Assembly (NCBI GenBank): GCA_019915015.1
Contig: JAHBBC010000010.1
Span: 1,240,001 to 1,304,000, forward strand
Reading direction: 5' to 3'
Length of the DNA stretch: 64,000 nucleotides
Origin: Auriscalpium vulgare
Taxonomy: Eukaryota > Basidiomycota > Agaricomycetes > Russulales > Auriscalpiaceae
Part shown: positions 1 to 64,000 of the stretch, piece after piece
How the letters are laid out: every line of letters starts with the position of its first letter
How positions within the stretch are numbered: position 1 is the stretch's first letter
The notes under the pieces: generated by a model
The model's database searches: none
Told to the model about the DNA's origin: nothing
Seen by the model: the letters and a program-made list of their open reading frames with translations, nothing else
Made by a program: the position numbers and the translations under genes

Positions 1-206
1 ACGTGCGGCGAGTCGCCTACAGCTAATTATCGTGGGAACGTCGTCCATGACTCTTTGTGGCGGCCTCAGCCTCGCCTGCTCCAGCACCCGGCTTGTCCTC
101 CCCCGTCTGCACCCCCGCCCGACATCGAGCACCCGCGCCCGCACACCGCCCGCACCCGCCCTCCACACACCCCGCACACCCGCACCGCACACCCGCACCG
201 CCCACC

Positions 207-355
207 ATGAGCCAGACCACCGCCTTCCGCGCCCCGTCGCCTTTCTTCCGGCACCGCCCCCTCGGGCGCGCCCCCAGCCCCCCGACGTGGGCGTGCTACG
301 AGCAGATCCACGCGCTCGGCGGCGACAACTCCGCCTCGGACGACTCGGACGACGG

Positions 356-386
<31 letters not shown>

Positions 387-994
387 TCGTCCTCGGACGC
401 GGCCGCGTCGTGCGACGACAGCGCGTGCTCCGAGGACGGCGAGGACTACGCCGGCGCGGGGCACGGCAACGGCGCGGCGGCCGTCGACGGCATGGACATG
501 GACGAGGCGGGCGATGCGGAGAAGAAGGCGCACGCGCAGAAGGATAAGGGCAAGCAGCGCGCGGTCGAGCCGGCCGTCGTGCTCGAGGCGCAGCAGCGCC
601 GCAGGAGGCGCCACCGCCAGCGCCGCCAGCCGGCCGTGACGCTGCGGCCCATCCTCACCATCCAGCGCAGCCAGGGCTTCGTGTGGAACCAGGTCCGTGC
701 CCGTGCGCGCAGTCACCTCGTATGCGCACCCGCTGATCGCCGTCCTTGCGTGCAGGATCTCTTTGTCCCTCCGTATATCAAGGATCGCTGTGCGTATGCG
801 TTTCTCTCGCTTCGGCCTTGCCGCTAAAACGTGGTGGCCATGTGTTCCTAGACGTCGCTTCCACCTCCCCGCCGAACTCGACAGGATTCTTCTCGACATC
901 CGCCTCATCCACCAACTCCGCGCTCGAGAACTACGAGATCGAGGTCGTAGAGATCCGGGTGCGGGAGGGCGAGCTCGACGACATCATCCCCTGA
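207..994 (+). CDS. conserved fungal protein with acidic low-complexity region
   Basis: Three exons: 207-692, 756-789 and 852-994. The introns of 63 and 62 nt begin gtccgt/gtgcgt and end cag/tag, and the joins keep one frame, giving 220 aa. Residues about 45-75 are a run of Asp and Ser; residues 130-150 are Arg-rich and nuclear-signal-like. The C-terminal 60 residues (DLFVPPYIKDRY through the SPPNS motif to VEIRVREGELDDIIP) are ordered and look like the conserved part. I know of no function for this family. The ATG at 207 (CCACCATGAGC) has good context; the open frame continues upstream only to non-ATG starts. The composition (acidic tract plus basic tract) suggests a nuclear protein, which is inference only. 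Confidence 0.75.
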
Positions 995-1316
995 GCGTAG
1001 CGGCTTATCGTCGGAACGTTGCACGAAGCCAAGCTGCCTCTTTTTCCTCCTTCTAAACATCGTTCCGTGGTAGTTCGTGAAATCCGGGCTTGTTCTTCTT
1101 CTTCGATGGTCCTCTTATCTAGCTTTCGCTGTTCCGTAGAGACGATCTGGTTCCCAGTTCCTGTACTCTTCTATCTCCGGCCCCGACTACCTTTACACTT
1201 TGACTGTATCATGCTATCCCCGGAATCGTCCTCAGCTCGTAGACGTTACATAACCTGACCGAGCCGGCGAACATAAATAATGAATATGTGTACATGCTGA
1301 AGGAACGCGAATGGCC
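995..1316. other. intergenic, convergent 3' ends
   Basis: This 322-bp stretch lies between two convergent stop codons and should hold both 3' UTRs. It has AT-rich patches such as acataaataatgaatatg near 1270. I see no gene in it. Confidence 0.6.
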
Positions 1317-3545
1317 TCAAACCGTCGCCAGCAGCTCGTCTTCCACCTCTCGCGCACGCATGCGCTCCTTGCGCTCCTTCCGTTCTTCTGTGTCATCGCG
1401 GTCCTGCTGCTTGCGCACCCTATCCGACTTCTCGCGCTCGCGCTCGCGCACCGCCTCCGTCTCGCGCGAGAGGATATACGACGGCTTCATCTCCGGCTTG
1501 TAGTCCAGGCGGCGCTTCACGTAGAACGCCATGTAGATGGGCGAGGACGGCGGATTGAGCACCGCAGCGAGCGTGGATGGGGTCACTCTGCCGAGACCGT
1601 CAGCGCTGTGTCCGAAACTTAATCGCAGCGCGCTCACTTTTCGTCATCAAAGCGATACCACTGAGCGAACAAGTCAACATTGCAGCACATCTGTTCACAT
1701 GCATGACGTACTGCGTCCTGATACCGAGCAAAGTTTGTGTAGTGCCCGTTGTCAATCTGGCCCTCGTGGTTGATCACCGCGAACAGATCGTACTCGTAAA
1801 GCACTTCGGGGCCCGGATATCTGTCCACAGTCAGCATCGTGTATGAGCGACAACGCACGAGGCGTACTGGAAGATGACATTCGGATCGGCGTTCGGATTG
1901 CTCTCGACGGCGGCAGTGGTATATGGCCCCATGTTGATCGTCGCCGGTATGCGCACGGGCGCGTCGATCTTGACGGTGCCTTTGTCGCCGGCACGCTGTT
2001 CAAATCGCTGGTGGAGGATAAGCGGGCTGGATCCCGCTCGGCATCCGATGACCCACCTTGAACTGGAAAGATAGCACGGGCGGAAGCTTGCGTATCGACA
2101 GGCGTTTGCTCGCCTCCTACGTTCGTCAGCGTGACTTTCTGCTCGTAATGAAACAGCCCACCTGGGTGAGTTTCCCGCAATGTGGACATGTGTATTCCTT
2201 GGGCCCGAGCTTCTCCGGCGTCGTGTATCTACGAAGCCCCCCATGTCAGCACCCTCGGACCGACTGCAGGCAGCACCATACCGCTTGAGACAGCCCGCGA
2301 GCGAGTTCATGCCGGTGCCCAGGCCGAGGCTGATATCCAAGCACGGGTCGATGGTCTCGTTGACGTTGCCGCAGCGCTCGCAGCGCACGTCGCTCTGCAG
2401 CTGGCCGGCAAACGTGCTGTGCACGATGCAGTTGCACGACACGTTCGTCGAGCCGCGCGACGACGCGTGCAGCGCGTTGAGCAGCGCGATGAGGCACTCG
2501 TGCGCGTCCTGCTGCGCGTAGCCCGAGAGCGCGGACGCCGCGCGCCACGTCAGCGCGAGGAGCGACGTCGGGCCGAACGGGCTCGCCGCGGGCGAGTACA
2601 CCTCCGCGAAGAGCTTGTCCAGCTCGCACGACGTGCAGTCCTTCTCGGTCTTGCACGAGCGGTGGTTGTGCTTGTCGCTGAGGAAGAAGTTGCGCAGCAA
2701 CGGGTTGTGCACGAAGGACTGGAGGATGACGTTGAGGAAGCATGTCTGCCCGAGGTTCAAGAACCCGCGACGAGCTGCGGGATGGTCGGTTTGCGGGCAT
2801 GGTGTGCGGCGCGGTGAGACGCACCTTGGCATGGCAAAGGCACGGTCTGCTCAAGCGCTGCGACGTCGGATGGTGTAGGAGTCCATGAGCGGTACGTTTC
2901 GCGAGGCCGCTTCGCCACTGCACAGAGCATGAGTAGAGTTTCGGCTGGCCAGTCTGGACGACGTACCCTGAAACCTGGTATCCTTCTCCTCCACGGACAG
3001 CACTGTTGCGTGGAACAGAGAATCAAAAGCCGGCTCGTAGATGAAGTCGTCGCACTCGATGCAGAACACCGCGCCTGACTTGGCATCCGTGCCTGCGTGC
3101 GTCAGACGTCGCGATGGTGACATGGAGACGGGGACACACAGAATAGATGCTCTTCGTCTCTGAGATGTTCAGCTACATGCTCGTCTTTCCAGCAGCCTGC
3201 GTACGAGCAGTGTAGGCACACGAAGGGTCTCGCGATGGTCAGGGCGCAGGTTCCACACACTGGAGACGCGATCTGTGCACACGAAGCTGAGTAAGGGGTC
3301 GATCTTGCATGGAGAGTAGAACTGACCTTTCTACGCTTCACAGGACGCAGCGCCTCGTGTTGGCGTCGAACGCCCCACGCGACAGCGGTCTTGAACTTGC
3401 GGAGGAGCGCACCCTTGGTCGCCGAGTCGACGAAGGCGTCTGCGACGTGTGGACATCGTTGCGGGTCCGGACCGTCCATCGAGGTAATACTGTCGAGCGA
3501 GCTGGCGACAGGAAGAAGGCTGGGGGTTGGCGACGACGCAGCCAT
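1317..3545 (-). CDS. UBP8: ubiquitin carboxyl-terminal hydrolase of the SAGA complex (Ubp8/USP22 type)
   Basis: The SAGA deubiquitinase removes ubiquitin from histone H2B in the nucleus. Ten short introns can be placed; the first four are 3273-3326, 3093-3139, 2918-2966 and 2775-2824, and all joins keep frame. The N-terminal part is a ZnF-UBP zinc finger (CPHVADAF..., CGTCALTIARPFVCLHC, FCIECDDFIYEP). The USP domain follows: Cys box NLGQTCFLNVILQ, QQDAHE box, zinc-binding pairs CERC and CPHC, KLPPVLSFQFKRFE, and His box GHYTNFARYQDAWYRFDD. The tail after the catalytic domain is rich in Glu/Arg/Lys (about 1320-1470). The first ATG is at 3545; a longer frame starts only at a GTG. It is divergent from the HIT gene, with 155 bp between the starts. 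All catalytic boxes are intact. Confidence 0.93.
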
Positions 3546-3700
3546 TGTGAGCGCGCGCGCTGTGGCCGTCACTACAGCCGATCGCTCAGCGTGCCGGCAG
3601 CCGGGCCGGAGGCGTTGTTTGTGCGTGTTAGGATCGGAAGGTCTTGGACAACAACCGTCAACATCGCGGTTGTCGACACGTCCGACTCTATGACCTGTCT
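3546..3700. promoter_or_regulatory. bidirectional promoter between UBP8 and the HIT gene
   Basis: Only 155 bp separate the two divergent start codons, so both promoters and 5' UTRs must lie here or overlap the neighbouring coding regions. No TATA box was recognised. This is inferred from gene layout alone. Confidence 0.45.
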
Positions 3701-4429
3701 ATGACTCTCTCTTCTTGTCTCCGGCCAAGGGCAGAAGACACCTCTGAACATGTTTCTGGTGAATGTCTTGAGAACTGCACGTTCTGCCATGTGTCGTCCA
3801 AGAACGGGTTTCAGGTCGTCTACGAGGCATGCCCCGCCGTCTTCGGAGAGTGCAAAGATCTCATCGTCTGCTAGAATACCGATTTCATTGCATTCCAAGA
3901 TCGCAGCCCGGCTGCCGAGCATCATCTTCTGGTTGTCCCTCGGAGGCACATAGGTATTCAGAATGACAAACTTCGTCGGCTACCATGCTAACGGCGGTCA
4001 GGTAGCGTGAAGGTTCTTCGACAAGCCGACGTCCCTCTGGGTAGGCGATCAGGTTCCTTGGATGAAACCTGCTGATGATGTCCGGCAGTCAAGCAGATGG
4101 AAGAGATCGGCCACGCCTGTCTGGATGACCTTCAAGTGCCGCCGACTCGACGCAGGTAAGCACGCCCCGGTGCCTGTCCCACCTTACACACACTTACTCA
4201 TCTCTCATCTACGGCCAGGATGGGGTTTCACATCCCGCCATTCAATAGCGTCGATCACCTCCATCTTCACGTCCTCGGGCTGCCCTTCCGTAACTGGCTG
4301 GTTCGTCACAAATACCCGATCGTGGCCGGCATACACGGACATGTCAAGGGTTACAGCTGGTTCGCCGAGGTTTCTCAAACAGTTCAGATCCTACAAAACG
4401 GTGATTCTATCAAAGTGAATTGCTGTTGA
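3701..4429 (+). CDS. HIT-domain (histidine triad) nucleotide-binding protein
   Basis: HIT proteins hydrolyse or transfer nucleotidyl groups using a histidine triad. Five exons: 3701-3826, 3875-3953, 4002-4040, 4089-4155 and 4219-4429, giving 173 aa. The CTFCHV motif lies near the N-terminus, then DFIAFQDRSPAAEHHLLVVP, and the triad NSVDHLHLHVLG near residue 114. The first intron (3827-3874) appears to use a GC..AG pair: splicing there restores QVVYE-NTDFIAFQDRSP, the usual HIT spacing, while a GTCGTC donor 12 nt upstream would delete VVYE. The first three introns are each 48 nt. The ATG at 3701 is the nearest plausible start; an in-frame alternative lies at 3644. The stop lies 71 bp from the convergent VIT-VWA gene. 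Confidence 0.85.
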
Positions 4430-4500
4430 TTACATGGACCGCCGAGCACGGCACTCCGCATACATTCTCCGTCCCCGTCGGCCACATCGCCTCGACCAAC

Positions 4501-7420
4501 TCAAGCTATCGCCCTCTCCGCCCGTTTGATCAATCGATTGAGCTCCCGTTCCTTCATCTTCGTCCCCAGATACTCCAGCATCTTGGCGCACATCGCCTCA
4601 AGAAGGTCCGGTTGGCCGATCATTGTCTTCTTGATGAATTCAAGAGCAAGCGCGGTCGCCCAAAGATTTTCTTCGACGCCCAACGTATTCTCGTCCATGG
4701 CCTTTTGTCCGACAATGCTTTCCAGCTCCGCACTACGCGCGAATGATCCGTTGAAGGACTGCAGTCCGATCAACTGTGCGACCTTGGGTTCGAGCTGAGG
4801 CGGGGCGGCGACCTGTGGGCGACCGGCATCCTGTTGGCGACGTAGACGGACCTCCGGTGACGGGCCGCGGTTGCTCTGCCGTGTGGGAGGCTCTACTCCC
4901 CTTCGACGTGGCGGATGTGGGGGCTCATCCCAGTCGGAGTCGTGGCTCATCAACGTGCTCATGGTCGAGTGCGACCAGACGCTCTCCCCATCGCTATCTC
5001 CTCCGTCCCCATCGCCGTCTCTATACCCTCCATCGTCGCCGTCATCCTGGTCGGAACCGGTGGCGTCGCCATCGTCCTGCGTGGGAGTGCCCGCTCGGGA
5101 TGCACTCTGCGATGGCATTCCCCCTGGCATAGTACGAGGCGGCTCGGACGATCGCGAGGACTCCCACACCAAATTGAATATGCTAGTAACGGCGTCGACG
5201 GCCATCCCAGCATAGTCACCCCAGGTATACGCCTGCACAACCGTGGTGTCGATCCTGGACTGCTGTCCTGAGCGCACCCTGCGTGCCCTCCAGCGTGCCC
5301 CCTTATACACGGCGACGAACGACGTGAACTCGCTCACGAGTTGGTACGCCACTCCAAGACGGATGATCTCGGCCTTCTTGCGCTCCTCAAGCGACGTGTT
5401 CTCCACGAGTGGAGGGGTCGTTCTAGCTTCGCGGAGGTCGAAAATCATGTTGCGGGCGGCGAGGCAGTGGATGGGGAGCCCGTCGCCGTCTCCCGATGAA
5501 TATTTTTTGAAGATCTGGACACTGACGGGGATCTCCAACACCTTACCCGTTCCTCCGATGCGCGCCTTTAATACAACCCGCTTCGGGATCGTCTTCGTCT
5601 TCAATATAGCATATACAACCTGCCGCTGGTTGCTGTACAATTTCTCGATGGAAGGCGGCGTTTGCTGAACGGGCCAGATACGCGGGTCAGTGGGTGAGCT
5701 GTGATGGCTGTCCAGTCCCCAGTCGATGGTGACATTGTCGGCGACTCGATGCATCCCAGCAAGCATGAGCTTAAAGCACTTGGGAAGGATTTCTGTATGG
5801 TCCACGGCGAGAAAGCATATGCCGTTGCCTGCCCTGGCGATGCCTTCGCACATCGCTGTCGAAACGGTTTTCCCTACGCCTATCGTGAAGACTCGGACTG
5901 GTGCTTCACGCGAGCTTGCTCGCACCGCTTGCGCTACCGCGGCTATCGAATTGTCCAAGCCATAAGCCTACAAGCCGGTCAATAACAACTCTTTGCAGCT
6001 AGAGTAGCAGAAGCGTACTTCACCATCTGTGAGAACAAACACCGTCGTGGGTCTCGTTCTGTCCCTCTCTCCGAAGACCTTTTCAAGTGCAGACTCGATT
6101 TCCGTTCCGCCGTAATTCGCATCCATCGCATTGACATGTCTGGCCTAAGATAAAGACCGAATACTTAAATAGACGAACGGATCGCTACTGGCGCACATAC
6201 CGCCTCCGCGCCAGATGTTTCGTCGTAGGTCCGATGATGGACCCACACCGCATCACAAGTAGTCCCGAAGCTGTAAATGTTGAAACTGACACCCGCGTAG
6301 GCCGGCAAGGCCTTGAGAAGGTAAGACAAAGCCGTCTTGGCCGCCTCCATGCGATTTTCTTGGCCCATACTGCCACTTCGGTCCACCAGGAACAAGTACT
6401 CTTGATTCGCCACGCTTCCAATATTGTATTTGGGCACGACGGCTAGCTGGATGGCCACCGTACCCCTCGCCTTGTCAGGCTCAGCAAATGCGCGTGATTG
6501 GTCCATTTTTTCGGCCTGTATCACGAGCACGAAGTCGCTTTCCAAGAAGGACTCGGATTCTACCCTCCCAGTCCAGCGGCGATGAGAGTCTCTGCCGTAG
6601 TGTGTCTTGTAGGATCGTAAGTTCAAGTCCTTTCCATGGCTGGGGCTGGACACGTCCACCAGTTCTCCGGCAGTCTGGATGAAGGCTTCGATGCGGAGAC
6701 GAGTGCCGCTAGACGCAGACGCCGCGTCCTGCATCTGTGGTGGAGGTGTGCCATAGCGCATCGCGCCGATGGCCATGGGGAGCTGGAAGCGGACTTCGCT
6801 GGCCGAAGCGTTGTCCATCAAGACCATGACGCACTGAGCAAACTTGGTGAGCACTTCGACCGCATATGTGAGCATTCCTTGATGCACTTACGGTCAGCCT
6901 CGTGGTCACAGTCGCCCTGGGAGGGATAGATCCTACGGAGATCGTGAAGACTAGATTGTTTGCGGTCAGGTTCGCTTCATCACTTCGATAAGGCGGAAAC
7001 ATACTATCGTCGCAAGCCCACGTCACTAGGGCTGCCTCCTGTCCTGTGGCCACAGCAGCGTCGAATTCTGCCTTCGCCTGGTCCCGCTCCTTCGCCACAC
7101 CGATGAGGAAGCCGCCGTCCGACGATCGCATCTCAAATGCACAGGCAGCCGCGCTGGCTGGCATAGGGACCACATACTTTGCCTGTCCTGTGGCTATGTC
7201 TTGGTCATTAGAAAACGTGTGCCGAAGAACGAACTCCGCAGAAACTGGGGTTGATTTCAGTGAATCCTGTACACATACATAATGAAAGATAGCCGCTCGG
7301 AGCCGACTGACCGTCCACAATCGTCACACTGATTCCAACCTTTCGCAACGTCAGGTGAACGGCGTCATTATTGGGCCCACGATGGAGAAGGGTCGTGGTT
7401 GCTGCTGAGGTGTCGGCCAT
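4501..7420 (-). CDS. VIT and von Willebrand factor A domain protein
   Basis: Related to inter-alpha-trypsin inhibitor heavy-chain-type VIT-VWA proteins, which bind protein partners through a metal site. The N-terminal VIT domain runs from LRKVGISVTIVDVSAEFVLRHTFSND to the Ala/Gly-rich strand with AFEMRSSDGGFLIGVAKER. The VWA domain follows with MIDAS motif DRSGSM, then GGTEIESAL (threonine of the metal site) and FVLTDGEV. The C-terminal third begins with IARAGNGICFLAVD and ends in a long acidic Asp/Gly/Ser linker (about 4900-5150) and a helical tail up to AERAIA. Several introns of 45-60 nt interrupt it; the first resolves with a downstream acceptor so that IVD joins VSAEF. The ATG at 7420 (MADTSAATTT) is the only upstream start. 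No signal peptide is seen, so it is probably intracellular. The substrate is unknown. Confidence 0.88.
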
Positions 7421-8475
7421 CGGTGGATCAAGTTAGCCGCTGGGCTCCCTGGGGAAACAGCTATACAGGCGTCAGCCCGACACCTTGTCCATATAACGGT
7501 CACTGAAAAGCCGCCCGTATACGAGCACGTACGAAGTTGGGCTGCTGATTGCACGCTCGTGGGATACGCATAGCTTCTGCATGCACGAAAGTGGTAACGG
7601 TGGACGTTGAACGGTACGTGGGGACTGCACGCGGACTAGCTTCGCCGACGCATCCACAATGCGCAGTCGGCCACGCCCTTGCGCCCTTGCACTCAGATAT
7701 GAGGCAGCATCTAAGTCTCCAAATCCGCGAAGACGTGGTGGCTGAAGGTTGTGTTCCGCAGCAGTTGACTTCTCCAGATCTTTGAGCGCAGTGCAAGTTT
7801 GCCGCCATCGTGACACGAATCCCCACGCTCTTGCCCTGTTCATTGCGTCAGTCATTGTCAGTCAAGACATCCTGGTGAGACACATATGACCTCTGTGTCT
7901 CACCAGGTTTCGCGGCCATTGGGCAGAAGCCGCGTACTGACCGAGAAGTTCGAAGCAGGAGCCGCCAGCGCTTCACTTCGTGTGACAGCCCGCGCTTATG
8001 GAGTAGCTACAGTTGTAGCTACATTGTGACAATGCTTATATATTTCTCGCACATAAGTACAACGTTGAACGCCAACTAGCCTGAGCACCAAAGGCCTTCG
8101 AAAGCATTCATCGAGCTAGCTTCCAGCTTCAGCTTCAAGCTTCGACGTTCACGTTCAGATATTATCATCGAACGGTTTATGGGCGCCCATATGAGACGTC
8201 TGACCGATCATGAGCTGAAGACAGCTTTGGCCGAAGCCGATGTGGGTGGGTCGGATGAATCATCCTTTCTATCCTCCGGCCATACATAATTTGTATTGCG
8301 GCGACTCGACTGCACACCCTCGAGCTATTTGATGCCCGCCGAAATGTATCTCTATCAGTCACCTTCACCAAGACTCTAGGTCACCATAAAGTTCAACACT
8401 CGTAAGTCGTTGCATGGAACTTGTCGCGTACTTCGCAGCCAAAACTTGCATCCAGTTGACGTCGTGACGCCTCTC
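7421..8475. other. intergenic region with a weak ORF
   Basis: This lies between the start of the VIT-VWA gene and the F-box gene. A minus-strand ATG frame at 7855-7472 (127 aa, starting MTDAMNRARAWGFVSRW) could be a small gene or an upstream exon, but I recognise no family and no clear introns. The AT-rich segment 8020-8170 and the rest show only promoter-like sequence. Confidence 0.4.
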
Positions 8476-10116
8476 ATGCCTCACACACTCCGCACGCCCC
8501 GCACGCCCCATGTCTTCGAACAGTCGTCTGTAACCACTGCCAGTGGCCGGATCGAACGCACGATCCCCGGACATCCCCTTCCTGCCGAACTCTTTCGAGA
8601 AATAGCCCTCTTCCTGCCGTCTACACGAGACGTCGTCACTCTTTCCCTTGTGAATCGCTTGGTTTACCACGCGCTAGCCACACCTGCAATCTACAAAAGC
8701 CGCATCAGATTCAATGGGTGGGATATTGAAGCATGGGAAGATGAAGATCGCGACTCTGGTTGCGGCCTCCTGCAGAGATGGAGGCGGATCGACTCCATTC
8801 ATTCGAGAGCACAGCAGCTGTTCGATGAAGCTGCAGTGGACGGGTACTTTCTGACGTGTCCTTCGGATGTCGCGCCGCCGTCTCCAGACTCTCCGGCCTT
8901 CACATGGGTTGACTGGCAGCCGGACGCCCGCGAAGACGTGTCCGAGGAGGTCCTCCCGCAGCAGGCCACTACAGATCTCGCGCCTGCCATCGATGGCGTT
9001 AAGACTACTGCATGGCTGGAGAATATCAGTTCCGTGCTGCCATCTCTTCTTGTCCATCATCGTGCGTATCTGCTCCCGCCCGTCCTGCCTGGCTTACGTT
9101 TGCCGACAGGCTCCAGAAACGTTCTGCGTTTGACAATTCCCAAATACCGCACGTTGCTGCGTACAATGCTTCGCGCTCTGGCCGAGCTGTGCTTCTCTGT
9201 GCGCCTCACACCTCCAAAGTTACATTTGAACAGTCTTTGGATCGTATTGGACACAGCACCGAGCGCGTGGTTTGAGCGCTGCAGTTTCTGCCTCGCGACG
9301 CTACTTGTACAATGTATGTGCTGGATGTATGCTCTCACGAGTCCTTATTGACCGCGGCTGGTTTTCACAGGCAGTCGCAGCACTCTGGTCGAACTCTTTG
9401 GAGATATAGCAGGAGAACTGAAATCCTCATTGTACCGGAACTTTCGCAGCAATTGGACTGCCTATGAGTTCCACCGCAGTATCTTTACGACTGGTGCTCC
9501 CACCTATCAGCGGGTATCGCGCCGTTACTCTGCGTGCTTCATCATCCAGGCCTTTAGCCACCTCGACCTGCAACTCGACTCTAACTATCACAGTTTGCCA
9601 CTCCTTCCACCATCGCCACCCCCCATCGCACCTGACCTCGCGTACGACTGGCCGTTTGCGCCCGTCCAGAATCGCTTCAGTATTGAACGCCCGTGGCTGG
9701 CCAATGGCGCCTTCGCAACACCTCTGGGCGCGATATCTTCTGCCGCAAGCGAATGGGTGGGATACTACTGCTATTCTCTCGCAGGAAAGGAGCTCAACCG
9801 CGACCCACCCATGAGATTCACTCTCCAGACCCCCGTCCCTCCAATACGTCATCGATGCCCTGTCCTGGATCGCACTCTCATACATTTTGTGGGAGAGGGA
9901 TCAGACGGCGTCGGCAAGTTCTCCTTGCAAGGATCGTGCAACGTCGACGACGGGCTGGTGGATGCGACGAAGACGTACGCGGAGCAAGGAACTACGTGGC
10001 ATTGGGATGGGACAGTCACACCGTACGGGCTGGTAGGAAGATGGGGTGACGAGAACTATGGAGGCTGGTTCTGGATCTGGCCGAAGGATTGGAGTCCGGA
10101 GACTGCGAAATCATAG
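8476..10116 (+). CDS. F-box domain protein (agaricomycete type)
   Basis: F-box proteins usually recruit substrates to SCF ubiquitin ligases. Two exons, 8476-9313 and 9371-10116, with a 57-nt intron (GTATGT...TTTTCACAG) give 527 aa. The F-box motif LPAELFREIALFLPSTRDVVTLSLVNR lies near residues 34-62 (quoted here in part: PAELFREIALFLPS). The C-terminal half carries the pattern DGVGKFSLQG...DGLVDATKTY...W.WDGTVTPYGLVGRWG...GWFWIWPKDW, which I associate with a widespread group of agaricomycete F-box proteins. An in-frame ATG at 8410 would add 22 residues. No target can be inferred. Confidence 0.85.
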
Positions 10117-10586
10117 GGCTGACAATTGTCTTTTACGAACTCAGGCCGCGTTATTTTGTCAATTTACGACTGTGTGCAGCAGCTGCAGTACCTGTTTACT
10201 GTACAGTATGTACTCCTGTAACGCGGTTGCGCATGCGTACAGCAGTGCCGTGATGAGCGGGACCCCAGGAGGCTGCCGCTTGCCTTCTCTTGTCGCGTCC
10301 TCCTCGCACGTCTCGTCCTCACCGGTCACCTCCTTCGCGGCGACGACTACAACGACGATGAGTTTGAACAGACAAACTTGGCAACCTTCCCGCCCCGCCT
10401 CTCGCGCCGAACCAGACGATGGCTTCCGGCCGAGGACTGGCTCTCATGCTGCTGACGGGGCTCCAGCGTCGTTCCAGCATCGTTCCGCTGGGGGAGACGA
10501 GAACATGCGTACGGCCACAAGTTTGCGCTACCTTCTATGCTCATCATCGACGTCTAGAAACTTCGCTTCACCCTGGTCCCATCAAG
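10117..10586. other. intergenic, presumed promoter and 5' UTR
   Basis: This 470-bp stretch lies between the F-box gene stop and the Ser-rich gene ATG. A frame in phase with the downstream gene is open from an ATG at 10419, but its composition is unlike the protein that follows. I see no other feature. Confidence 0.4.
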
Positions 10587-11939
10587 ATGCTCAACGTCAA
10601 CGGATTAAAGAAGCCCAGGTCCGCGTCGACGTCTGCGACCAGAGCTGGGGACGACCGCGCGCCATCGCGTGGCCCCACTCAAAGATCGTGGTCCCCTCAG
10701 CTTCAAGGTGCACCATCCCACCCTGCCATGCAGACTTCTCTGTCCATCTCGCCTTTCGGTTCTCGCAATCCAATGGGAGCGCCTTTCACCTTCAAGGCCC
10801 CGTCTCTCCCTTCTGCGAAGTCAGCCGAGCACTCCGTAGACCAAAAAGCAGCGCATATACCCAGCTCCGACTCTATCTCGAGGCTTCCCCGCGAGCGAAG
10901 CGTCAATCTGTCGAACCCTTCCCACCGACTCTCTATCGACGCCTTCGCTCCTGGACGTCTGAGACACTCCAGCACCTCCCTAGAGAGTATTCCGGAGGCG
11001 GAGGACAGCGGCTACTTTTCTACGCCCAGCGACTCCAAGATGTCCGATGAGCAGCTGCCTTTCAACCACTTCGTCCCCACGCGCACCAGTTCTCTTGCTG
11101 CCCCATCCGCCGAGAACGGCCCCACATTGAAACATCCTTCTCCCAAACGCCCCGCCGAAGCATTCGAGTCCGAAGAGGCCGATATGCTGTCTACGAGTGC
11201 GTCTCACAAGCGTATCAGAGCTTCACTGTCCAGTCATGACACCTACCCATACCCTGCCGATGACGCCCCTGCGGATCGCTACACGGGCGACGCCAGCCCG
11301 CGTAGCTCCTACAACCCCCAGGAGCCCACCGAAGACGCATATACCCAGGTGCCCTCGTTCTTCAACAAGAACGCCTCGAACGTCACACCTCTCCGCTCCG
11401 CGGCGCAGTCTGTGCCGCCCTCGCACGCGCTTGGTGGTGTCCTCGGGCTCGCCCTTTCGGACGCCGACCTCGCGCGCTATACCGAGCTACACGAGGCCGC
11501 GTGCAAGAAGTGGACCGAGGCGACGCTCGAGCAGTGGCACGCTGGTGCAGACGAGCTCACAGCCAAATTCGGACAGATGCTGAACATGGTCTAGCCTTCG
11601 CACCTTGCATCTCCCTGACACTTGCTGACTTTCGGTATGCTCAGGCTAAAGATCATATGACGTGCGTATCTCGCTTCCTCGCGCGGTTCAGATGATGCCG
11701 CATACAACTGACACCCTCCCCACGCCTGACACTATTCTCGAACGTCTGGATCGATCTGCACTGCTAGCGAGAAGATGAACATCTACAGCACGCTGCACAG
11801 GAAGCTGTCCGACCATCGCGCTGCTCTCAGCACTCGCACTGAATCTCTCCGAGGCGCAAAAGGCGCATTGGTGCGCGATAGCACCAGTGTCATCGGCTCT
11901 GCTCGACTGCAGGCCGTGCAAGGCGAGATGGGCAACTAG
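10587..11939 (+). CDS. Ser/Pro-rich protein with conserved C-terminal helical domain
   Basis: Exon 1 (10587-11588) appears to end at a stop just after MLNM, but a GTCTAG donor there leads through an intron (11589-11644) to a 17-nt exon (11645-11661), a second intron (11662-11767) and exon 11768-11939. The result is 396 aa, and the joined stretch NMAKDHMTEKMNIYSTLHRKL continues the helix. The first 200 residues are disordered and Ser-rich, with HKRIR and similar basic patches. The last 120 residues contain DADLARYTELHEAACKKWTE and the coil of the two small exons, and look conserved. The function is not recognised. The ATG at 10587 (MLNVNGLKKPRSAST) is preferred; 10419 is an in-frame alternative. 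Confidence 0.75.
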
Positions 11940-12418
11940 GGTTGGACTAAGGTATCGTATCAGCAGCGCGGCTTTCTCTTCGCATGCGTCTGAGCTTCCC
12001 GCTGGCTCTGTGTGTGATGACTGTTGTTCAAGGACGAGTGTGGACTCTGGACTTCGCTTCAAGTTACCTACCGCTGTTCTCGGATTTTCTTCTGTCTTTG
12101 TAACTATCGTTCCTCGCCGCCCGGACCTGCCATGCCATCTTGACCGTCAGGATTAGCCTCACACATGTATCCTCACTTTGTGTATCACAATCGCACGCCG
12201 TTGCATGATGATTGAACGAAGACTTTATATTCTCGCAAAACAGCAATAAGTACAGTCGAGAACGTCAGTAGTCGTAAGTCGTCAGTAATATTCGTCAATA
12301 TAAACATAGAATTGATGATGGATGGATGGGTTGGATGGATGGAATATTGGGTTGGTGATGGATGAGGTATCGCAAATGAAGTGGGAAAGAAAGGAAACAA
12401 GAGATCGATCGACACCGT
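11940..12418. other. intergenic between convergent genes, with GGAT-rich simple repeat
   Basis: This 479-bp stretch separates two convergent genes. It includes a short degenerate repeat of gatgga/ttggatgg units at about 12313-12365. No coding potential was recognised; it should hold both 3' UTRs. Confidence 0.5.
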
Positions 12419-15264
12419 TTATGTGTAGCTCCCGCTATGCCTGTCCGCGACTCGATTCTGCAGAGCCCGCAAGTGATTAGGGCTGCTCCAGCTGCCGCCC
12501 CAGCCGCCGCTCGCGGCATCGTCGCTATCCTGGTCGACGCCCGCCGTCCACGGCACATGCGGGAAGCGCATCACCTCGCCCGTGACCGGGTCCGTAATGG
12601 ACGTGTGCGTCGTCACGCTCGACGACGTCTCCCCCGTGCCTGTGGTCCCGGTCGACGTGACCGTGCTGATCGGCACAGGTCCCACCGGGAGCATCGACGT
12701 ATGCGGCGAGCTCTGCGGTGTGTACGCAGCTGTGAACGGCCGGCGTTCGACGCCGGGGACCATGCTGCTGGGGTGCCCTACAGCTGACAGCGGTGGCGAA
12801 ATTTCGCCTGGGGGAGAGTGGCGCGATGGTCTGCGCCGCCCGTCAGATGAGACAGACTCATTGCGAACCCCTGATAGGCCGCTACTGCCGGTCCGTTCCT
12901 GCGTATGGCCTGACGGTCGTGAAGAGTGGCTGGATACTGGCGCTGACCCTGACATGCTGAAGACAGTCCGCGGGCTCAGATGAGAGTGCAAGGAGGCCTC
13001 TCTTGAGGGCGTGTGATCTTGCCTCGGAGAAACCACTCGCGGCTGCAAAGGACCATTAGGAACCCGCTGTGCAAATGATATATCAAGCAAGACTTACCAA
13101 GCCGAACGTCGTCCGCTTCTCGTGCTCAGGACCTATTGCCCTGGATAATGTACGCCAGCCCTCCCCCGCTGCAGGAGGTGCCTCCTCCAATGCGTCGACG
13201 CTGAACCCTGTGCTGCTGCCAGCGGACAGCGGTGTGCCGGCGGAGCCCGATTCGCGCCACGCTTGTGTGTTGAGCAATGCCAGGCCAGGCGGGACTGTTG
13301 GGCGGGTCCGGCTCGTTGACGACGAGGCAATCGTAAAGGGTGATACGGGGCGGGGCACAGGAATATCAAGGAAGTCTACAACTCTCGGGGAGGTGGGAGA
13401 GAGCGCCTGCGATGGTGGCAGAGTATGCGCCTCGTAGGCCGGAGGGTCGCTATTCGAACGCTCTGGCTCTGGTCTATGGCTGACAGAGAGAGGAGAGGCA
13501 ACTGAAGGCCCTCTTCCAGAAGACGCTGTCCCCGAGGGAAGTGGCGGAACGGGAGGCACACCGCTAGAGGCCGAGGACGCAGCGTCGTAGAACACCGTAT
13601 TGCCAGAAGCCGCGCTTCTGCCGCTAACGGCCGACAGCGGTCGTGAGCCGTCTCGGTAACCTATCTCCAATCTCCTGGCAGCCTCAACATCCGCTTCCGA
13701 CATTCCGCGAGATGCAATGGACGTCGGACGCGAGCGAGAGCCCACTCGCGAAGAATTTGGCCGAGAAGAGGCAGCGTTCGACCCCTCCGCATTCCTGAAC
13801 CAACTGAGCCTGCCTAGCTTCTTCAAGCTGCTAATTCCAACGGCACGCGCCCAGCTCGCGCCGGCCGCGTCATCTGTAGGCGACTCGTCAGCTACCGTAG
13901 AGAGCCCACCGGAGCTACGGAGCCGAACACGCCGCGCCGTCTGGACTGTCGCAACGTCGGGATCATTTCCAGACCCCTCCGAGCCAAGGGATGCATTGGA
14001 TGGCTTGCGTGATCCGCGTGATACCAGGGACGTAGATGACGGGTGGGAGCGCCCGCCGGTTGTGCCAGGATCGAGGGGACGAGGTGGGAGCAGAGGTGAG
14101 TCTACGCCAGGCTCATGTTCGTCGACTGCTTCGGGTGACTTCGGCGCATCCGCGTACATTCGAGCTAAAACGTCGCGGGGAATGATGTGGCGCGCCGCCG
14201 GCGAGGGCGTCGGCGCGCCTGCCCCGTTTCGAGTATCGCCGGATTGCGCAATTGGAACGGGCTCCCCGGCCTTCTCAGAGATCCCCCCGGCGAGGGCTAT
14301 GCCAATGGGCCCCGAGGTGTCCGTTGATGTGCGAGGAGCAGTAACGAGTCTTGCAGTTGGTTCGGCCTCCTTCATGTCTGGGGCGGCGGGGCCACTAGGT
14401 CGGAGGAACGGATCTGCTTCCTCGCCACTGCCCCGAGGGGAGCCCTCTCCAGGGGGTCGAGCCCTAGGTTGACCGTCCTCGTCAACCATCTCCCACATCC
14501 ACAGAGGATTATCGTGGCTAGTGCGGGTGGGTGACAGACCGAGGGCACCGGTGCCACGGCCACGTCGTGCACGCCATCGAAGGAAGAGTATCAGCAGAAG
14601 TAGGAATAGGAGGGAACCTAGGACGGCGCCTAGAACAGCACCAATGACGGTCCTTTTGGGCGAAGACGAACCGGCACTTGACACGGGAGCCGAGCTGGTG
14701 GGTGCAGCGGCGGAGGACGCAGAGGAAGTGGAGGCTGAAGAGGTGAGGGTTGGAGAGGACGAGGGGGAAGGTGTGAGTGATGAAGAAGGTGTCGCGGATA
14801 TAGAGGAAGGTATTGATGAAGGGGAAGAGGGTGTCGCTGAGGATGATATCGGAGCACTAGTCGCTGATGCCGTGGGCGGAGGAGATGACAGTCCGCCGTA
14901 TACCCAGACGCCATCCGTTCCTAAAGGAATCTAACAATCAATGTGTGGTCAGTACATGAGCATGCGTGCAAAGGCGCGAGCGGAGTTCATGGGAAAAGAA
15001 GAGGGAAGCGAATCCGAATCGGTGCGCGTTCCTCCAGAGGCAGCGTGATGGCGGGATCCCGCAGACGTCCTCCGCACTATCTCCTGCAGCCTGTGGGCCC
15101 ACCCCACAGCCATGACAGAAAAGCGGACTCACAGGAGGCCCATAGTAGGTGAGTGGCAGCTGCAGCAAGGTTGTGGCTGTCGCAGTTGGGTTCCCATTCG
15201 CATCAGTTGCAATTGAGGTAGAGATAGAGAGCCAGGGAGGCAGCTGTTGCGTAGGAGCCGTCAT
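12419..15264 (-). CDS. single-pass membrane protein with Ser/Thr-rich ectodomain
   Basis: Exon 1 (15264-15133) encodes MTAPTQQLPPWLS...LPLTYYGPP. A 202-nt intron (14931-15132) joins it to IPLGTDGVWVYGG, followed by about 80 residues almost wholly Ser, Thr, Ala and Pro, a likely O-glycosylated region. One transmembrane helix follows (TVIGAVLGAVLGSLLFLLLL, with an RWRARRGR stop-transfer). The cytoplasmic tail of about 700 residues is disordered and rich in Ser, Pro, Gly and Arg. A last 55-nt intron at about 13090 joins TFGL to PRVVSPRQ. No signal peptide is visible. The layout resembles fungal wall-sensor-like proteins, but no domain is recognised. The start codon is separated by one base from the end of a DNA transposon, so the native promoter is now beyond 18653. 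Confidence 0.75.
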
Positions 15265-15265
15265 T

Positions 15266-15333
15266 AGGGGAGCTCAGAGTAGACCGTTTTCGTTTCCGTT
15301 TCGTTTTCAAACGCCTTTCGTTTTCGATTCGGC
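15266..15333 (+). repeat. left terminal inverted repeat of the Harbinger element
   Basis: It is identical over 68 nt to the reverse complement of 18583-18650. The inner part is a run of gttttcg/gtttccg motifs. Confidence 0.95.
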
Positions 15334-15464
15334 CCGCGGCATAAGTGACCCGATGTGTGACAATCGTGTGACTTTAGGTGACGCTCGCGTTGTGCGGCGT
15401 CTTCGTGTCTCACACACTCATTCCCTCGCGATACCTCCTTAATCTACACTCTCCTACTCTCTTA

Positions 15465-17060
15465 ATGCCCCGGAAACGCGGCCGCTCGGACTCCGACCAG
15501 CCTGAGACAGCTCCGGGCAAGAAATCCCGTGAGGAGAACATCAGCTGGGGCACAAATAAGAAGCCAAATGAGCTGCTCCTGCAGCTCATCACGGAGCTCG
15601 AACAGCCGCAAAATCGCAAGGTTATGTTTGGTAACAAGCGTGGTGAGGTATGCAGGTGGCCCACGCATCATCTGGGCTTTGTTACTGACATCTTTCCAGA
15701 AGAAAAGCGGAGAAAGTAAGGTCGCAGCGGGTCAGCGGCTTGCTCGCATCCTCTGGAAGGATGCTCCGGACTCGGATTTCGTCAGTCTGGGAGCAAAGGT
15801 GCTCGGGAAAATAAATCAGTATGTCCATACCCTTATTGGATGCCTCATACGTGCTCACAGGCTTGTGTAGGCTACGCATCACCTATCACTCCAAGGTTCG
15901 GCGCATTAAGTGCACGGGTGGAGGTGTCCTCACTGGGAATGAGGCCATCGTCGACACAGGTGATGCCGACGATGGTCCAGATGAGTATTTGGTCTGCTAC
16001 ATAGGGCCAGATGGCCCATCCGAGGATACCGATGCACGCCACAAGAATATCTGGCGTAAGTTCATTTGTGATCTCCGATGAGCACGCTGGAGGCTAACAC
16101 ATCCTGTGCAGAGGAGATCGAGGCCGAGTTCGCTGTCTTCCCCCGAATTCACGCGATCCTTGCCACCCGCCCAAATGAAAACCCGATCATCATCACGACT
16201 GGGGTTGGTCCGGACGGTCACCGCACAGTGCACTATCAGCCTCCCGACGACGCGCCACCTGTGCGGCAACCGCGCGAAGAGGACATAGACCCCGTCCTAC
16301 GCGTTCACGATGGCCCGGCGCCTCTCGCGCAAGACTCTTCTGCGACCGCACCCGGCCCGGGATCGCCACCGCAGACGCCACACACTCCCAAAGAGAACCG
16401 CGTGCCGCCCTCGTCGCAAGCAAGTGCGAAGAAGACTCCCGCACACCTGTCGGAAGAGAAGCTGGAGAGCTTGAAGGGTCGCTTCAAGCCCACGTCACGC
16501 ACCGGCATTCAAGACATACTGAAGGAGTCCATCGAGTAAGTAATACTAGTTGTTGGTAATGCACGTGGACTAATTCATGTGGCAGGCGTAGCTTTGCGGT
16601 GTCAAAGGAAGAGAACATCCGCAAAGCTGTCGACAGGCTGCGCGATGACATGAATAGTCTTCGCCAAGACGCTCGCGATCGCCACGACCGCCTCTTTCGT
16701 GAGCTGCAGATTGGCTTGTGGACGAACGATGAGTATCGCCGCAAGTCGGAAGCACTTGACGATGACCTTCAGCTGCAGCTTCAAGATCTCCGTGAAAATA
16801 TATCGCGCCTTCAGAATCCTCCTCTGGTTGTCGCCGCCGCTACGCCCGCTCGTTCCATCTCACGCACGGGCTCTATGTCAACCGCTGCATCGACGCCTTC
16901 ATCTCTGCCGCGCGCATCGACACCTCCGGATGATGAGCCCGAGAGCGAGATGACAAGCCAGAGAGAAAATAGTCCTCCCTGGGATGAGAGCCAGTTGGAC
17001 AGAGATCTTGGACGAGGATCATCTGTGGTTCCAGACGAGTTGGAGCGAGGCTTAGTCTGA
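15465..17060 (+). CDS. Harbinger accessory protein (second transposon ORF)
   Basis: Harbinger elements need a second DNA-binding protein that works with the transposase. Five exons are joined by four introns in frame: 15648-15699, 15819-15870, a third from about 16056 ending in tgtgcag, and a fourth from about 16535 ending in gtggcag. The N-terminus is basic (MPRKRGRSDSDQPE) and then ISWGTNKKPNELLLQLI, a Myb/SANT-like helical start seen in such proteins. The middle holds KVRRIKCTGGGVLTGNEAIVDTG. A Pro-rich linker follows, then a coiled coil from ENIRKAVDRLRDDMNSLRQD to LQDLRENISRLQN, and a Ser/Pro tail. It is convergent with the transposase, 114 bp between stops. No stops or frame breaks are seen. 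Confidence 0.82.
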
Positions 17061-17174
17061 TCATTTGCTTTTGTCCTTTCTAACTGCAGCCTCTCATTTA
17101 ATGCTACACAGTCCTTTCTTCTTTCTGATTATATCTCTCTTACTCTTTACAATCTCAGATTTAATCTTGTTCAT

Positions 17175-18497
17175 TTATACAAGTCCTGCTCGTTGAGCGG
17201 CTACTATTTCTGCCACAAGGCCACGTCTCCTAGCCTCGCAATCATCATCCTCTGTGATATCATCATCTATAGGATCATCTGGCTCCCCCCTATCGTCCTC
17301 TTCCTGAGCACGTGAGTGCCAAGTCGCAAAGCTTGTCCCACTCGCCCATCCTTCGATGTCGAGCACTGCGTTGTGCAAGATGATGCAACATGAAATCCAC
17401 CGACACGCTCGTATATGGTCCCGATTGTAACGGATATTGAGCCGTAAGCCACGAAGGGATTGCCATCGGCCCTTGAGTGCACCCATGGTGTGTTCAGAGC
17501 GAACGCGTAGGCGAGCTACGTGTTTGTCGAATAAGGCATTTGAGCGGTCTAACGACGCTGGTTTCTTGTGAACTGGGATGGTCCGCGAGCTGACAGGGTA
17601 CGCAGAGTCACCCCATGCAAACTCGTCACCTCTGAAGAACCAGTCGGTATGCTTGACAGCTGCAGTATGCTCAAATGCAGATGCATCATGAGCAGAACCG
17701 GTCATGCCAAGCGAATAGTCAACGATTCGTAGATTCGACGGTGTATTGCCAATCTGTGTACAGATATGTCAGTCAGGAGCTATTAGAAGATATCCAGCAT
17801 ACCTGGACGTTGAACCCATAGTTGCACTTCCTTGTGTAGTACGCGTCACCGTCGAGGCCGGGGCGACTGTACAGGACAACAATTGTCCCGTCGTACATCA
17901 CCCATCCCTCCCTCCAGGTGGATCCGTGAAACCAAGCTGCTCATCAATCCACCTTTTCTCGACCTCTTTCTCCTCCTCTGTTAGCGGCCGTACAAACATC
18001 CCATGCAAGGACATCAGCGCCTCCTGACATCTCTCCGTGTATAGCTCCACAGCGCCCTCTGAACAGCCCGCTGCACGGCTGATATCCTCGAGAGATGCGC
18101 CATTGCCATAGCGACCCATACGGTACAGGGTCACCGCTAATTGCGTTCGGATATCCTCCTGCGGGGTGTTCGAGTTGTTCTGGAATACGGGATGACCCTC
18201 GATGAGGCCAAGGATAGTGTCGAAGACGTGGGGAGAGACACGGAGCATGTTGATAAAGCGGTGGTGATGGGCAGGATCCTGTGCATACTCCCATGCAAGC
18301 TGGAGATTGCCGGCTTTAACGACGGGAGGACGGGGGTTGATGTAGCGGGAGGATAGGATGGTGTGAAGGATTGAGCTATCGCGTTGGAGCTGCTCCATCA
18401 TAGCTGTGGCTGAAGATGGAGGCATGAGTGCCATCTGGATAGCCATATATGTGATGTATGCGTCGATAATCTCATCGTGGTAGGTAGCACGGGCCAT
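17175..18497 (-). pseudogene. PIF/Harbinger DDE transposase, probably with one frameshift
   Basis: The N-terminal half is open from ATG 18497 (MARATYHDEIIDAYITYMAI) with the helix-turn-helix part YRMGRYGNGASLEDISRAAGCSEGAV. The catalytic half follows: MYDGTIVVLYSRPGLDG (first Asp), RKCNYGFNVQ, an intron (gtatgc...cacag), IGNTPSNLRIVDYSLGMTGSAHD, RGDEFAWGDSAYPV (second Asp) and RSEHTMGALKGRWQSLRG (Glu). Around 17900-17935 the frame reading EKRWIDEQLGF hits a stop after PPGGRDG, while the family's WREGWVMYDGT is read one base off. No GT..AG intron fits between them. This is either an inactivating one-base loss or a sequence error. All three acidic catalytic residues remain. Confidence 0.85.
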
Positions 18498-18582
18498 GGC
18501 TGGTGGAAGAGCTCGAAAGCAATGGCGGCGGTGTCGCGCAGCGGCGTAGATTGAGTGACATTATGTAATATCACGCCGGGGC

Positions 18583-18650
18583 GCCGAATCGAAAACGAAA
18601 GGCGTTTGAAAACGAAACGGAAACGAAAACGGTCTACTCTGAGCTCCCCT
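18583..18650 (-). repeat. right terminal inverted repeat of the Harbinger element
   Basis: It is the exact reverse complement of 15266-15333, followed directly by the ATT duplication. Confidence 0.95.
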
Positions 18651-18653
18651 ATT

Positions 18654-19549
18654 GGTGGTGGGTTTAGGGCGGCTTATGGGTGCAGCAAGTGAAGTGCGTT
18701 TGCGGGTGTCGTGTGGAAAGAACGTGGATGCCTGTGAGGAAGTGGCACATGTTGAGCGCGTCTAATAAAACTGTAGATGCGATAGGAGCGTACAGCAATA
18801 GATGAATGACAGAATCGTCGTCAAGAGTCGTGCCGAAAAGCGGTGAATAGGAAGGGGGAAACGCGCGCGGAGAAGTGATGGGGGTTGGTTAGAAACACGC
18901 CGACAGCGCCAGAAACTCAACCCATGCTGCCGCGCAGGTCACGTGGCCGTTCATGGACACCCAAACCACAGCTCAATCTCAAAGCGTCAATCAAATCATA
19001 GCCCATGCCGGACGAGTCTCTGTCTAGTGCTGATATCCACGCACATCGCGTGCGAGCCCGAACAAATGCACAATCCGGAATCTGGATCTGCCTGCATCAT
19101 TTTCCTCAGCGACCCGATAATTGCGGCAGCAGTCTGCTGCCGTACCTCCAGTTCCACTAGGTGTCCACCACGACATGCTTTTACTGCACATGCAGCGCAG
19201 TGCTGAGCATCAGAAAACGGCAGACTCGGAGGTGCCAGGCTACGCAGCCTTCAGCGCTCATTCAAGTTTCACAACGCCGACTCGGACTCGGCCCTTAGGA
19301 AATCAGGTCCAACTGCCGGCAACGACGTCGACGGCCTTCGCCTGGTTTCTCATGGTACATCTGCACACTGCTTTCGCTCTGATCCGTGTATTATTGAGTA
19401 CGAAACTAATACGTTCAGCACACCGCAGGGCATCGGTCACCACGCGCCTTTTGGATTGTGGCAGCCGCCGGCCTAGACACAGCCCCACGACGTGCAGACT
19501 TGCCATGTCGACATTCCATGTCTCTTAGGCCCAAATCGTTCACCATACC
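18654..19549. other. intergenic; displaced promoter of the membrane-protein gene
   Basis: Before the transposon arrived, 18654 onward lay directly upstream of the ATG now at 15264. The first 200 bp are therefore the likely original promoter and 5' UTR of that gene. No coding sequence was recognised. Confidence 0.5.
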
Positions 19550-19690
19550 ATGTCCTCCCCGAGCGGCCAGCCCCACGAGTCACCTTCGCCATCCTTCAAG
19601 GCAGTCTCGAATCCGAGCTTCGACAAGGCCGTGCAGGAGCACCTGCAGCGTCTCCAGGCTCAACGACTTTGCCACATCGACGCCAGAACG
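19550..19690 (+). pseudogene. 5' fragment of a NACHT-ankyrin gene (copy 0)
   Basis: The start MSSPSGQPHESPSPSFKAVS then FDKAVQEHLQRLQA matches the N-termini at 22786, 54964 and 60295, and even the bases before the ATG (ataccatg) agree. Similarity continues with frame breaks through NDF..STPE and then ends at about 19690. It is a remnant; nothing downstream belongs to the family. Confidence 0.8.
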
Positions 19691-20113
19691 TTGAACTTCA
19701 AGTTGAAGTTGAACTTACACCGGTCTAACAAAGAGCCGTTCGCACGAACGAGTACGCGAGTACGCTCTATGACCGTAGTTTTTGAGCTTGACGACATGGT
19801 CGAGGGTCTCGAGAGCATAGTGAGTAGATGGGTGGATCATGATGTGAAGTGAGCAAGCGGGCCGCCTAGGTAGATGATCCTGAGCCTGCGAAGGTTGAAC
19901 GTTGAATCTGTCTACTCTGCCTCAGGGAGACTACCTAGGCTTCGAGGCCGGTGTGCCTGACGTCATGGGCGCTTGCAGTGAGCTTTGCAGGCGCTTCGTC
20001 TTCATTGCGCTTCAACTTTCCTCTCGGAGTCGCTTGGCCATCTCTGGCGCAACCATGGTCATCTAACAGCCAAGCCGCACGACCTTGGCCCGCGAGCCTC
20101 CACTACCTACCTC
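19691..20113. other. intergenic
   Basis: This lies between the NACHT fragment and the permease start. Upstream coding exons of the permease could lie here, but none was convincingly found. Confidence 0.3.
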
Positions 20114-22287
20114 ATGACGCTTCCCAACGAGCTCGGGCATCGTGCTGTCGCCCAAGAGAAGACTCTAGGTCTCATCAACGGTGCGCACCTACAGCATCAG
20201 GATGTATGCTCACCACCATTCAATCCACATCTCTGCTCCCAGGTATCTCTCTTGTCGTCGGCCTCCAGGTGCGTCTCTACAGTCCTATAATCATCGAAGT
20301 AGCATGCTAAATCTCTGCTAGATTGGCTCCGGCATCTTGTACGCCCGTCGTCTTATCATCATATCCGCCGCCCTCATCGCCGCAACCCCGCAGCTCAACG
20401 CCCGGCGTCGTCGTAGCAAACACCGGCAGCGTCGGCGCATCCCTCATCGTCTGGGTGCTATCCGGCGCGCTCTCCTGGACCGGCGCGAGCAGCTTCGCCG
20501 AGCTCGGCGCAGCCCTCCCTCTCAATGGTGGCGCCCAAGCGTATCTCGGATATACGTTCGGGCCCATGGCGTCGTACCTGTACACGTGGACGTCCATGCT
20601 CGTGCTCAGCCCGAGTATGTGTTTCCCTGCCCGTATCGTGGGACGAGGCTCATTGGATGCATAGGCTCGAAGGCCGTAACAAGCCTGATCTTCGGGGAGT
20701 ACTTCAATAGGGCGCTGTGGAATGCGACGCGCAGCGAGGACGCGCCTGCCGACATACCGTCGTGGGCAATCCAAGCTACAGCGCTGGCGGCGATTGCGGG
20801 CGTCACGCTGCTGTGTGTCCTGACGCAGAGCCTGGGTCGGCGTGCCGCGGTCATATTCACGTCCGCCAAGGTGCGCCTCTCGGCCCCGCCTTCTCATTTC
20901 ACACGTCTGATCTCTGAGTTACAGATCCTCTCTCTAGTGAGCACCATTATCTCATGGAACATCCATGTCAGAGGCTGACATTTGCGCAAGATCGCCGTGA
21001 CCCTTTGTGGCCTCTACCAACTCCTCCGCGGCCGTGCATCCTCCGCCTTGCGCAAGGACCTTTTCACCGGCTCTTCCCACAGCCCATCCTCGTATGCGCT
21101 CGCGCTGTACTCCGGCCTCTGGGCATTCGACGGCTGGGACCAAGTGAGCTTCGTCGGCGGAGAGATGCGGCGCCCGGAAAAGAACATTCCGCGCGCGATC
21201 CATCTGAGCATGATCATCGTCACCGTGCGCTCCCAATTCATACGCTGCTGTGCGTCATCTTCTAACGCACTGGAAAGGTCCTCTTTCTTTTCGCAAACCT
21301 GGCATACTTCACAGTGCTAGAGAAGGTGAGTCGTCCTTATATGCTATGTCGGTCCCCGAGATCTTGGCTTATGCGCGTCGCAGGACGTCGTCGGCCGCAG
21401 CAACACCATCGCGCTCGACTTCGGCTGGACTCTCTTCGGGCCTGTCGGCGGCGCGCTCTTCGCACTCACCGTCGCGCTCTCCTGCTTCGGCGCACTCAAC
21501 GGCACGCCCATCCCTCACTCCCGAAATACAGCTCATATCTGACTGGCATCCCTACAGGCTCGTTCTTCACCGCGGGCCGCGTCGTCCAGCGCGCCGGGCA
21601 GAAAGGCTACATCCCGGCCCTGTTTGGGCGTACACATCCCACACGCGGCACGCCCGTTAATGCGATGCTCCTCCAGGCGTGCATCACGTCCACATTCGTC
21701 GTCCTGGGCGGCGGGTTCCGGAAGCTCCTGAGCTTCGCGGTGGTCGCGTTCTGGGCGTTCTACTTCCTCACGGTACGCTGCGTTCCATCGGGTTTGGGGC
21801 GTGCGCTGAGACTCCTAGTAGGTATTGGGTGCTGTGGTCCTGCGGTTCCGCGAGCCGGGGTTGGCGAGGTGCGAGGCAATCCATCTTCCGGCGGGGACCA
21901 GGCTGACAAGGCGTGTGTTGCAGACCGTACAAGACATGGATCATCACGCCAATGACATTTTGCATCGTATGCCATTTCCTCATCGAGCCCAAAAATCTCC
22001 GCTTCTCATCCTTTTCTTGGCCAGGTCGCCCTCTTCCTGCTCGCCATACCCGCCCTTGCCGCACCCCAGCGAGTCATCGCGGTCGCCCGTGCGTTCCTGC
22101 CCAACTCCCCTTGTCGCTCACTGACCTGACGTCGGCTGCAGTGTTCGTTGGTGCAGGTGTACCTGTGTACTTCGTGACGCAGCGACGGCGGAGCACAGGC
22201 GTAGGTCGAGAAGGGCTAGAAGAGCATGAGTCGTTGGTCACTGACACGGCGCAGAGATATGGGTCTGTTGAAGGTGAGGCGATATAG
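20114..22287 (+). CDS. amino acid permease of the LAT (APC superfamily) type
   Basis: It likely moves neutral amino acids across the plasma membrane. More than ten short introns can be resolved by frame. The joined protein begins MTLPNELGHRAVAQEKTLGL, then INGISLVVGLQIGSGIFSTP (first membrane helix with the APC glycine motif), GVVVANTGSVGASLIVWVLS, ALYSGLWAFDGWDQVSFVGG, EMRRPEKNIPRAIH, FLFANLAYFTVLEK, DVVGRSNTIALDFGW, GSFFTAGRVVQRAGQKGYIP, LRFREPGLARPYKTWI, and a short cytoplasmic end. About 11-12 helices are expected. The N-terminus before 20114 may be incomplete, because fungal relatives often carry a longer cytoplasmic head. No stops or frame breaks remain after splicing. Confidence 0.85.
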
Positions 22288-22785
22288 ATATGATGGACGC
22301 TCGGTCTTCAAGGGATCTTCAGTATAGATGAGTTCATCGGGACAGTATGACCAACACCTCAACGCATCTCGCCTGATGCTTTCCGACAACAGTCGTAGTT
22401 GATATACTCCTTCTTGAGTGATTTTCACTCAGGTCCTGTCGACAGGTGGGAGGGAATGTGGAAGACTTCGATGGCCGCTAATCGTACAACTCCTCCAGAA
22501 GTCTCTTTGCTTTGCGCTTGCGACTTTCTCTCCAACTCAACGGCCAATGTATTGACTCTGCACAGTAATCTCAGGCTGCAGCTGGATCGTAGCGTACCGC
22601 GCTGAGCTTGCGAACTCGAAGGTTTGAATCTACCTCTCTGCCCAGGCCACGCGCGGCTTTTCCGCAGCGCGTCAAACTCTGCTTCGAATTCCTAAGTTCT
22701 CGTACACAATCCCCACGGGCCACGATGCAGACTCCATGCCAAGTCCGGATCCCTTGCTTCCTTGTGCTGCGCCATTCATTATACC
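22288..22785. other. intergenic, upstream of NACHT-ankyrin copy 1
   Basis: It contains short stretches resembling sequence near 51880 and 58570 in the other repeat units (a cgctc..ggtcttcaa..gatctt pattern). No gene was seen. Confidence 0.4.
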
Positions 22786-25700
22786 ATGTCCTCCCCGACC
22801 GGTCAGCTGCCATCGCCATCCCCCAAGGCGATCTCGAATCCGATCTTCGACAAGGCCGTGCAAGAGCACATCCACCATCTCCAGGCATGGGAGCTTGCTG
22901 ACTTCGCCGTATCTACGCCAGAAGGGGTGCGCAGCGTCGCCGCCAAGTACCACTCGACCCATACAAAGAGCCGCCTTCTTCGATGCGTGCAACGCATCAG
23001 TCGAGTGATCGCGCCGCTGGAGAAGTTTTTCAGCGCCGTGGACAATGGCGTCTCGTCGCACCCTGAAGTCGCCGGGATCGTGTGGGGGGGCGCTAAGATT
23101 CGTGATGCAGGTAAGTATTGAACGTCTTTTCGCACGCATTTTCTAACTAGTAACGCATCTACAGAGCATTCACAGCTTATCGGCGTACTTTGAGAAAATC
23201 GGAGATGTCCTTGATGATATCGTAGAGGCACTTCCCCATTACCAAGACTACGCCGACACGCTGTTTGCGAAGTCCCAGAGAGTGATGGAGGTGAGTTGTC
23301 TTAGGCAGCATCCTTGCAACCCTTCATTGATCCACGACTAGGGTCTTGCAGGTGTCTACGGTGACATTTTGTTAACGTGCACTACGATCCGACGGATATA
23401 CAAGAATGCTCAGGACATACGGGGTGAGCCATGCTTCGATACTTAGAACCTTTTCGCAAAGGTTTACGGTCGCATCCCCAGGATCAATATTTGTTTCTCT
23501 TCGCGCTTTGAACCCTTGGGACCACGCTTTCGACGATGTCGTGAGCAGCCTGCAGCGCCGACGCGAGAGATTGAATGAGCGTGTCCGCCACGAAGAAAGG
23601 AAGATAGCTCATGAACAGCGGCGTAGGGATGAAGAAAGGGATGCCGAAGAAAGGAGGAGGAGGGAGGAAATGGAGCAACGTCATCTGAGAGAGGAGAGAG
23701 ACAGGAGGCTCGAGCAAGCTCGAGCGCGCGAGAATGAGAGGTTGCGTGTGTTAAATGAGCGGAGACGCGGTGAGCTTATTTTCGTCCGTTCATGTGTGCG
23801 CCATGACTAATTCATCGCCTCCGAAAAGAGTTACTCAGACGGCTTCAGCAGTCTGCGTATGCTGAATGTCATTCCAAGCACGAAGCCTGTCGTGGCGTCC
23901 TTTCGAAGCATCTGGACGCTGGACGTTGGCTTCTCAACCGACCCGAATTTGAAAACTGGGCGGATAGTCCAGGGTCCGGTATGCTTTGGCTGCGTGGCAA
24001 AGGTATGCATTTCTAAGACACGCAGTGATTGTCAGTCAGCTAATCGTAGCATCAGCCGGAGCTGGCAAGACGGTACTCTCGTACGTTATGCACGCAGGTT
24101 TCACCTCTCCCACGCGCTTACTTGCAGTAGCTCCATCGTGGTGAACTCGCTTAGCGCTCAACTCGTCGAGAGAAAGACCGTCGCATATTTCTACTGCCAG
24201 TTCGATGACCCACAAAAACGGTCGGACCCACGCATCGTCATAGGCACGCTTCTGCACCAGGTCATCTCGCAGCTGCCCACGAACGAGCTGGCTCTCCGTT
24301 CATCAAACGCTGCTCTTCAGGATCTTGACACCTTGCGCGACGCACTATCCTCTATCGCGAAGCAGGCCAAGAATGTATTCCTCATTGTCGATGCCCTCGA
24401 CGAGTTCGAAGACAGCAGCCGCTGGAAGCTCATACAAGCTCTGAAACATCTCTCGCAAGATGCAAAGGTCTTTGTGGCGAGCAGAGACCTTCTACCCAGT
24501 CAATACCAGGACGATACACTGGCCCTCCTCCGTGATGTTCCTGCGATCCCTGCCGATCCCGAGCATGTCAAGGGAGACATCATCGATTTTGTGGAGCGAA
24601 ATGTTCGCTTCATCGAAGAGGATGGATTGAATTCACCCGACGATCCCGAGCCACCGCTCAAGGTCGCGAGTCTTCCTTTGCGCGATGAGATTAGGAAGGT
24701 CCTTTTGGAACGGGCTGATGGAATGTAAGTCAATATGACTACGGGTGTCCACGACAGCGCTGACATGGAAACTAGGTTTCTCTACGTGCGTTTGCAGATA
24801 CTGCACCTTCGGAGGCAGGGAACGGAGCACGAGCTTCGGGTCGCTTTGCAGTCACTGCCATCGGGTATCAGCGCAACGTTCATCAGGGCCCTACAAGACA
24901 TCGAGGCACTACCGCCACAGCGACGCGAGCGTGTCAGGAGGCTGTTTCGATGGCTGGCTTGCTCACCGCGGCCATTTACCGTCGCGGACACCATGGTCGC
25001 TGTCGTGATCGACGATATGGATGATGCTTGGGATGAATCTAGAAGAATCACACGATTTTCGTCTCTCCTTGCAGACTGCGGAAACTTGATCAACACACGG
25101 CTAAGGTATTCGAGTCGCCCGACCCGCATAGTGCATGTATTCCGATATCAACGCCTTTCACTTGAGGAAAAGCAGTGGGTTCAATTTGTCCACGCCTCCG
25201 TCAAGGAGTTCCTGGTCTCACGACCTTCATCACCCGAGGAGGCACCTCTATCAGCTTACCATTACTATCCTCTATCAGAAGCGCGTCTACCTCTCATCCA
25301 TACTGGATTCAAGTATCGCCACGTCGTGGATCCTGGCCCGTCAATCCCAGGGTATTTCTTGATGCATGATGCCTGGGAAAGCCAATTGCGATTAGCAGGA
25401 GAAGACGGACAACGTGTACTCTCGGACCTCTGCCAGTTCTTGGACCCGGGATCGTCGACACGAGAGAAATGGAGAGCTTGGGCAATCGTGCAATATCAAC
25501 ATCTGGAGCAGCCGGACTATCATGACCTGTATTTTGGGCACTTGGGCAGACATGCCAGTCCAGCCTACTACGACCTGCCCTTTCACCATATTGCTATCAT
25601 CCTCCACCTGCCCCACATTTTACCAAAACTTGTCAAGCATAGCCATCCCAACGACTCGGAGCCCACCGCAGACCTCGAAGACATAAACAAGCCCAACAGT

Positions 25701-26306
25701 TATGGACACACGGCGCTTCACATTGCGTGCGCCGTGTTCGAGGACTGTTACGGCGATCGCATCTTGCGATTCCTGTTAGAGGAAGGCGCAGATGTTGCGG
25801 CAGCCGACGATAGGGGACGTACGGCGCTTCATGTCGCGGCGCAAAATCACCGGAGCATCATCCCTCTCATGGTACTTCGAGACTATAAATTGGATTTACA
25901 CGCTACGGACAATAATGGACAGACAGCACTGCATGTCGCGACGAGCATCCCTCTCAAGGTACTTCTAGACCACGGATCAGATATCCACGCTACGGACAAC
26001 AATGGGCAGACAGCACTGCATGTCGCGGTTTTGCGGCCTGATCAAAGGTTCAGGAAGATCACTAAACTCTTGCGCCGGGGAGCAGACGTGGAAGCCAGGG
26101 ATCATAGCGGCCGCACACCGCTGCTCACATTGTGCTTCGGGCATAGCGTGTTTGGGTCTGGCTGTGCGCGCAAGTTGTTCAAGTACGGCGCCTCGGCTTC
26201 CGTGGTTGACGCCGCCGGCAAGACTGCACTGCACCTCTTGGCGGAGTCATCGTGCTGGTGGGGGTTGATTTCAGTCTTGGATGTACTGCTCGCGCACGGA
26301 GCGGAC
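22786..26306 (+). pseudogene. NACHT-ankyrin STAND protein, copy 1, 5' part (split by a 23.6-kb insertion)
   Basis: STAND NTPases of fungi act in non-self recognition and programmed cell death. Order: N-terminal helical domain (MSSPTGQLPSPSPKAISNPI, then LRCVQRISRVIAPLEKFFSA), a segment GLAGVYGDILLTCTTIRRIY, a highly charged coiled coil (23560-23770), and the NACHT domain. The NACHT domain has Walker A GKAGAGKTVL (spliced around 24050) and Walker B VFLIVDALDEF. A winged-helix-like part follows (FLYVRLQILHLRRQG), then about six ankyrin repeats (GQTALHVA, GRTALHVAAQN, AGKTALHLLA). One extra G in a run of seven at about 23087 breaks the frame before the first intron; copy 3 has six. Otherwise the copy is open until HGAD at 26306, where the element begins. 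The rest lies at 49946-50393. Confidence 0.88.
26300..26306 (+). repeat. 7-bp target duplication AGCGGAC, left
   Basis: It is identical to 49946-49952. The ankyrin coding frame HGAD ends here and resumes at the other copy. Confidence 0.8.
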
Positions 26307-26560
26307 TGTCGTGCACGGGACGACCGAGGTTCGTTTTTGATGCGGCCGGCTGGACTCGGCTATCACCGGCCATCGGCTCCGCTGGTCCGCTTCCGGGCAC
26401 GGCACCTGCAAGCCTTCCTATACTCTCCTCCTCTAATTACTATGTAATATAATACTTAAGTAGCCTCAGAAAAGACATTACGACGTTTGAAGTCCTCTGG
26501 AAAGTCACCGGCTTCCGGGTGGCGGTGCCGCAGTGCCGACGAACCATCACGTGCTCTCGA
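26307..26560 (+). repeat. left inverted terminus of the giant element
   Basis: It is about 250 nt and imperfect. After the 67-nt identical core it shares the ggtccgcttccgggcacgg block, a tatgtaatataatac block and an accatcacgtgct block with the right end. Confidence 0.85.
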
Positions 26561-27227
26561 GTGGCAGCCGCGGCCCGCGGTCCGGTCGTCCCTCCGAACA
26601 ACGACGTTCTTGTTCTCGTCCCACTACCATCCCATAGGCACGTCCACACCCATGCACAAGAAGCCTCATTGTGCATGCATACGGTCCATAACTGCGCCTT
26701 GGCTGTCCTCCGCAACTTCAGCACAGTCCAGTGGCCCAGAACGAGCATTTGCAACACGCCCGTGCATTGCGCCTCTCTCACCGCGACGCGGCCTGTCGTG
26801 ACGCTATGCAGCTGCAACATGTGGTGTTGTGGTAAGCTGGGTACGTTGGAATGCTGAAGCAATGGGTGGGGGGTGGGCGTGCGAGCCGAGGCTGGCCAAT
26901 GGAGGCGCGCAGAGCTTGAAGGCCCGACATGTCAGTAGCACGTACGAGCTGTAGATCTTACACACAACAATCAGGACATGCATTGATATTTTGCAGCCCT
27001 GTCCGCTACTCTGTCAAAGTGTGGATCTTTTTTTGCAAAGCAGCGGGTGCGACACTGCTTATCATCACGTTGCAGCACGTTGCACGGCTCAATTCTTCAG
27101 GCTAGCCGTTGACGTCGCTTGAAGAGCTTCTCAATGCGCATATAACATCCAGCTTTTCCTCGCCGTCACATCGCCCTCCTGCCCAGCTACAACTGCTCCT
27201 TACTGGCGTGCAGGACTCAGAGCCGCC
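26561..27227. other. subterminal region upstream of the integrase gene
   Basis: This should contain the integrase promoter. No further coding sequence was recognised. Confidence 0.35.
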
Positions 27228-28848
27228 ATGCCTAATCCGTCGGGCAAGAATGGTCATGGAGCAAAGGACTGTGCGTGTTTCCCATATATGTTTCCGCTCC
27301 GTGTCTTCAGCTCGTCGTATCCATTCAGATCCTCCCGACGAGCAGCTTCGCGTGTCACTTCTTGAATACCAACGTCTGGGCTTGACACGAGACCAGAAGG
27401 TGGCAAGGCTTATAAAAGACCATGATCTGTCAATCAAGTACGTTCAGCGCCATCATGCTCCTAGATTGAAATCTTAACCCATTGCTACAATAGAAGGACG
27501 TCTTTGAACATCTTAGAGAAACGCCTTGACATTCCGTCTGTGCGAAAGCCTCTCCCTGTTGAGGTTTCAAGGCAGGCTGTCCTTGATGAAGTCGACAAGG
27601 GTGGAGCATTCGGAATGGCAGCAAATGGACCCCGATTCATCAAGGATAGGCTGAAGGATCAGGGAATTCCAATTGCCCGGTGCGTGTGCGTGTCATAAAG
27701 TGTGGAGCATGTTACTCATCTCAACGGATTAGAGATACAGTGCGCAAAATCATGCTTGATCACTATCCTGACGGGTTTGCTGCACGCAATCCTGCCAAGC
27801 GTCCCACTGTTGCGCGCACACCTCTCACTTCTGCTGGGCCATTTCGTGAGATTTCAGGAGATGGACATGAAAAATTGGCTGAGCAGGCACTCCGTATGGG
27901 AGGAATCGGTTTGCCGATCTATGGAATCAAGGACAAATTTTCGTCGTATGTACTGCTGTTGCAGGTTGTACCTGACAGCCGCTCTCAAGAAGCACTTGGA
28001 CACCTCTATCTTGATCTGGTTGAGCAGTATAAGGGTTTGTGTCACACCCCTTGAGCTGCTTGGTTTTGCTTGTGTCTCATCTTCCTTCTCCTTTAGGCAT
28101 TCCAGTTCAATTCACAACAGACAAAGGCTCAGAGGTTGGAGTTATGTATGCAATACAGTCAGCTTTAAGGCAAGTGGTATTTAAGGCTTATCTATATGCT
28201 CTATATTCACAATCTGAATGATAGGAGTGCATATGCTCCTGGCCTTGATCCTGATGTTCATCCTGAGCATGTCTTTCTTAAGAGTGTGCACAACACTGTG
28301 ATAGAAGGATTCTGGAGGTTCTTGAAAGAGAAACTTGGTCTCAGTTTAAAGGATCACATTCTTCTTGGACATAGAGAGCACTTGTTTGTACCTCACCTTC
28401 CATGGCATCCGTTGAGTCTCTCAGCTTCCCCATGTCTATCAATCATTGCTAACTCTGTTCTAGGGTTTTATTCAACTGGATATTTCCTCCTCTTGTCCAA
28501 GTCCAACTGGATGAGTTCAAAACATATTGGAACCAACATCGCATCCGGAAACAGAGGGAGAAAGAAATGCCTTCAGGACATATCCCTGCGCATGTTTTCA
28601 ATGAGCCTGGATCATGGGCTGGTATCAATTGTCTTATTCCTGTTCCGCCTGAGGGTATCGCCCAGATGCGAGACATCATTACGGAGGATTATGGTCCTAG
28701 AGGAAAGTATCTGGATTGGGTAACACCAGAATTTGATGCTCTGGCTTCACAGGCATATAAACAAATTGGCTCACCAAATCTTACATTAGATACTGCCTGG
28801 GATATTTTTAGCAGAATGTCCACAGTTCTTAGGGATTATTACCAGTAG
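27228..28848 (+). CDS. DDE integrase-type transposase (rve/integrase-core family)
   Basis: It would cut and join the element's ends. The ATG (GCCGCCATGCC) starts MPNPSGKNGHGAKDYPPDEQ. Introns at 27271-27328, 27438-27493, about 27680-27731 and further downstream restore one frame. The N-terminus is a helix-turn-helix-like region (LGLTRDQKVARLIKDHDLSI, LEKRLDIPSVRKP). The catalytic triad is visible as SGDGHEKL (Asp), VQFTTDKGSEVG (Asp) and HNTVIEGFWRFL (Glu). The C-terminus runs FNWIFPPLVQVQLDEFKTYW to SRMSTVLRDYYQ. One intron near 28168 seems to start AAG/GCAAGT and end GATAG, a GC..AG intron. No stops are left. The gene is AT-rich after its first exons. I associate this family with repeated genes in agaricomycetes but cannot name the transposon superfamily. 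Confidence 0.85.
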
Positions 28849-28991
28849 TATTCATATGCCTTCATCTGTCAGACTGCCTTGACTATCTTGTGATTGGGTT
28901 TTGAATTCAAATGCCTCAAAGTTATATTGCAAGTCAGAATTGATGACATTGAATATTGATAGTACCACAGCTTTACTATCTTGTAAGTAAT

Positions 28992-30600
28992 TCACCTAGC
29001 TTTGGTAGTAGCTAATGCATGAGTTATTACATTTGCCCTAGACCATTGGCCATTTTGAGCATGGCGCTTGGCATGGGTTTTCCAGCTGGCAGGCTTCTCA
29101 ACCCCTAGTCTGCCAAGAGAGGTTCCATGATAATCCCTTGCAGCATTCCATATCCAATGTGCATGTTCTTCCAGCTGAACAATCAACTTGAAATCAGCAT
29201 AGATGAAATTGCTTTCATCATCTTTGATCTATCAAAGTGTTATTAAAGGACTAATATTGTCTAGGAAGTTTCAAATTGCATACCTTGTCAGAGCGGGATG
29301 ACACCCAACCCATTGTTACAGTATCATCATTGTCTAAGTGCATGGGAGCTGCATATGCAAATGATGCGAAGGAACTAGTGTCTGGATAGCCAAATCTGTT
29401 GATCAGATTTGCCTTTCTTGCAACAGCCTGAAAATGTTCTCATCCAGTTGACAACAATATTTATTATATCACTGACCATTTGCTCCTCTGCAAAGTGGGG
29501 CATGAAGCCCTCTAAAATGCAATAGTTATGACCTTGAACAACTAGTTGACAAGAATGTGAATTCTTGTTAGATGTCAGTAAAGGTAAACTTACTATCTTT
29601 ATTTGCCTCCATCTGCAATCGAAACGATGTTTGCTCTTTGAGCTTGGCCTTTGTACTTTCTCTTGCATTTACCCCAGGCTCTGCAACATTGAGGAGAGGT
29701 GTGTCTCTTATACCTGCTGTACTGTGTTTGCCAAGCCCACTCTTCACCATTGAGCCCGTGTCATTCATGCCGCGCTTGAGCTTCTCACGAGTCCTAGATC
29801 AGCCATAATAAATGATTAGTCTCATGGTCTGTTATATTGACCATTAAGACTCACTGAATAAATTCAACCTCAGCCCTAGCAGCCATGGCAACATGCTTCT
29901 GATCAATTTCTGAAGCCACAGCTGTGAGCTGGTCTGCATGATATATTATAGCCCCAAACTGAAATAAAGCATGAGCAAGAAAGCACTCTGAAATTCATAA
30001 AGCTTACAATATCCTTTTCCTCTATTTTTCCTCCTTGCAGGCCAGCACTGTCATAGAGAATAAGAGATACCATGCCAGCATCTTTTGGAGGCTTCACAAT
30101 TTTCTGCCATCCTGGGTCTTCAGGTACAACCACAGTCTCCTCCTTTGTGATAGCCTTTGTTTGAAGCCCCTTTTCAAATATATCAAGGCTTTCAACAATA
30201 TGTTTCCTCTTTAAGTTATCCAAATCTTTGTCTGGTACTCTTAGATGAAATGAATCAGTCTGAAATGTCACTTAGAAAGTTCTACCCATACCTTTTGCAA
30301 GGAACAAATATTGCATTCTGATATGCTTGTTCTCCAAGCACATGATATAAATGCAACTGCCTAGCTTGTGCTCTTGAGTACTCTGCAGCTTCAATAAGCT
30401 CCTTTGATATATCCTTGATTTGTGTATATGCTTGAGTCTTAATTGCTTGTCTCTTGATGTGTATCATATTGAGAAACATAGAGTGTATCTGCCTTTGACT
30501 AGTCTTTAAAAGGCCATTGCAGAGCATGGCAGGACGATCCCTTCGGCACATTTCACAGAATATCTCCCAGCCTATTTTTCCATCTTGTGTGCAATTCATA
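28992..30600 (-). CDS. probable 2OG-Fe(II) dioxygenase-like protein (TET/JBP-like), transposon-borne
   Basis: At least six exons join in frame. The C-terminal part reads IVQGHNYCILEGFMPHFAEE, then QMAVARKANLINRFGYPD, AAPMHLDNDDTVTMGWVSS, a 55-nt intron, IKDDESNFIYADFKLIVQLE, EHAHWIWNAARDYHGTSLGR and VITHALATTKAR. HxD (His-Leu-Asp in PMHLDNDD) and a distal His (DYHGTS) have the spacing of the iron-binding triad in 2OG-Fe(II) oxygenases, including fungal TET/JBP-like enzymes that oxidise methylated bases. The N-terminal half (ELIEAAEYSRAQARQLHLYH, FHLRVPDKDLDNLKRKH) is not recognised. The true start is unclear because the 5' end runs into a 42-bp tandem repeat and the first long frame has no ATG there. 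The family call is inference. Confidence 0.5.
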
Positions 30601-30792
30601 TGTAATTCCAGGGTGAAATTCAATTAATCACTGTAATTCATATGTAATTCCATGGTGAAATTCAATTAATCACTGTAATTCATATGTAATTCCATGGTGA
30701 AATTCAATTAATCACTGTAATTCATATGTAATTCCAGGGTGAAATTCAATTAATCACTATAATTCATATGTAATTCAAAGGTGAAATTCAAT
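30593..30792 (+). repeat. 42-bp tandem repeat, nearly five copies
   Basis: Units begin aattcatatgtaattcca at 30593, 30635, 30677 and 30719, then degrade. It lies between the dioxygenase-like gene and the Helitron-type gene. Confidence 0.9.
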
Positions 30793-30929
30793 CAAAGTCA
30801 TTCCACTCTGCCTCAATATCACATTTCCATGGATTGGACAACTTTTCAAACAGCTCTTACCTTCTCTCACAGAACTTCCAGCTGGAAATCAAGCAACAGA
30901 GAAATCTAGATGAGAAACCCAAGGTAACA

Positions 30930-31050
30930 TTAAGGGGAAATCAAGAGATAATCAGGGGGATACTCAGGGGAAATTCAAAAGATAATCAGGGGGAAATTCA
31001 GGGGAAATTCAAAAGATATTCGGGGGGATAATCAGGGGAAATTAATGGGA
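30930..31050 (+). repeat. short purine-rich repeat
   Basis: It is an irregular repeat of gataatcaggggg and aggggaaattcaaaa units just 3' of the Helitron-type gene. Confidence 0.75.
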
Positions 31051-31137
31051 AAGCCAAAGGCATCTAGACACAGATTAATTGGCAATCCACCTGCTATTGG
31101 AATAGTGTCAGTGATATAACAAATCAATTCTTTTGCT

Positions 31138-34100
31138 TTATATGTACAATGCAAGTGCTGCTGTGCGGCCTTCTGCTTCATATACATTGATGCTTTCCCT
31201 TGGTCCCTCATGGTTGAACTTGGTTTTTGTTGTCATACCATCATGATACCAAGTTTGATCTTGAAGGTCAAATACACGTGCAGTAAAATGAAACCCACCA
31301 TGATATATAATACCTGCCAAACGGTAGACACGTGTTGCATGGTCTTCAACAATATGTATGCTTTTACTGAGTATAACATTGTGCTTTGAAATTGATAACA
31401 TCAATACAGGAGGTAGCTCACCAATAAACTTAGTGACTATTGTCAAATGATCTCTACAAATAGAACACAGGTCATCTGATTGTCTATAATGTGTATTCAT
31501 AAATTCATTGGTATTGGTGGCACCAGAGTAACAGGGATCCCATAAGGCAGCAGGTTGAACATGCTGTTTGTCAAGACGATGACATCTTACACAACTTGTT
31601 TCAATGACCACTGAGCCTTTGTCATTTTTAAATAACTCCATACACATACTCCTAATATCTGTGCCATCTACAGCATTATTGGGAAATTCACGAGGGTCCA
31701 TGTTCCGTATACTCGTGCGCACAAGGTCACGTTCTGCCTCTGCTGTCCTACCTTTCACAGGATGTGACCACAAATCATTCATAAGATCTAAATGTTGATT
31801 TTTTCCCAGTATGTGTGTATTCCAGGTACTGCTTTCTACTGCAAAAACATTTCTAAGAATTGTGAAAGTACTATCATAAGCACAGCTAAGAGTCTTTTTA
31901 TCCCATCTTAATCCTTTGATTTTTACTTTATGTACTGTGGCTGCAGAGGCAGTTGCAGTCTTCCTACGTTTTGAAGGCTTGTCTGGTGCAACAGTTGTAT
32001 CTTTGACAACTCCAGTGTCAACTGCCTCTTGGATATGCTTATTTTGTGTACTCACTTTTGGTGTGGTAGTAATAGAGACAGTGTTTGCTCTGTCACTAAG
32101 AGGTAGTTTTATCTTTGCATGTGCAGGAGGCTTTTTCAGCAAAGTCCATTCCAAGTCTGGTAGTACTGTCACCTTGTCCATGGGCTCTTTGGCAGACCAG
32201 GATATGGCATTATGCATGTGCTTAGGTGTGAGCGGTTTGCCAGAGTTGCTCCTATATTCCTGATACTGTCTTATGAGAGCAGTGCGAGTTTTAGCATTTA
32301 TACCTTCAGGAAGTTTACTCATATATCTCAGAGTGGTAATATGGTCTAGAATCTCTAATTCACGAAAGTTTTGTCGATCCCATCCAGATAACCCTCCCTG
32401 AATCTTGTGTGGGAAGAAGCCTTGTACAATTAGTGTTCCTTGTAAAGATGATCCTCGTGACAGTGCAGTGTAGTATGACTGATGAGTGCGACAGTTGTGC
32501 AAATCTACTACATTGTATTTGCGAGTTCTACCTTGGGAAGCAAAGTCTGTCATTGCAAAATTGGGAATGACTGGGACTTGCTCTCGACTTATACGCCAAG
32601 GTGTGTCATCAGGCATCTCACAGACCAGATCTTGTTTCTGTTGAGACACAGGTACTACATTTTGGCTCAAGCTAGGTAACTGAATATCTTGGGCAGGATT
32701 ACTGAGATGTACAAAGACAGTCTCCAGTGCTTGCTTGTCATGTGCAATGTCTTTTGCACGCCACCCTACAACAGTACCTTCTGCACCATTTGTTACACCA
32801 AGCTCAGTGGCTTCATTCTTCTTGATCATTATGTGCATGCCTTTACATAAAGACAGTATTCCAGGATGGTGATCTGTTACAGCATGAGGAAGATTCCACA
32901 GTATTTGTTGTGGGACAAGAGCAATGGCATTTGATGTGCGCAAAGGATCAACAATGTCTGCATTCTTCCGCTTGTGACCTGGCTTTTTCTCTGAGTCCAT
33001 ATTTGTCCGCCATTTGTCAATAGAATAGAAATGTGTGAGATGCTGGTGATGATCTTCTGCAAACTGACGACTATTCATTTCATTGAGACGATCACGATGT
33101 GAATTCAGACCTGTAATGACTGATACATATCTAAACTCAGGATCCCAGATATGAGGTTGATCTTCACCACGTCCAGCAATCCGTGTGCGAAGCAATGCAA
33201 TATCTGCATCAGTGCATGCACGATATCTCATATTTTCAAGAGCTGTGCGAAACTTGGCATCTTCAGGAGTCTGAGTCTTCTGACGCATATTTTGACGAAG
33301 TATAACAACATGTGTTGACTGATGCCAGGTAGCTTTGCCCATAATACTTTTCTGCACCTTGTGACTATTGGTTGTATGTAAAACAGCGTCTGGAGTCCTT
33401 GAGTATAATGCAGGACTTGTAGAAGGTGGGGGGAGCTGAGCAAAATCACCTGCAAAGACCATGTTTTTACCTCCATATGCAGTATCATGAACCTGCATTG
33501 CAAGACACATCTGAGCACTTATATTGTACAAGCTTTCACAATCTACCATTGAGATCTCATCCAAGAACACATATTGAACATGCTTAATACGCTCATGGAC
33601 TTCATTCAAAGCCATCCAACTTTGTTGTGTTCCAAAACCATTGATACCTAGCACTGAATGATAGGTTGAGCCTGAAACTAAAGCAGCTGCAGCACCTGTT
33701 GGTGCAAGAACTAGAAACTTGTATTCTTGCTTCATTTCCTTGAAAAAATGCTTAAGTGCCTTTATGACTTGAGACTTGCCTGTGCCTCCCATACCACCCA
33801 AATACATTTTAAGCTGTTCAGCAGCAGGGTCAAGGACATGGTTTGACACAATACGAAATGCGCGCTTCTGTTCAGTATTCAAAGTAAAAAGTTGGGCAGT
33901 CTTAGTTACAATTTCTCGCTGCTCTGCTGTTCCTGCTATATGAGCCTCTGTTAGATATGCAAGGTCTACCAATCTCACAGTGTTTTCCAAGTCCTCCTTT
34001 TGCCCTTGTGCTGAGTTGGTGGCACTTGCTGCAGATGCCTGTTCAGCACGTCCATCTATTACCTTTTGCTTCTCTAAAGTTAGTACTGTTTTCCAGTGTG

Positions 34101-37100
34101 CAGCTGACTTTACAGACCCATCAAACAGAGGCTCAGTATCAATATCCATTGGAATGCTGCCCTTGCGTTCAAGCCAACCAGTCTCATGCATCACCTTTTC
34201 AATCTGAGTCATCTGGGTCAATCGATTCAAAGTCTTTTTCCCAATCACCTGCCACTGACTTTCCAAGGCCTGTGCTAATTCTGTAAGATCTATTCCATTA
34301 GTATCACCGTCATCTTCAACAGTCTGATCCAAATGTTCAAAGATCTGATTAAATATCTTACCTGTCATATCTCCCTCTGCATTACCTGCTTTGCGCTTAG
34401 CAGCATAATCATCTCGAGCATCATTGCATTCATATTTGATCTGCATGAAGTCCATGATGCGCCTTTGGTTGTCAGAAAATCCATGACTCTCAAATGTGCT
34501 TTGCCATGTATCTCCACTATCTTTCAAGTCTTGTGGGACACGCCAAGGTTTGAATAGAGTCAGCATAGTCGAACAGTACTCCTCAATATTGCCTTGATCG
34601 TGTCTTGGAAGAGATCCACCCAAGAAATTTGGCACTTTTGATTTATCTTCTTTGCACACCCTAACTTCATGTGTGCCATGTTGGGGATGAGTAGGGATAA
34701 ATTGATAAGACTGTGTCTGACGGGGTTTCTTATTCTGTTTGGAACCATTTGGAGTGTAATTTGAGTCAGGGTCTTCTTCTGCAAGATGAAGTCCTTCCAC
34801 ATCTGAGTCTGTGGTGTAGACAGATGCCTTGTCATCATTGTCTTCAAATTCTGAGTCAGATTCTGTATCTGCATCCCTTTTGTCTGCTTTGACTTTACCA
34901 GGTTTCGCTCTAGATTTACGTTTGAGTGTTTTAGTACATGTTCGAATCCAGTCATAGACATTCATATGTATCAACTCTTTTGGCCGACATGTATAGTCCA
35001 TAATAGCACTTTGCCCAACTATGAATCCTTTGATATTCTTGACAACTACTGTAGCATCTGGTGCATTGTCAGAGTCGTCATTTGGGGACCAAAAGCGTAA
35101 GACCTCATTGATATAGTTCTTCCAATAGAGCTTGGCAAACAAATGCATTGTATAGTGGTCAGGATGTCCTAATAAATATAAGGATGCCATTGGCCCTCCA
35201 ATCTCTAGACGCACATTCATATTGTTGACAATTTGCACCATGACTTTCTTTGCTTTCTGTAAACTAGTCAAGCTCTCATCTTCAAGTGTAGCATTCCTTT
35301 CAAATACAGTGCGAACGGCATCAAACATGACATGTGTTTTCAGAGGTGTTTTTGTAATGTAGTCAGTAATATATGCAATAATTGACTTTATTGCTGTGCC
35401 TGATAACAAGCTTGTAACATCTGAGTTGCACCGAAGTACATAAGTGAGAACATACGAAAATGTATTGAGCCATGCTTCATTTTGGCGCATATTGATGCTG
35501 CCTGTCTCAGAATCAACTGTGGTTGTAGGATTTGTATCTCGCGGAAATCTGGACTTACATGTTTCATGTTTTGGATCAGTGCACCCAGTGTGATGTTTGT
35601 GCTTGTTGAGACGAAAGAGGAGGTCATCAACAGTAGATTCAAATTCTCTTTGCCACTGAATATAGGGCTCACAATTCATACAAGTGTCATTACTCTCGTC
35701 TTTGTGATGTTTACACAATTTGGGTGGACATTTAGGCAACACTAGAGATGGCTTAATATAATCATGTTCCTTTTCAGCTTCCTTAAGTGCTTCTTCAACA
35801 TGATCCATAGATCCTGTCAAGAATTCACCTGCATGTGCACTCTCAAGATATGCTATCATCTCCCGCTGGAAGTCTGAATTCCGATCAAGAAGTTTATTAC
35901 GTATCTCTTGGGGAGTAAGAACACCTTTGATCCATAGTAACATATGCAAATGTAATGTTAGACGCCCTTGTTGCTCGACAGTGCCATAATAGCCCGCAGT
36001 GTCACCATAAAGACCTGAATGCTTTGAGCCAACACCCAAAACATGTTTGATGAACAAGTCAACCATGAGTTTGAAGAACTTGGCACCTGCAACAGGGTTA
36101 TTTGCTATCAATCGTACCCTCTCATCCTGCTCATAAAATGTAGGAAATATAGCTGATTGCTGGCCAGCATAGTATAGTGCAATAGGGTGATTAACATCAG
36201 ATGGTGCAAAGGTAATAAACCAAGATGGGGCTCCAAGGTAAGAAATCAAAGACCATATCTCACTACGCATATTCTTCTTGCTTGCCTTTGACCCTGGTAC
36301 ACCTGCAGCAACAAAATCAAGATCATTTAATATCTGATAACATGCACTCTCAGCATCAGTGGATGCCTTTACATGTTCACCTTTTGCCAGACGTTCAATC
36401 AGCTCTGTAAGAACACCAACGTCAACCTTTGCAAGTCGATCTGCGATGCGACCAAAATTGGCTTGTTTTGCCATAAGGTATCCTCCCAATGCACTGCTCT
36501 TGACTTGCTGATGATTTAAAGCAACTAGAGGAAACATTGGTTCTAATTGGAAACGTTTGTCATGGTATAAAAGCAAGTGGCGCAACCGTCTTTTATCGCT
36601 CATACCTTTGATACCATTATCATTTCCGACACCACCAAGGCCATATGGGAACAACCAAGGGAAGATCTGTGGATAAAGCTGAGGATTGTCATAGGTAGAC
36701 ATAGGGGTATTGGACTGCCCAATTCCAAGAGCCTTACCTCCATTAATAAGATGCTGCATAGCTTGTGCCTTCAGCTGCTCTGTAGACATCCTTTCAATTT
36801 CCTTTCCGGTCAGGGCATGTACTGTGAACGGACAAGCACCATCTGTAGTAGCCACATCATCATCTATATTAACAGATTTATTTTCACCTGTTCCTCCATC
36901 TGCGGATAACTTATACTCTGTCACAATAGGTACACCTTCTTCCTCATACTCAGCAAGATTGGTATAGGAAATTTCAAGGTCTCGATAATCAATATGATTG
37001 CATTTGAGCCACTCGAGAGCAGATGCAACTTTATTTCTCCGCACAAGTAGAGGGGTCCGTCTAAGGTCTTTGTCTGTTGGTTTTGTCTGACCAATATATA

Positions 37101-37995
37101 CAAAGCCTATAATTTCATTCACATCCTCCCGCTTGGGTGGCAAAGCTGCATATACCCTAGGAGTTGGTGTAGAAAAGAAAACAGCATTAGCACTCATCTT
37201 GTGCATCCCAGATGACATTACGCGAACTACACATCGGTTGTGACAGACACGAGAAATCAGCATTTTTTCTGCCCATGAAAGTCCTTGCAGTACTGAGGGG
37301 ATATCTCCCAACCAATTGCCATTAGCTAGCGCGGTCACCGGGACAGTGGCCTTTTTCACACAACGAAGACAATCCTTACATATGAGACCAGAGTCGTGTA
37401 GAAGGGGACCTTCCAAAGGCAAGATGGAGTCATCAACTGATGAACGCGCCTGGCGAGCTATATAAGTATTTTCTGTTTTTAGGATATCCATATTGAAGCT
37501 ATCTGCTGTGAATGAGGTCAAGTCAATTTGTCGATAAATAGTGGCGCATACCGCGCAAGCACTTTCAGATATTAGTTCAGGATTCAAACTCACACAATAG
37601 TTAGATATAATCTGGTGGATGAGGGATCTAGATGGTGGCTTTGGAGGAAAAATTGGAGTATTCATAGTGTCTTTCACTGTCTGCCGATATTTTTGAACTC
37701 GCCCAGTGCTAGTACTCTTCTCATGTGGCATATAAATGGTAAAGAAAGTGATGTGATCTGCACATTCTTTGGTGTGTACATGGTCTTGCAATCGTGCGCG
37801 AAGAGTGCTCACAGGGATGGATGTTGCGCCAGGTATGTCATGCAATCTGCAGAGCTCAACTAGTTTTTCACGTGTTAGCTGCAGGAGCATATCAAGGGGC
37901 ACTCGAGCTTTAGTGTATACATGATCATCAGGGGCTGCAGCAGTACTAGGTCTATGGGAGACAAATGTGAACAATTCTGTACTTGCAGGTACCAT
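31138..37995 (-). CDS. Helitron-type Rep/Pif1-helicase protein with C-terminal C19-like peptidase
   Basis: A single uninterrupted frame of 2,285 aa from ATG 37995. Order: SAP-like start (LTREKLVELCRLHDIPG, about residues 37-55); a region with ICKDCLRC and ALANGNWLGDIPSVLQGLS resembling the DUF6570 domain; Helitron-like N domain with HUH motif LTLHLHMLLW (about 680) and double-Tyr motif YITDYITK (about 875); an acidic linker; and a Pif1-type helicase with Walker A GGMGGTGKSQ (about 1403) and Walker B VFLDEISMVD. The last 270 residues look like a ubiquitin-protease fold: LSCAYDSTF (Cys near 2038), two zinc pairs CVRC and CSIC, and YHGGFHFTARVFD with WYHDGM (His near 2237). Rep nicks and ligates ssDNA in rolling-circle transposition; the peptidase role is unknown. 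Strongly AT-rich next to GC-rich DNA. Helitron ends (5' TC, 3' CTRR hairpin) were not located. Confidence 0.9.
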   Translation of the reverse strand: MVPASTELFTFVSHRPSTAAAPDDHVYTKARVPLDMLLQLTREKLVELCRLHDIPGATSIPVSTLRARLQDHVHTKECADHITFFTIYMPHEKSTSTGRVQKYRQTVKDTMNTPIFPPKPPSRSLIHQIISNYCVSLNPELISESACAVCATIYRQIDLTSFTADSFNMDILKTENTYIARQARSSVDDSILPLEGPLLHDSGLICKDCLRCVKKATVPVTALANGNWLGDIPSVLQGLSWAEKMLISRVCHNRCVVRVMSSGMHKMSANAVFFSTPTPRVYAALPPKREDVNEIIGFVYIGQTKPTDKDLRRTPLLVRRNKVASALEWLKCNHIDYRDLEISYTNLAEYEEEGVPIVTEYKLSADGGTGENKSVNIDDDVATTDGACPFTVHALTGKEIERMSTEQLKAQAMQHLINGGKALGIGQSNTPMSTYDNPQLYPQIFPWLFPYGLGGVGNDNGIKGMSDKRRLRHLLLYHDKRFQLEPMFPLVALNHQQVKSSALGGYLMAKQANFGRIADRLAKVDVGVLTELIERLAKGEHVKASTDAESACYQILNDLDFVAAGVPGSKASKKNMRSEIWSLISYLGAPSWFITFAPSDVNHPIALYYAGQQSAIFPTFYEQDERVRLIANNPVAGAKFFKLMVDLFIKHVLGVGSKHSGLYGDTAGYYGTVEQQGRLTLHLHMLLWIKGVLTPQEIRNKLLDRNSDFQREMIAYLESAHAGEFLTGSMDHVEEALKEAEKEHDYIKPSLVLPKCPPKLCKHHKDESNDTCMNCEPYIQWQREFESTVDDLLFRLNKHKHHTGCTDPKHETCKSRFPRDTNPTTTVDSETGSINMRQNEAWLNTFSYVLTYVLRCNSDVTSLLSGTAIKSIIAYITDYITKTPLKTHVMFDAVRTVFERNATLEDESLTSLQKAKKVMVQIVNNMNVRLEIGGPMASLYLLGHPDHYTMHLFAKLYWKNYINEVLRFWSPNDDSDNAPDATVVVKNIKGFIVGQSAIMDYTCRPKELIHMNVYDWIRTCTKTLKRKSRAKPGKVKADKRDADTESDSEFEDNDDKASVYTTDSDVEGLHLAEEDPDSNYTPNGSKQNKKPRQTQSYQFIPTHPQHGTHEVRVCKEDKSKVPNFLGGSLPRHDQGNIEEYCSTMLTLFKPWRVPQDLKDSGDTWQSTFESHGFSDNQRRIMDFMQIKYECNDARDDYAAKRKAGNAEGDMTGKIFNQIFEHLDQTVEDDGDTNGIDLTELAQALESQWQVIGKKTLNRLTQMTQIEKVMHETGWLERKGSIPMDIDTEPLFDGSVKSAAHWKTVLTLEKQKVIDGRAEQASAASATNSAQGQKEDLENTVRLVDLAYLTEAHIAGTAEQREIVTKTAQLFTLNTEQKRAFRIVSNHVLDPAAEQLKMYLGGMGGTGKSQVIKALKHFFKEMKQEYKFLVLAPTGAAAALVSGSTYHSVLGINGFGTQQSWMALNEVHERIKHVQYVFLDEISMVDCESLYNISAQMCLAMQVHDTAYGGKNMVFAGDFAQLPPPSTSPALYSRTPDAVLHTTNSHKVQKSIMGKATWHQSTHVVILRQNMRQKTQTPEDAKFRTALENMRYRACTDADIALLRTRIAGRGEDQPHIWDPEFRYVSVITGLNSHRDRLNEMNSRQFAEDHHQHLTHFYSIDKWRTNMDSEKKPGHKRKNADIVDPLRTSNAIALVPQQILWNLPHAVTDHHPGILSLCKGMHIMIKKNEATELGVTNGAEGTVVGWRAKDIAHDKQALETVFVHLSNPAQDIQLPSLSQNVVPVSQQKQDLVCEMPDDTPWRISREQVPVIPNFAMTDFASQGRTRKYNVVDLHNCRTHQSYYTALSRGSSLQGTLIVQGFFPHKIQGGLSGWDRQNFRELEILDHITTLRYMSKLPEGINAKTRTALIRQYQEYRSNSGKPLTPKHMHNAISWSAKEPMDKVTVLPDLEWTLLKKPPAHAKIKLPLSDRANTVSITTTPKVSTQNKHIQEAVDTGVVKDTTVAPDKPSKRRKTATASAATVHKVKIKGLRWDKKTLSCAYDSTFTILRNVFAVESSTWNTHILGKNQHLDLMNDLWSHPVKGRTAEAERDLVRTSIRNMDPREFPNNAVDGTDIRSMCMELFKNDKGSVVIETSCVRCHRLDKQHVQPAALWDPCYSGATNTNEFMNTHYRQSDDLCSICRDHLTIVTKFIGELPPVLMLSISKHNVILSKSIHIVEDHATRVYRLAGIIYHGGFHFTARVFDLQDQTWYHDGMTTKTKFNHEGPRESINVYEAEGRTAALALYI

Positions 37996-38503
37996 TTGAG
38001 CTTCAATAATGTAAGTATTTAATTCTGCTCCAGTCCACGTAACGACTTTACGACCACCGCCTACCTGGGATACTACATGGTGCTCCGAGCGGCCGCAATC
38101 ACTAGATGCTCACCCGGATATATACCATATAGCTAAAGTGAAAACAGTGACCGGAAGTGTCAAGGCAATTTGCATTGCATTCGCAGATGTATCTCTCAAA
38201 TGTGCAACTATTTGTCTATGATGTAGCGGGCATAATTTATAAGTTGCTAACACTTTGCACATCATTTTATATATCGTCACTTTGGACATCACTTTATTTA
38301 TTGTCGCTTTCAACATCACTTCATTTATTGTCGCTTTCGACATCCATTTGGATATTGTCACTTTGGACGATGCCGCTTTGGGCAAGGTTGTCCCTTTGGA
38401 CGATGCCACTTTGGGCATACAATGATATGCAGCGTAAGCACCTGGCATGCCGTGTTGTCATTTAGCCGTGGAAGGAATATAATGAGAATGAGCCAAGACG
38501 TAC
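37996..38503. other. sequence upstream of the Helitron-type gene, with degenerate 24-bp repeats
   Basis: Between about 38255 and 38420 there are imperfect repeats of gtcactttggacatc / gtcgctttcgacatc, and then gacgatgcc.ctttgggca. A minus-strand frame runs through them (PKVASSKGTTLPKAASSKVT), but this looks like a by-product of the repeat. Composition changes from AT-rich to GC-rich at about 38030-38100. Confidence 0.6.
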
Positions 38504-38880
38504 CACGAGATGTGTCAAGTTGTCCGGCGCAAGCGTGATGTTCGTCACTGCGGCCGCGGCGAAGAGTGCACCAGACCCGACGATGGCGAGCATGGACACC
38601 ATATAGCGGATCCCGACCTGCCCCCACGACGAGATGGACCGGACTTTGCAGCCCATCCACCGAAGCCCGCCCGTACGTGCGGCAGTCACGGAGAAGTTGA
38701 CCGCAAGGTTGAGCACCCAACGCACAGGCCCGATGGCGCTGAGTGTGACGATGTAGATGTGCGCGCTCGGCCAGCGGACGAGAACGTTTGCGGTGTACGC
38801 GAGGCCTAGATATGCCCGTCAGTTGTTATCTAGAAGGCGATGGTAGAGTACGGACCTATGCGGGCGAGCTCGACGATGAT
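38504..38880 (-). pseudogene. captured fragment of a multi-pass membrane-protein gene
   Basis: Two exons keep their splice sites: 38880-38856 (IIVELARIG), an intron, and 38803-38504 (LAYTANVLVRWPSAHIYIVT, then GPVRWVLNLAVNFSVTAART, WGQVGIRYMVSMLAIVGSGA, LFAAAAVTNITLAPDNLTHL). An acceptor (cttacag) lies before the first exon and a donor (gtacgt) after the second, but no other exons exist nearby. At least three hydrophobic helices are seen. GC-rich coding with introns retained and no gene ends is what genomic capture by a Helitron would leave. The parent gene is not recognised. Confidence 0.65.
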
Positions 38881-41800
38881 CTGTAAGATCATTAGCAGAG
38901 ACGCAGATGTAGGCCGACAATAGACCTACTGGTGCAACACAGATCTTCCTGTTGCAGTGCCATACAATGTACAGAAGCAAAATCTAGTGATTCTGTTACT
39001 GGCTGCAACAACAGGAATGGAGCTAGATCTCGTACCAGGACGATATCTCGCAAGAAAACCTTTGTGTGTGCAATTGTTGGGAACGCGCGTTATGCATAAG
39101 AAGTTGGATCACATACTGTTGTGACAGTCTTGGAAACTGCAATATGGTATAGAGCCATGTGGACTGAGGACATTGTGTCCGGTGGCAGGGATGCTTGTGC
39201 GCACGCGTTGGGGGCTGAAAGTGACTGATTTGCGTCGCTGGCACAGTCGCCAATGCCTACAGCACAGGTGCCTGATTAGATCAGCCAACGTCCGCCTCGC
39301 CCGGAGACAGTGAAGACCTTGTGCCGACAATGTTCACGCATTGATTGGATTACTATAGTATATTGTACACGCTATACATATATTGTGGACACACAGAATA
39401 GGCTACATAGTGTGCTACGCGACAGTGCTACACAACAGGAAACGGCGGCGGCGGCACATGCGACGGTGGCGGCGTCGGCGGCACATGCGACGGTGGCGGC
39501 GTCAGCGCGGCGGCGCCGTGGGAGCGTGGGTTGTGAATGTGTTGATGAGGAGGGAGGCAGTAGCGTCAGCAGGGTGCGAGCGGGGCGGCGGCGGCGGCAA
39601 GAGTGAGGTGGGTGAGGTCGGCGTGCGCGGCATTGTCGATCAAAGGCCGGGGACCGCGTAGCGAGGGCGATGATTCTGCTTGCGGGGTGAGCGGACAGGG
39701 GGATGAGGGCGCTGGACAGTGGCGGGATGGCATGGGGGGTGTCCGCGTGTGACGTGGCACTGTGTGTGCAGACGTCGTGGTATGCGGGGGCGAGGGACAG
39801 CGGTGGTTGGCGTGCGAGAACGGTGAGGGGGTGTCTCCACGCAAGGATGGGTCGTGTCGGCGGGGGAGCTGGCGGCTGCGCGCAAGAACGGCTGGCGACG
39901 GGCGACGGTAGTTGGCGGCGGGTGACCGACCGCAGGCGAGAGCATGGGATAGCTAATGGGTTGCATTAACGAGGATGTGTGATGCCGGACAACTACTCAC
40001 CAATTGAGCCTCCAGGGCTACTCCCCGTGTTGCCACACTCCCATCTCCGACTTCTTCGCGACTCGCGCGTGCGCCGCGGAGCGCAGTGACGTGGCGCAAC
40101 GCATGTTGATGCGATGGCACTTGTGGAGCGGGTGCACGGGTCCTTGACGCGCTGGCACTTGTTCATCGAGTGCGTGGGTGCTTGGGTGCCGGAACCAAAC
40201 GTAGGCTGGATGTGGGTGGGAGGGACAGGGAGGAACGTGAAGAGGTGGTGTGGGGGGCCTGAGGGACGTGGCTGGAGGGCGCGCAGGCGACGCGCGTCGA
40301 GTGTGACATGTGACTGACGCATGCGACCGTCACAGTCACTTGCTGCCCGCAGACCCGATACTTAGTCGATTTCGTGCAGGTCGGGGCATCTACGGCTAAC
40401 ATTTCGGATGGTCCCCGTTCAACTCATAGAACCCTAAAAACACTTATCATTCATTGAAACCATCCCGAAAGGCTATCGTTGCCAGTGCCAGTGAAAGGGA
40501 GCTGAACCGGAGGCACTGCTTACCGCACAAGCACTCGTGGACTTTGATGATTGAGCAGCCCCCAGCTTTAGCTCAGCCTCAGCTTTTTGATTGCTTACAA
40601 GCATACTTACACAAGTAGCAGATACTCAGATATATATATACAAATACTAACAGGGTACGTGACGACGACGGCGGTGGCGGCGCGATCGCAAACCGACTAT
40701 CTTGGTGAGCCGCCTCTACAGCGCCGTCCCTTCAGGCATGTGGTGCCATTTGTCCAGCGCATGTCTTGAGCGTAACCCAGGCGCGACCGTTCCACCTGCG
40801 CGCGTCCGTGGGTGCGTCTGATAAGTTGGGGCCTCAACGGCTCAACCTGCGCTGGTGCTGAAGGTGCGTCGGTATCCAGCGCGCTTGGTGTGGCGGGACA
40901 ACGTCCAGCGAAGCTGCGAGCGCGGTGCCCGCCTTGTGTCCGGCGATGTCGTGGAGCCCAGCTACCATGATCGTCCGGATGTCGCGCACATGCGAGAGCA
41001 TGCGCGGTGCGTCCAGATAATCCGACAGGACGCATTCATCCTAGAAGGTGAGCTAGGTAAGTCAAAGAGATAAGGAAACCGGTCGACAAGTACGTACACG
41101 CCACGCAGCGCGCTCGGTCAGTGGCTGGCAGCCCGCAGGCCAGGGGCGCGACATCGGCCATGCCCGCTCTTCTCAGCGCAGCCACGGCCTGCGGGAAAGA
41201 ATATTTGGCGATGCTCGCGATCTGGACGAGCGCGGGGGCGGGAGGTTGCTTGGGGGCACAGACAGAGTGTGCGCAGCGCCAAGACGCGCAGTTGGTACGC
41301 CGGATGATGACGACACAATTGGCGCGGAGGCGTGGGGCGTGAGGCATGGGCATGGGCGCGGCGGTGCTGCATGGAGGCAACGACGGTCGGGACGGGGACG
41401 GGACGGAGAAGGAGACATGGACGAAGAGGCATAATGTAAGTACACACCTGGTTGCGCGAGCTCCGGGACTGCCGTCCCGCCGTACTACCTCTTCCACCCC
41501 TTTTCCCTCTCTTCCTCCAAGCGGACGCGGACGTTGACCTGCGCGTGTACGGTGTGGCACGTCTGCCGTGCTGAAGGACCGGTTGGGGTATGCGGCGACG
41601 CGTAGAGCGCGCCTTGCATGTCTTCGTCTTTGAGAGAGGCCTGCGCAGCCAGGAGGCGCCAGGTTTGACACCTTGCAAGGCAGCGCAGGCCTGTATGAGC
41701 AATGCGCACAGCGCCCGGCGCGCGTCGATGGCCACTGTTGATTGGGGTGCCCGGCTTGCGGAGGGAGACAGCGTGGTAGCCGACAGGCGCATGGCAATTA

Positions 41801-42464
41801 CGTAATGCGCGCTGGGTGCTAACGAGAATCCTGCAGCGTCGGCATTGTCGAATGAATGACGAGGGAGTTGCGTGGCTCACCTGTATCCTATCCTAAGCAC
41901 ACCGACGCCGTTTCGGACGACTGCGCTCGACTCGCAGCGGCGGCAGGTCGCCAGGCCAACGCCAGGCCGGTGGCGTGACCGGGCCGGCGCCCGCGGGGTG
42001 TGGTGTCCGGCGCGGGCTTTTCTTGAGGGTGTTTGCAATGGAGTGCGGTCGATAGGGCGCGTGGTGTCTGCAATGGTGTCGAGACTGCGGGTTGGGTGAT
42101 GGCGAGGTGGGGAGTGGGAACGAGAATGGCCATGACGCGACCCAACACTGTTGGGTCGCACCTGTGGCTGAAGTCGCCTAGAATGGTAGATAAGATCAGA
42201 TAATAGATCGGATCTGATCGAAATAACGGAACAGACCGGGTGCGAGCATTCTGAGCGTTTCACGAATCGGCTGAAAATGTCCCATTAGTAAACGATTCGA
42301 CTTCGTACCTCAGGGAATCGTAAAAGGTTTTCAAAGCAGCTGAGTCCATGACTTGAAGCTAGGAACAAGATGCATTAGACCATGTTTTATGTCCCGGTGA
42401 AAATGTTTACTGAGGTGTAAAGTGGTCCAACTTTGTAGCCCTGAAAAATTACATGCATTTAGCT
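38881..42464. other. 3.6 kb of mostly GC-rich non-coding DNA inside the giant element
   Basis: No conserved protein was recognised on either strand. Long frames here are antisense pairs caused by GC bias. A 27-bp tandem repeat lies at 39450-39505. From about 42290 the composition turns AT-rich ahead of the next gene. Confidence 0.5.
39450..39505 (+). repeat. 27-bp tandem repeat, two copies
   Basis: The unit ggcggcacatgcgacggtgg, extended by cggcgtc, is repeated with a period of 27 (gcacatg at 39454 and 39481). Confidence 0.85.
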
Positions 42465-43341
42465 TTAAGCCTCAGATAGAGTAGTCAGAAAATTCACAGC
42501 TGAATATATTTGCTGATCTGCTTCAATATGGTTCTTCTGCCTGTTACAAAGGCGAACCAGAGATGGGAAGAAGCATTCATGATAAAATGAATAAGGGGTG
42601 ATGAGAGATATTTTGGCTCTTTCAACAGCTTCAAGATCTACTGCTGGCCACTCAGAAGCTATAGCTTGGAGGATCTTTTGAACCCCTTTTTTGTACTCCC
42701 CAGGAACCTCAGGACTTTTTTGAGTCTGCTTGGTGTTGAAGAAGGTCCTCTCAAAGGTAGGCTTAATGAGAGGGTCACCAGGAAGCTTGAATTTATTGTC
42801 CAGGGTCCTCTCCAAGACTTGCAAAGCAAATATTAGCAAAAGGCCAAGATTACATTCAAAATCAATTCTGACCTGAGTGAACCTCTGTCTCAGAAAAGTC
42901 TTCAATAGGCAACATATTCTCCTCATCTAAGAATCCAATGCTGTTTAGTCAGAATATCAAGCAGTGGAAGATACAACTGACTGCTAGATGTGTCCCCTAC
43001 TTGTATTAAGTACTGTCATGATCACTGGTGATGGAAAGCAGATCAGACCACATACCAGCCACCTCTGGTCCCTGCTGATCATAGGCCAGGAGAGCTTCAT
43101 TGTGCTCAAGATCGGGGAGAGATGGATGGTTCCAGAGAGGTGTTGCATCAGAGATGTCACCAGCCTCTTCATCTATTCCACCCGCCTCCTCCAGCCCTGT
43201 TACATCACCATTTGGGTTTGAAGCCATGTCCTGAAGAGAGAAAGAGCGCAAAGCTCGATCTAAGATCTCGTGGGCCGTGTCCAAGCTGGCTGTGCGAGCA
43301 CGTTTCATGGCAGTCGAGTCTGAGGAGGTGTGTGACACCAT
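42465..43341 (-). CDS. unknown AT-rich gene inside the giant element
   Basis: Three exons join in frame. Exon 1 from ATG 43341 encodes MVSHTSSDSTAMKRARTASL and an acidic stretch to GPEVAG. An intron starting gtatgtgg and ending ggattcttag leads to DEENMLPIEDFSETEVHS. A second intron (gtcaga...ttgcaag) leads to VLERTLDNKFKLPGDPLIKP, FERTFFNTKQTQKSPEVPGE and on to NFLTTLSEA. The protein is about 240 aa and I recognise no domain. The first third is acidic and disordered, the rest helical. Base composition resembles the Helitron-type block, so it may have come with it, although 4 kb of GC-rich DNA separates them. An in-frame ATG at MKRARTA is an alternative start. Confidence 0.6.
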
Positions 43342-43790
43342 CTGGTCACATCGTGATGTAACAGTCGTGGGTGTACGCGTGTCTTCTCACCACCACCTCT
43401 CATGCTCGTTTGCTGTTCGAATTCGTCTCAAGACGTATCATTCCCATCCTGACACCGTATCACTTGTACCTAAGTGCCAACTTGGGGCGGCCCAACGGAT
43501 TCGACACTTCGGTGGCGACCAGGGTGCTTCCCAGACTGGGTGTCAGTTATGTGTTATGCCGTCCTCGGAGTTTTCGAGAGCATTCTTGTGTGCTTCCCTA
43601 TATTATCTGCCACCTTGTCCTGCTCATAACCATGCTGCTCCCTCCTCAACCACGGAACATCCTCGATTGGCCTGCCTGACAGGTGAGTTTTATCTACAGT
43701 TTCTACGAGCTATCTCTATATTAACGGTGCTGCCTGTGATCAGCCGTACAAGCTGTCGCATTCGTAGAGCCTCAACAGCACCACCGCGCT

Positions 43791-44010
43791 CGACGACATG
43801 CCGCGTACCACCGCCACGTCACCGTCTGCGCTCAACAGCGCCAGCGCATCGCGACGTGCTCGACGACGTGCCGCGTACCACCGCCACGTCACCGTCTGCG
43901 CTCAACAGCGCCAGCGCATCGCGACGTGCTCGACGACGTGCCGCGTACCACCGCCACGTCACCGCGCTGCGCTCAACAGCGCCAGCGCATCAACATGCGC
44001 TCGACGGCGT
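43791..44010 (+). repeat. 70-bp tandem repeat, about three copies
   Basis: ccgcgtaccaccgccacgtc recurs at 43801, 43871 and 43941. The first two units are almost identical; the third diverges. Confidence 0.95.
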
Positions 44011-44400
44011 GCCGCGCGCCGGCGCCACGTCATTGCGCCCTGCCGCGCGTGCTCAAGGCGATGAGAAGGAGAAGGAGGAGGAAGGAGAGAGGAGAGGAGG
44101 AGGAGGCTGAGGAGACGAGCCCAAGGGGCTCGAGGGCCGAGGCCGGTGAGCAGGCGTCCCGCGGTAAGTTAGCTCCCCTTACCCATCCCCGCTCGCTCGT
44201 CCGCCCTCGCCGCCCCACCACCCTACCGCGCCCCCATGCCCGACACACGCGTGCAGGCTCTCCCATCACCCGTGCCCCGAGCCCGTGCATTGTGCTGAGC
44301 ACAATGTCGCGTCGCTCGCCGGCACTAGCTCGAGCCGCCAGGCCCGTGCGCCCGTCCGCTAGCGTGGACGCACAGCGGCGAGTCACGACGTGATGCCTCG

Positions 44401-44449
44401 CGCACCCCGTCGCTGCGCACCCCGTCGCTGCGCACCCCGTCGCTGCGCA
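44401..44449 (+). repeat. 15-bp tandem repeat, three copies
   Basis: cgcaccccgtcgctg starts at 44401, 44416 and 44431. Confidence 0.95.
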
Positions 44450-45067
44450 GAGCCCGGCCCCTCGTCTTCCCCGTCACAGGCCCCTGCCGCCGTGGCCACC
44501 GCGCCGCCCTCTGCACCACCGCGTCCCCATGCGTCGCCCCGACACCGGCCGGTGTACCTCCGCAGCAGCATTGCCGCGCTGACGCCGCCCCAACGCCGGT
44601 GCCAGTCCCCATGCAGTCCGCGACCGCACACCACAACCCCGCGCCGCCGTTTGCACGCGTGCCCACGCCCACGGCACCCACTCGACGTACACACTGCCCC
44701 ACCGCCGCCGGGTGCGCCCCCTTCGACACCTCGTGTGCGCCGTGGCACGGTGCCCGCGCCCTTCAAACCCGTGCGCCCGAGCCCCTCAAGCCTGTGACCG
44801 CGCCGACACACCCCGTGTCCACGCGCACCTACCCTCGCGCGCCGTCGTGCTGCCGGCCCCCGCGCTGCTACCCTGCACTGCCCGCAGCGTGCATCCCGCA
44901 GTCGCGCACGCGCACACGCTCGCCCATCACCCGTGCCCCCGAGACCGTGCATCGTGCTGGGCACGATGTCGCGTTGCTCGCCGGCACTGGCTCGAGCCAA
45001 CGCGCCCGTGCGCCCGCCCCAGCGCCAGCCAGCGCACTTGGCGTAAACGCACAGCGGTGTGCGCCGT

Positions 45068-46017
45068 CATCCACCGCCTCCGTGCACGCCTGGGCCGCGC
45101 GTCCTCGCCCAGTGCGTCGAGCTCGAGGAGCGCCTCGACACCTTGCATGCGCCATCGCTCGCCGGCCAGCCCAATGTCGTCGCGCCCGGACGTCCAACGC
45201 GCTGCCGCCGCACCATCCACCATCCAGCCGCTTTCGCCTCAAGCTCCGGCGTCGCCGACGAGCTCAACGAGGGTGCAGCGCATGTGGCTGTGCCCGCGAT
45301 CCAGCAGCTCGGGGAACTCCCGCGCGGTGGGCGCGGCTGCGGCGACGTCCAGCTGCCTGCGCAAGTCGCGCACGAGCGTCCCGCAACATGTCGAATGTCG
45401 TGCGCGGGCGGGACGAGTTGCGCACACAACACGCACGGACACGGCCGCAGACGCCACACAGCCCCTGTACGACGGGCTGCGCAACATTGCCGGGCACGCA
45501 CGCTGGATGGGCGCATAGCAAGACGATCAACGTACCTTGCTGGACACCTCGCAGGCCGTGCAGCGCGACGCTCAAGGCTGGACGAGGCGTGGTGCCTCTG
45601 CGCGCATCTCAAACACCTCGACGCTCCCGCCGACGCACGCTCAAGTAAATTGCCGCCGGGCAATCGACATGCCGCCAGCGCTGTGCGAGCGCGCTGCGCG
45701 AATGTACGTTCCTTTGCGACTCTGTCTTTGATTTCTTAGACTTACCTACTCTCATCTTCTAGTGTACTTCGCCATGCGTGCGCCTCGCCCAGGCGATGCT
45801 CTGGACGCGCCATCTCGCCTGCAAGATTGACTGAACGCCGCCGTGCATGCTGCATCACCTGCTCACCGTCAAGACAACATCACTGGACGCGCAGCGGCCG
45901 TCAACGCCGCGCCGGCAGCGACGCTAACGCCCGCATGCGAGCGCCGTCATCCACCGCCTCCGTGCACGTCTGGGCAGCGCGTCCTCGCCCAGCACGTCGA
46001 GCTCGAGGAGCGCGTGC
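45068..46017 (+). repeat. dispersed duplicate of a 70-nt segment
   Basis: Segments 45068-45137 and 45949-46017 are near-identical and in the same orientation, about 880 bp apart. Confidence 0.85.
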
Positions 46018-46564
46018 GCCTCCTCCAGGCCCTCGACGCCGACGTCAACACCGACATGCGCGCACGCTACAGAGAGCTCGCGGACACCGTGCGCAAGTGG
46101 GATGAAGTGGGATGACGAGAACGAGCTCCTCTACAGCGCGTTCGGCGCCAAGGTGCGTGCAGCGGTTTTGTCTGGCCTGCGCCCGCACGCTGACGGGGTG
46201 CGATGCGATTGCAGTTCGGCATGCACTGCATTTTGCTGCTCAGCTGACGAGCACGCTCGAAGAGCCCGCCATCAGCGACCCCTCGCAGTGCTCATTGCTG
46301 CTGCGCCTCCAGGCATGTCTCCCCGCGCGCAGTCGCGGTGTGGGTAGTCGGTGTTCATGCGCTGAGCAGATCACAAGCAAAATGACCATTGAATGATTAA
46401 TGTAATATATAAAGAACGCTCCTGCTGGCCTGATAACCAACGTGAGGCAGCCGGAGGATTAAGTACATAGCAATGTATGAAGTAATATGATGAGCTGGAA
46501 TACCAGAGATCTAGAGAATGAATGTGTTTGAATGAGTGATGGGCAGGACACATTGTGCATGCAT

Positions 46565-49111
46565 TTAGGACTCCTCTGCGTCATCGTCATCGACGTCGGA
46601 GTCAGGGACCTGTATGCGTTCCATAGGCTGGGCCACAGAGCCGCCCAAGCTATCAAAGTCAAGCTTCTTGCAAATACTGTTGCAGACATGGTCTCGGAGA
46701 TATGTATTGATGCCTTCCTGTCCAAAGTCGCCCACTCCAGATTGTCTTTCCGACCAAATGTCAGCCTCCATTCACAGTTTCAACAAGGTTATGGACATAC
46801 CCTTCCTTTGTATGTGTCATGTTGTCGAAAAGAACAAAACCATCGACGCCGCTACCGCCGGGACCATTCGGAATCTGACACTGTGTCCCTGATAATTCAT
46901 TAAGATGCATGCAGACCGGGTACTTCATCACAAAACGTACCCTGGAGATCTGCAAGGACAAGTTCCTTGTTGCTGGCCAAGTAGACAAAGTGGGAGAAGG
47001 CGCGGATGGTTGTGAACAGAAGCCCGGTCTGAGTCGCCGTGTGGTTGAGCGTGCCACTGATGCGGGTCACCGATGTCGGGCGTTGCTTTTCAATGAGCCA
47101 GCTCCATCCTTCATCCATGTTAGGCTCACTCTGCCCCGCCCGGGAAGCACGTGATGGCATTGTCTGCTGTTCCTTCCCAATCCATGCATCCGCAAATTTG
47201 ATATCTACATGGCTGTCAGCTTTCTGCATGAGTTGTATGTGGGAGCTAGACTTACTCCGATCAACATGAACATGATTGGCCTTTGCGTGCTCGTAGAAAT
47301 TGCATAGGAACCACTGGCCGAGGACAAGACACCGAAGCTCAGCTTCTAAGTTGCTCCTGTTTTCTTCCACCGAAACAGCTTCACCATCAGCTGTAAGGCG
47401 ATAGAATTTCTTGGCGACATAGATTACGCCGTCCGATGCAGAAAGCTATAGTTAATAATACTGTTAGCAGATGGAAATCAAACGTACAAAGCAAATGCTC
47501 ACAATATATGCCTTCTTCATCGCACCTTCTGCGAAGTGCATATCACGAATATAACCTTTGACCGTGATGTCGCGGTCTTCAAGTTGCGTCTCGCCGTCCA
47601 CCTGGGATGCAACACAATCAAGGCGTTCCAGGGTCACAACACTGCGCGTGTGAACAGTCGCAGGGCCTTGGGCCAAGGTGCGTGAGCTGAACAGAGAGGC
47701 GAATGCAGATCCTACGATAGACTCAGTGGCCCGAAATGAACAGATTTCAGAGAAATAAGACTTACCTGAGCTAGCAGCTCGGCGTTGACGCTTGTAATCT
47801 GCAATCTCTGACTTGGATAGCAGTTGCTCGCTGACTCCGCGCTTTCGCTTCATGCCATTGAGTGCTGACTGGATCTCATTTGATCCACGTATGCGTTCGT
47901 CGATGTCGAGATCATCCCCTTGTTCACCGCGAGTACGCAGTTCATACTAGTGGCATTAATTACTTCATCAGTTAAAGTCAATTACGCTCAGAGAATATAA
48001 CACGTACTGCTTTAACATCCACATATACGTCAAATACCAGCAATGCCTTCTTCATGAGGTGTTTGTAGTTCGAGGGCACTTTGGCGAGGTAGATAGGGTA
48101 CCGGCTAGGCTCGGAATAGTGCGCATGGAACTCGCCTACGGTAATCGTCGATGTGTTTGGTTCAAAAGTGCGATTATCAGTGAACCGGAATGACACTTCT
48201 TCCCTGAAATACAATAAACACAATGATGTAAATGGATGGGCATGACGACTCACGGCATTAGCGGCTCCTCGTGGGGTTTCCCGTCGTGAGGGTGTCGCTG
48301 CCACTCAATATTCAAGTGTTGAACGATACTCGTCTTGATGTCTGCTCGCTCTCAGAAAGTGATTTGTTAAAAGAATAGATGTGACGCACCGGGCAAATGT
48401 TTTGACGCCACCCACGACTGCGCACCCCCTCCATACTCCGGCTTTGTCGTCTTTGGACAGCTGCTCAACCGGACCTGCATGGGTACATGAAAGTCAGAGA
48501 CCAAAGATCTGATGAAATAGGCCTGTGCTCACCTGCCATCCTACAACGATTTGTGGTTCTCCTGGAGCGCCATCACCCCGCTCATGACAAATGAGACTTT
48601 CACTGGTGATCTTGGTGGTAGCATTGCCGTTGCCAAAGCGATTCTTGTAGTCCTTTGCACGGACGCCCAAGGTGTGAGGCACTGGTGCAACCGTCCTGGA
48701 CGGCGTCGGCACTGCGGCTTGAACGTGGTATCAGTCAGACACTGACAATGTGAGCCAACGGTAAACATACCTGCTGAGCTTGTAGTATCTGCACTCTCGT
48801 GATTCCCAGTGACGCCTTGCAAGCACGACTGACACGCATGAGGCATATCGGGGAAAGGCCGAGTCATGTTACGGCGCGTAACCCGCACAATGAACACTGC
48901 GGCCAGCTCTATGGAATAGCCATGAGTTAGATGGATATCATGAGGGACGTATACGCACAGCAATGTCTTTGTACTCATTGGACTCGAGTGGATGAGCGGC
49001 CAGCTTCGTGCACTTCATGCATGGCCCCGTGCCTTCTCGCTGAGGAAACGACAGCCCACAGTCCTCACATTGACTGGCAGACGGGCTTGCCGAGGCGGAG
49101 GGATCTGCCAT
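46565..49111 (-). CDS. alpha-type (atypical) protein kinase
   Basis: Alpha-kinases phosphorylate Ser/Thr in helical targets and share the fold of EF2K and myosin heavy-chain kinases. About ten short introns resolve in frame. The N-terminus (MADPSASASPSASQ) carries a zinc-binding-like part, CEDCGLSFPQ...CMKC, and later CQSC. The middle has KKALLVFDVYVDVKA and a basic MKRKRGVSEQ stretch. The C-terminal kinase domain has IKFADAWIGKEQ, EGWSWLIEKQRPTSVTRISG, IRAFSHFVYLASNKELVLAD, LQGTQCQIPNGPG, VLFDNMTHTKEGQSGVGDFG and QEGINTYLRDHVCN, the usual order including the Gly-rich GVGDFG segment and final HVCN. It ends in an acidic tail. An upstream in-frame ATG at 49216 is possible. The reading is intact, so it may be functional cargo beside the right terminus. 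Confidence 0.88.
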
Positions 49112-49216
49112 CCTGGCCAATGATTCCAGGTGGAGGGGGGAAAGCGGCGCTGCTGAGTGGTGAGAGAAATGCGCACCTTTATATGGCCTTGAAGAGATCA
49201 CTAACGCCGCTGGCAT

Positions 49217-49689
49217 GATTTAACACCGAGCCTAAAGGTCCATTCATATCTAGTCAAAATATGGCAACAGATCTAACCATTGTTACACGAGGCAAGGTGC
49301 ATGCGGAGCCACGGGGACGATGTGCACAAGGCCTATCCCACTACACTCTGTGTGCCCGTCTTTAGCTAGAGGTGTCACTGCATGCCAAGTTGACAGAAAG
49401 ACCTACAGGGCATTGGCCCATAGTATTTCCCCAAGCCAATGCCAATGAACGCCGCAATCCTATGTAGGGCTCCAGCCGACGCCTGTGCTGGCGTGACGGC
49501 TCCCGTCGCCTAGATCCACGGAGTGTTTTGTCGTGCCCTGGTCGGCCAAGCAAAAAGACTCACAGGATATCCATGAAGGTCCCTCTATAGGTGGCGCGGA
49601 CGTGCATATGAGACCATAGTGTGTGAGCGAGCACTCTACGCAAAGGAACTGACGACTCTGATCGCGGCCCACCTCCGCTTAAAAGCACG
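49217..49689. other. region between the alpha-kinase and the right terminus
   Basis: It likely holds the alpha-kinase promoter. No coding sequence was recognised. Confidence 0.4.
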
Positions 49690-49945
49690 TGATGGCTCGG
49701 GCCGCGGCACCGCCACCCGGGTGCCTGCGACTATACAGGTGGCTTCAACCGTGCTCAACTTGAAGGCCCATATCATGTCTTTTCTGAGGTATTATATTAC
49801 ATAGTGACCATGGTATAGGGAGGAGGAGAGTACAGGAAGGCTTGCTGGTGCCGTGCCCGGAAGCGGACCGACGGAGCCGATGGCCGGTGATAGCCGAGTC
49901 CAGCCGGCCGCATCAAAAACGAACCTCGGTCGTCCCGTCAACCGT
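49690..49945 (-). repeat. right inverted terminus of the giant element
   Basis: It is the reverse-complement partner of 26307-26560. The 67-nt identical core is 49872-49938. Confidence 0.85.
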
Positions 49946-49952
49946 AGCGGAC
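49946..49952 (+). repeat. 7-bp target duplication AGCGGAC, right
   Basis: It is identical to 26300-26306 and begins the resumed ankyrin coding sequence (GCG GAC CCG). Confidence 0.8.
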
Positions 49953-50393
49953 CCGCAGGTTGTCGATTCCAGTGGACGGCGTGCAGCCGACTATGCGCAA
50001 TATGCGGAGCTGTATCTATTTTTGCAGGGAGCAGCCGGGGAGGAGCCAGACATGGACAAGCTACAAAAGCTTCCCTTGGCAAAACATAACGATGAGCTAC
50101 CTACACTACAGGCTATTCCGAGGCGATCGCCGAGAAGACTTAACAGAAATATTCAAGGCTCGGCACCTTCAATTCTCCGCGATACTGATGAACACTCTGA
50201 GGCAAGGATTAACTCCTTGTCTCCCGCTCCACATTGTAACGACTATTGGTTGCTCGGTCGGAGTGTGGCTGCGAGTCGGATGTCAACTACTGGGCCCGGG
50301 CATACCAACTCCTTCAAGAGGATTCCCGAGTCGTATGCCAGCGGAGCAGGCAGAGGCGACTCCTCCGCACAAAATCTTTCATCCTCCCTATAG
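49946..50393 (+). pseudogene. NACHT-ankyrin copy 1, detached 3' part
   Basis: It reads AD-PQVVDSSGRRAADYAQYA, ELYLFLQGAAGEEPDMDKLQ, and then about 100 residues unlike the end of copy 2, to a TAG at 50391-50393. Copy 2 has HGADPHVADSSGRRAAHYAQ at the same place, showing that the ankyrin frame was continuous before the 23.6-kb insertion. Without its 5' part it cannot be expressed as the native protein. Confidence 0.88.
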
Positions 50394-52105
50394 GGAATAT
50401 GATACCATGCGGGATTGGGGTCAACGGAGAGTCTAAGATGGCGAGATGGACATATGACCCCGAAGAAATCGGAAAAGTGGCTCGCAAGGATAGCGTTTGA
50501 TACATCCACCAACAGTACTTCGCGATTGGGGACAAAAAGGGCTAAGAAAGTATGAGGTGTTGGTTAATGACACGGTGCCGAGGTAGTACAGGTCTGTCGA
50601 ATAATTGCGTAGGGCCGCTTCGCGGCAAGGCCCGCTACCGAGCCTCCTGTCTTGGGCCTCCGTGCGCTCAGCGCTGGCAGATCACACTTATGATACAGCA
50701 CACTCAAAAGCCAATTTATTGCGGTAAATAGGTAGACAACATTAAGTGAACGGAAGACGGCGCAAGAATTCGGCAGGCCAGCGATGCGTACTTACCCGTA
50801 GTAGCGTAGAGCGTGCTGACTGCAGGATGCGCATCTCGGTGATCTCGGCAGTGAACGCATGCACCGCACAACCCTGGGTGGAGGACTTGACGTGTGTTTG
50901 AAGATGCATATGAGGCTGGTGTGTGGATTAGCGCCGCAGAGGCGGTCGTCGTAGTTGTTTGGGGGAGATAAGTGGATTGACTTGGGTGAACACCAGGATG
51001 CGCGGGACGTGCTGGATGTTTCGAGAGCAGCTTCTGGAATGGCCCGGTCTTGCAATGCCAAGTAACAAGTTGAACATTGAACTCCTATACCACGCCTGTC
51101 AGCGGTTACTAGACATGCGGCATCAGTGCGAACATATCAGCACACAGATAAGGTATTGCACAGGGAATGCTGAGTTGGCGTGGGACGAGCCCGCGTGCGA
51201 GAATCCCGCCTGGGAAAGCAAAGTACTTGGGAGTATGGATGGAGTGACACAGGGCATGTGAGCAGCAACCACAAAGACTTGTTCAAAAGGAACGCAGTTT
51301 GAATGAGACGTACCGTTGACGGCGCTGCCGCGTGGAATTGGTGCTGCCATTACGGAAATGAAAGCCAGTCCTGCCCGAGGACGACATCGGACGGGGCGTC
51401 ATGGAACGGAGGACGCAGTAGGACGGCGGTCAGAGCGGTGGCTGAGGTGTCGTCCGTGACTGTGGCACGAAAGAGGGTGGCATCATTGAAAGACCCGGGC
51501 AGGTATCACTCTCACAATGCAGAGATAGAGGAGACGAAGGGATGGCATCATGGACGTCGGAAGGACGGCAGGACACCATTGCATTGACGGAATGTTGGTT
51601 GAGCACATAAGATGTGTTATGTACGACGGCCACGCCGAGAGACGGCCATAGGACTCGAGCAAACAAAAATGAGGGCCAGGTGTCAGAGTGATGTCAGTGC
51701 GAGAGACGGTGAAAACGATAGCGTAGGCTCGGATATGACCGAGATTAGAACTCAGAGCACAGCATTCGCAAGATCCACCCCCGATTGCAGGGAATCTTGC
51801 TTGCACTATAAGACCCACTACTAATAGGAGCGGGAAAATGAGGCGGCGAAATAAATGTGATGGACGCTCGCCCTGCGCCAGGTCTTCAATGGATCTTTTA
51901 TTGGGATAGCATGGCTAACAAAATCTCCAATTTCACGTCAACGGTGAACTTGATTGAGTGGCACTCTCGTCGTCGTGTGTTGGCGACGATCTCTGACCTT
52001 TGACGCGTCTCCGCACGCTGTACGGTATCTGTGGTCGTGTACTCCTGCCATACTCATCAAGACCTATGGCAACACATCAGCGTTGCTTCGTAACTCTGCG
52101 CAGAC
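50394..52105. other. 1.7 kb between NACHT-ankyrin copy 1 and kinase A
   Basis: No gene was recognised. The last 150 bp (51920-52085) are closely repeated at 58631-58800 and in part near 61605-61650, always just 3' of a kinase copy. This shared flank supports duplication of the whole unit. Confidence 0.55.
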
Positions 52106-53053
52106 CTAGAGCTCACCGAAGGCTATAATCCCCGATTGTAGAATGATGCCGGCGGCCGCTTCCATCAAGCGAAGCTTCGTGGAACGCGGCAAGCTGATTC
52201 GACTGGCGACCGCCTCTATGAAAACGTCGGTGGTGCTATGGAAGTAGAAGCTGGCAAAGGAGTGCGGGAGCAGGTTCACGTGTTGCCAATCGACGAAAGA
52301 GACCGTTTCGCCGTCCCAGAGGAAGTTCCTGAGAGCGACATCCGAGGAGGAGTAGAAGCGAGGTTCGGTCGCGAGCTCGACGTGGTACTTACGTGTTTTG
52401 CCCCGGGGTAGACGCGACAATGCCTGCAGCGAGTCAACGTCAAATACGCCGGGAGGGAGGTCTCGAGAACGCACCATATTGACATAAGCTTCCAAGGCGC
52501 CGGAGGTGGCGAACTTGACGGGGGCCTGCTCCATGTTGAAGAAGAGGTGTTGAATGTGTCCGCCCCCCACGGGGCCGACCGAGTCCCCCTCTGGAACTGG
52601 GCACTTCAGGAGCCACTCGATGGCATCGGCGATTTTTGTGATGGCGGTAGCTCTTAGGCTCTCCCGTTCTGAGCTGGAAGCAGCAGCGTTGATCAAGTCC
52701 TCAAATGACGGTGCAGGGATATGTTCCATGACAAGATAGTAGGTGCCGTGCTCATCGTCGAAGACCTCGTACACGCGAGCCACGCGAGGCGCGTCGGGCG
52801 ATTTCTGAGCTTCGTCGTAGAAATGCGCTTGGGTACGGGCCTCTCCCACCATGTTTAACGCTCTCTTTTTTACGAAGATGAACGAGCCTGGCAAGGAGCT
52901 GTGTGGGACTTTGAAGGTCCCGCCGCGGCGCTCTGAGCAGAATTCGACGATGGACTGCGAAACACCTGCCAACAGTTACAGGAAAGGATAACATACGCAC
53001 ACACTCACCTGGGAGCTAACAGCCGGCTCGAGCGGTGAGAACACGACTCTCAT
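52106..53053 (-). CDS. phosphotransferase-like kinase (APH/PKL fold), copy A, intact
   Basis: Exon 1 (53053-53009) encodes MRVVFSPLEPAVSSQ. A 54-nt intron (52955-53008) leads to exon 2 (52954-52106), giving 297 aa. Kinase-like features: FIFVKKR (possible ATP-binding Lys), EARTQAHFYDEAQ (helix with the paired Glu), YEVFDDEHGTYYLVMEHIPA (hinge), SSSDVALRNFLWD (catalytic Asp and Asn in the loop) and SFVDWQHV (metal-binding Asp). The first His of the usual HxD is replaced by Ser. Phosphotransferases of this type act on proteins or small molecules; the substrate is unknown. It faces the NACHT-ankyrin gene tail to tail, as do copies B and C. Confidence 0.82.
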
Positions 53054-53429
53054 AAGGGATCGAAGTATTGGAGAGACAGATGGACATGATAGACCGCTGC
53101 AGAGCCTGAGCGCCACCGGGTGCGCTCCGTGCGGAGTTTTAACAGGTCCTCCGCGTGCTACTGTAGTAAGTGCTACTGTGTGACACTGACTCGCATTTGC
53201 TACCCAGTAATATTCAAAAACAGAATGTCGAACGTGAGTATGACATCATTGCCTTGGAGGACGAGGATACCTGCTCGTCACGAGAATGACAAATGGCCAA
53301 GTCCAACCGCCTTCGTCCGCGTCGAGGATAAGGACAATGTAGCGGCAACGTCTACGACCCCTCGAGTAGGCACCGCTCTGGGCCTCTGTTTCCCGCACAG
53401 ACGTGAACAACAACAATCACCCCCTTTCT
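53054..53429. other. intergenic, kinase A promoter side
   Basis: It contains the upstream region of kinase A and the 3' flank of the cystathionine gamma-synthase pseudogene. No gene was seen. Confidence 0.4.
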
Positions 53430-54130
53430 GAGCTTCACGGACTCTTACAAAGGTGTCGAGGGAGGACTTGAGGAAGACGCGGGGTGCAGCGCGGGGCGTG
53501 CCGCGAGGTCGCAGATGCGCTCGGTGCACGCGCGACACAAAGTCGCGTGAGTTGCGCTTCGCGTCCGCGTCCAAGTCCAAGTACCTGTCTTCGTACATGT
53601 CCAGTAGCGCGCGCTTGACGGCGGAGTGCCGGCGTATTGACGGTGAGCACGAGGCACCGTTGATTATGACAGTATGTGAGCACGCGGCCGACGGGCGATA
53701 CTAAGACTGACCGACCGCCCATGAATTCCGTCTCGCCGCTGAAGACCTTCGGCGGGCACCACGATGTCCGCGAAAGCCAGGACCGAGTCGACATTCCCAA
53801 ACCAAGGTTGCCGATGGTGTCGTTCCACGATGAGCAGAAAATCGAATTTGTCCGCGAGCGCGCGCAGGTGCAGCAGGTCAGAGAACGGGTTGGATGGGAC
53901 TTTGGTGAAGAGCGCGAGCATCGGGGGGGGTGGGTCCGCGGCGTGCTCACGGGTAAGAATGTCCTGAAGCTCGTTGATGGACTCATCGAGCCTGGCCAAG
54001 TCCAGGGCCCCGAAATGTGTTCTGTGTAGCACCTGTTGGGAACCTGCCGAGACATTCCAGCAAGTAATCTGAAAACGAGGGAAAAGGCGCACCCAAAGCA
54101 CACGCTCATCCTCCACAGTCGGCACTGTGG
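53430..54130 (-). pseudogene. decayed cystathionine gamma-synthase (PLP enzyme) fragment
   Basis: The enzyme joins an activated homoserine to cysteine in the methionine pathway. Pieces in different frames line up with it: MSVCFG; LDESINELQDILTREHAADP; LALFTKVPSNPFSDLLHLRA; LADKFDFLLIV; DTIGN; ADIVVP; PKVFSGETEFMGG (around the PLP-binding Lys); YEDRYLDLDADAKRNSRDFV and SRVHR. Reading requires several frame changes, so it cannot encode the enzyme. The N-terminal half of the gene is missing. It sits between repeat units 1 and 2, and its orthologous functional gene is not in this window. Confidence 0.75.
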
Positions 54131-54963
54131 TCGACTTCGCGAGCTTGGATCGGGATCCTGGCGGAAGTGGCGTACGGCGCTGCGCCTACTAGCGCCTCGA
54201 CGTTGCTGTCCTCTGAATCGCTCTGCGCGACCGCGACAAGCCCTTGCCCTTGCCCCATTCTTCTGTTGCCCTCCGGGTGCCCGAGGATGCTCTCCCTCCC
54301 GTCCGTCTGTCGACCATGGAACATGAGAACGCAGCGCGGATGAAATGGCGCAGGCGCGCTCGACCTCCGCGCTCTCGTCGTCGTGCGGTACGCGGCACGG
54401 GCGGTCACCATTCTCCACGTCCACGACGCGCAATGCAGGCGCCGCAGCGGTGTCAGCGTCGCGAAGAAGTCTGCAAGCGTGTGCGGTCGTGGGCTGGTGG
54501 GCGTGGGCGTGGGCGTAGGTGTCGAGCGTCTTCGGGGGCACGGCGGTGAGGAGCGGAAGGAGGGATTGCGGTCGTGCGGGTGGGCTGCCGCAGGGACCCC
54601 GGGCCGCGCGACGCCGGAGAGAGGTGCGGCCCGCCGGCATGCCGCGACGCGGGCCCAGCGCTCATCGACATCGCACGCCGTCCATCGTCGGCTCGAGATG
54701 CTCACCGACTCGCAGTCACTGCTCGCGGCATGCACCGCACCGCTCGTCATTTCCTCCGCCAAGTATGCCCCTGAACCTCTCACACGGTTTGTTCCAATTT
54801 GTTCGCGAGTCCGAACCCCCGCCAGCCTCGTCGAATTGGCGTCAAATCTCTGCTTCCTTGTATCGCCTGTCGGCACAGCCAACCACGAGGCAGATATGTG
54901 GGAACACATATATCGGCAGCACTAGACTTTGGTTTCTCGTAGGCCCACTCCGTGCATCGTACC
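54131..54963. other. GC-rich spacer upstream of NACHT-ankyrin copy 2
   Basis: Long frames on both strands come from GC bias and show no known family. The last 200 bp (..ccgaggcagatatgtgggaa..) resemble the segment before copy 3 at about 60215 and probably form the conserved promoter. Confidence 0.45.
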
Positions 54964-57900
54964 ATGTCCTCCTCGGATGGTCAGCTCCCTTCGACAACCG
55001 TCAGGGCGGTCTCCAATCCGATCTTCGACAAGGCAGTGCAAGAGCACCTTCGCCACCTCCAGGCCTGGGAGCTTGCTGACTTCACCCCATCGACGCCTGA
55101 GGGGGTGCGCAGCGTCGTTGCCGAGTACCACTCGAACCATGCGAAGAGTCGCCTTCTGCGATGCGTGCAGCGCATCAGTCGAGTCATCGCACCGCTGGAG
55201 CAGTTCTTCAGCGCCGTCGACAATGGCGTTTCGTCGCTCCCCGAAGTTGCCGGGATCGTTGGGGGGCGCTGAGATTCGTGATGCATGTGAGTAATGTGTC
55301 TTCAAATGTTTGTTCCAACTAACGTGTCCGCAGACCATTCGCAGCTTATCGGCGTACTTTGAGAAGATCGGAGACGTCCTGGAAGACATCGCAGAGACAC
55401 TTCCCCTCTACCAAGACTACGCCGACACGTTGTTTGCGAACTCCCGGAGAGTGATGGAGGTGAGTTGTCTGAGGCAGCGCACGTCCTTGCAGCCCGTCAT
55501 TGATCCACGACTAGGGTCTTGCAGGTGTCTACGGTGACATTTTGTTGACGTGCACTTCGATCCGACGGATATTCAAGAATGCTCAGGGCAGACAACGCAG
55601 TGAGCCATGCGTTGGTAGAACCCTTTCGGAAAGGTTGACGATCACATCCCCAGGATCGATAGTTGTTACTCTTCACGCTTTGAACCCTTGGGACCACGCT
55701 TTTGACGACGTCGTGAGCAGGCTTAGTCGCCGACGCGACATACTGGATAGGCGTGTAGTCCATGAGGAGAGGAAGAGGAGAGAGGAGGAGGAGCGGCAAC
55801 GTTTGAGAGAGAAGGAAGAGGCGCGCGAGAAGGACAGGCTGCGTCAGTTAGACGAGCAGAAGTGCAGTAAGTAGGTGTATTCCGTGTGCGCGCTGCGGCT
55901 AATTCATCGGCCTCGCAGAGCTCCTCAATTGTCTTGAGAAGTCCGCATACGCTGAGTGTCATACCAAACATGAAGCCTGTCGTCGCGTCCTTTCAAAGCA
56001 TCTGGACGCTGGACGCTGGCTCCTCAACCGATCGGAATTTGCAAATTGGGCAGAAGGTCCGGTTTCCTCGTCCGGTATGCTGTGGCTGCGTGGCAAAGGT
56101 ATGCACCTCCGGCGTGCTCAGTGATTGTCAGTCAGCTAATCGCAGCATCGACTAGCCGGAGCAGGCAAGACAATACTCTCGTAAGTGACACGCAGGCTCG
56201 ACCTCTATCATGCGCTTACCTGCAGCAGCTCCATCGTGGTGAACTCGCTTAGCACTCAACTCCCGAGGGAAAGACCGTGGCATACTTCTACTGTCAGTTC
56301 GATGACCCTCAAAAGCGATCGGACCCACGCTTCGTCATTGGCACACTCCTCCACCAAGTCGTCTCGCAGCTACCTGCAGACGATCGCCACATGCCCGCTC
56401 TTGACTCGGCCCCTCCGAATCTTGACGCTTTGCGTGACGCACTATCTTCTGTCGCCAAGCAAACCACAGTGTATACCTCATAGTTGATTCTCTCGACGAA
56501 TTCGACGATAGCAGCCGCTGGAAGCTTGTTCAAGCCCTGAAACGCCTCTCGCCCGATGCGAAGGTCTTTGTGACGAGCAGGGACCTTCTACCCAGTCAAT
56601 ACCAGGACGATACACTGGCCCTCCTTCGCGATGTACCTGCCATCTCTGCAGATACGGAGCATGTCGAGGGAGACATCATTGGCTTCGTGGAGCGGAATTT
56701 CGATTCGTCGAAGAGGATGGGTTGATACATCGACGATCCGAGCCACCGCTCAAAGTCGCGAGTCTTCCTTTGCGCGATGAGATTAGGACGGCCCTTGTTG
56801 AACGGGCTGATGGAATGTAAGTAACTAAGACGCATGGCCAGGACGGCGCTGACACATGACACTAGGTTCCTCTACGTGCGATTACAGATACTGCACCTTC
56901 GTAGGCAGGGCACGGAGCACGAGCTTCGGGTTTGCTCTGCAGTCGCTGCCGTCGGCATCAGCGCCACGTTCATCAGGGCCCTACAAGACATCGAGGCACT
57001 ACCACCGCAGCGACGCGAGCGTGTCAGGAGGCTGTTTCGTTGGCTAGCTTGCTCACCGGATCCGCCTACAGTCAAGGAGATCATGGATGCCGTCGTTGTT
57101 GACGACATGGATGACGCCTGGGATAAATCTAAATGCATAACACGACCTTCCTCTCTGCTCGAAGACGGTGGAAACCTGGTTAAGACAGAACTGCCATATC
57201 ATTCCTCCTACTACGAGCAAAGTGAGGCAGTTCGGTCACTTCACTCTACGATTCAGTTTGTCCACGCTTCCGTCAAGGAATTCCTGGTATCAAGGTCCTC
57301 ATCACCCGAAGAGGCACCTCTACCAGCTTACCATTACTACCCTCTATCGGAAGCACGTTTGCCTCTCGTCCTTACCGGATTCAAATATTACGACGTGGCG
57401 GATCTTCGCCGGGACCAATTATCCTTGGGTAATCGCTTTATGTATACCGCATGGGAAGTCCAATTGCGATTAGCAGGAGAACATGGACAAGATTTAGTCT
57501 CTGCCTTCCGCCAGTTCTTGGACCCCGGATCGTCGATTAGAAAGAAATGGAAAGGCTACTATTGGTACACCTTAACGTGGTTAGGGTACGACTACGAATA
57601 CGACTTGCGGAGCCTCTACTGCGACTCCCTGCCCCTTCACCATATTGCTATCGCCCTCCGCCTGCACCACATTGTTCCAAAACTTGTCAAGCATAAGAGC
57701 CATACCATGGAGTCGATGACCGCAGACCTCGAAGACATAAACAAGCCCAGCAGTTTTGGACAGACGGCGCTTCACGTTGCATGCGCTGCGTTCTCGGACT
57801 ATCACGGCGATGATCGCGTCTTGCGATTCCTGTTGGAGGCGGGCGCGGATGTTGGCGCAGTCGATCACAGGGGACAGACGGCGCTTCATATCGCAGCAAG

Positions 57901-58528
57901 CAATGAAACCAGCGCCATCCTTCTCCAGTTACTTCTAGACCACCGGTCGGATGTGCACGCTACCGACAATGAAGGGCGAACAGCACTGCATCTCGCGGTG
58001 CGCAGGTTTGAGGGTTATCAGGCGGCCCTGAGCCTGGTGCGCTGTGGAGCAAACGTGAACGCCAGGGATCATCGCGGCCGCACACCCCTGCTCGCAGCGT
58101 GCTCCTACTATCTCCCATCGCGGGATCCGCATGTGACTAGTAAGCTTCACACTGCGCGCGTGCTGTTCGAGCACGGCGCCTCGGGTTCCGTGGTCGACGT
58201 CGCCGGCAATACTGCACTCCACATCTTCGCGCAGAATCAGCCCGTGGGATGGTGGCTCCAGGTCACTGGCACTGGTGCCGCGGCTGCCGCCTGGTGGCTG
58301 GCGGCGGAGACGCTGCTTCAGATGCTGCTCGCGCACGGAGCGGACCCGCACGTTGCCGATTCGAGCGGCAGGCGTGCAGCCCACTATGCTCAATTTGCGG
58401 AGGTGTATATATTCTTGCAGGGAGCAGTAGGGGAGGAGCCGGACATGGACAAGCTACGAGAGCTGCCCGTAGCGGACCGTAATGTGGGACACAGATATGT
58501 CTTCAGAAAAACCGGCCCACAGATATAG
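54964..58528 (+). pseudogene. NACHT-ankyrin STAND protein, copy 2, frameshifted
   Basis: Same layout as copy 1: MSSSDGQLPSTTVRAVSNPI, coiled coil, Walker A GKAGAGKTIL spliced around 56095-56190, then PQKRSDPRFVIGTLLHQVVS, winged-helix part FLYVRLQILHLRRQG, and an ankyrin region. Against copy 1 it has a one-base loss at about 55259 (before the G run), at about 56263, at about 56470 (the Walker B stretch becomes TVYTS and stop) and at about 56700. The 3' half is open as one 564-codon frame (56834-58528) with five or more ankyrin repeats (FGQTALHVACA, RGQTALHIAAS, EGRTALHLAV, AGNTALHIF) and the end HGADPHVADSSGRRAAHYAQ. The full protein cannot be made, but an ankyrin-only product is conceivable. 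Confidence 0.85.
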
Positions 58529-58810
58529 CCTTGGTTTAGTAGCTTTGCTCGAACAGTTATCCAGGGTCTTCAAGGTCACTATCTTCAGAATAGTAGACGA
58601 GTTCATTGGTATAGCATGACTAACAAAACCTCCGATTTCACGTCAACGGTGAACTTGATTGAGCAACACTCTCGTCGTCGTGCGCTGGCGACGTTCTCTG
58701 ACCTTTGACGCGTCTCCGCACGCTGTACGGTATCTGTGGTCGCGTACTCCTGCCATACTCATCAAGACCTATGGCAACACGTTATCGTCGCGTCTTAACC
58801 ATGCGCAGAC
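58529..58810. other. intergenic flank between NACHT copy 2 and kinase B
   Basis: It contains the repeated flank also seen at 51920-52085. No gene was seen. Confidence 0.5.
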
Positions 58811-59750
58811 CTAGAGCTCACCGAAGGCTCTAACCCCCGATTGAATGACGATGCCGGCGGCCGCTCCCATCAACCGAAGCTTCGTGGAACGCGGCAAGCT
58901 GATTCGACTGGCGACCGCCAGTACGAGATCGTCGGTGGTACTATGGAAGTAAAAGCTGGCAAAGGAGTGCGGGAGCAGGTTCACGTGTTGCCAATCGACG
59001 AACGAGACCGCTTCGCCGTCCCAGAGGAAGTTGCTGAGAGTGACATCCGAGGGAGAGTAGAGGCGAGGTTCGGTCGCGAGTTCGATACAGAGGTGCCCGC
59101 GTGATTTCGGTAGACGCGACAATGCCTGCAGCGAGATCAACATCCAAAGTACGCTGGAAGGGAAGGAAGTCTCGAGAACGCACTGCGTTGACATAAGCTT
59201 CCAATGCGCCGGAGGTGGCGAACTTGACGGGGGCCTCCTCCATGCCGAAGAAGCAGTGTTGAATGTATCCGCCCCCCACGGGGCCGACCGAGTCCCCCTC
59301 GGGAACTGGGCACTTGAGTAGCCACTCGATGGCATCTGCGATTTTTGTGATGGCGACAGCTCTTAGGCTCTCCTGCTCCGAGCTGGAAGGAGCAGCGTCG
59401 AACAAGTCCTGGAACGACGGCGCAGAGATATATTCCATGACCAGATAGGTGCTGCCGCGCCCATCGTCGAAGACCTCGTATACGCGAGCCACGCGAGGCG
59501 CGTCAGGTAATCTCTGGGCTTCCTCGTAGAAATGTGCTTGGGTACGGGCCTCTGCCACCAGGTTTTCTATTCCCCTTTTTACAAAGATGAACGAGCCGGT
59601 CAACGAGCTGTGTGGGATTTTGAAGTTCCCGTAGTCTGAGCAATATTCAACGATGGACTGTGGAGGCGCGTTGGTAGTGAAAGGATAACATACGCGCACA
59701 CTCACCTGGGAGCTGACAGCCGGTTCGAGCGGCGAGAACACGATTCTCAT
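58811..59750 (-). pseudogene. phosphotransferase-like kinase, copy B, +1 frameshift
   Basis: It starts MRIVFSPLEPAVSSQ (ATG 59750), then an intron and QSIVEYCSDYGNFKIPHSSL, EARTQAHFYEEAQ, STYLVMEYISAPSF. Where copy A reads DVDSLQALSRLP, this copy has an extra T (GTTGATCTCGCTG), shifting the frame. The remaining half, with SPSDVTLSNFLWD and SFVDWQHVNLLPHSF, is intact in the other frame down to 58811. Copy C has the same extra base at the same place. Confidence 0.8.
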
Positions 59751-60294
59751 CAGAGAGATTAAAGCAGAGCTGCCAGTGAGGGCCCGGGAACGATGTCGGT
59801 CACGGTACTCGGGCCTTACTCGGCTCGCCGCCGGCCGACCGTCGCCGCGGCTTGATTGCGGCCAGTTCATCATCGACATCCCTTATATTCAGAACGACAG
59901 TCTTCTGGTCAAGCTACGGGGACTATCGCCATCCCTCAATCGTGCAGCAGCTTTGATCACGGATAGATCAACAAATCATCCGAGTCTGAGTCCGAGCCTG
60001 GGCATCTTGCTGTCGCCCAAGGGCAAACCGGTGCGCAGAGGCTTGGTGCTGTACCGTCGCCTAGTATCTCTGACCCATTTGATACTTCCATAACCCGGAA
60101 TCCGTACAGCATGTACGATCGCTACTGCTGCTGGTATTAAAGGTATGTTCCAATTTGTTCGCGCTGTACCGCGCGATCGGACTCGCACCCCCGCCAACGT
60201 CAAATCTCTCCATCCACGAGGCAGACATGTGGGAATACGGCCATCGGCAGTACTGGTCTTTGTTTTCTCGTAGGCCCACGCCGTCCATCGTACC
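59751..60294. promoter_or_regulatory. divergent promoter region between kinase B and NACHT copy 3
   Basis: The 544 bp between two divergent ATGs contain no gene. The segment nearest the NACHT start resembles that before copy 2. A 20-30 nt motif (ttatattcagaacgac..) at about 59882 recurs at 61212 and 61440. Confidence 0.4.
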
Positions 60295-61200
60295 ATGTCC
60301 TCCCCGAATGGTCCATATCCCTCGCCATCCCTCAAGGCGATTTCGAATCCGCTCTTCGACAAAGCGGTGCAAGACCATTTGCAGCGTCTTCAGGCATGGG
60401 AGCTTGACGACTTCCCTGTGTCGACGCCTGAGGGCGTGCGCAGCGTAGTCGCCGAGTACCACTCAACCCACACAAAGAGACGCCTTCTTCGATGCATACA
60501 GCGCATCAGTCGAGTCATCGCACCGCTGGAGAAGTTCTTCAGCGCAGTGGACAATTGCGTTTCGTCGCACCCTGAAGTCGCCCGGATCGTGTGGGGGGCG
60601 CTGAGATTCGTTATGCAGGTGAGTGACGTGTCTTCGCATCTTTGTTCCAACTAATGTATCTGCAGACCATTCGCAGCCTACCGGCGTACTTTGAAAAGAT
60701 CGGAGACGTCCTAGAAGACATCGCAGAGGCACTTCCGCATTACCAAGACTACGCCGACTCGCTGTTTGCGAAGTCCTAAAGAGTGATGGAGGTGAGTTAT
60801 TCGAGGCAGCACCCATCCTTACAACCCTTAATCGAGCCACGAGTAGGGTCTTGCAGGTGTTTAAGGTGACATTTTGTTGACGTGCACTACGCTCAGACGG
60901 ATATACAAGTACGCTCAGGGCAAACGCAGTAAGCCATGCCTCGATAGAACCTTTTTGCGAAGGTTCACGATTGCATCCCAAGGATCGATATTTGTTTCTC
61001 TTCGCGCTGTGAACCCTTGGTATCACCCTTTCGACGATGTTGTGAGCAGCCTGCAGCGCCGACGGGAGAAACTGAATGAGCGTGTCCAACACGAGGAAAT
61101 GATGGCCGCTCATGAACAGCGACGGAAGGATGAAGAAAGGAAAGCCGAAGAGAGGAACTGGGTAGAGGAGATGGAGAAGCGTCGTTTAAGAGAGCTGGGA
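60295..61200 (+). pseudogene. NACHT-ankyrin copy 3, truncated 5' fragment
   Basis: It starts MSSPNGPYPSPSLKAISNPL and here the G run has six bases, so IVWGALRFVMQ is in frame up to the first intron. In the next exon the codon equivalent to Gln in AKSQRVME of copy 1 is a TAA stop (about 60777). Later exons (RFTIASQGSIFVSLRAVNPW and the coiled coil to RRLREL) remain recognisable to about 61195. There the sequence switches to DNA resembling 59875 onward, so the NACHT and ankyrin parts are absent. Confidence 0.85.
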
Positions 61201-61672
61201 TCGACTCTTATATCCAGAACGACTTATCTTCTGATACCATAAGGTCAAGCTACGGAGACTAGATCGGCCTGCTGGGAATGTGGGCTTTGTCACGGTCGAG
61301 GCACCTGAGTGGAATCGAACGCGAGCGAAACCCGGGGCTGACACCTGTCTTCCGCGCGACTACGCTGATGTGGCAGGCATAAAGTGGGTTGATACAGTTA
61401 GCATTACCAAAACACAACAATTAAATGACGGGCAAGGCTGAGAACGACTATCTTCTGATACCATAAGGTCAAGCTACAAAGACTAGTAGGGAAATGCCCC
61501 CGTAGGAAACGTGGAATTGTAACGACAACGCGGGACCATTCTCACGCAATCCATTGATTTCTAAACACTTGTGGAGTCGTGCCACAAGGATGTTACGCGC
61601 TGCTCTGGCTCCTGCCATACTCATTGAGATCTATGGCAACATGTTAGTGAGGCGTAGTAACTATGCGCAGAC
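61201..61672. other. junction region with a duplicated 40-bp segment
   Basis: A segment including cttctgataccataaggtca occurs at 61227 and again at 61451, with about 180 bp between. No gene was seen. The 3' part shares the kinase-flank repeat (ctcctgccatactcat). Confidence 0.6.
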
Positions 61673-62600
61673 CTAGAACTCACTGTAGTCTGGCATCCCC
61701 GATTGTAGGACAATGCCAGCGGCCGCTCTCATCAACTGAAGCTTCGCAGATTGCCGCAAGCTGATTTGACTGGCGACCGCCATTACGAGCTTGTCGGTGG
61801 TACTATGGAAGTAGAAGCTGGCAAAAGAGTGTGGGAGCAGGTTCACGTGTTGCCAATCGACAAACGAGACCGTTTCGCCGTCCCAGAGAAAGTTGCCGAG
61901 AGTGACATCCGAGTGGGTGTAGAGGCGAGTTTCGGTGGCGAGTTCAATACGAAGATGCTTACTTTTTCCGGGTAGACGCGACAATGCCTGCAGCGAGATC
62001 AGTATCCAATACGCCGGGAGACAGGTCTCGAGAACGCACCACGTTGAGGTAAGCTTCCAAGGCGCCGGAGGTGGCGAACTCGATGGGGGCCTCCTCCATG
62101 TTGAAGAAACGGTGTTGGATGTATCCGCCCCCCACGGGGCCGACCGAGTCACCCTCGGGAACTGGGCACTTGAGCAGCCACTCGATGGCATCTGCGATTT
62201 TTGCGATGGCGGTAGCTCTTAGAGTCTCCTGAGATGAGCCGGAAGATGCATCGTTGATCAAGTCCTCAAACGACGGCGCAGGGATATATTCCATGATCAA
62301 ATAGGTGCCGCCGTCTCCATCGTCGAAGACCTCGTATACGCGAGCCACGCGAGGCGCGTCAAGCGATCTTTGGGCTTCCTCGTAGAAATGTGCTTGAGTG
62401 CGGGCCTCTGCTACCAGGTTTTCTATTCCCTTTTTGACGAAGATGAACGAGTCTCTGTGTGGCACTTTGAAGTTCCCGTAGTCTGAGCAAAACTCGATGA
62501 TGAACTGCGAAATGTGTCTGTAGGTAGTGAAAGGATTATATACGCGCACACTTACCTGGGAGCTGACAGCGGGCTCGAGCGGAGAGAACACGATCCTCAT
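61673..62600 (-). pseudogene. phosphotransferase-like kinase, copy C, +1 frameshift
   Basis: It starts MRIVFSPLEPAVSSQ (ATG 62600) and continues EFCSDYGNFKVPH, VAEARTQAHFYEEAQRSLDA, TYLIMEYIPAPSFEDLI. The same extra T as in copy B (ACTGATCTCGCTG) shifts the frame before LQALSRLPG; the first frame then stops after ASTRKK. The second half is readable to 61673 with THSDVTLGNFLWD and SFVDWQHVNLLPHSF. Its end (SGMPDYSEF) has diverged from A and B. Confidence 0.8.
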
Positions 62601-63468
62601 GAGAGACGAAAGTATTGGGGAGCCTGAGGGAGATGAAGTGATGGACAATAACTGCCGTTCTGTTGCGGGGTCGTGAGAACTTTAAACTCCGCTCATCTAA
62701 GAGGGCCACCGGTGCGAGCTTGCGGAGTTTGCTGCTTTAACTGTTTGCAGCGCGTCCCGCGTCCCCGTCTCCGTCCTCTGTCTGTTCGGTTCTGCGCCTT
62801 GCTCTGGATTATGATTTTGCTGCGCGTCAGAGACGTGTCTGAGAACTGCAAGCTATCTCCCGTCCAGAAAAAGGTCAAACCTGATTTCGCGAACTTCACC
62901 AACCTTCCGTGACGGGCAAGTGACGGGGCCCGTGAGATCATTTACGCCCACAGCGTGGCTCGAGAGCATCCCGCGCCGTTGACTTGGGTACGCCTCTTCC
63001 CTACACCTACTCGGACACGCCGAGCTGACACGTACATGATGTTCGAGTGCGCCCCCCGTTCCCGGGTGCTCCGCTTCGACTTTCCCATGACGACGCCCAC
63101 GTTCAATGCCCGCCTGTGGCGCATCAACAGCCGGAGAACAACGACGCCGCGTGCACGGACGCAACACGGACGGCATCACAATGCCTTCTATATTTGGCAG
63201 GTAAGATGAATAAAACAACTAGAACCGAACGTTTTCGGGAGTTGTGAAAGAACAACAGGGACGAACGCTATAAAACACTCTATGTGACGAACCCTCCTTT
63301 ACCTGCTTGCGCTCTTGTCCCCCCCCCCCCTCCCCCTCCCCCCCATCCTGACTCGCCTGTACTGCCCCAGCAATATTTACACGCAATATCCAACAGTATC
63401 TCTGACGTTAGACGTGAGTATGCTACGTTGCCACAACCTTTTGTATGCCCACTGTTGATATCTGGCAG
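62601..63468. other. intergenic and 5' UTR of the last gene
   Basis: It includes a C-rich tract at about 63319-63353 and a 5'-UTR intron that starts gtgagtatgc near 63415 and ends ctggcag at 63468, directly before the ATG. No coding gene was recognised in 62601-63400. Confidence 0.55.
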
Positions 63469-64000
63469 ATGTCTAAGATCACCGATTTCAGCTTCAACAG
63501 ACCCGCCGATTGGAAGAGCAGAACACAAAATGGCCCCGCTCTGAAGGTTCCATCAGTGTTCTTGGGTATCAAGCTCACAGACAAGATCTGGGTCGAATTC
63601 CTCGAGGTGGGGGACGCTAAAAACCATGTCGTATTCCGTGCAACGTTCGCCACGACGCAGAAGGTCGATGGCAAGGAATCCCGCGGGGTCCGTATCTCAA
63701 TGGATCTAGCTGAGAAGTACTTTGAAGTTCTCAACGACGGCGAAGTAAGCTTCGCATCTAGACTGCCGCCCTTCTTGGATGAACAACTATCTCTCACGTA
63801 GACCGATTACTACTACGACAAGAAGTCGAAGTCTGCTGGCATTGCTTACCACTCGGGCCAGATGCACGTCAAGATGCTTAAGCATTCCGCGGCATCCACC
63901 AAGCAGCGGAAGACGCTGGGCTTTGAAATCATCAAGAGCAATCTCACATTGGGCCAGTTGATCGACATCGCTACAAGCGCGAATATTTACAAGTTTGTGT
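63469..64000 (+). CDS. unrecognised conserved-looking protein, 5' part (runs off the window)
   Basis: Exon 1 (63469-63744) begins MSKITDFSFNRPADWKSRTQ and ends EVLNDGE. A 57-nt intron (63745-63801, gtaagc...acgtag) joins TDYYYDKKSKSAGIAYHSGQ, then RKTLGFEIIKSNLTLGQLID and IATSANIYKFV to the window end. The ATG directly follows the acceptor of a 5'-UTR intron; an ATG at 63445 would lie inside that intron. It is hydrophilic with no signal peptide or membrane segment in the visible 158 residues. No domain is recognised. It lies just outside the duplicated block and looks intact. Confidence 0.7.

Follow-up and report, generated by a model that had tools for sequence, protein, structure and literature searches.

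An IS3EU-like DNA transposon with an alpha-kinase gene and a third gene most likely broke an ankyrin-repeat gene in Auriscalpium vulgare

An ankyrin-repeat gene of Auriscalpium vulgare was most likely broken by an IS3EU/GingerRoot-type DNA transposon that was moved by its own DDE transposase and carries an alpha-kinase gene and a middle gene as parts of the element; we place the probability of this reading at about 0.88. The element, bounded by terminal inverted repeats (TIRs), occupies positions 26307 to 49946 of the window, as we call the whole 64,000-nucleotide stretch analyzed (C10:1240001-1304000, from a 51.6-Mb genome in 96 contigs), and these limits include a nested Helitron. Its assignment as an IS3EU-like variant is based on termini, target site duplication (TSD), layout and family matches.

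The left TIR (26307-26381, plus strand) consists of TGTCGTGC followed by 67 nucleotides identical with the opposite end, and the right TIR (49872-49946, minus strand) of TACGGTTG followed by the same 67 nucleotides. The identical stretch covers positions 9-75 of each end, and the outermost 8 nucleotides show five differences. Weaker similarity extends over 241-255 nucleotides (78% identity over 241), in agreement with an earlier note on this DNA that had described 67 identical nucleotides and similarity over about 250. Judged by its length, the match between the ends would lie far above chance. The same note had read a 7-bp flank, AGCGGAC, on both sides. The duplication is in fact the 6-bp GCGGAC (26301-26306 on the left and 49947-49952 on the right), the seventh base being the element's own last A, which matches by chance.

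The search for further copies with both termini, which the note had proposed, yielded ten more elements with both ends and matching TSDs. Identical flanks of 6 bp, and not of the 7 bp expected earlier, are present in all 11 paired elements examined. Four TSDs were checked by scripted assertion, namely GCGGAC in the window, GGCAAT on C27, GGCGGG on C28 and CCCATC on C1, and the other seven were read from the flanks: GATACT on C24, GATGTC on C14, CCCGGG on C5, GACGAA on C2, GTTCTC on C22, CATGGG on C8 and CCAACC on C33. The TSDs of C27 and C28 are written in window orientation and the remaining ones as on record; as written, all 11 begin with G or C, which amounts to a weak preference at most because the orientations are mixed. 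All 11 elements have one tip reading TGTCG and the opposite tip TACGG. This count omits single unpaired ends (one each on C17 and C19, at C2:2972555 and at C10:569352, and two on C26) as well as further TIR matches (three on C3, one on C23, C8:1286933 and C1:18224), and a locus on C15 (L026) showed no end at the threshold of the end scan. The two single TACGATTG ends on C26 (C26:307182 and C26:401298; L027 and L028) share the same 14-bp outer flank; they lie in opposite orientation 94 kb apart and are possibly a duplicated relic.

The native size of 23.6 kb given earlier had to be revised. Two full-size copies, C27:155568-167370 and C28:453875-465707, measure 11,803 and 11,833 bp, and a diverged relative at C1:70307-82338, which is 86% identical overall, measures 12,032 bp. 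The window copy has 11.8 kb more (30499-42323, minus strand), a segment that is missing from the C27 and C28 copies, where the sequence is uninterrupted. This segment contains a RepHel ORF of 2323 aa (31138-38109, minus strand) with DUF6570, Helitron_like_N and PIF1, and its terminal 142 nucleotides have full-length matches at six genome places, the window and five others, each starting from nucleotide 1. The absence from C27 and C28, the Helitron ORF and the repeated terminus together identify the segment as a nested Helitron-type insertion, and the 23.6-kb figure as a composite. On the minus strand, the 3' end of the Helitron reads GACTAG, and the 5' boundary is ambiguous through an A/T run. 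The insertion site looks like T/T; the usual Helitron target site is A/T. With the nested insert left aside and the window halves joined by script before alignment, the window copy is 99.84% identical to C27 and 99.83% to C28, and C27 is 99.96% identical to C28, all figures referring to aligned bases with gaps ignored. These three copies are nearly identical and sit at sites with different flanks.

The host gene has an open frame upstream of the insertion (24729-26306, plus strand) and another downstream (49953-50393, plus strand), and Pfam found ankyrin repeats on the piece of it that was scanned. With the element and one TSD taken out, the ankyrin-repeat frame reads on as ...LLAHGAD-PQVVDSSGRRAADYAQ, confirming that excision joins HGAD in frame to the sequence expected from the uninterrupted second copy of the gene. 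That paralogue (approximately 56858-58483 of the window) spans the join, and the uninterrupted paralogues that do so are C10:1298325 (window 58325; 88%), C10:1416836 (89%) and C10:1329821 (74%). Empty sites, which the earlier note had advised looking for, were thus found among paralogues; allelic ones were searched for the C10 and C28 insertions, and none was found.

The DDE transposase gene (27256-28848, plus strand) has six exons (27256-27437, 27494-27679, 27733-28034, 28097-28169, 28225-28410 and 28464-28848) and encodes 437 aa. Its frame is open in all four full-size copies (436 aa in C1), in line with the intact integrase gene noted earlier near one end of the window element. An earlier model of 428 aa, nine residues shorter, was used for the Pfam, NCBIfam, PDB, homologue and genome searches. 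With this model, Pfam returned rva_4 (PF24764) at 7.6e-10 and HTH_21 below cut-off, NCBIfam returned IS481 (0.0012) and IS3 (0.036), both far below their cut-offs, and the PDB sequence search gave no meaningful match. Among the best 120 of 195 homologues, the top one, from Bondarzewia mesenterica, is 60% identical, and most others are from Mycena. An alignment with these 120 shows conservation of D166, D232 and E275 in 97-99% of the sequences that have a letter at the position (118-119 of them), and 42 residues separate D232 from E275. The HHCC zinc motif is absent, as residues 1-165 contain no CxxC and a single C. A genome-wide PF24764 search listed 26 exon matches elsewhere and did not list the transposases of the four elements, for which the spliced protein alone scored, modestly; that all four were missed shows the strong divergence of this subfamily. 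Around two other rva_4 genes, a scan for TIRs and TSDs detected no paired ends in the stretches covered.

The alpha-kinase gene (46565-49111, minus strand) has 11 exons and lies near the other end, as had been reported, but the window copy is not intact as claimed: it lacks one base that the other three copies have, and its frame is shifted. The frame is open in two of the four full-size copies, C27 and C28 (663 aa), and the C1 gene has one internal stop. The C27 protein matches Pfam Alpha_kinase at 2.1e-22. In the PDB it matches five sequences, each of them a myosin heavy chain kinase A (MHCK A), and the alignment to MHCK A includes the DxQG and GxGxxG...HxCNxxC segments. All four PF02816 matches of the genome, a count to be read as a lower bound, fall in the four full-size elements.

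A third gene, overlooked in the first reading, is present in addition to the integrase and the alpha-kinase. This middle gene has 11 exons and encodes 616 aa in C27; it is also open in C28 and C1, and in the window the Helitron splits it into a 5' part (42324-43308, minus strand) and a 3' part (28995-30498, minus strand). Two homologues were found among approximately 8,000 scored candidates per search, one from Dentipellis fragilis (P0001, 638 aa) and one from Rhodofomes roseus (P0122, 661 aa), neither with a function name, and the full-length agreement with both supports the exon model. Pfam gave no family over cut-off for the middle protein, P0001 or P0122, NCBIfam gave no match for P0001, and the PDB sequence search gave no meaningful match for P0001 or for a P0122/P0001 profile. 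An AlphaFold model of the middle protein family, made from two sequences, reached a mean pLDDT of 30.4, too low for a usable fold prediction. An HxD (HRD, HLD) followed by YHGT is present in P0122 and in the middle protein, and the P0001 model is without the HxD stretch. Such residues could form an Fe(II)/2-oxoglutarate site, for which the motif by itself is a weak indication. The dioxygenase family PF20515 gave no match, but the controls of that search were equally without a match. Tet_JBP (PF12851) had 17 matches in the genome, 11 of them over cut-off and none inside the four elements. The middle gene is therefore not a recognizable TET/JBP gene, having neither a Pfam family over cut-off nor a PF12851 match in the elements, and its protein may be a very diverged TET/JBP relative. 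A below-cut-off Tet_JBP match was also observed at C2:2970183-2970488 (L023), approximately 2 kb from the partial IS3EU-like end at C2:2972555.

In a genome search with E up to 0.001, exons matching each of the three proteins occurred in the C10, C27, C28 and C1 elements only. When C27 is compared with C1, the transposase has a dS of 0.35 and a dN/dS of 0.21, the kinase a dS of 0.15 and a dN/dS of 0.28, and the middle gene a dS of 0.015 and a dN/dS of 0.09, this last ratio resting on only 8 changes; stop codons were skipped in the calculation. In 300-bp steps, a block of 2.4 kb (C27:161868-164267), which contains most of the middle gene, is 99.3-100% identical to C1, with an adjoining step at 97%. 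Elsewhere the identity is lower: 86-96% on the side of the kinase, 82-90% across the greater part of the transposase gene, and 53-71% for most of the spacer that separates kinase and middle gene. A near-identical block in otherwise diverged subfamilies suggests that the middle-gene block was exchanged or converted; a recent event of this kind would be the simplest reading of this one subfamily pair. In the window, this spacer (43235-46000) is GC-rich (up to 70%) with 70-bp tandem repeats, and much of the stretch matching it aligns poorly with the C1 copy.

The integrase that the earlier note expected near one end of other copies is present in the four full-size copies and lacking in seven of the 11 elements. 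In a search that used the C27 element as positive control, none of these seven matched the transposase, the middle protein or the alpha-kinase; they thus look non-autonomous. Six of them measure 2.9-5.7 kb, and the seventh, on C33, measures 18.2 kb. The latter was considered as a cargo element and rejected, since it is a short element divided by a different insertion of approximately 16.7 kb. That insertion (C33:49701-66384; L019 and L020) is bounded by the inverted ends CTCAGTAAAAA/TTTTTACTGAG, shows a duplication of 7 bp, TATCACC, and contains an HSP70-like ORF and several long ORFs, as judged by eye.

On the basis of the TSDs and the transposase family, the element's own DDE transposase would bind and pair the inverted ends, cut them and insert the element at staggered 6-bp sites, probably in a cut-and-paste mode. 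The element would have landed in the ankyrin-repeat gene and broken it. The Helitron inserted into the middle gene. With that insertion and the frameshifted kinase, the window copy keeps an open transposase and has lost both accessory genes. Signs of constraint on the accessory genes (kinase dN/dS of 0.28), together with their linkage to the ends, make it most likely that they serve the transposon and help it to be expressed or to transpose in the host, the kinase possibly by modifying the transposase, chromatin or host regulators.

The reading as an IS3EU/GingerRoot-like transposon is favored by the 6-bp flanks, the near-identical copies, the DDE features, the linkage of the three genes, the dN/dS values of transposase and kinase and the agreement with a published layout. 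Against it stand the one TG end where TA..TA would be expected, the modest rva_4 score, a middle gene that is not recognizable as TET/JBP, the seven elements without the three genes and the two other rva_4 genes without paired ends in the scanned stretches. Two points, the TG/TA ends and the middle gene without a Pfam match over cut-off, could instead speak for giant cargo transposons that form a superfamily of their own, close to the undescribed superfamily that the earlier note had in mind. We consider this unlikely: the transposase type, the TSD length, one terminus and the kinase layout match IS3EU as portrayed in the published accounts (PMC12730594, PMC10045372), and of the likeness to giant cargo transposons the transposase at one end and the alpha-kinase at the other hold up and the size, at 11.8 kb, does not.

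The element might also have been mobilized in trans by another rva_4 integrase encoded in the genome, with its own transposase as a passenger. The 26 rva_4 exon matches listed elsewhere and the seven elements with the same kind of ends and no match to this transposase would fit such a scheme; their lack of a transposase is, however, equally expected if this element's own enzyme mobilizes them, and that enzyme is open in four of four full-size copies, has a dN/dS of 0.21 and occurs with these ends in all four, which makes mobilization by another integrase very improbable. Still less credible is an assembly join or segmental duplication in place of transposition. The missing allelic empty site for C10 or C28 would be in keeping with it, but each of the four full-size copies differs from the others in its 6-bp TSD and its flanks, and removal of the element restores the host gene in frame.

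Under the preferred reading of an IS3EU/GingerRoot-like transposon, every alpha-kinase gene detected in this fungal genome is tied to a single transposon family, and the middle-gene block seems to have moved between subfamilies. It thereby becomes testable why a kinase and an exchangeable third gene are retained in transposons of fungi. As a tentative idea, which we hold to be possible rather than probable, the gene position flanked by transposase and alpha-kinase in IS3EU-like elements of fungi may be an exchangeable accessory module. It would be filled here by an undescribed protein family of mushroom-forming fungi (with HxD and YHGT), which might be a strongly diverged Fe(II)/2-oxoglutarate dioxygenase in the role of TET/JBP, and would be swapped blockwise between subfamilies.

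Starships are giant fungal transposons with accessory genes that use a tyrosine recombinase. The present element resembles them as a large fungal mobile element with accessory genes, and differs in its DDE enzyme and its size of 11.8 kb. A hAT7 assignment (7-bp TSD) is excluded by the 6-bp TSD. Ginger1 has an HHCC zinc motif ahead of the DDE core (PMC10045372) and is excluded by the lack of this motif in the transposase. According to the same account, IS3EU and GingerRoot, which are of one lineage, share a 6-bp TSD and a DDD/E transposase without an N-terminal HHCC, the first D lying 100-300 residues into the IS3EU enzyme; here, the 6-bp TSD occurs in 11 of 11 elements and the first D is D166. 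The termini there are always TA..TA in complete IS3EU families, and in GingerRoot mostly TA..TA and occasionally TG..CA (PMC10045372). The element thus shares with GingerRoot the TSD length, a TG terminus (occasional in GingerRoot) and the transposase without HHCC, and differs in combining one TA with one TG end, in all 11 elements, and in its alpha-kinase, which the description of GingerRoot in that source does not mention. In view of the TG end, we regard the element as an IS3EU-like variant and not as IS3EU in the strict sense; it is unusual in its middle gene without a Pfam family, its unequal tips (TG/TA) and the 2.4-kb shared block. Fungal IS3EU elements are described as having 6-bp TSDs, TIRs of more than 30 bp and TAYGG..CCRTA ends, and all TET+ families as carrying the TET/JBP gene between an oppositely oriented transposase and alpha-kinase (Kojima 2025, PMC12730594). 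As portrayed there, TET+ IS3EU transposons occur in rust fungi and Tuber; the named transposase homologues listed here are from mushroom-forming fungi, mostly Mycena. The window element also departs from them in its TGTCG end and in a middle gene that is not recognizable as TET/JBP. It agrees with them in its 6-bp TSD, in TIRs longer than 30 bp, in a TACGG end that fits TAYGG, and in an opposed transposase and alpha-kinase with one gene between them.
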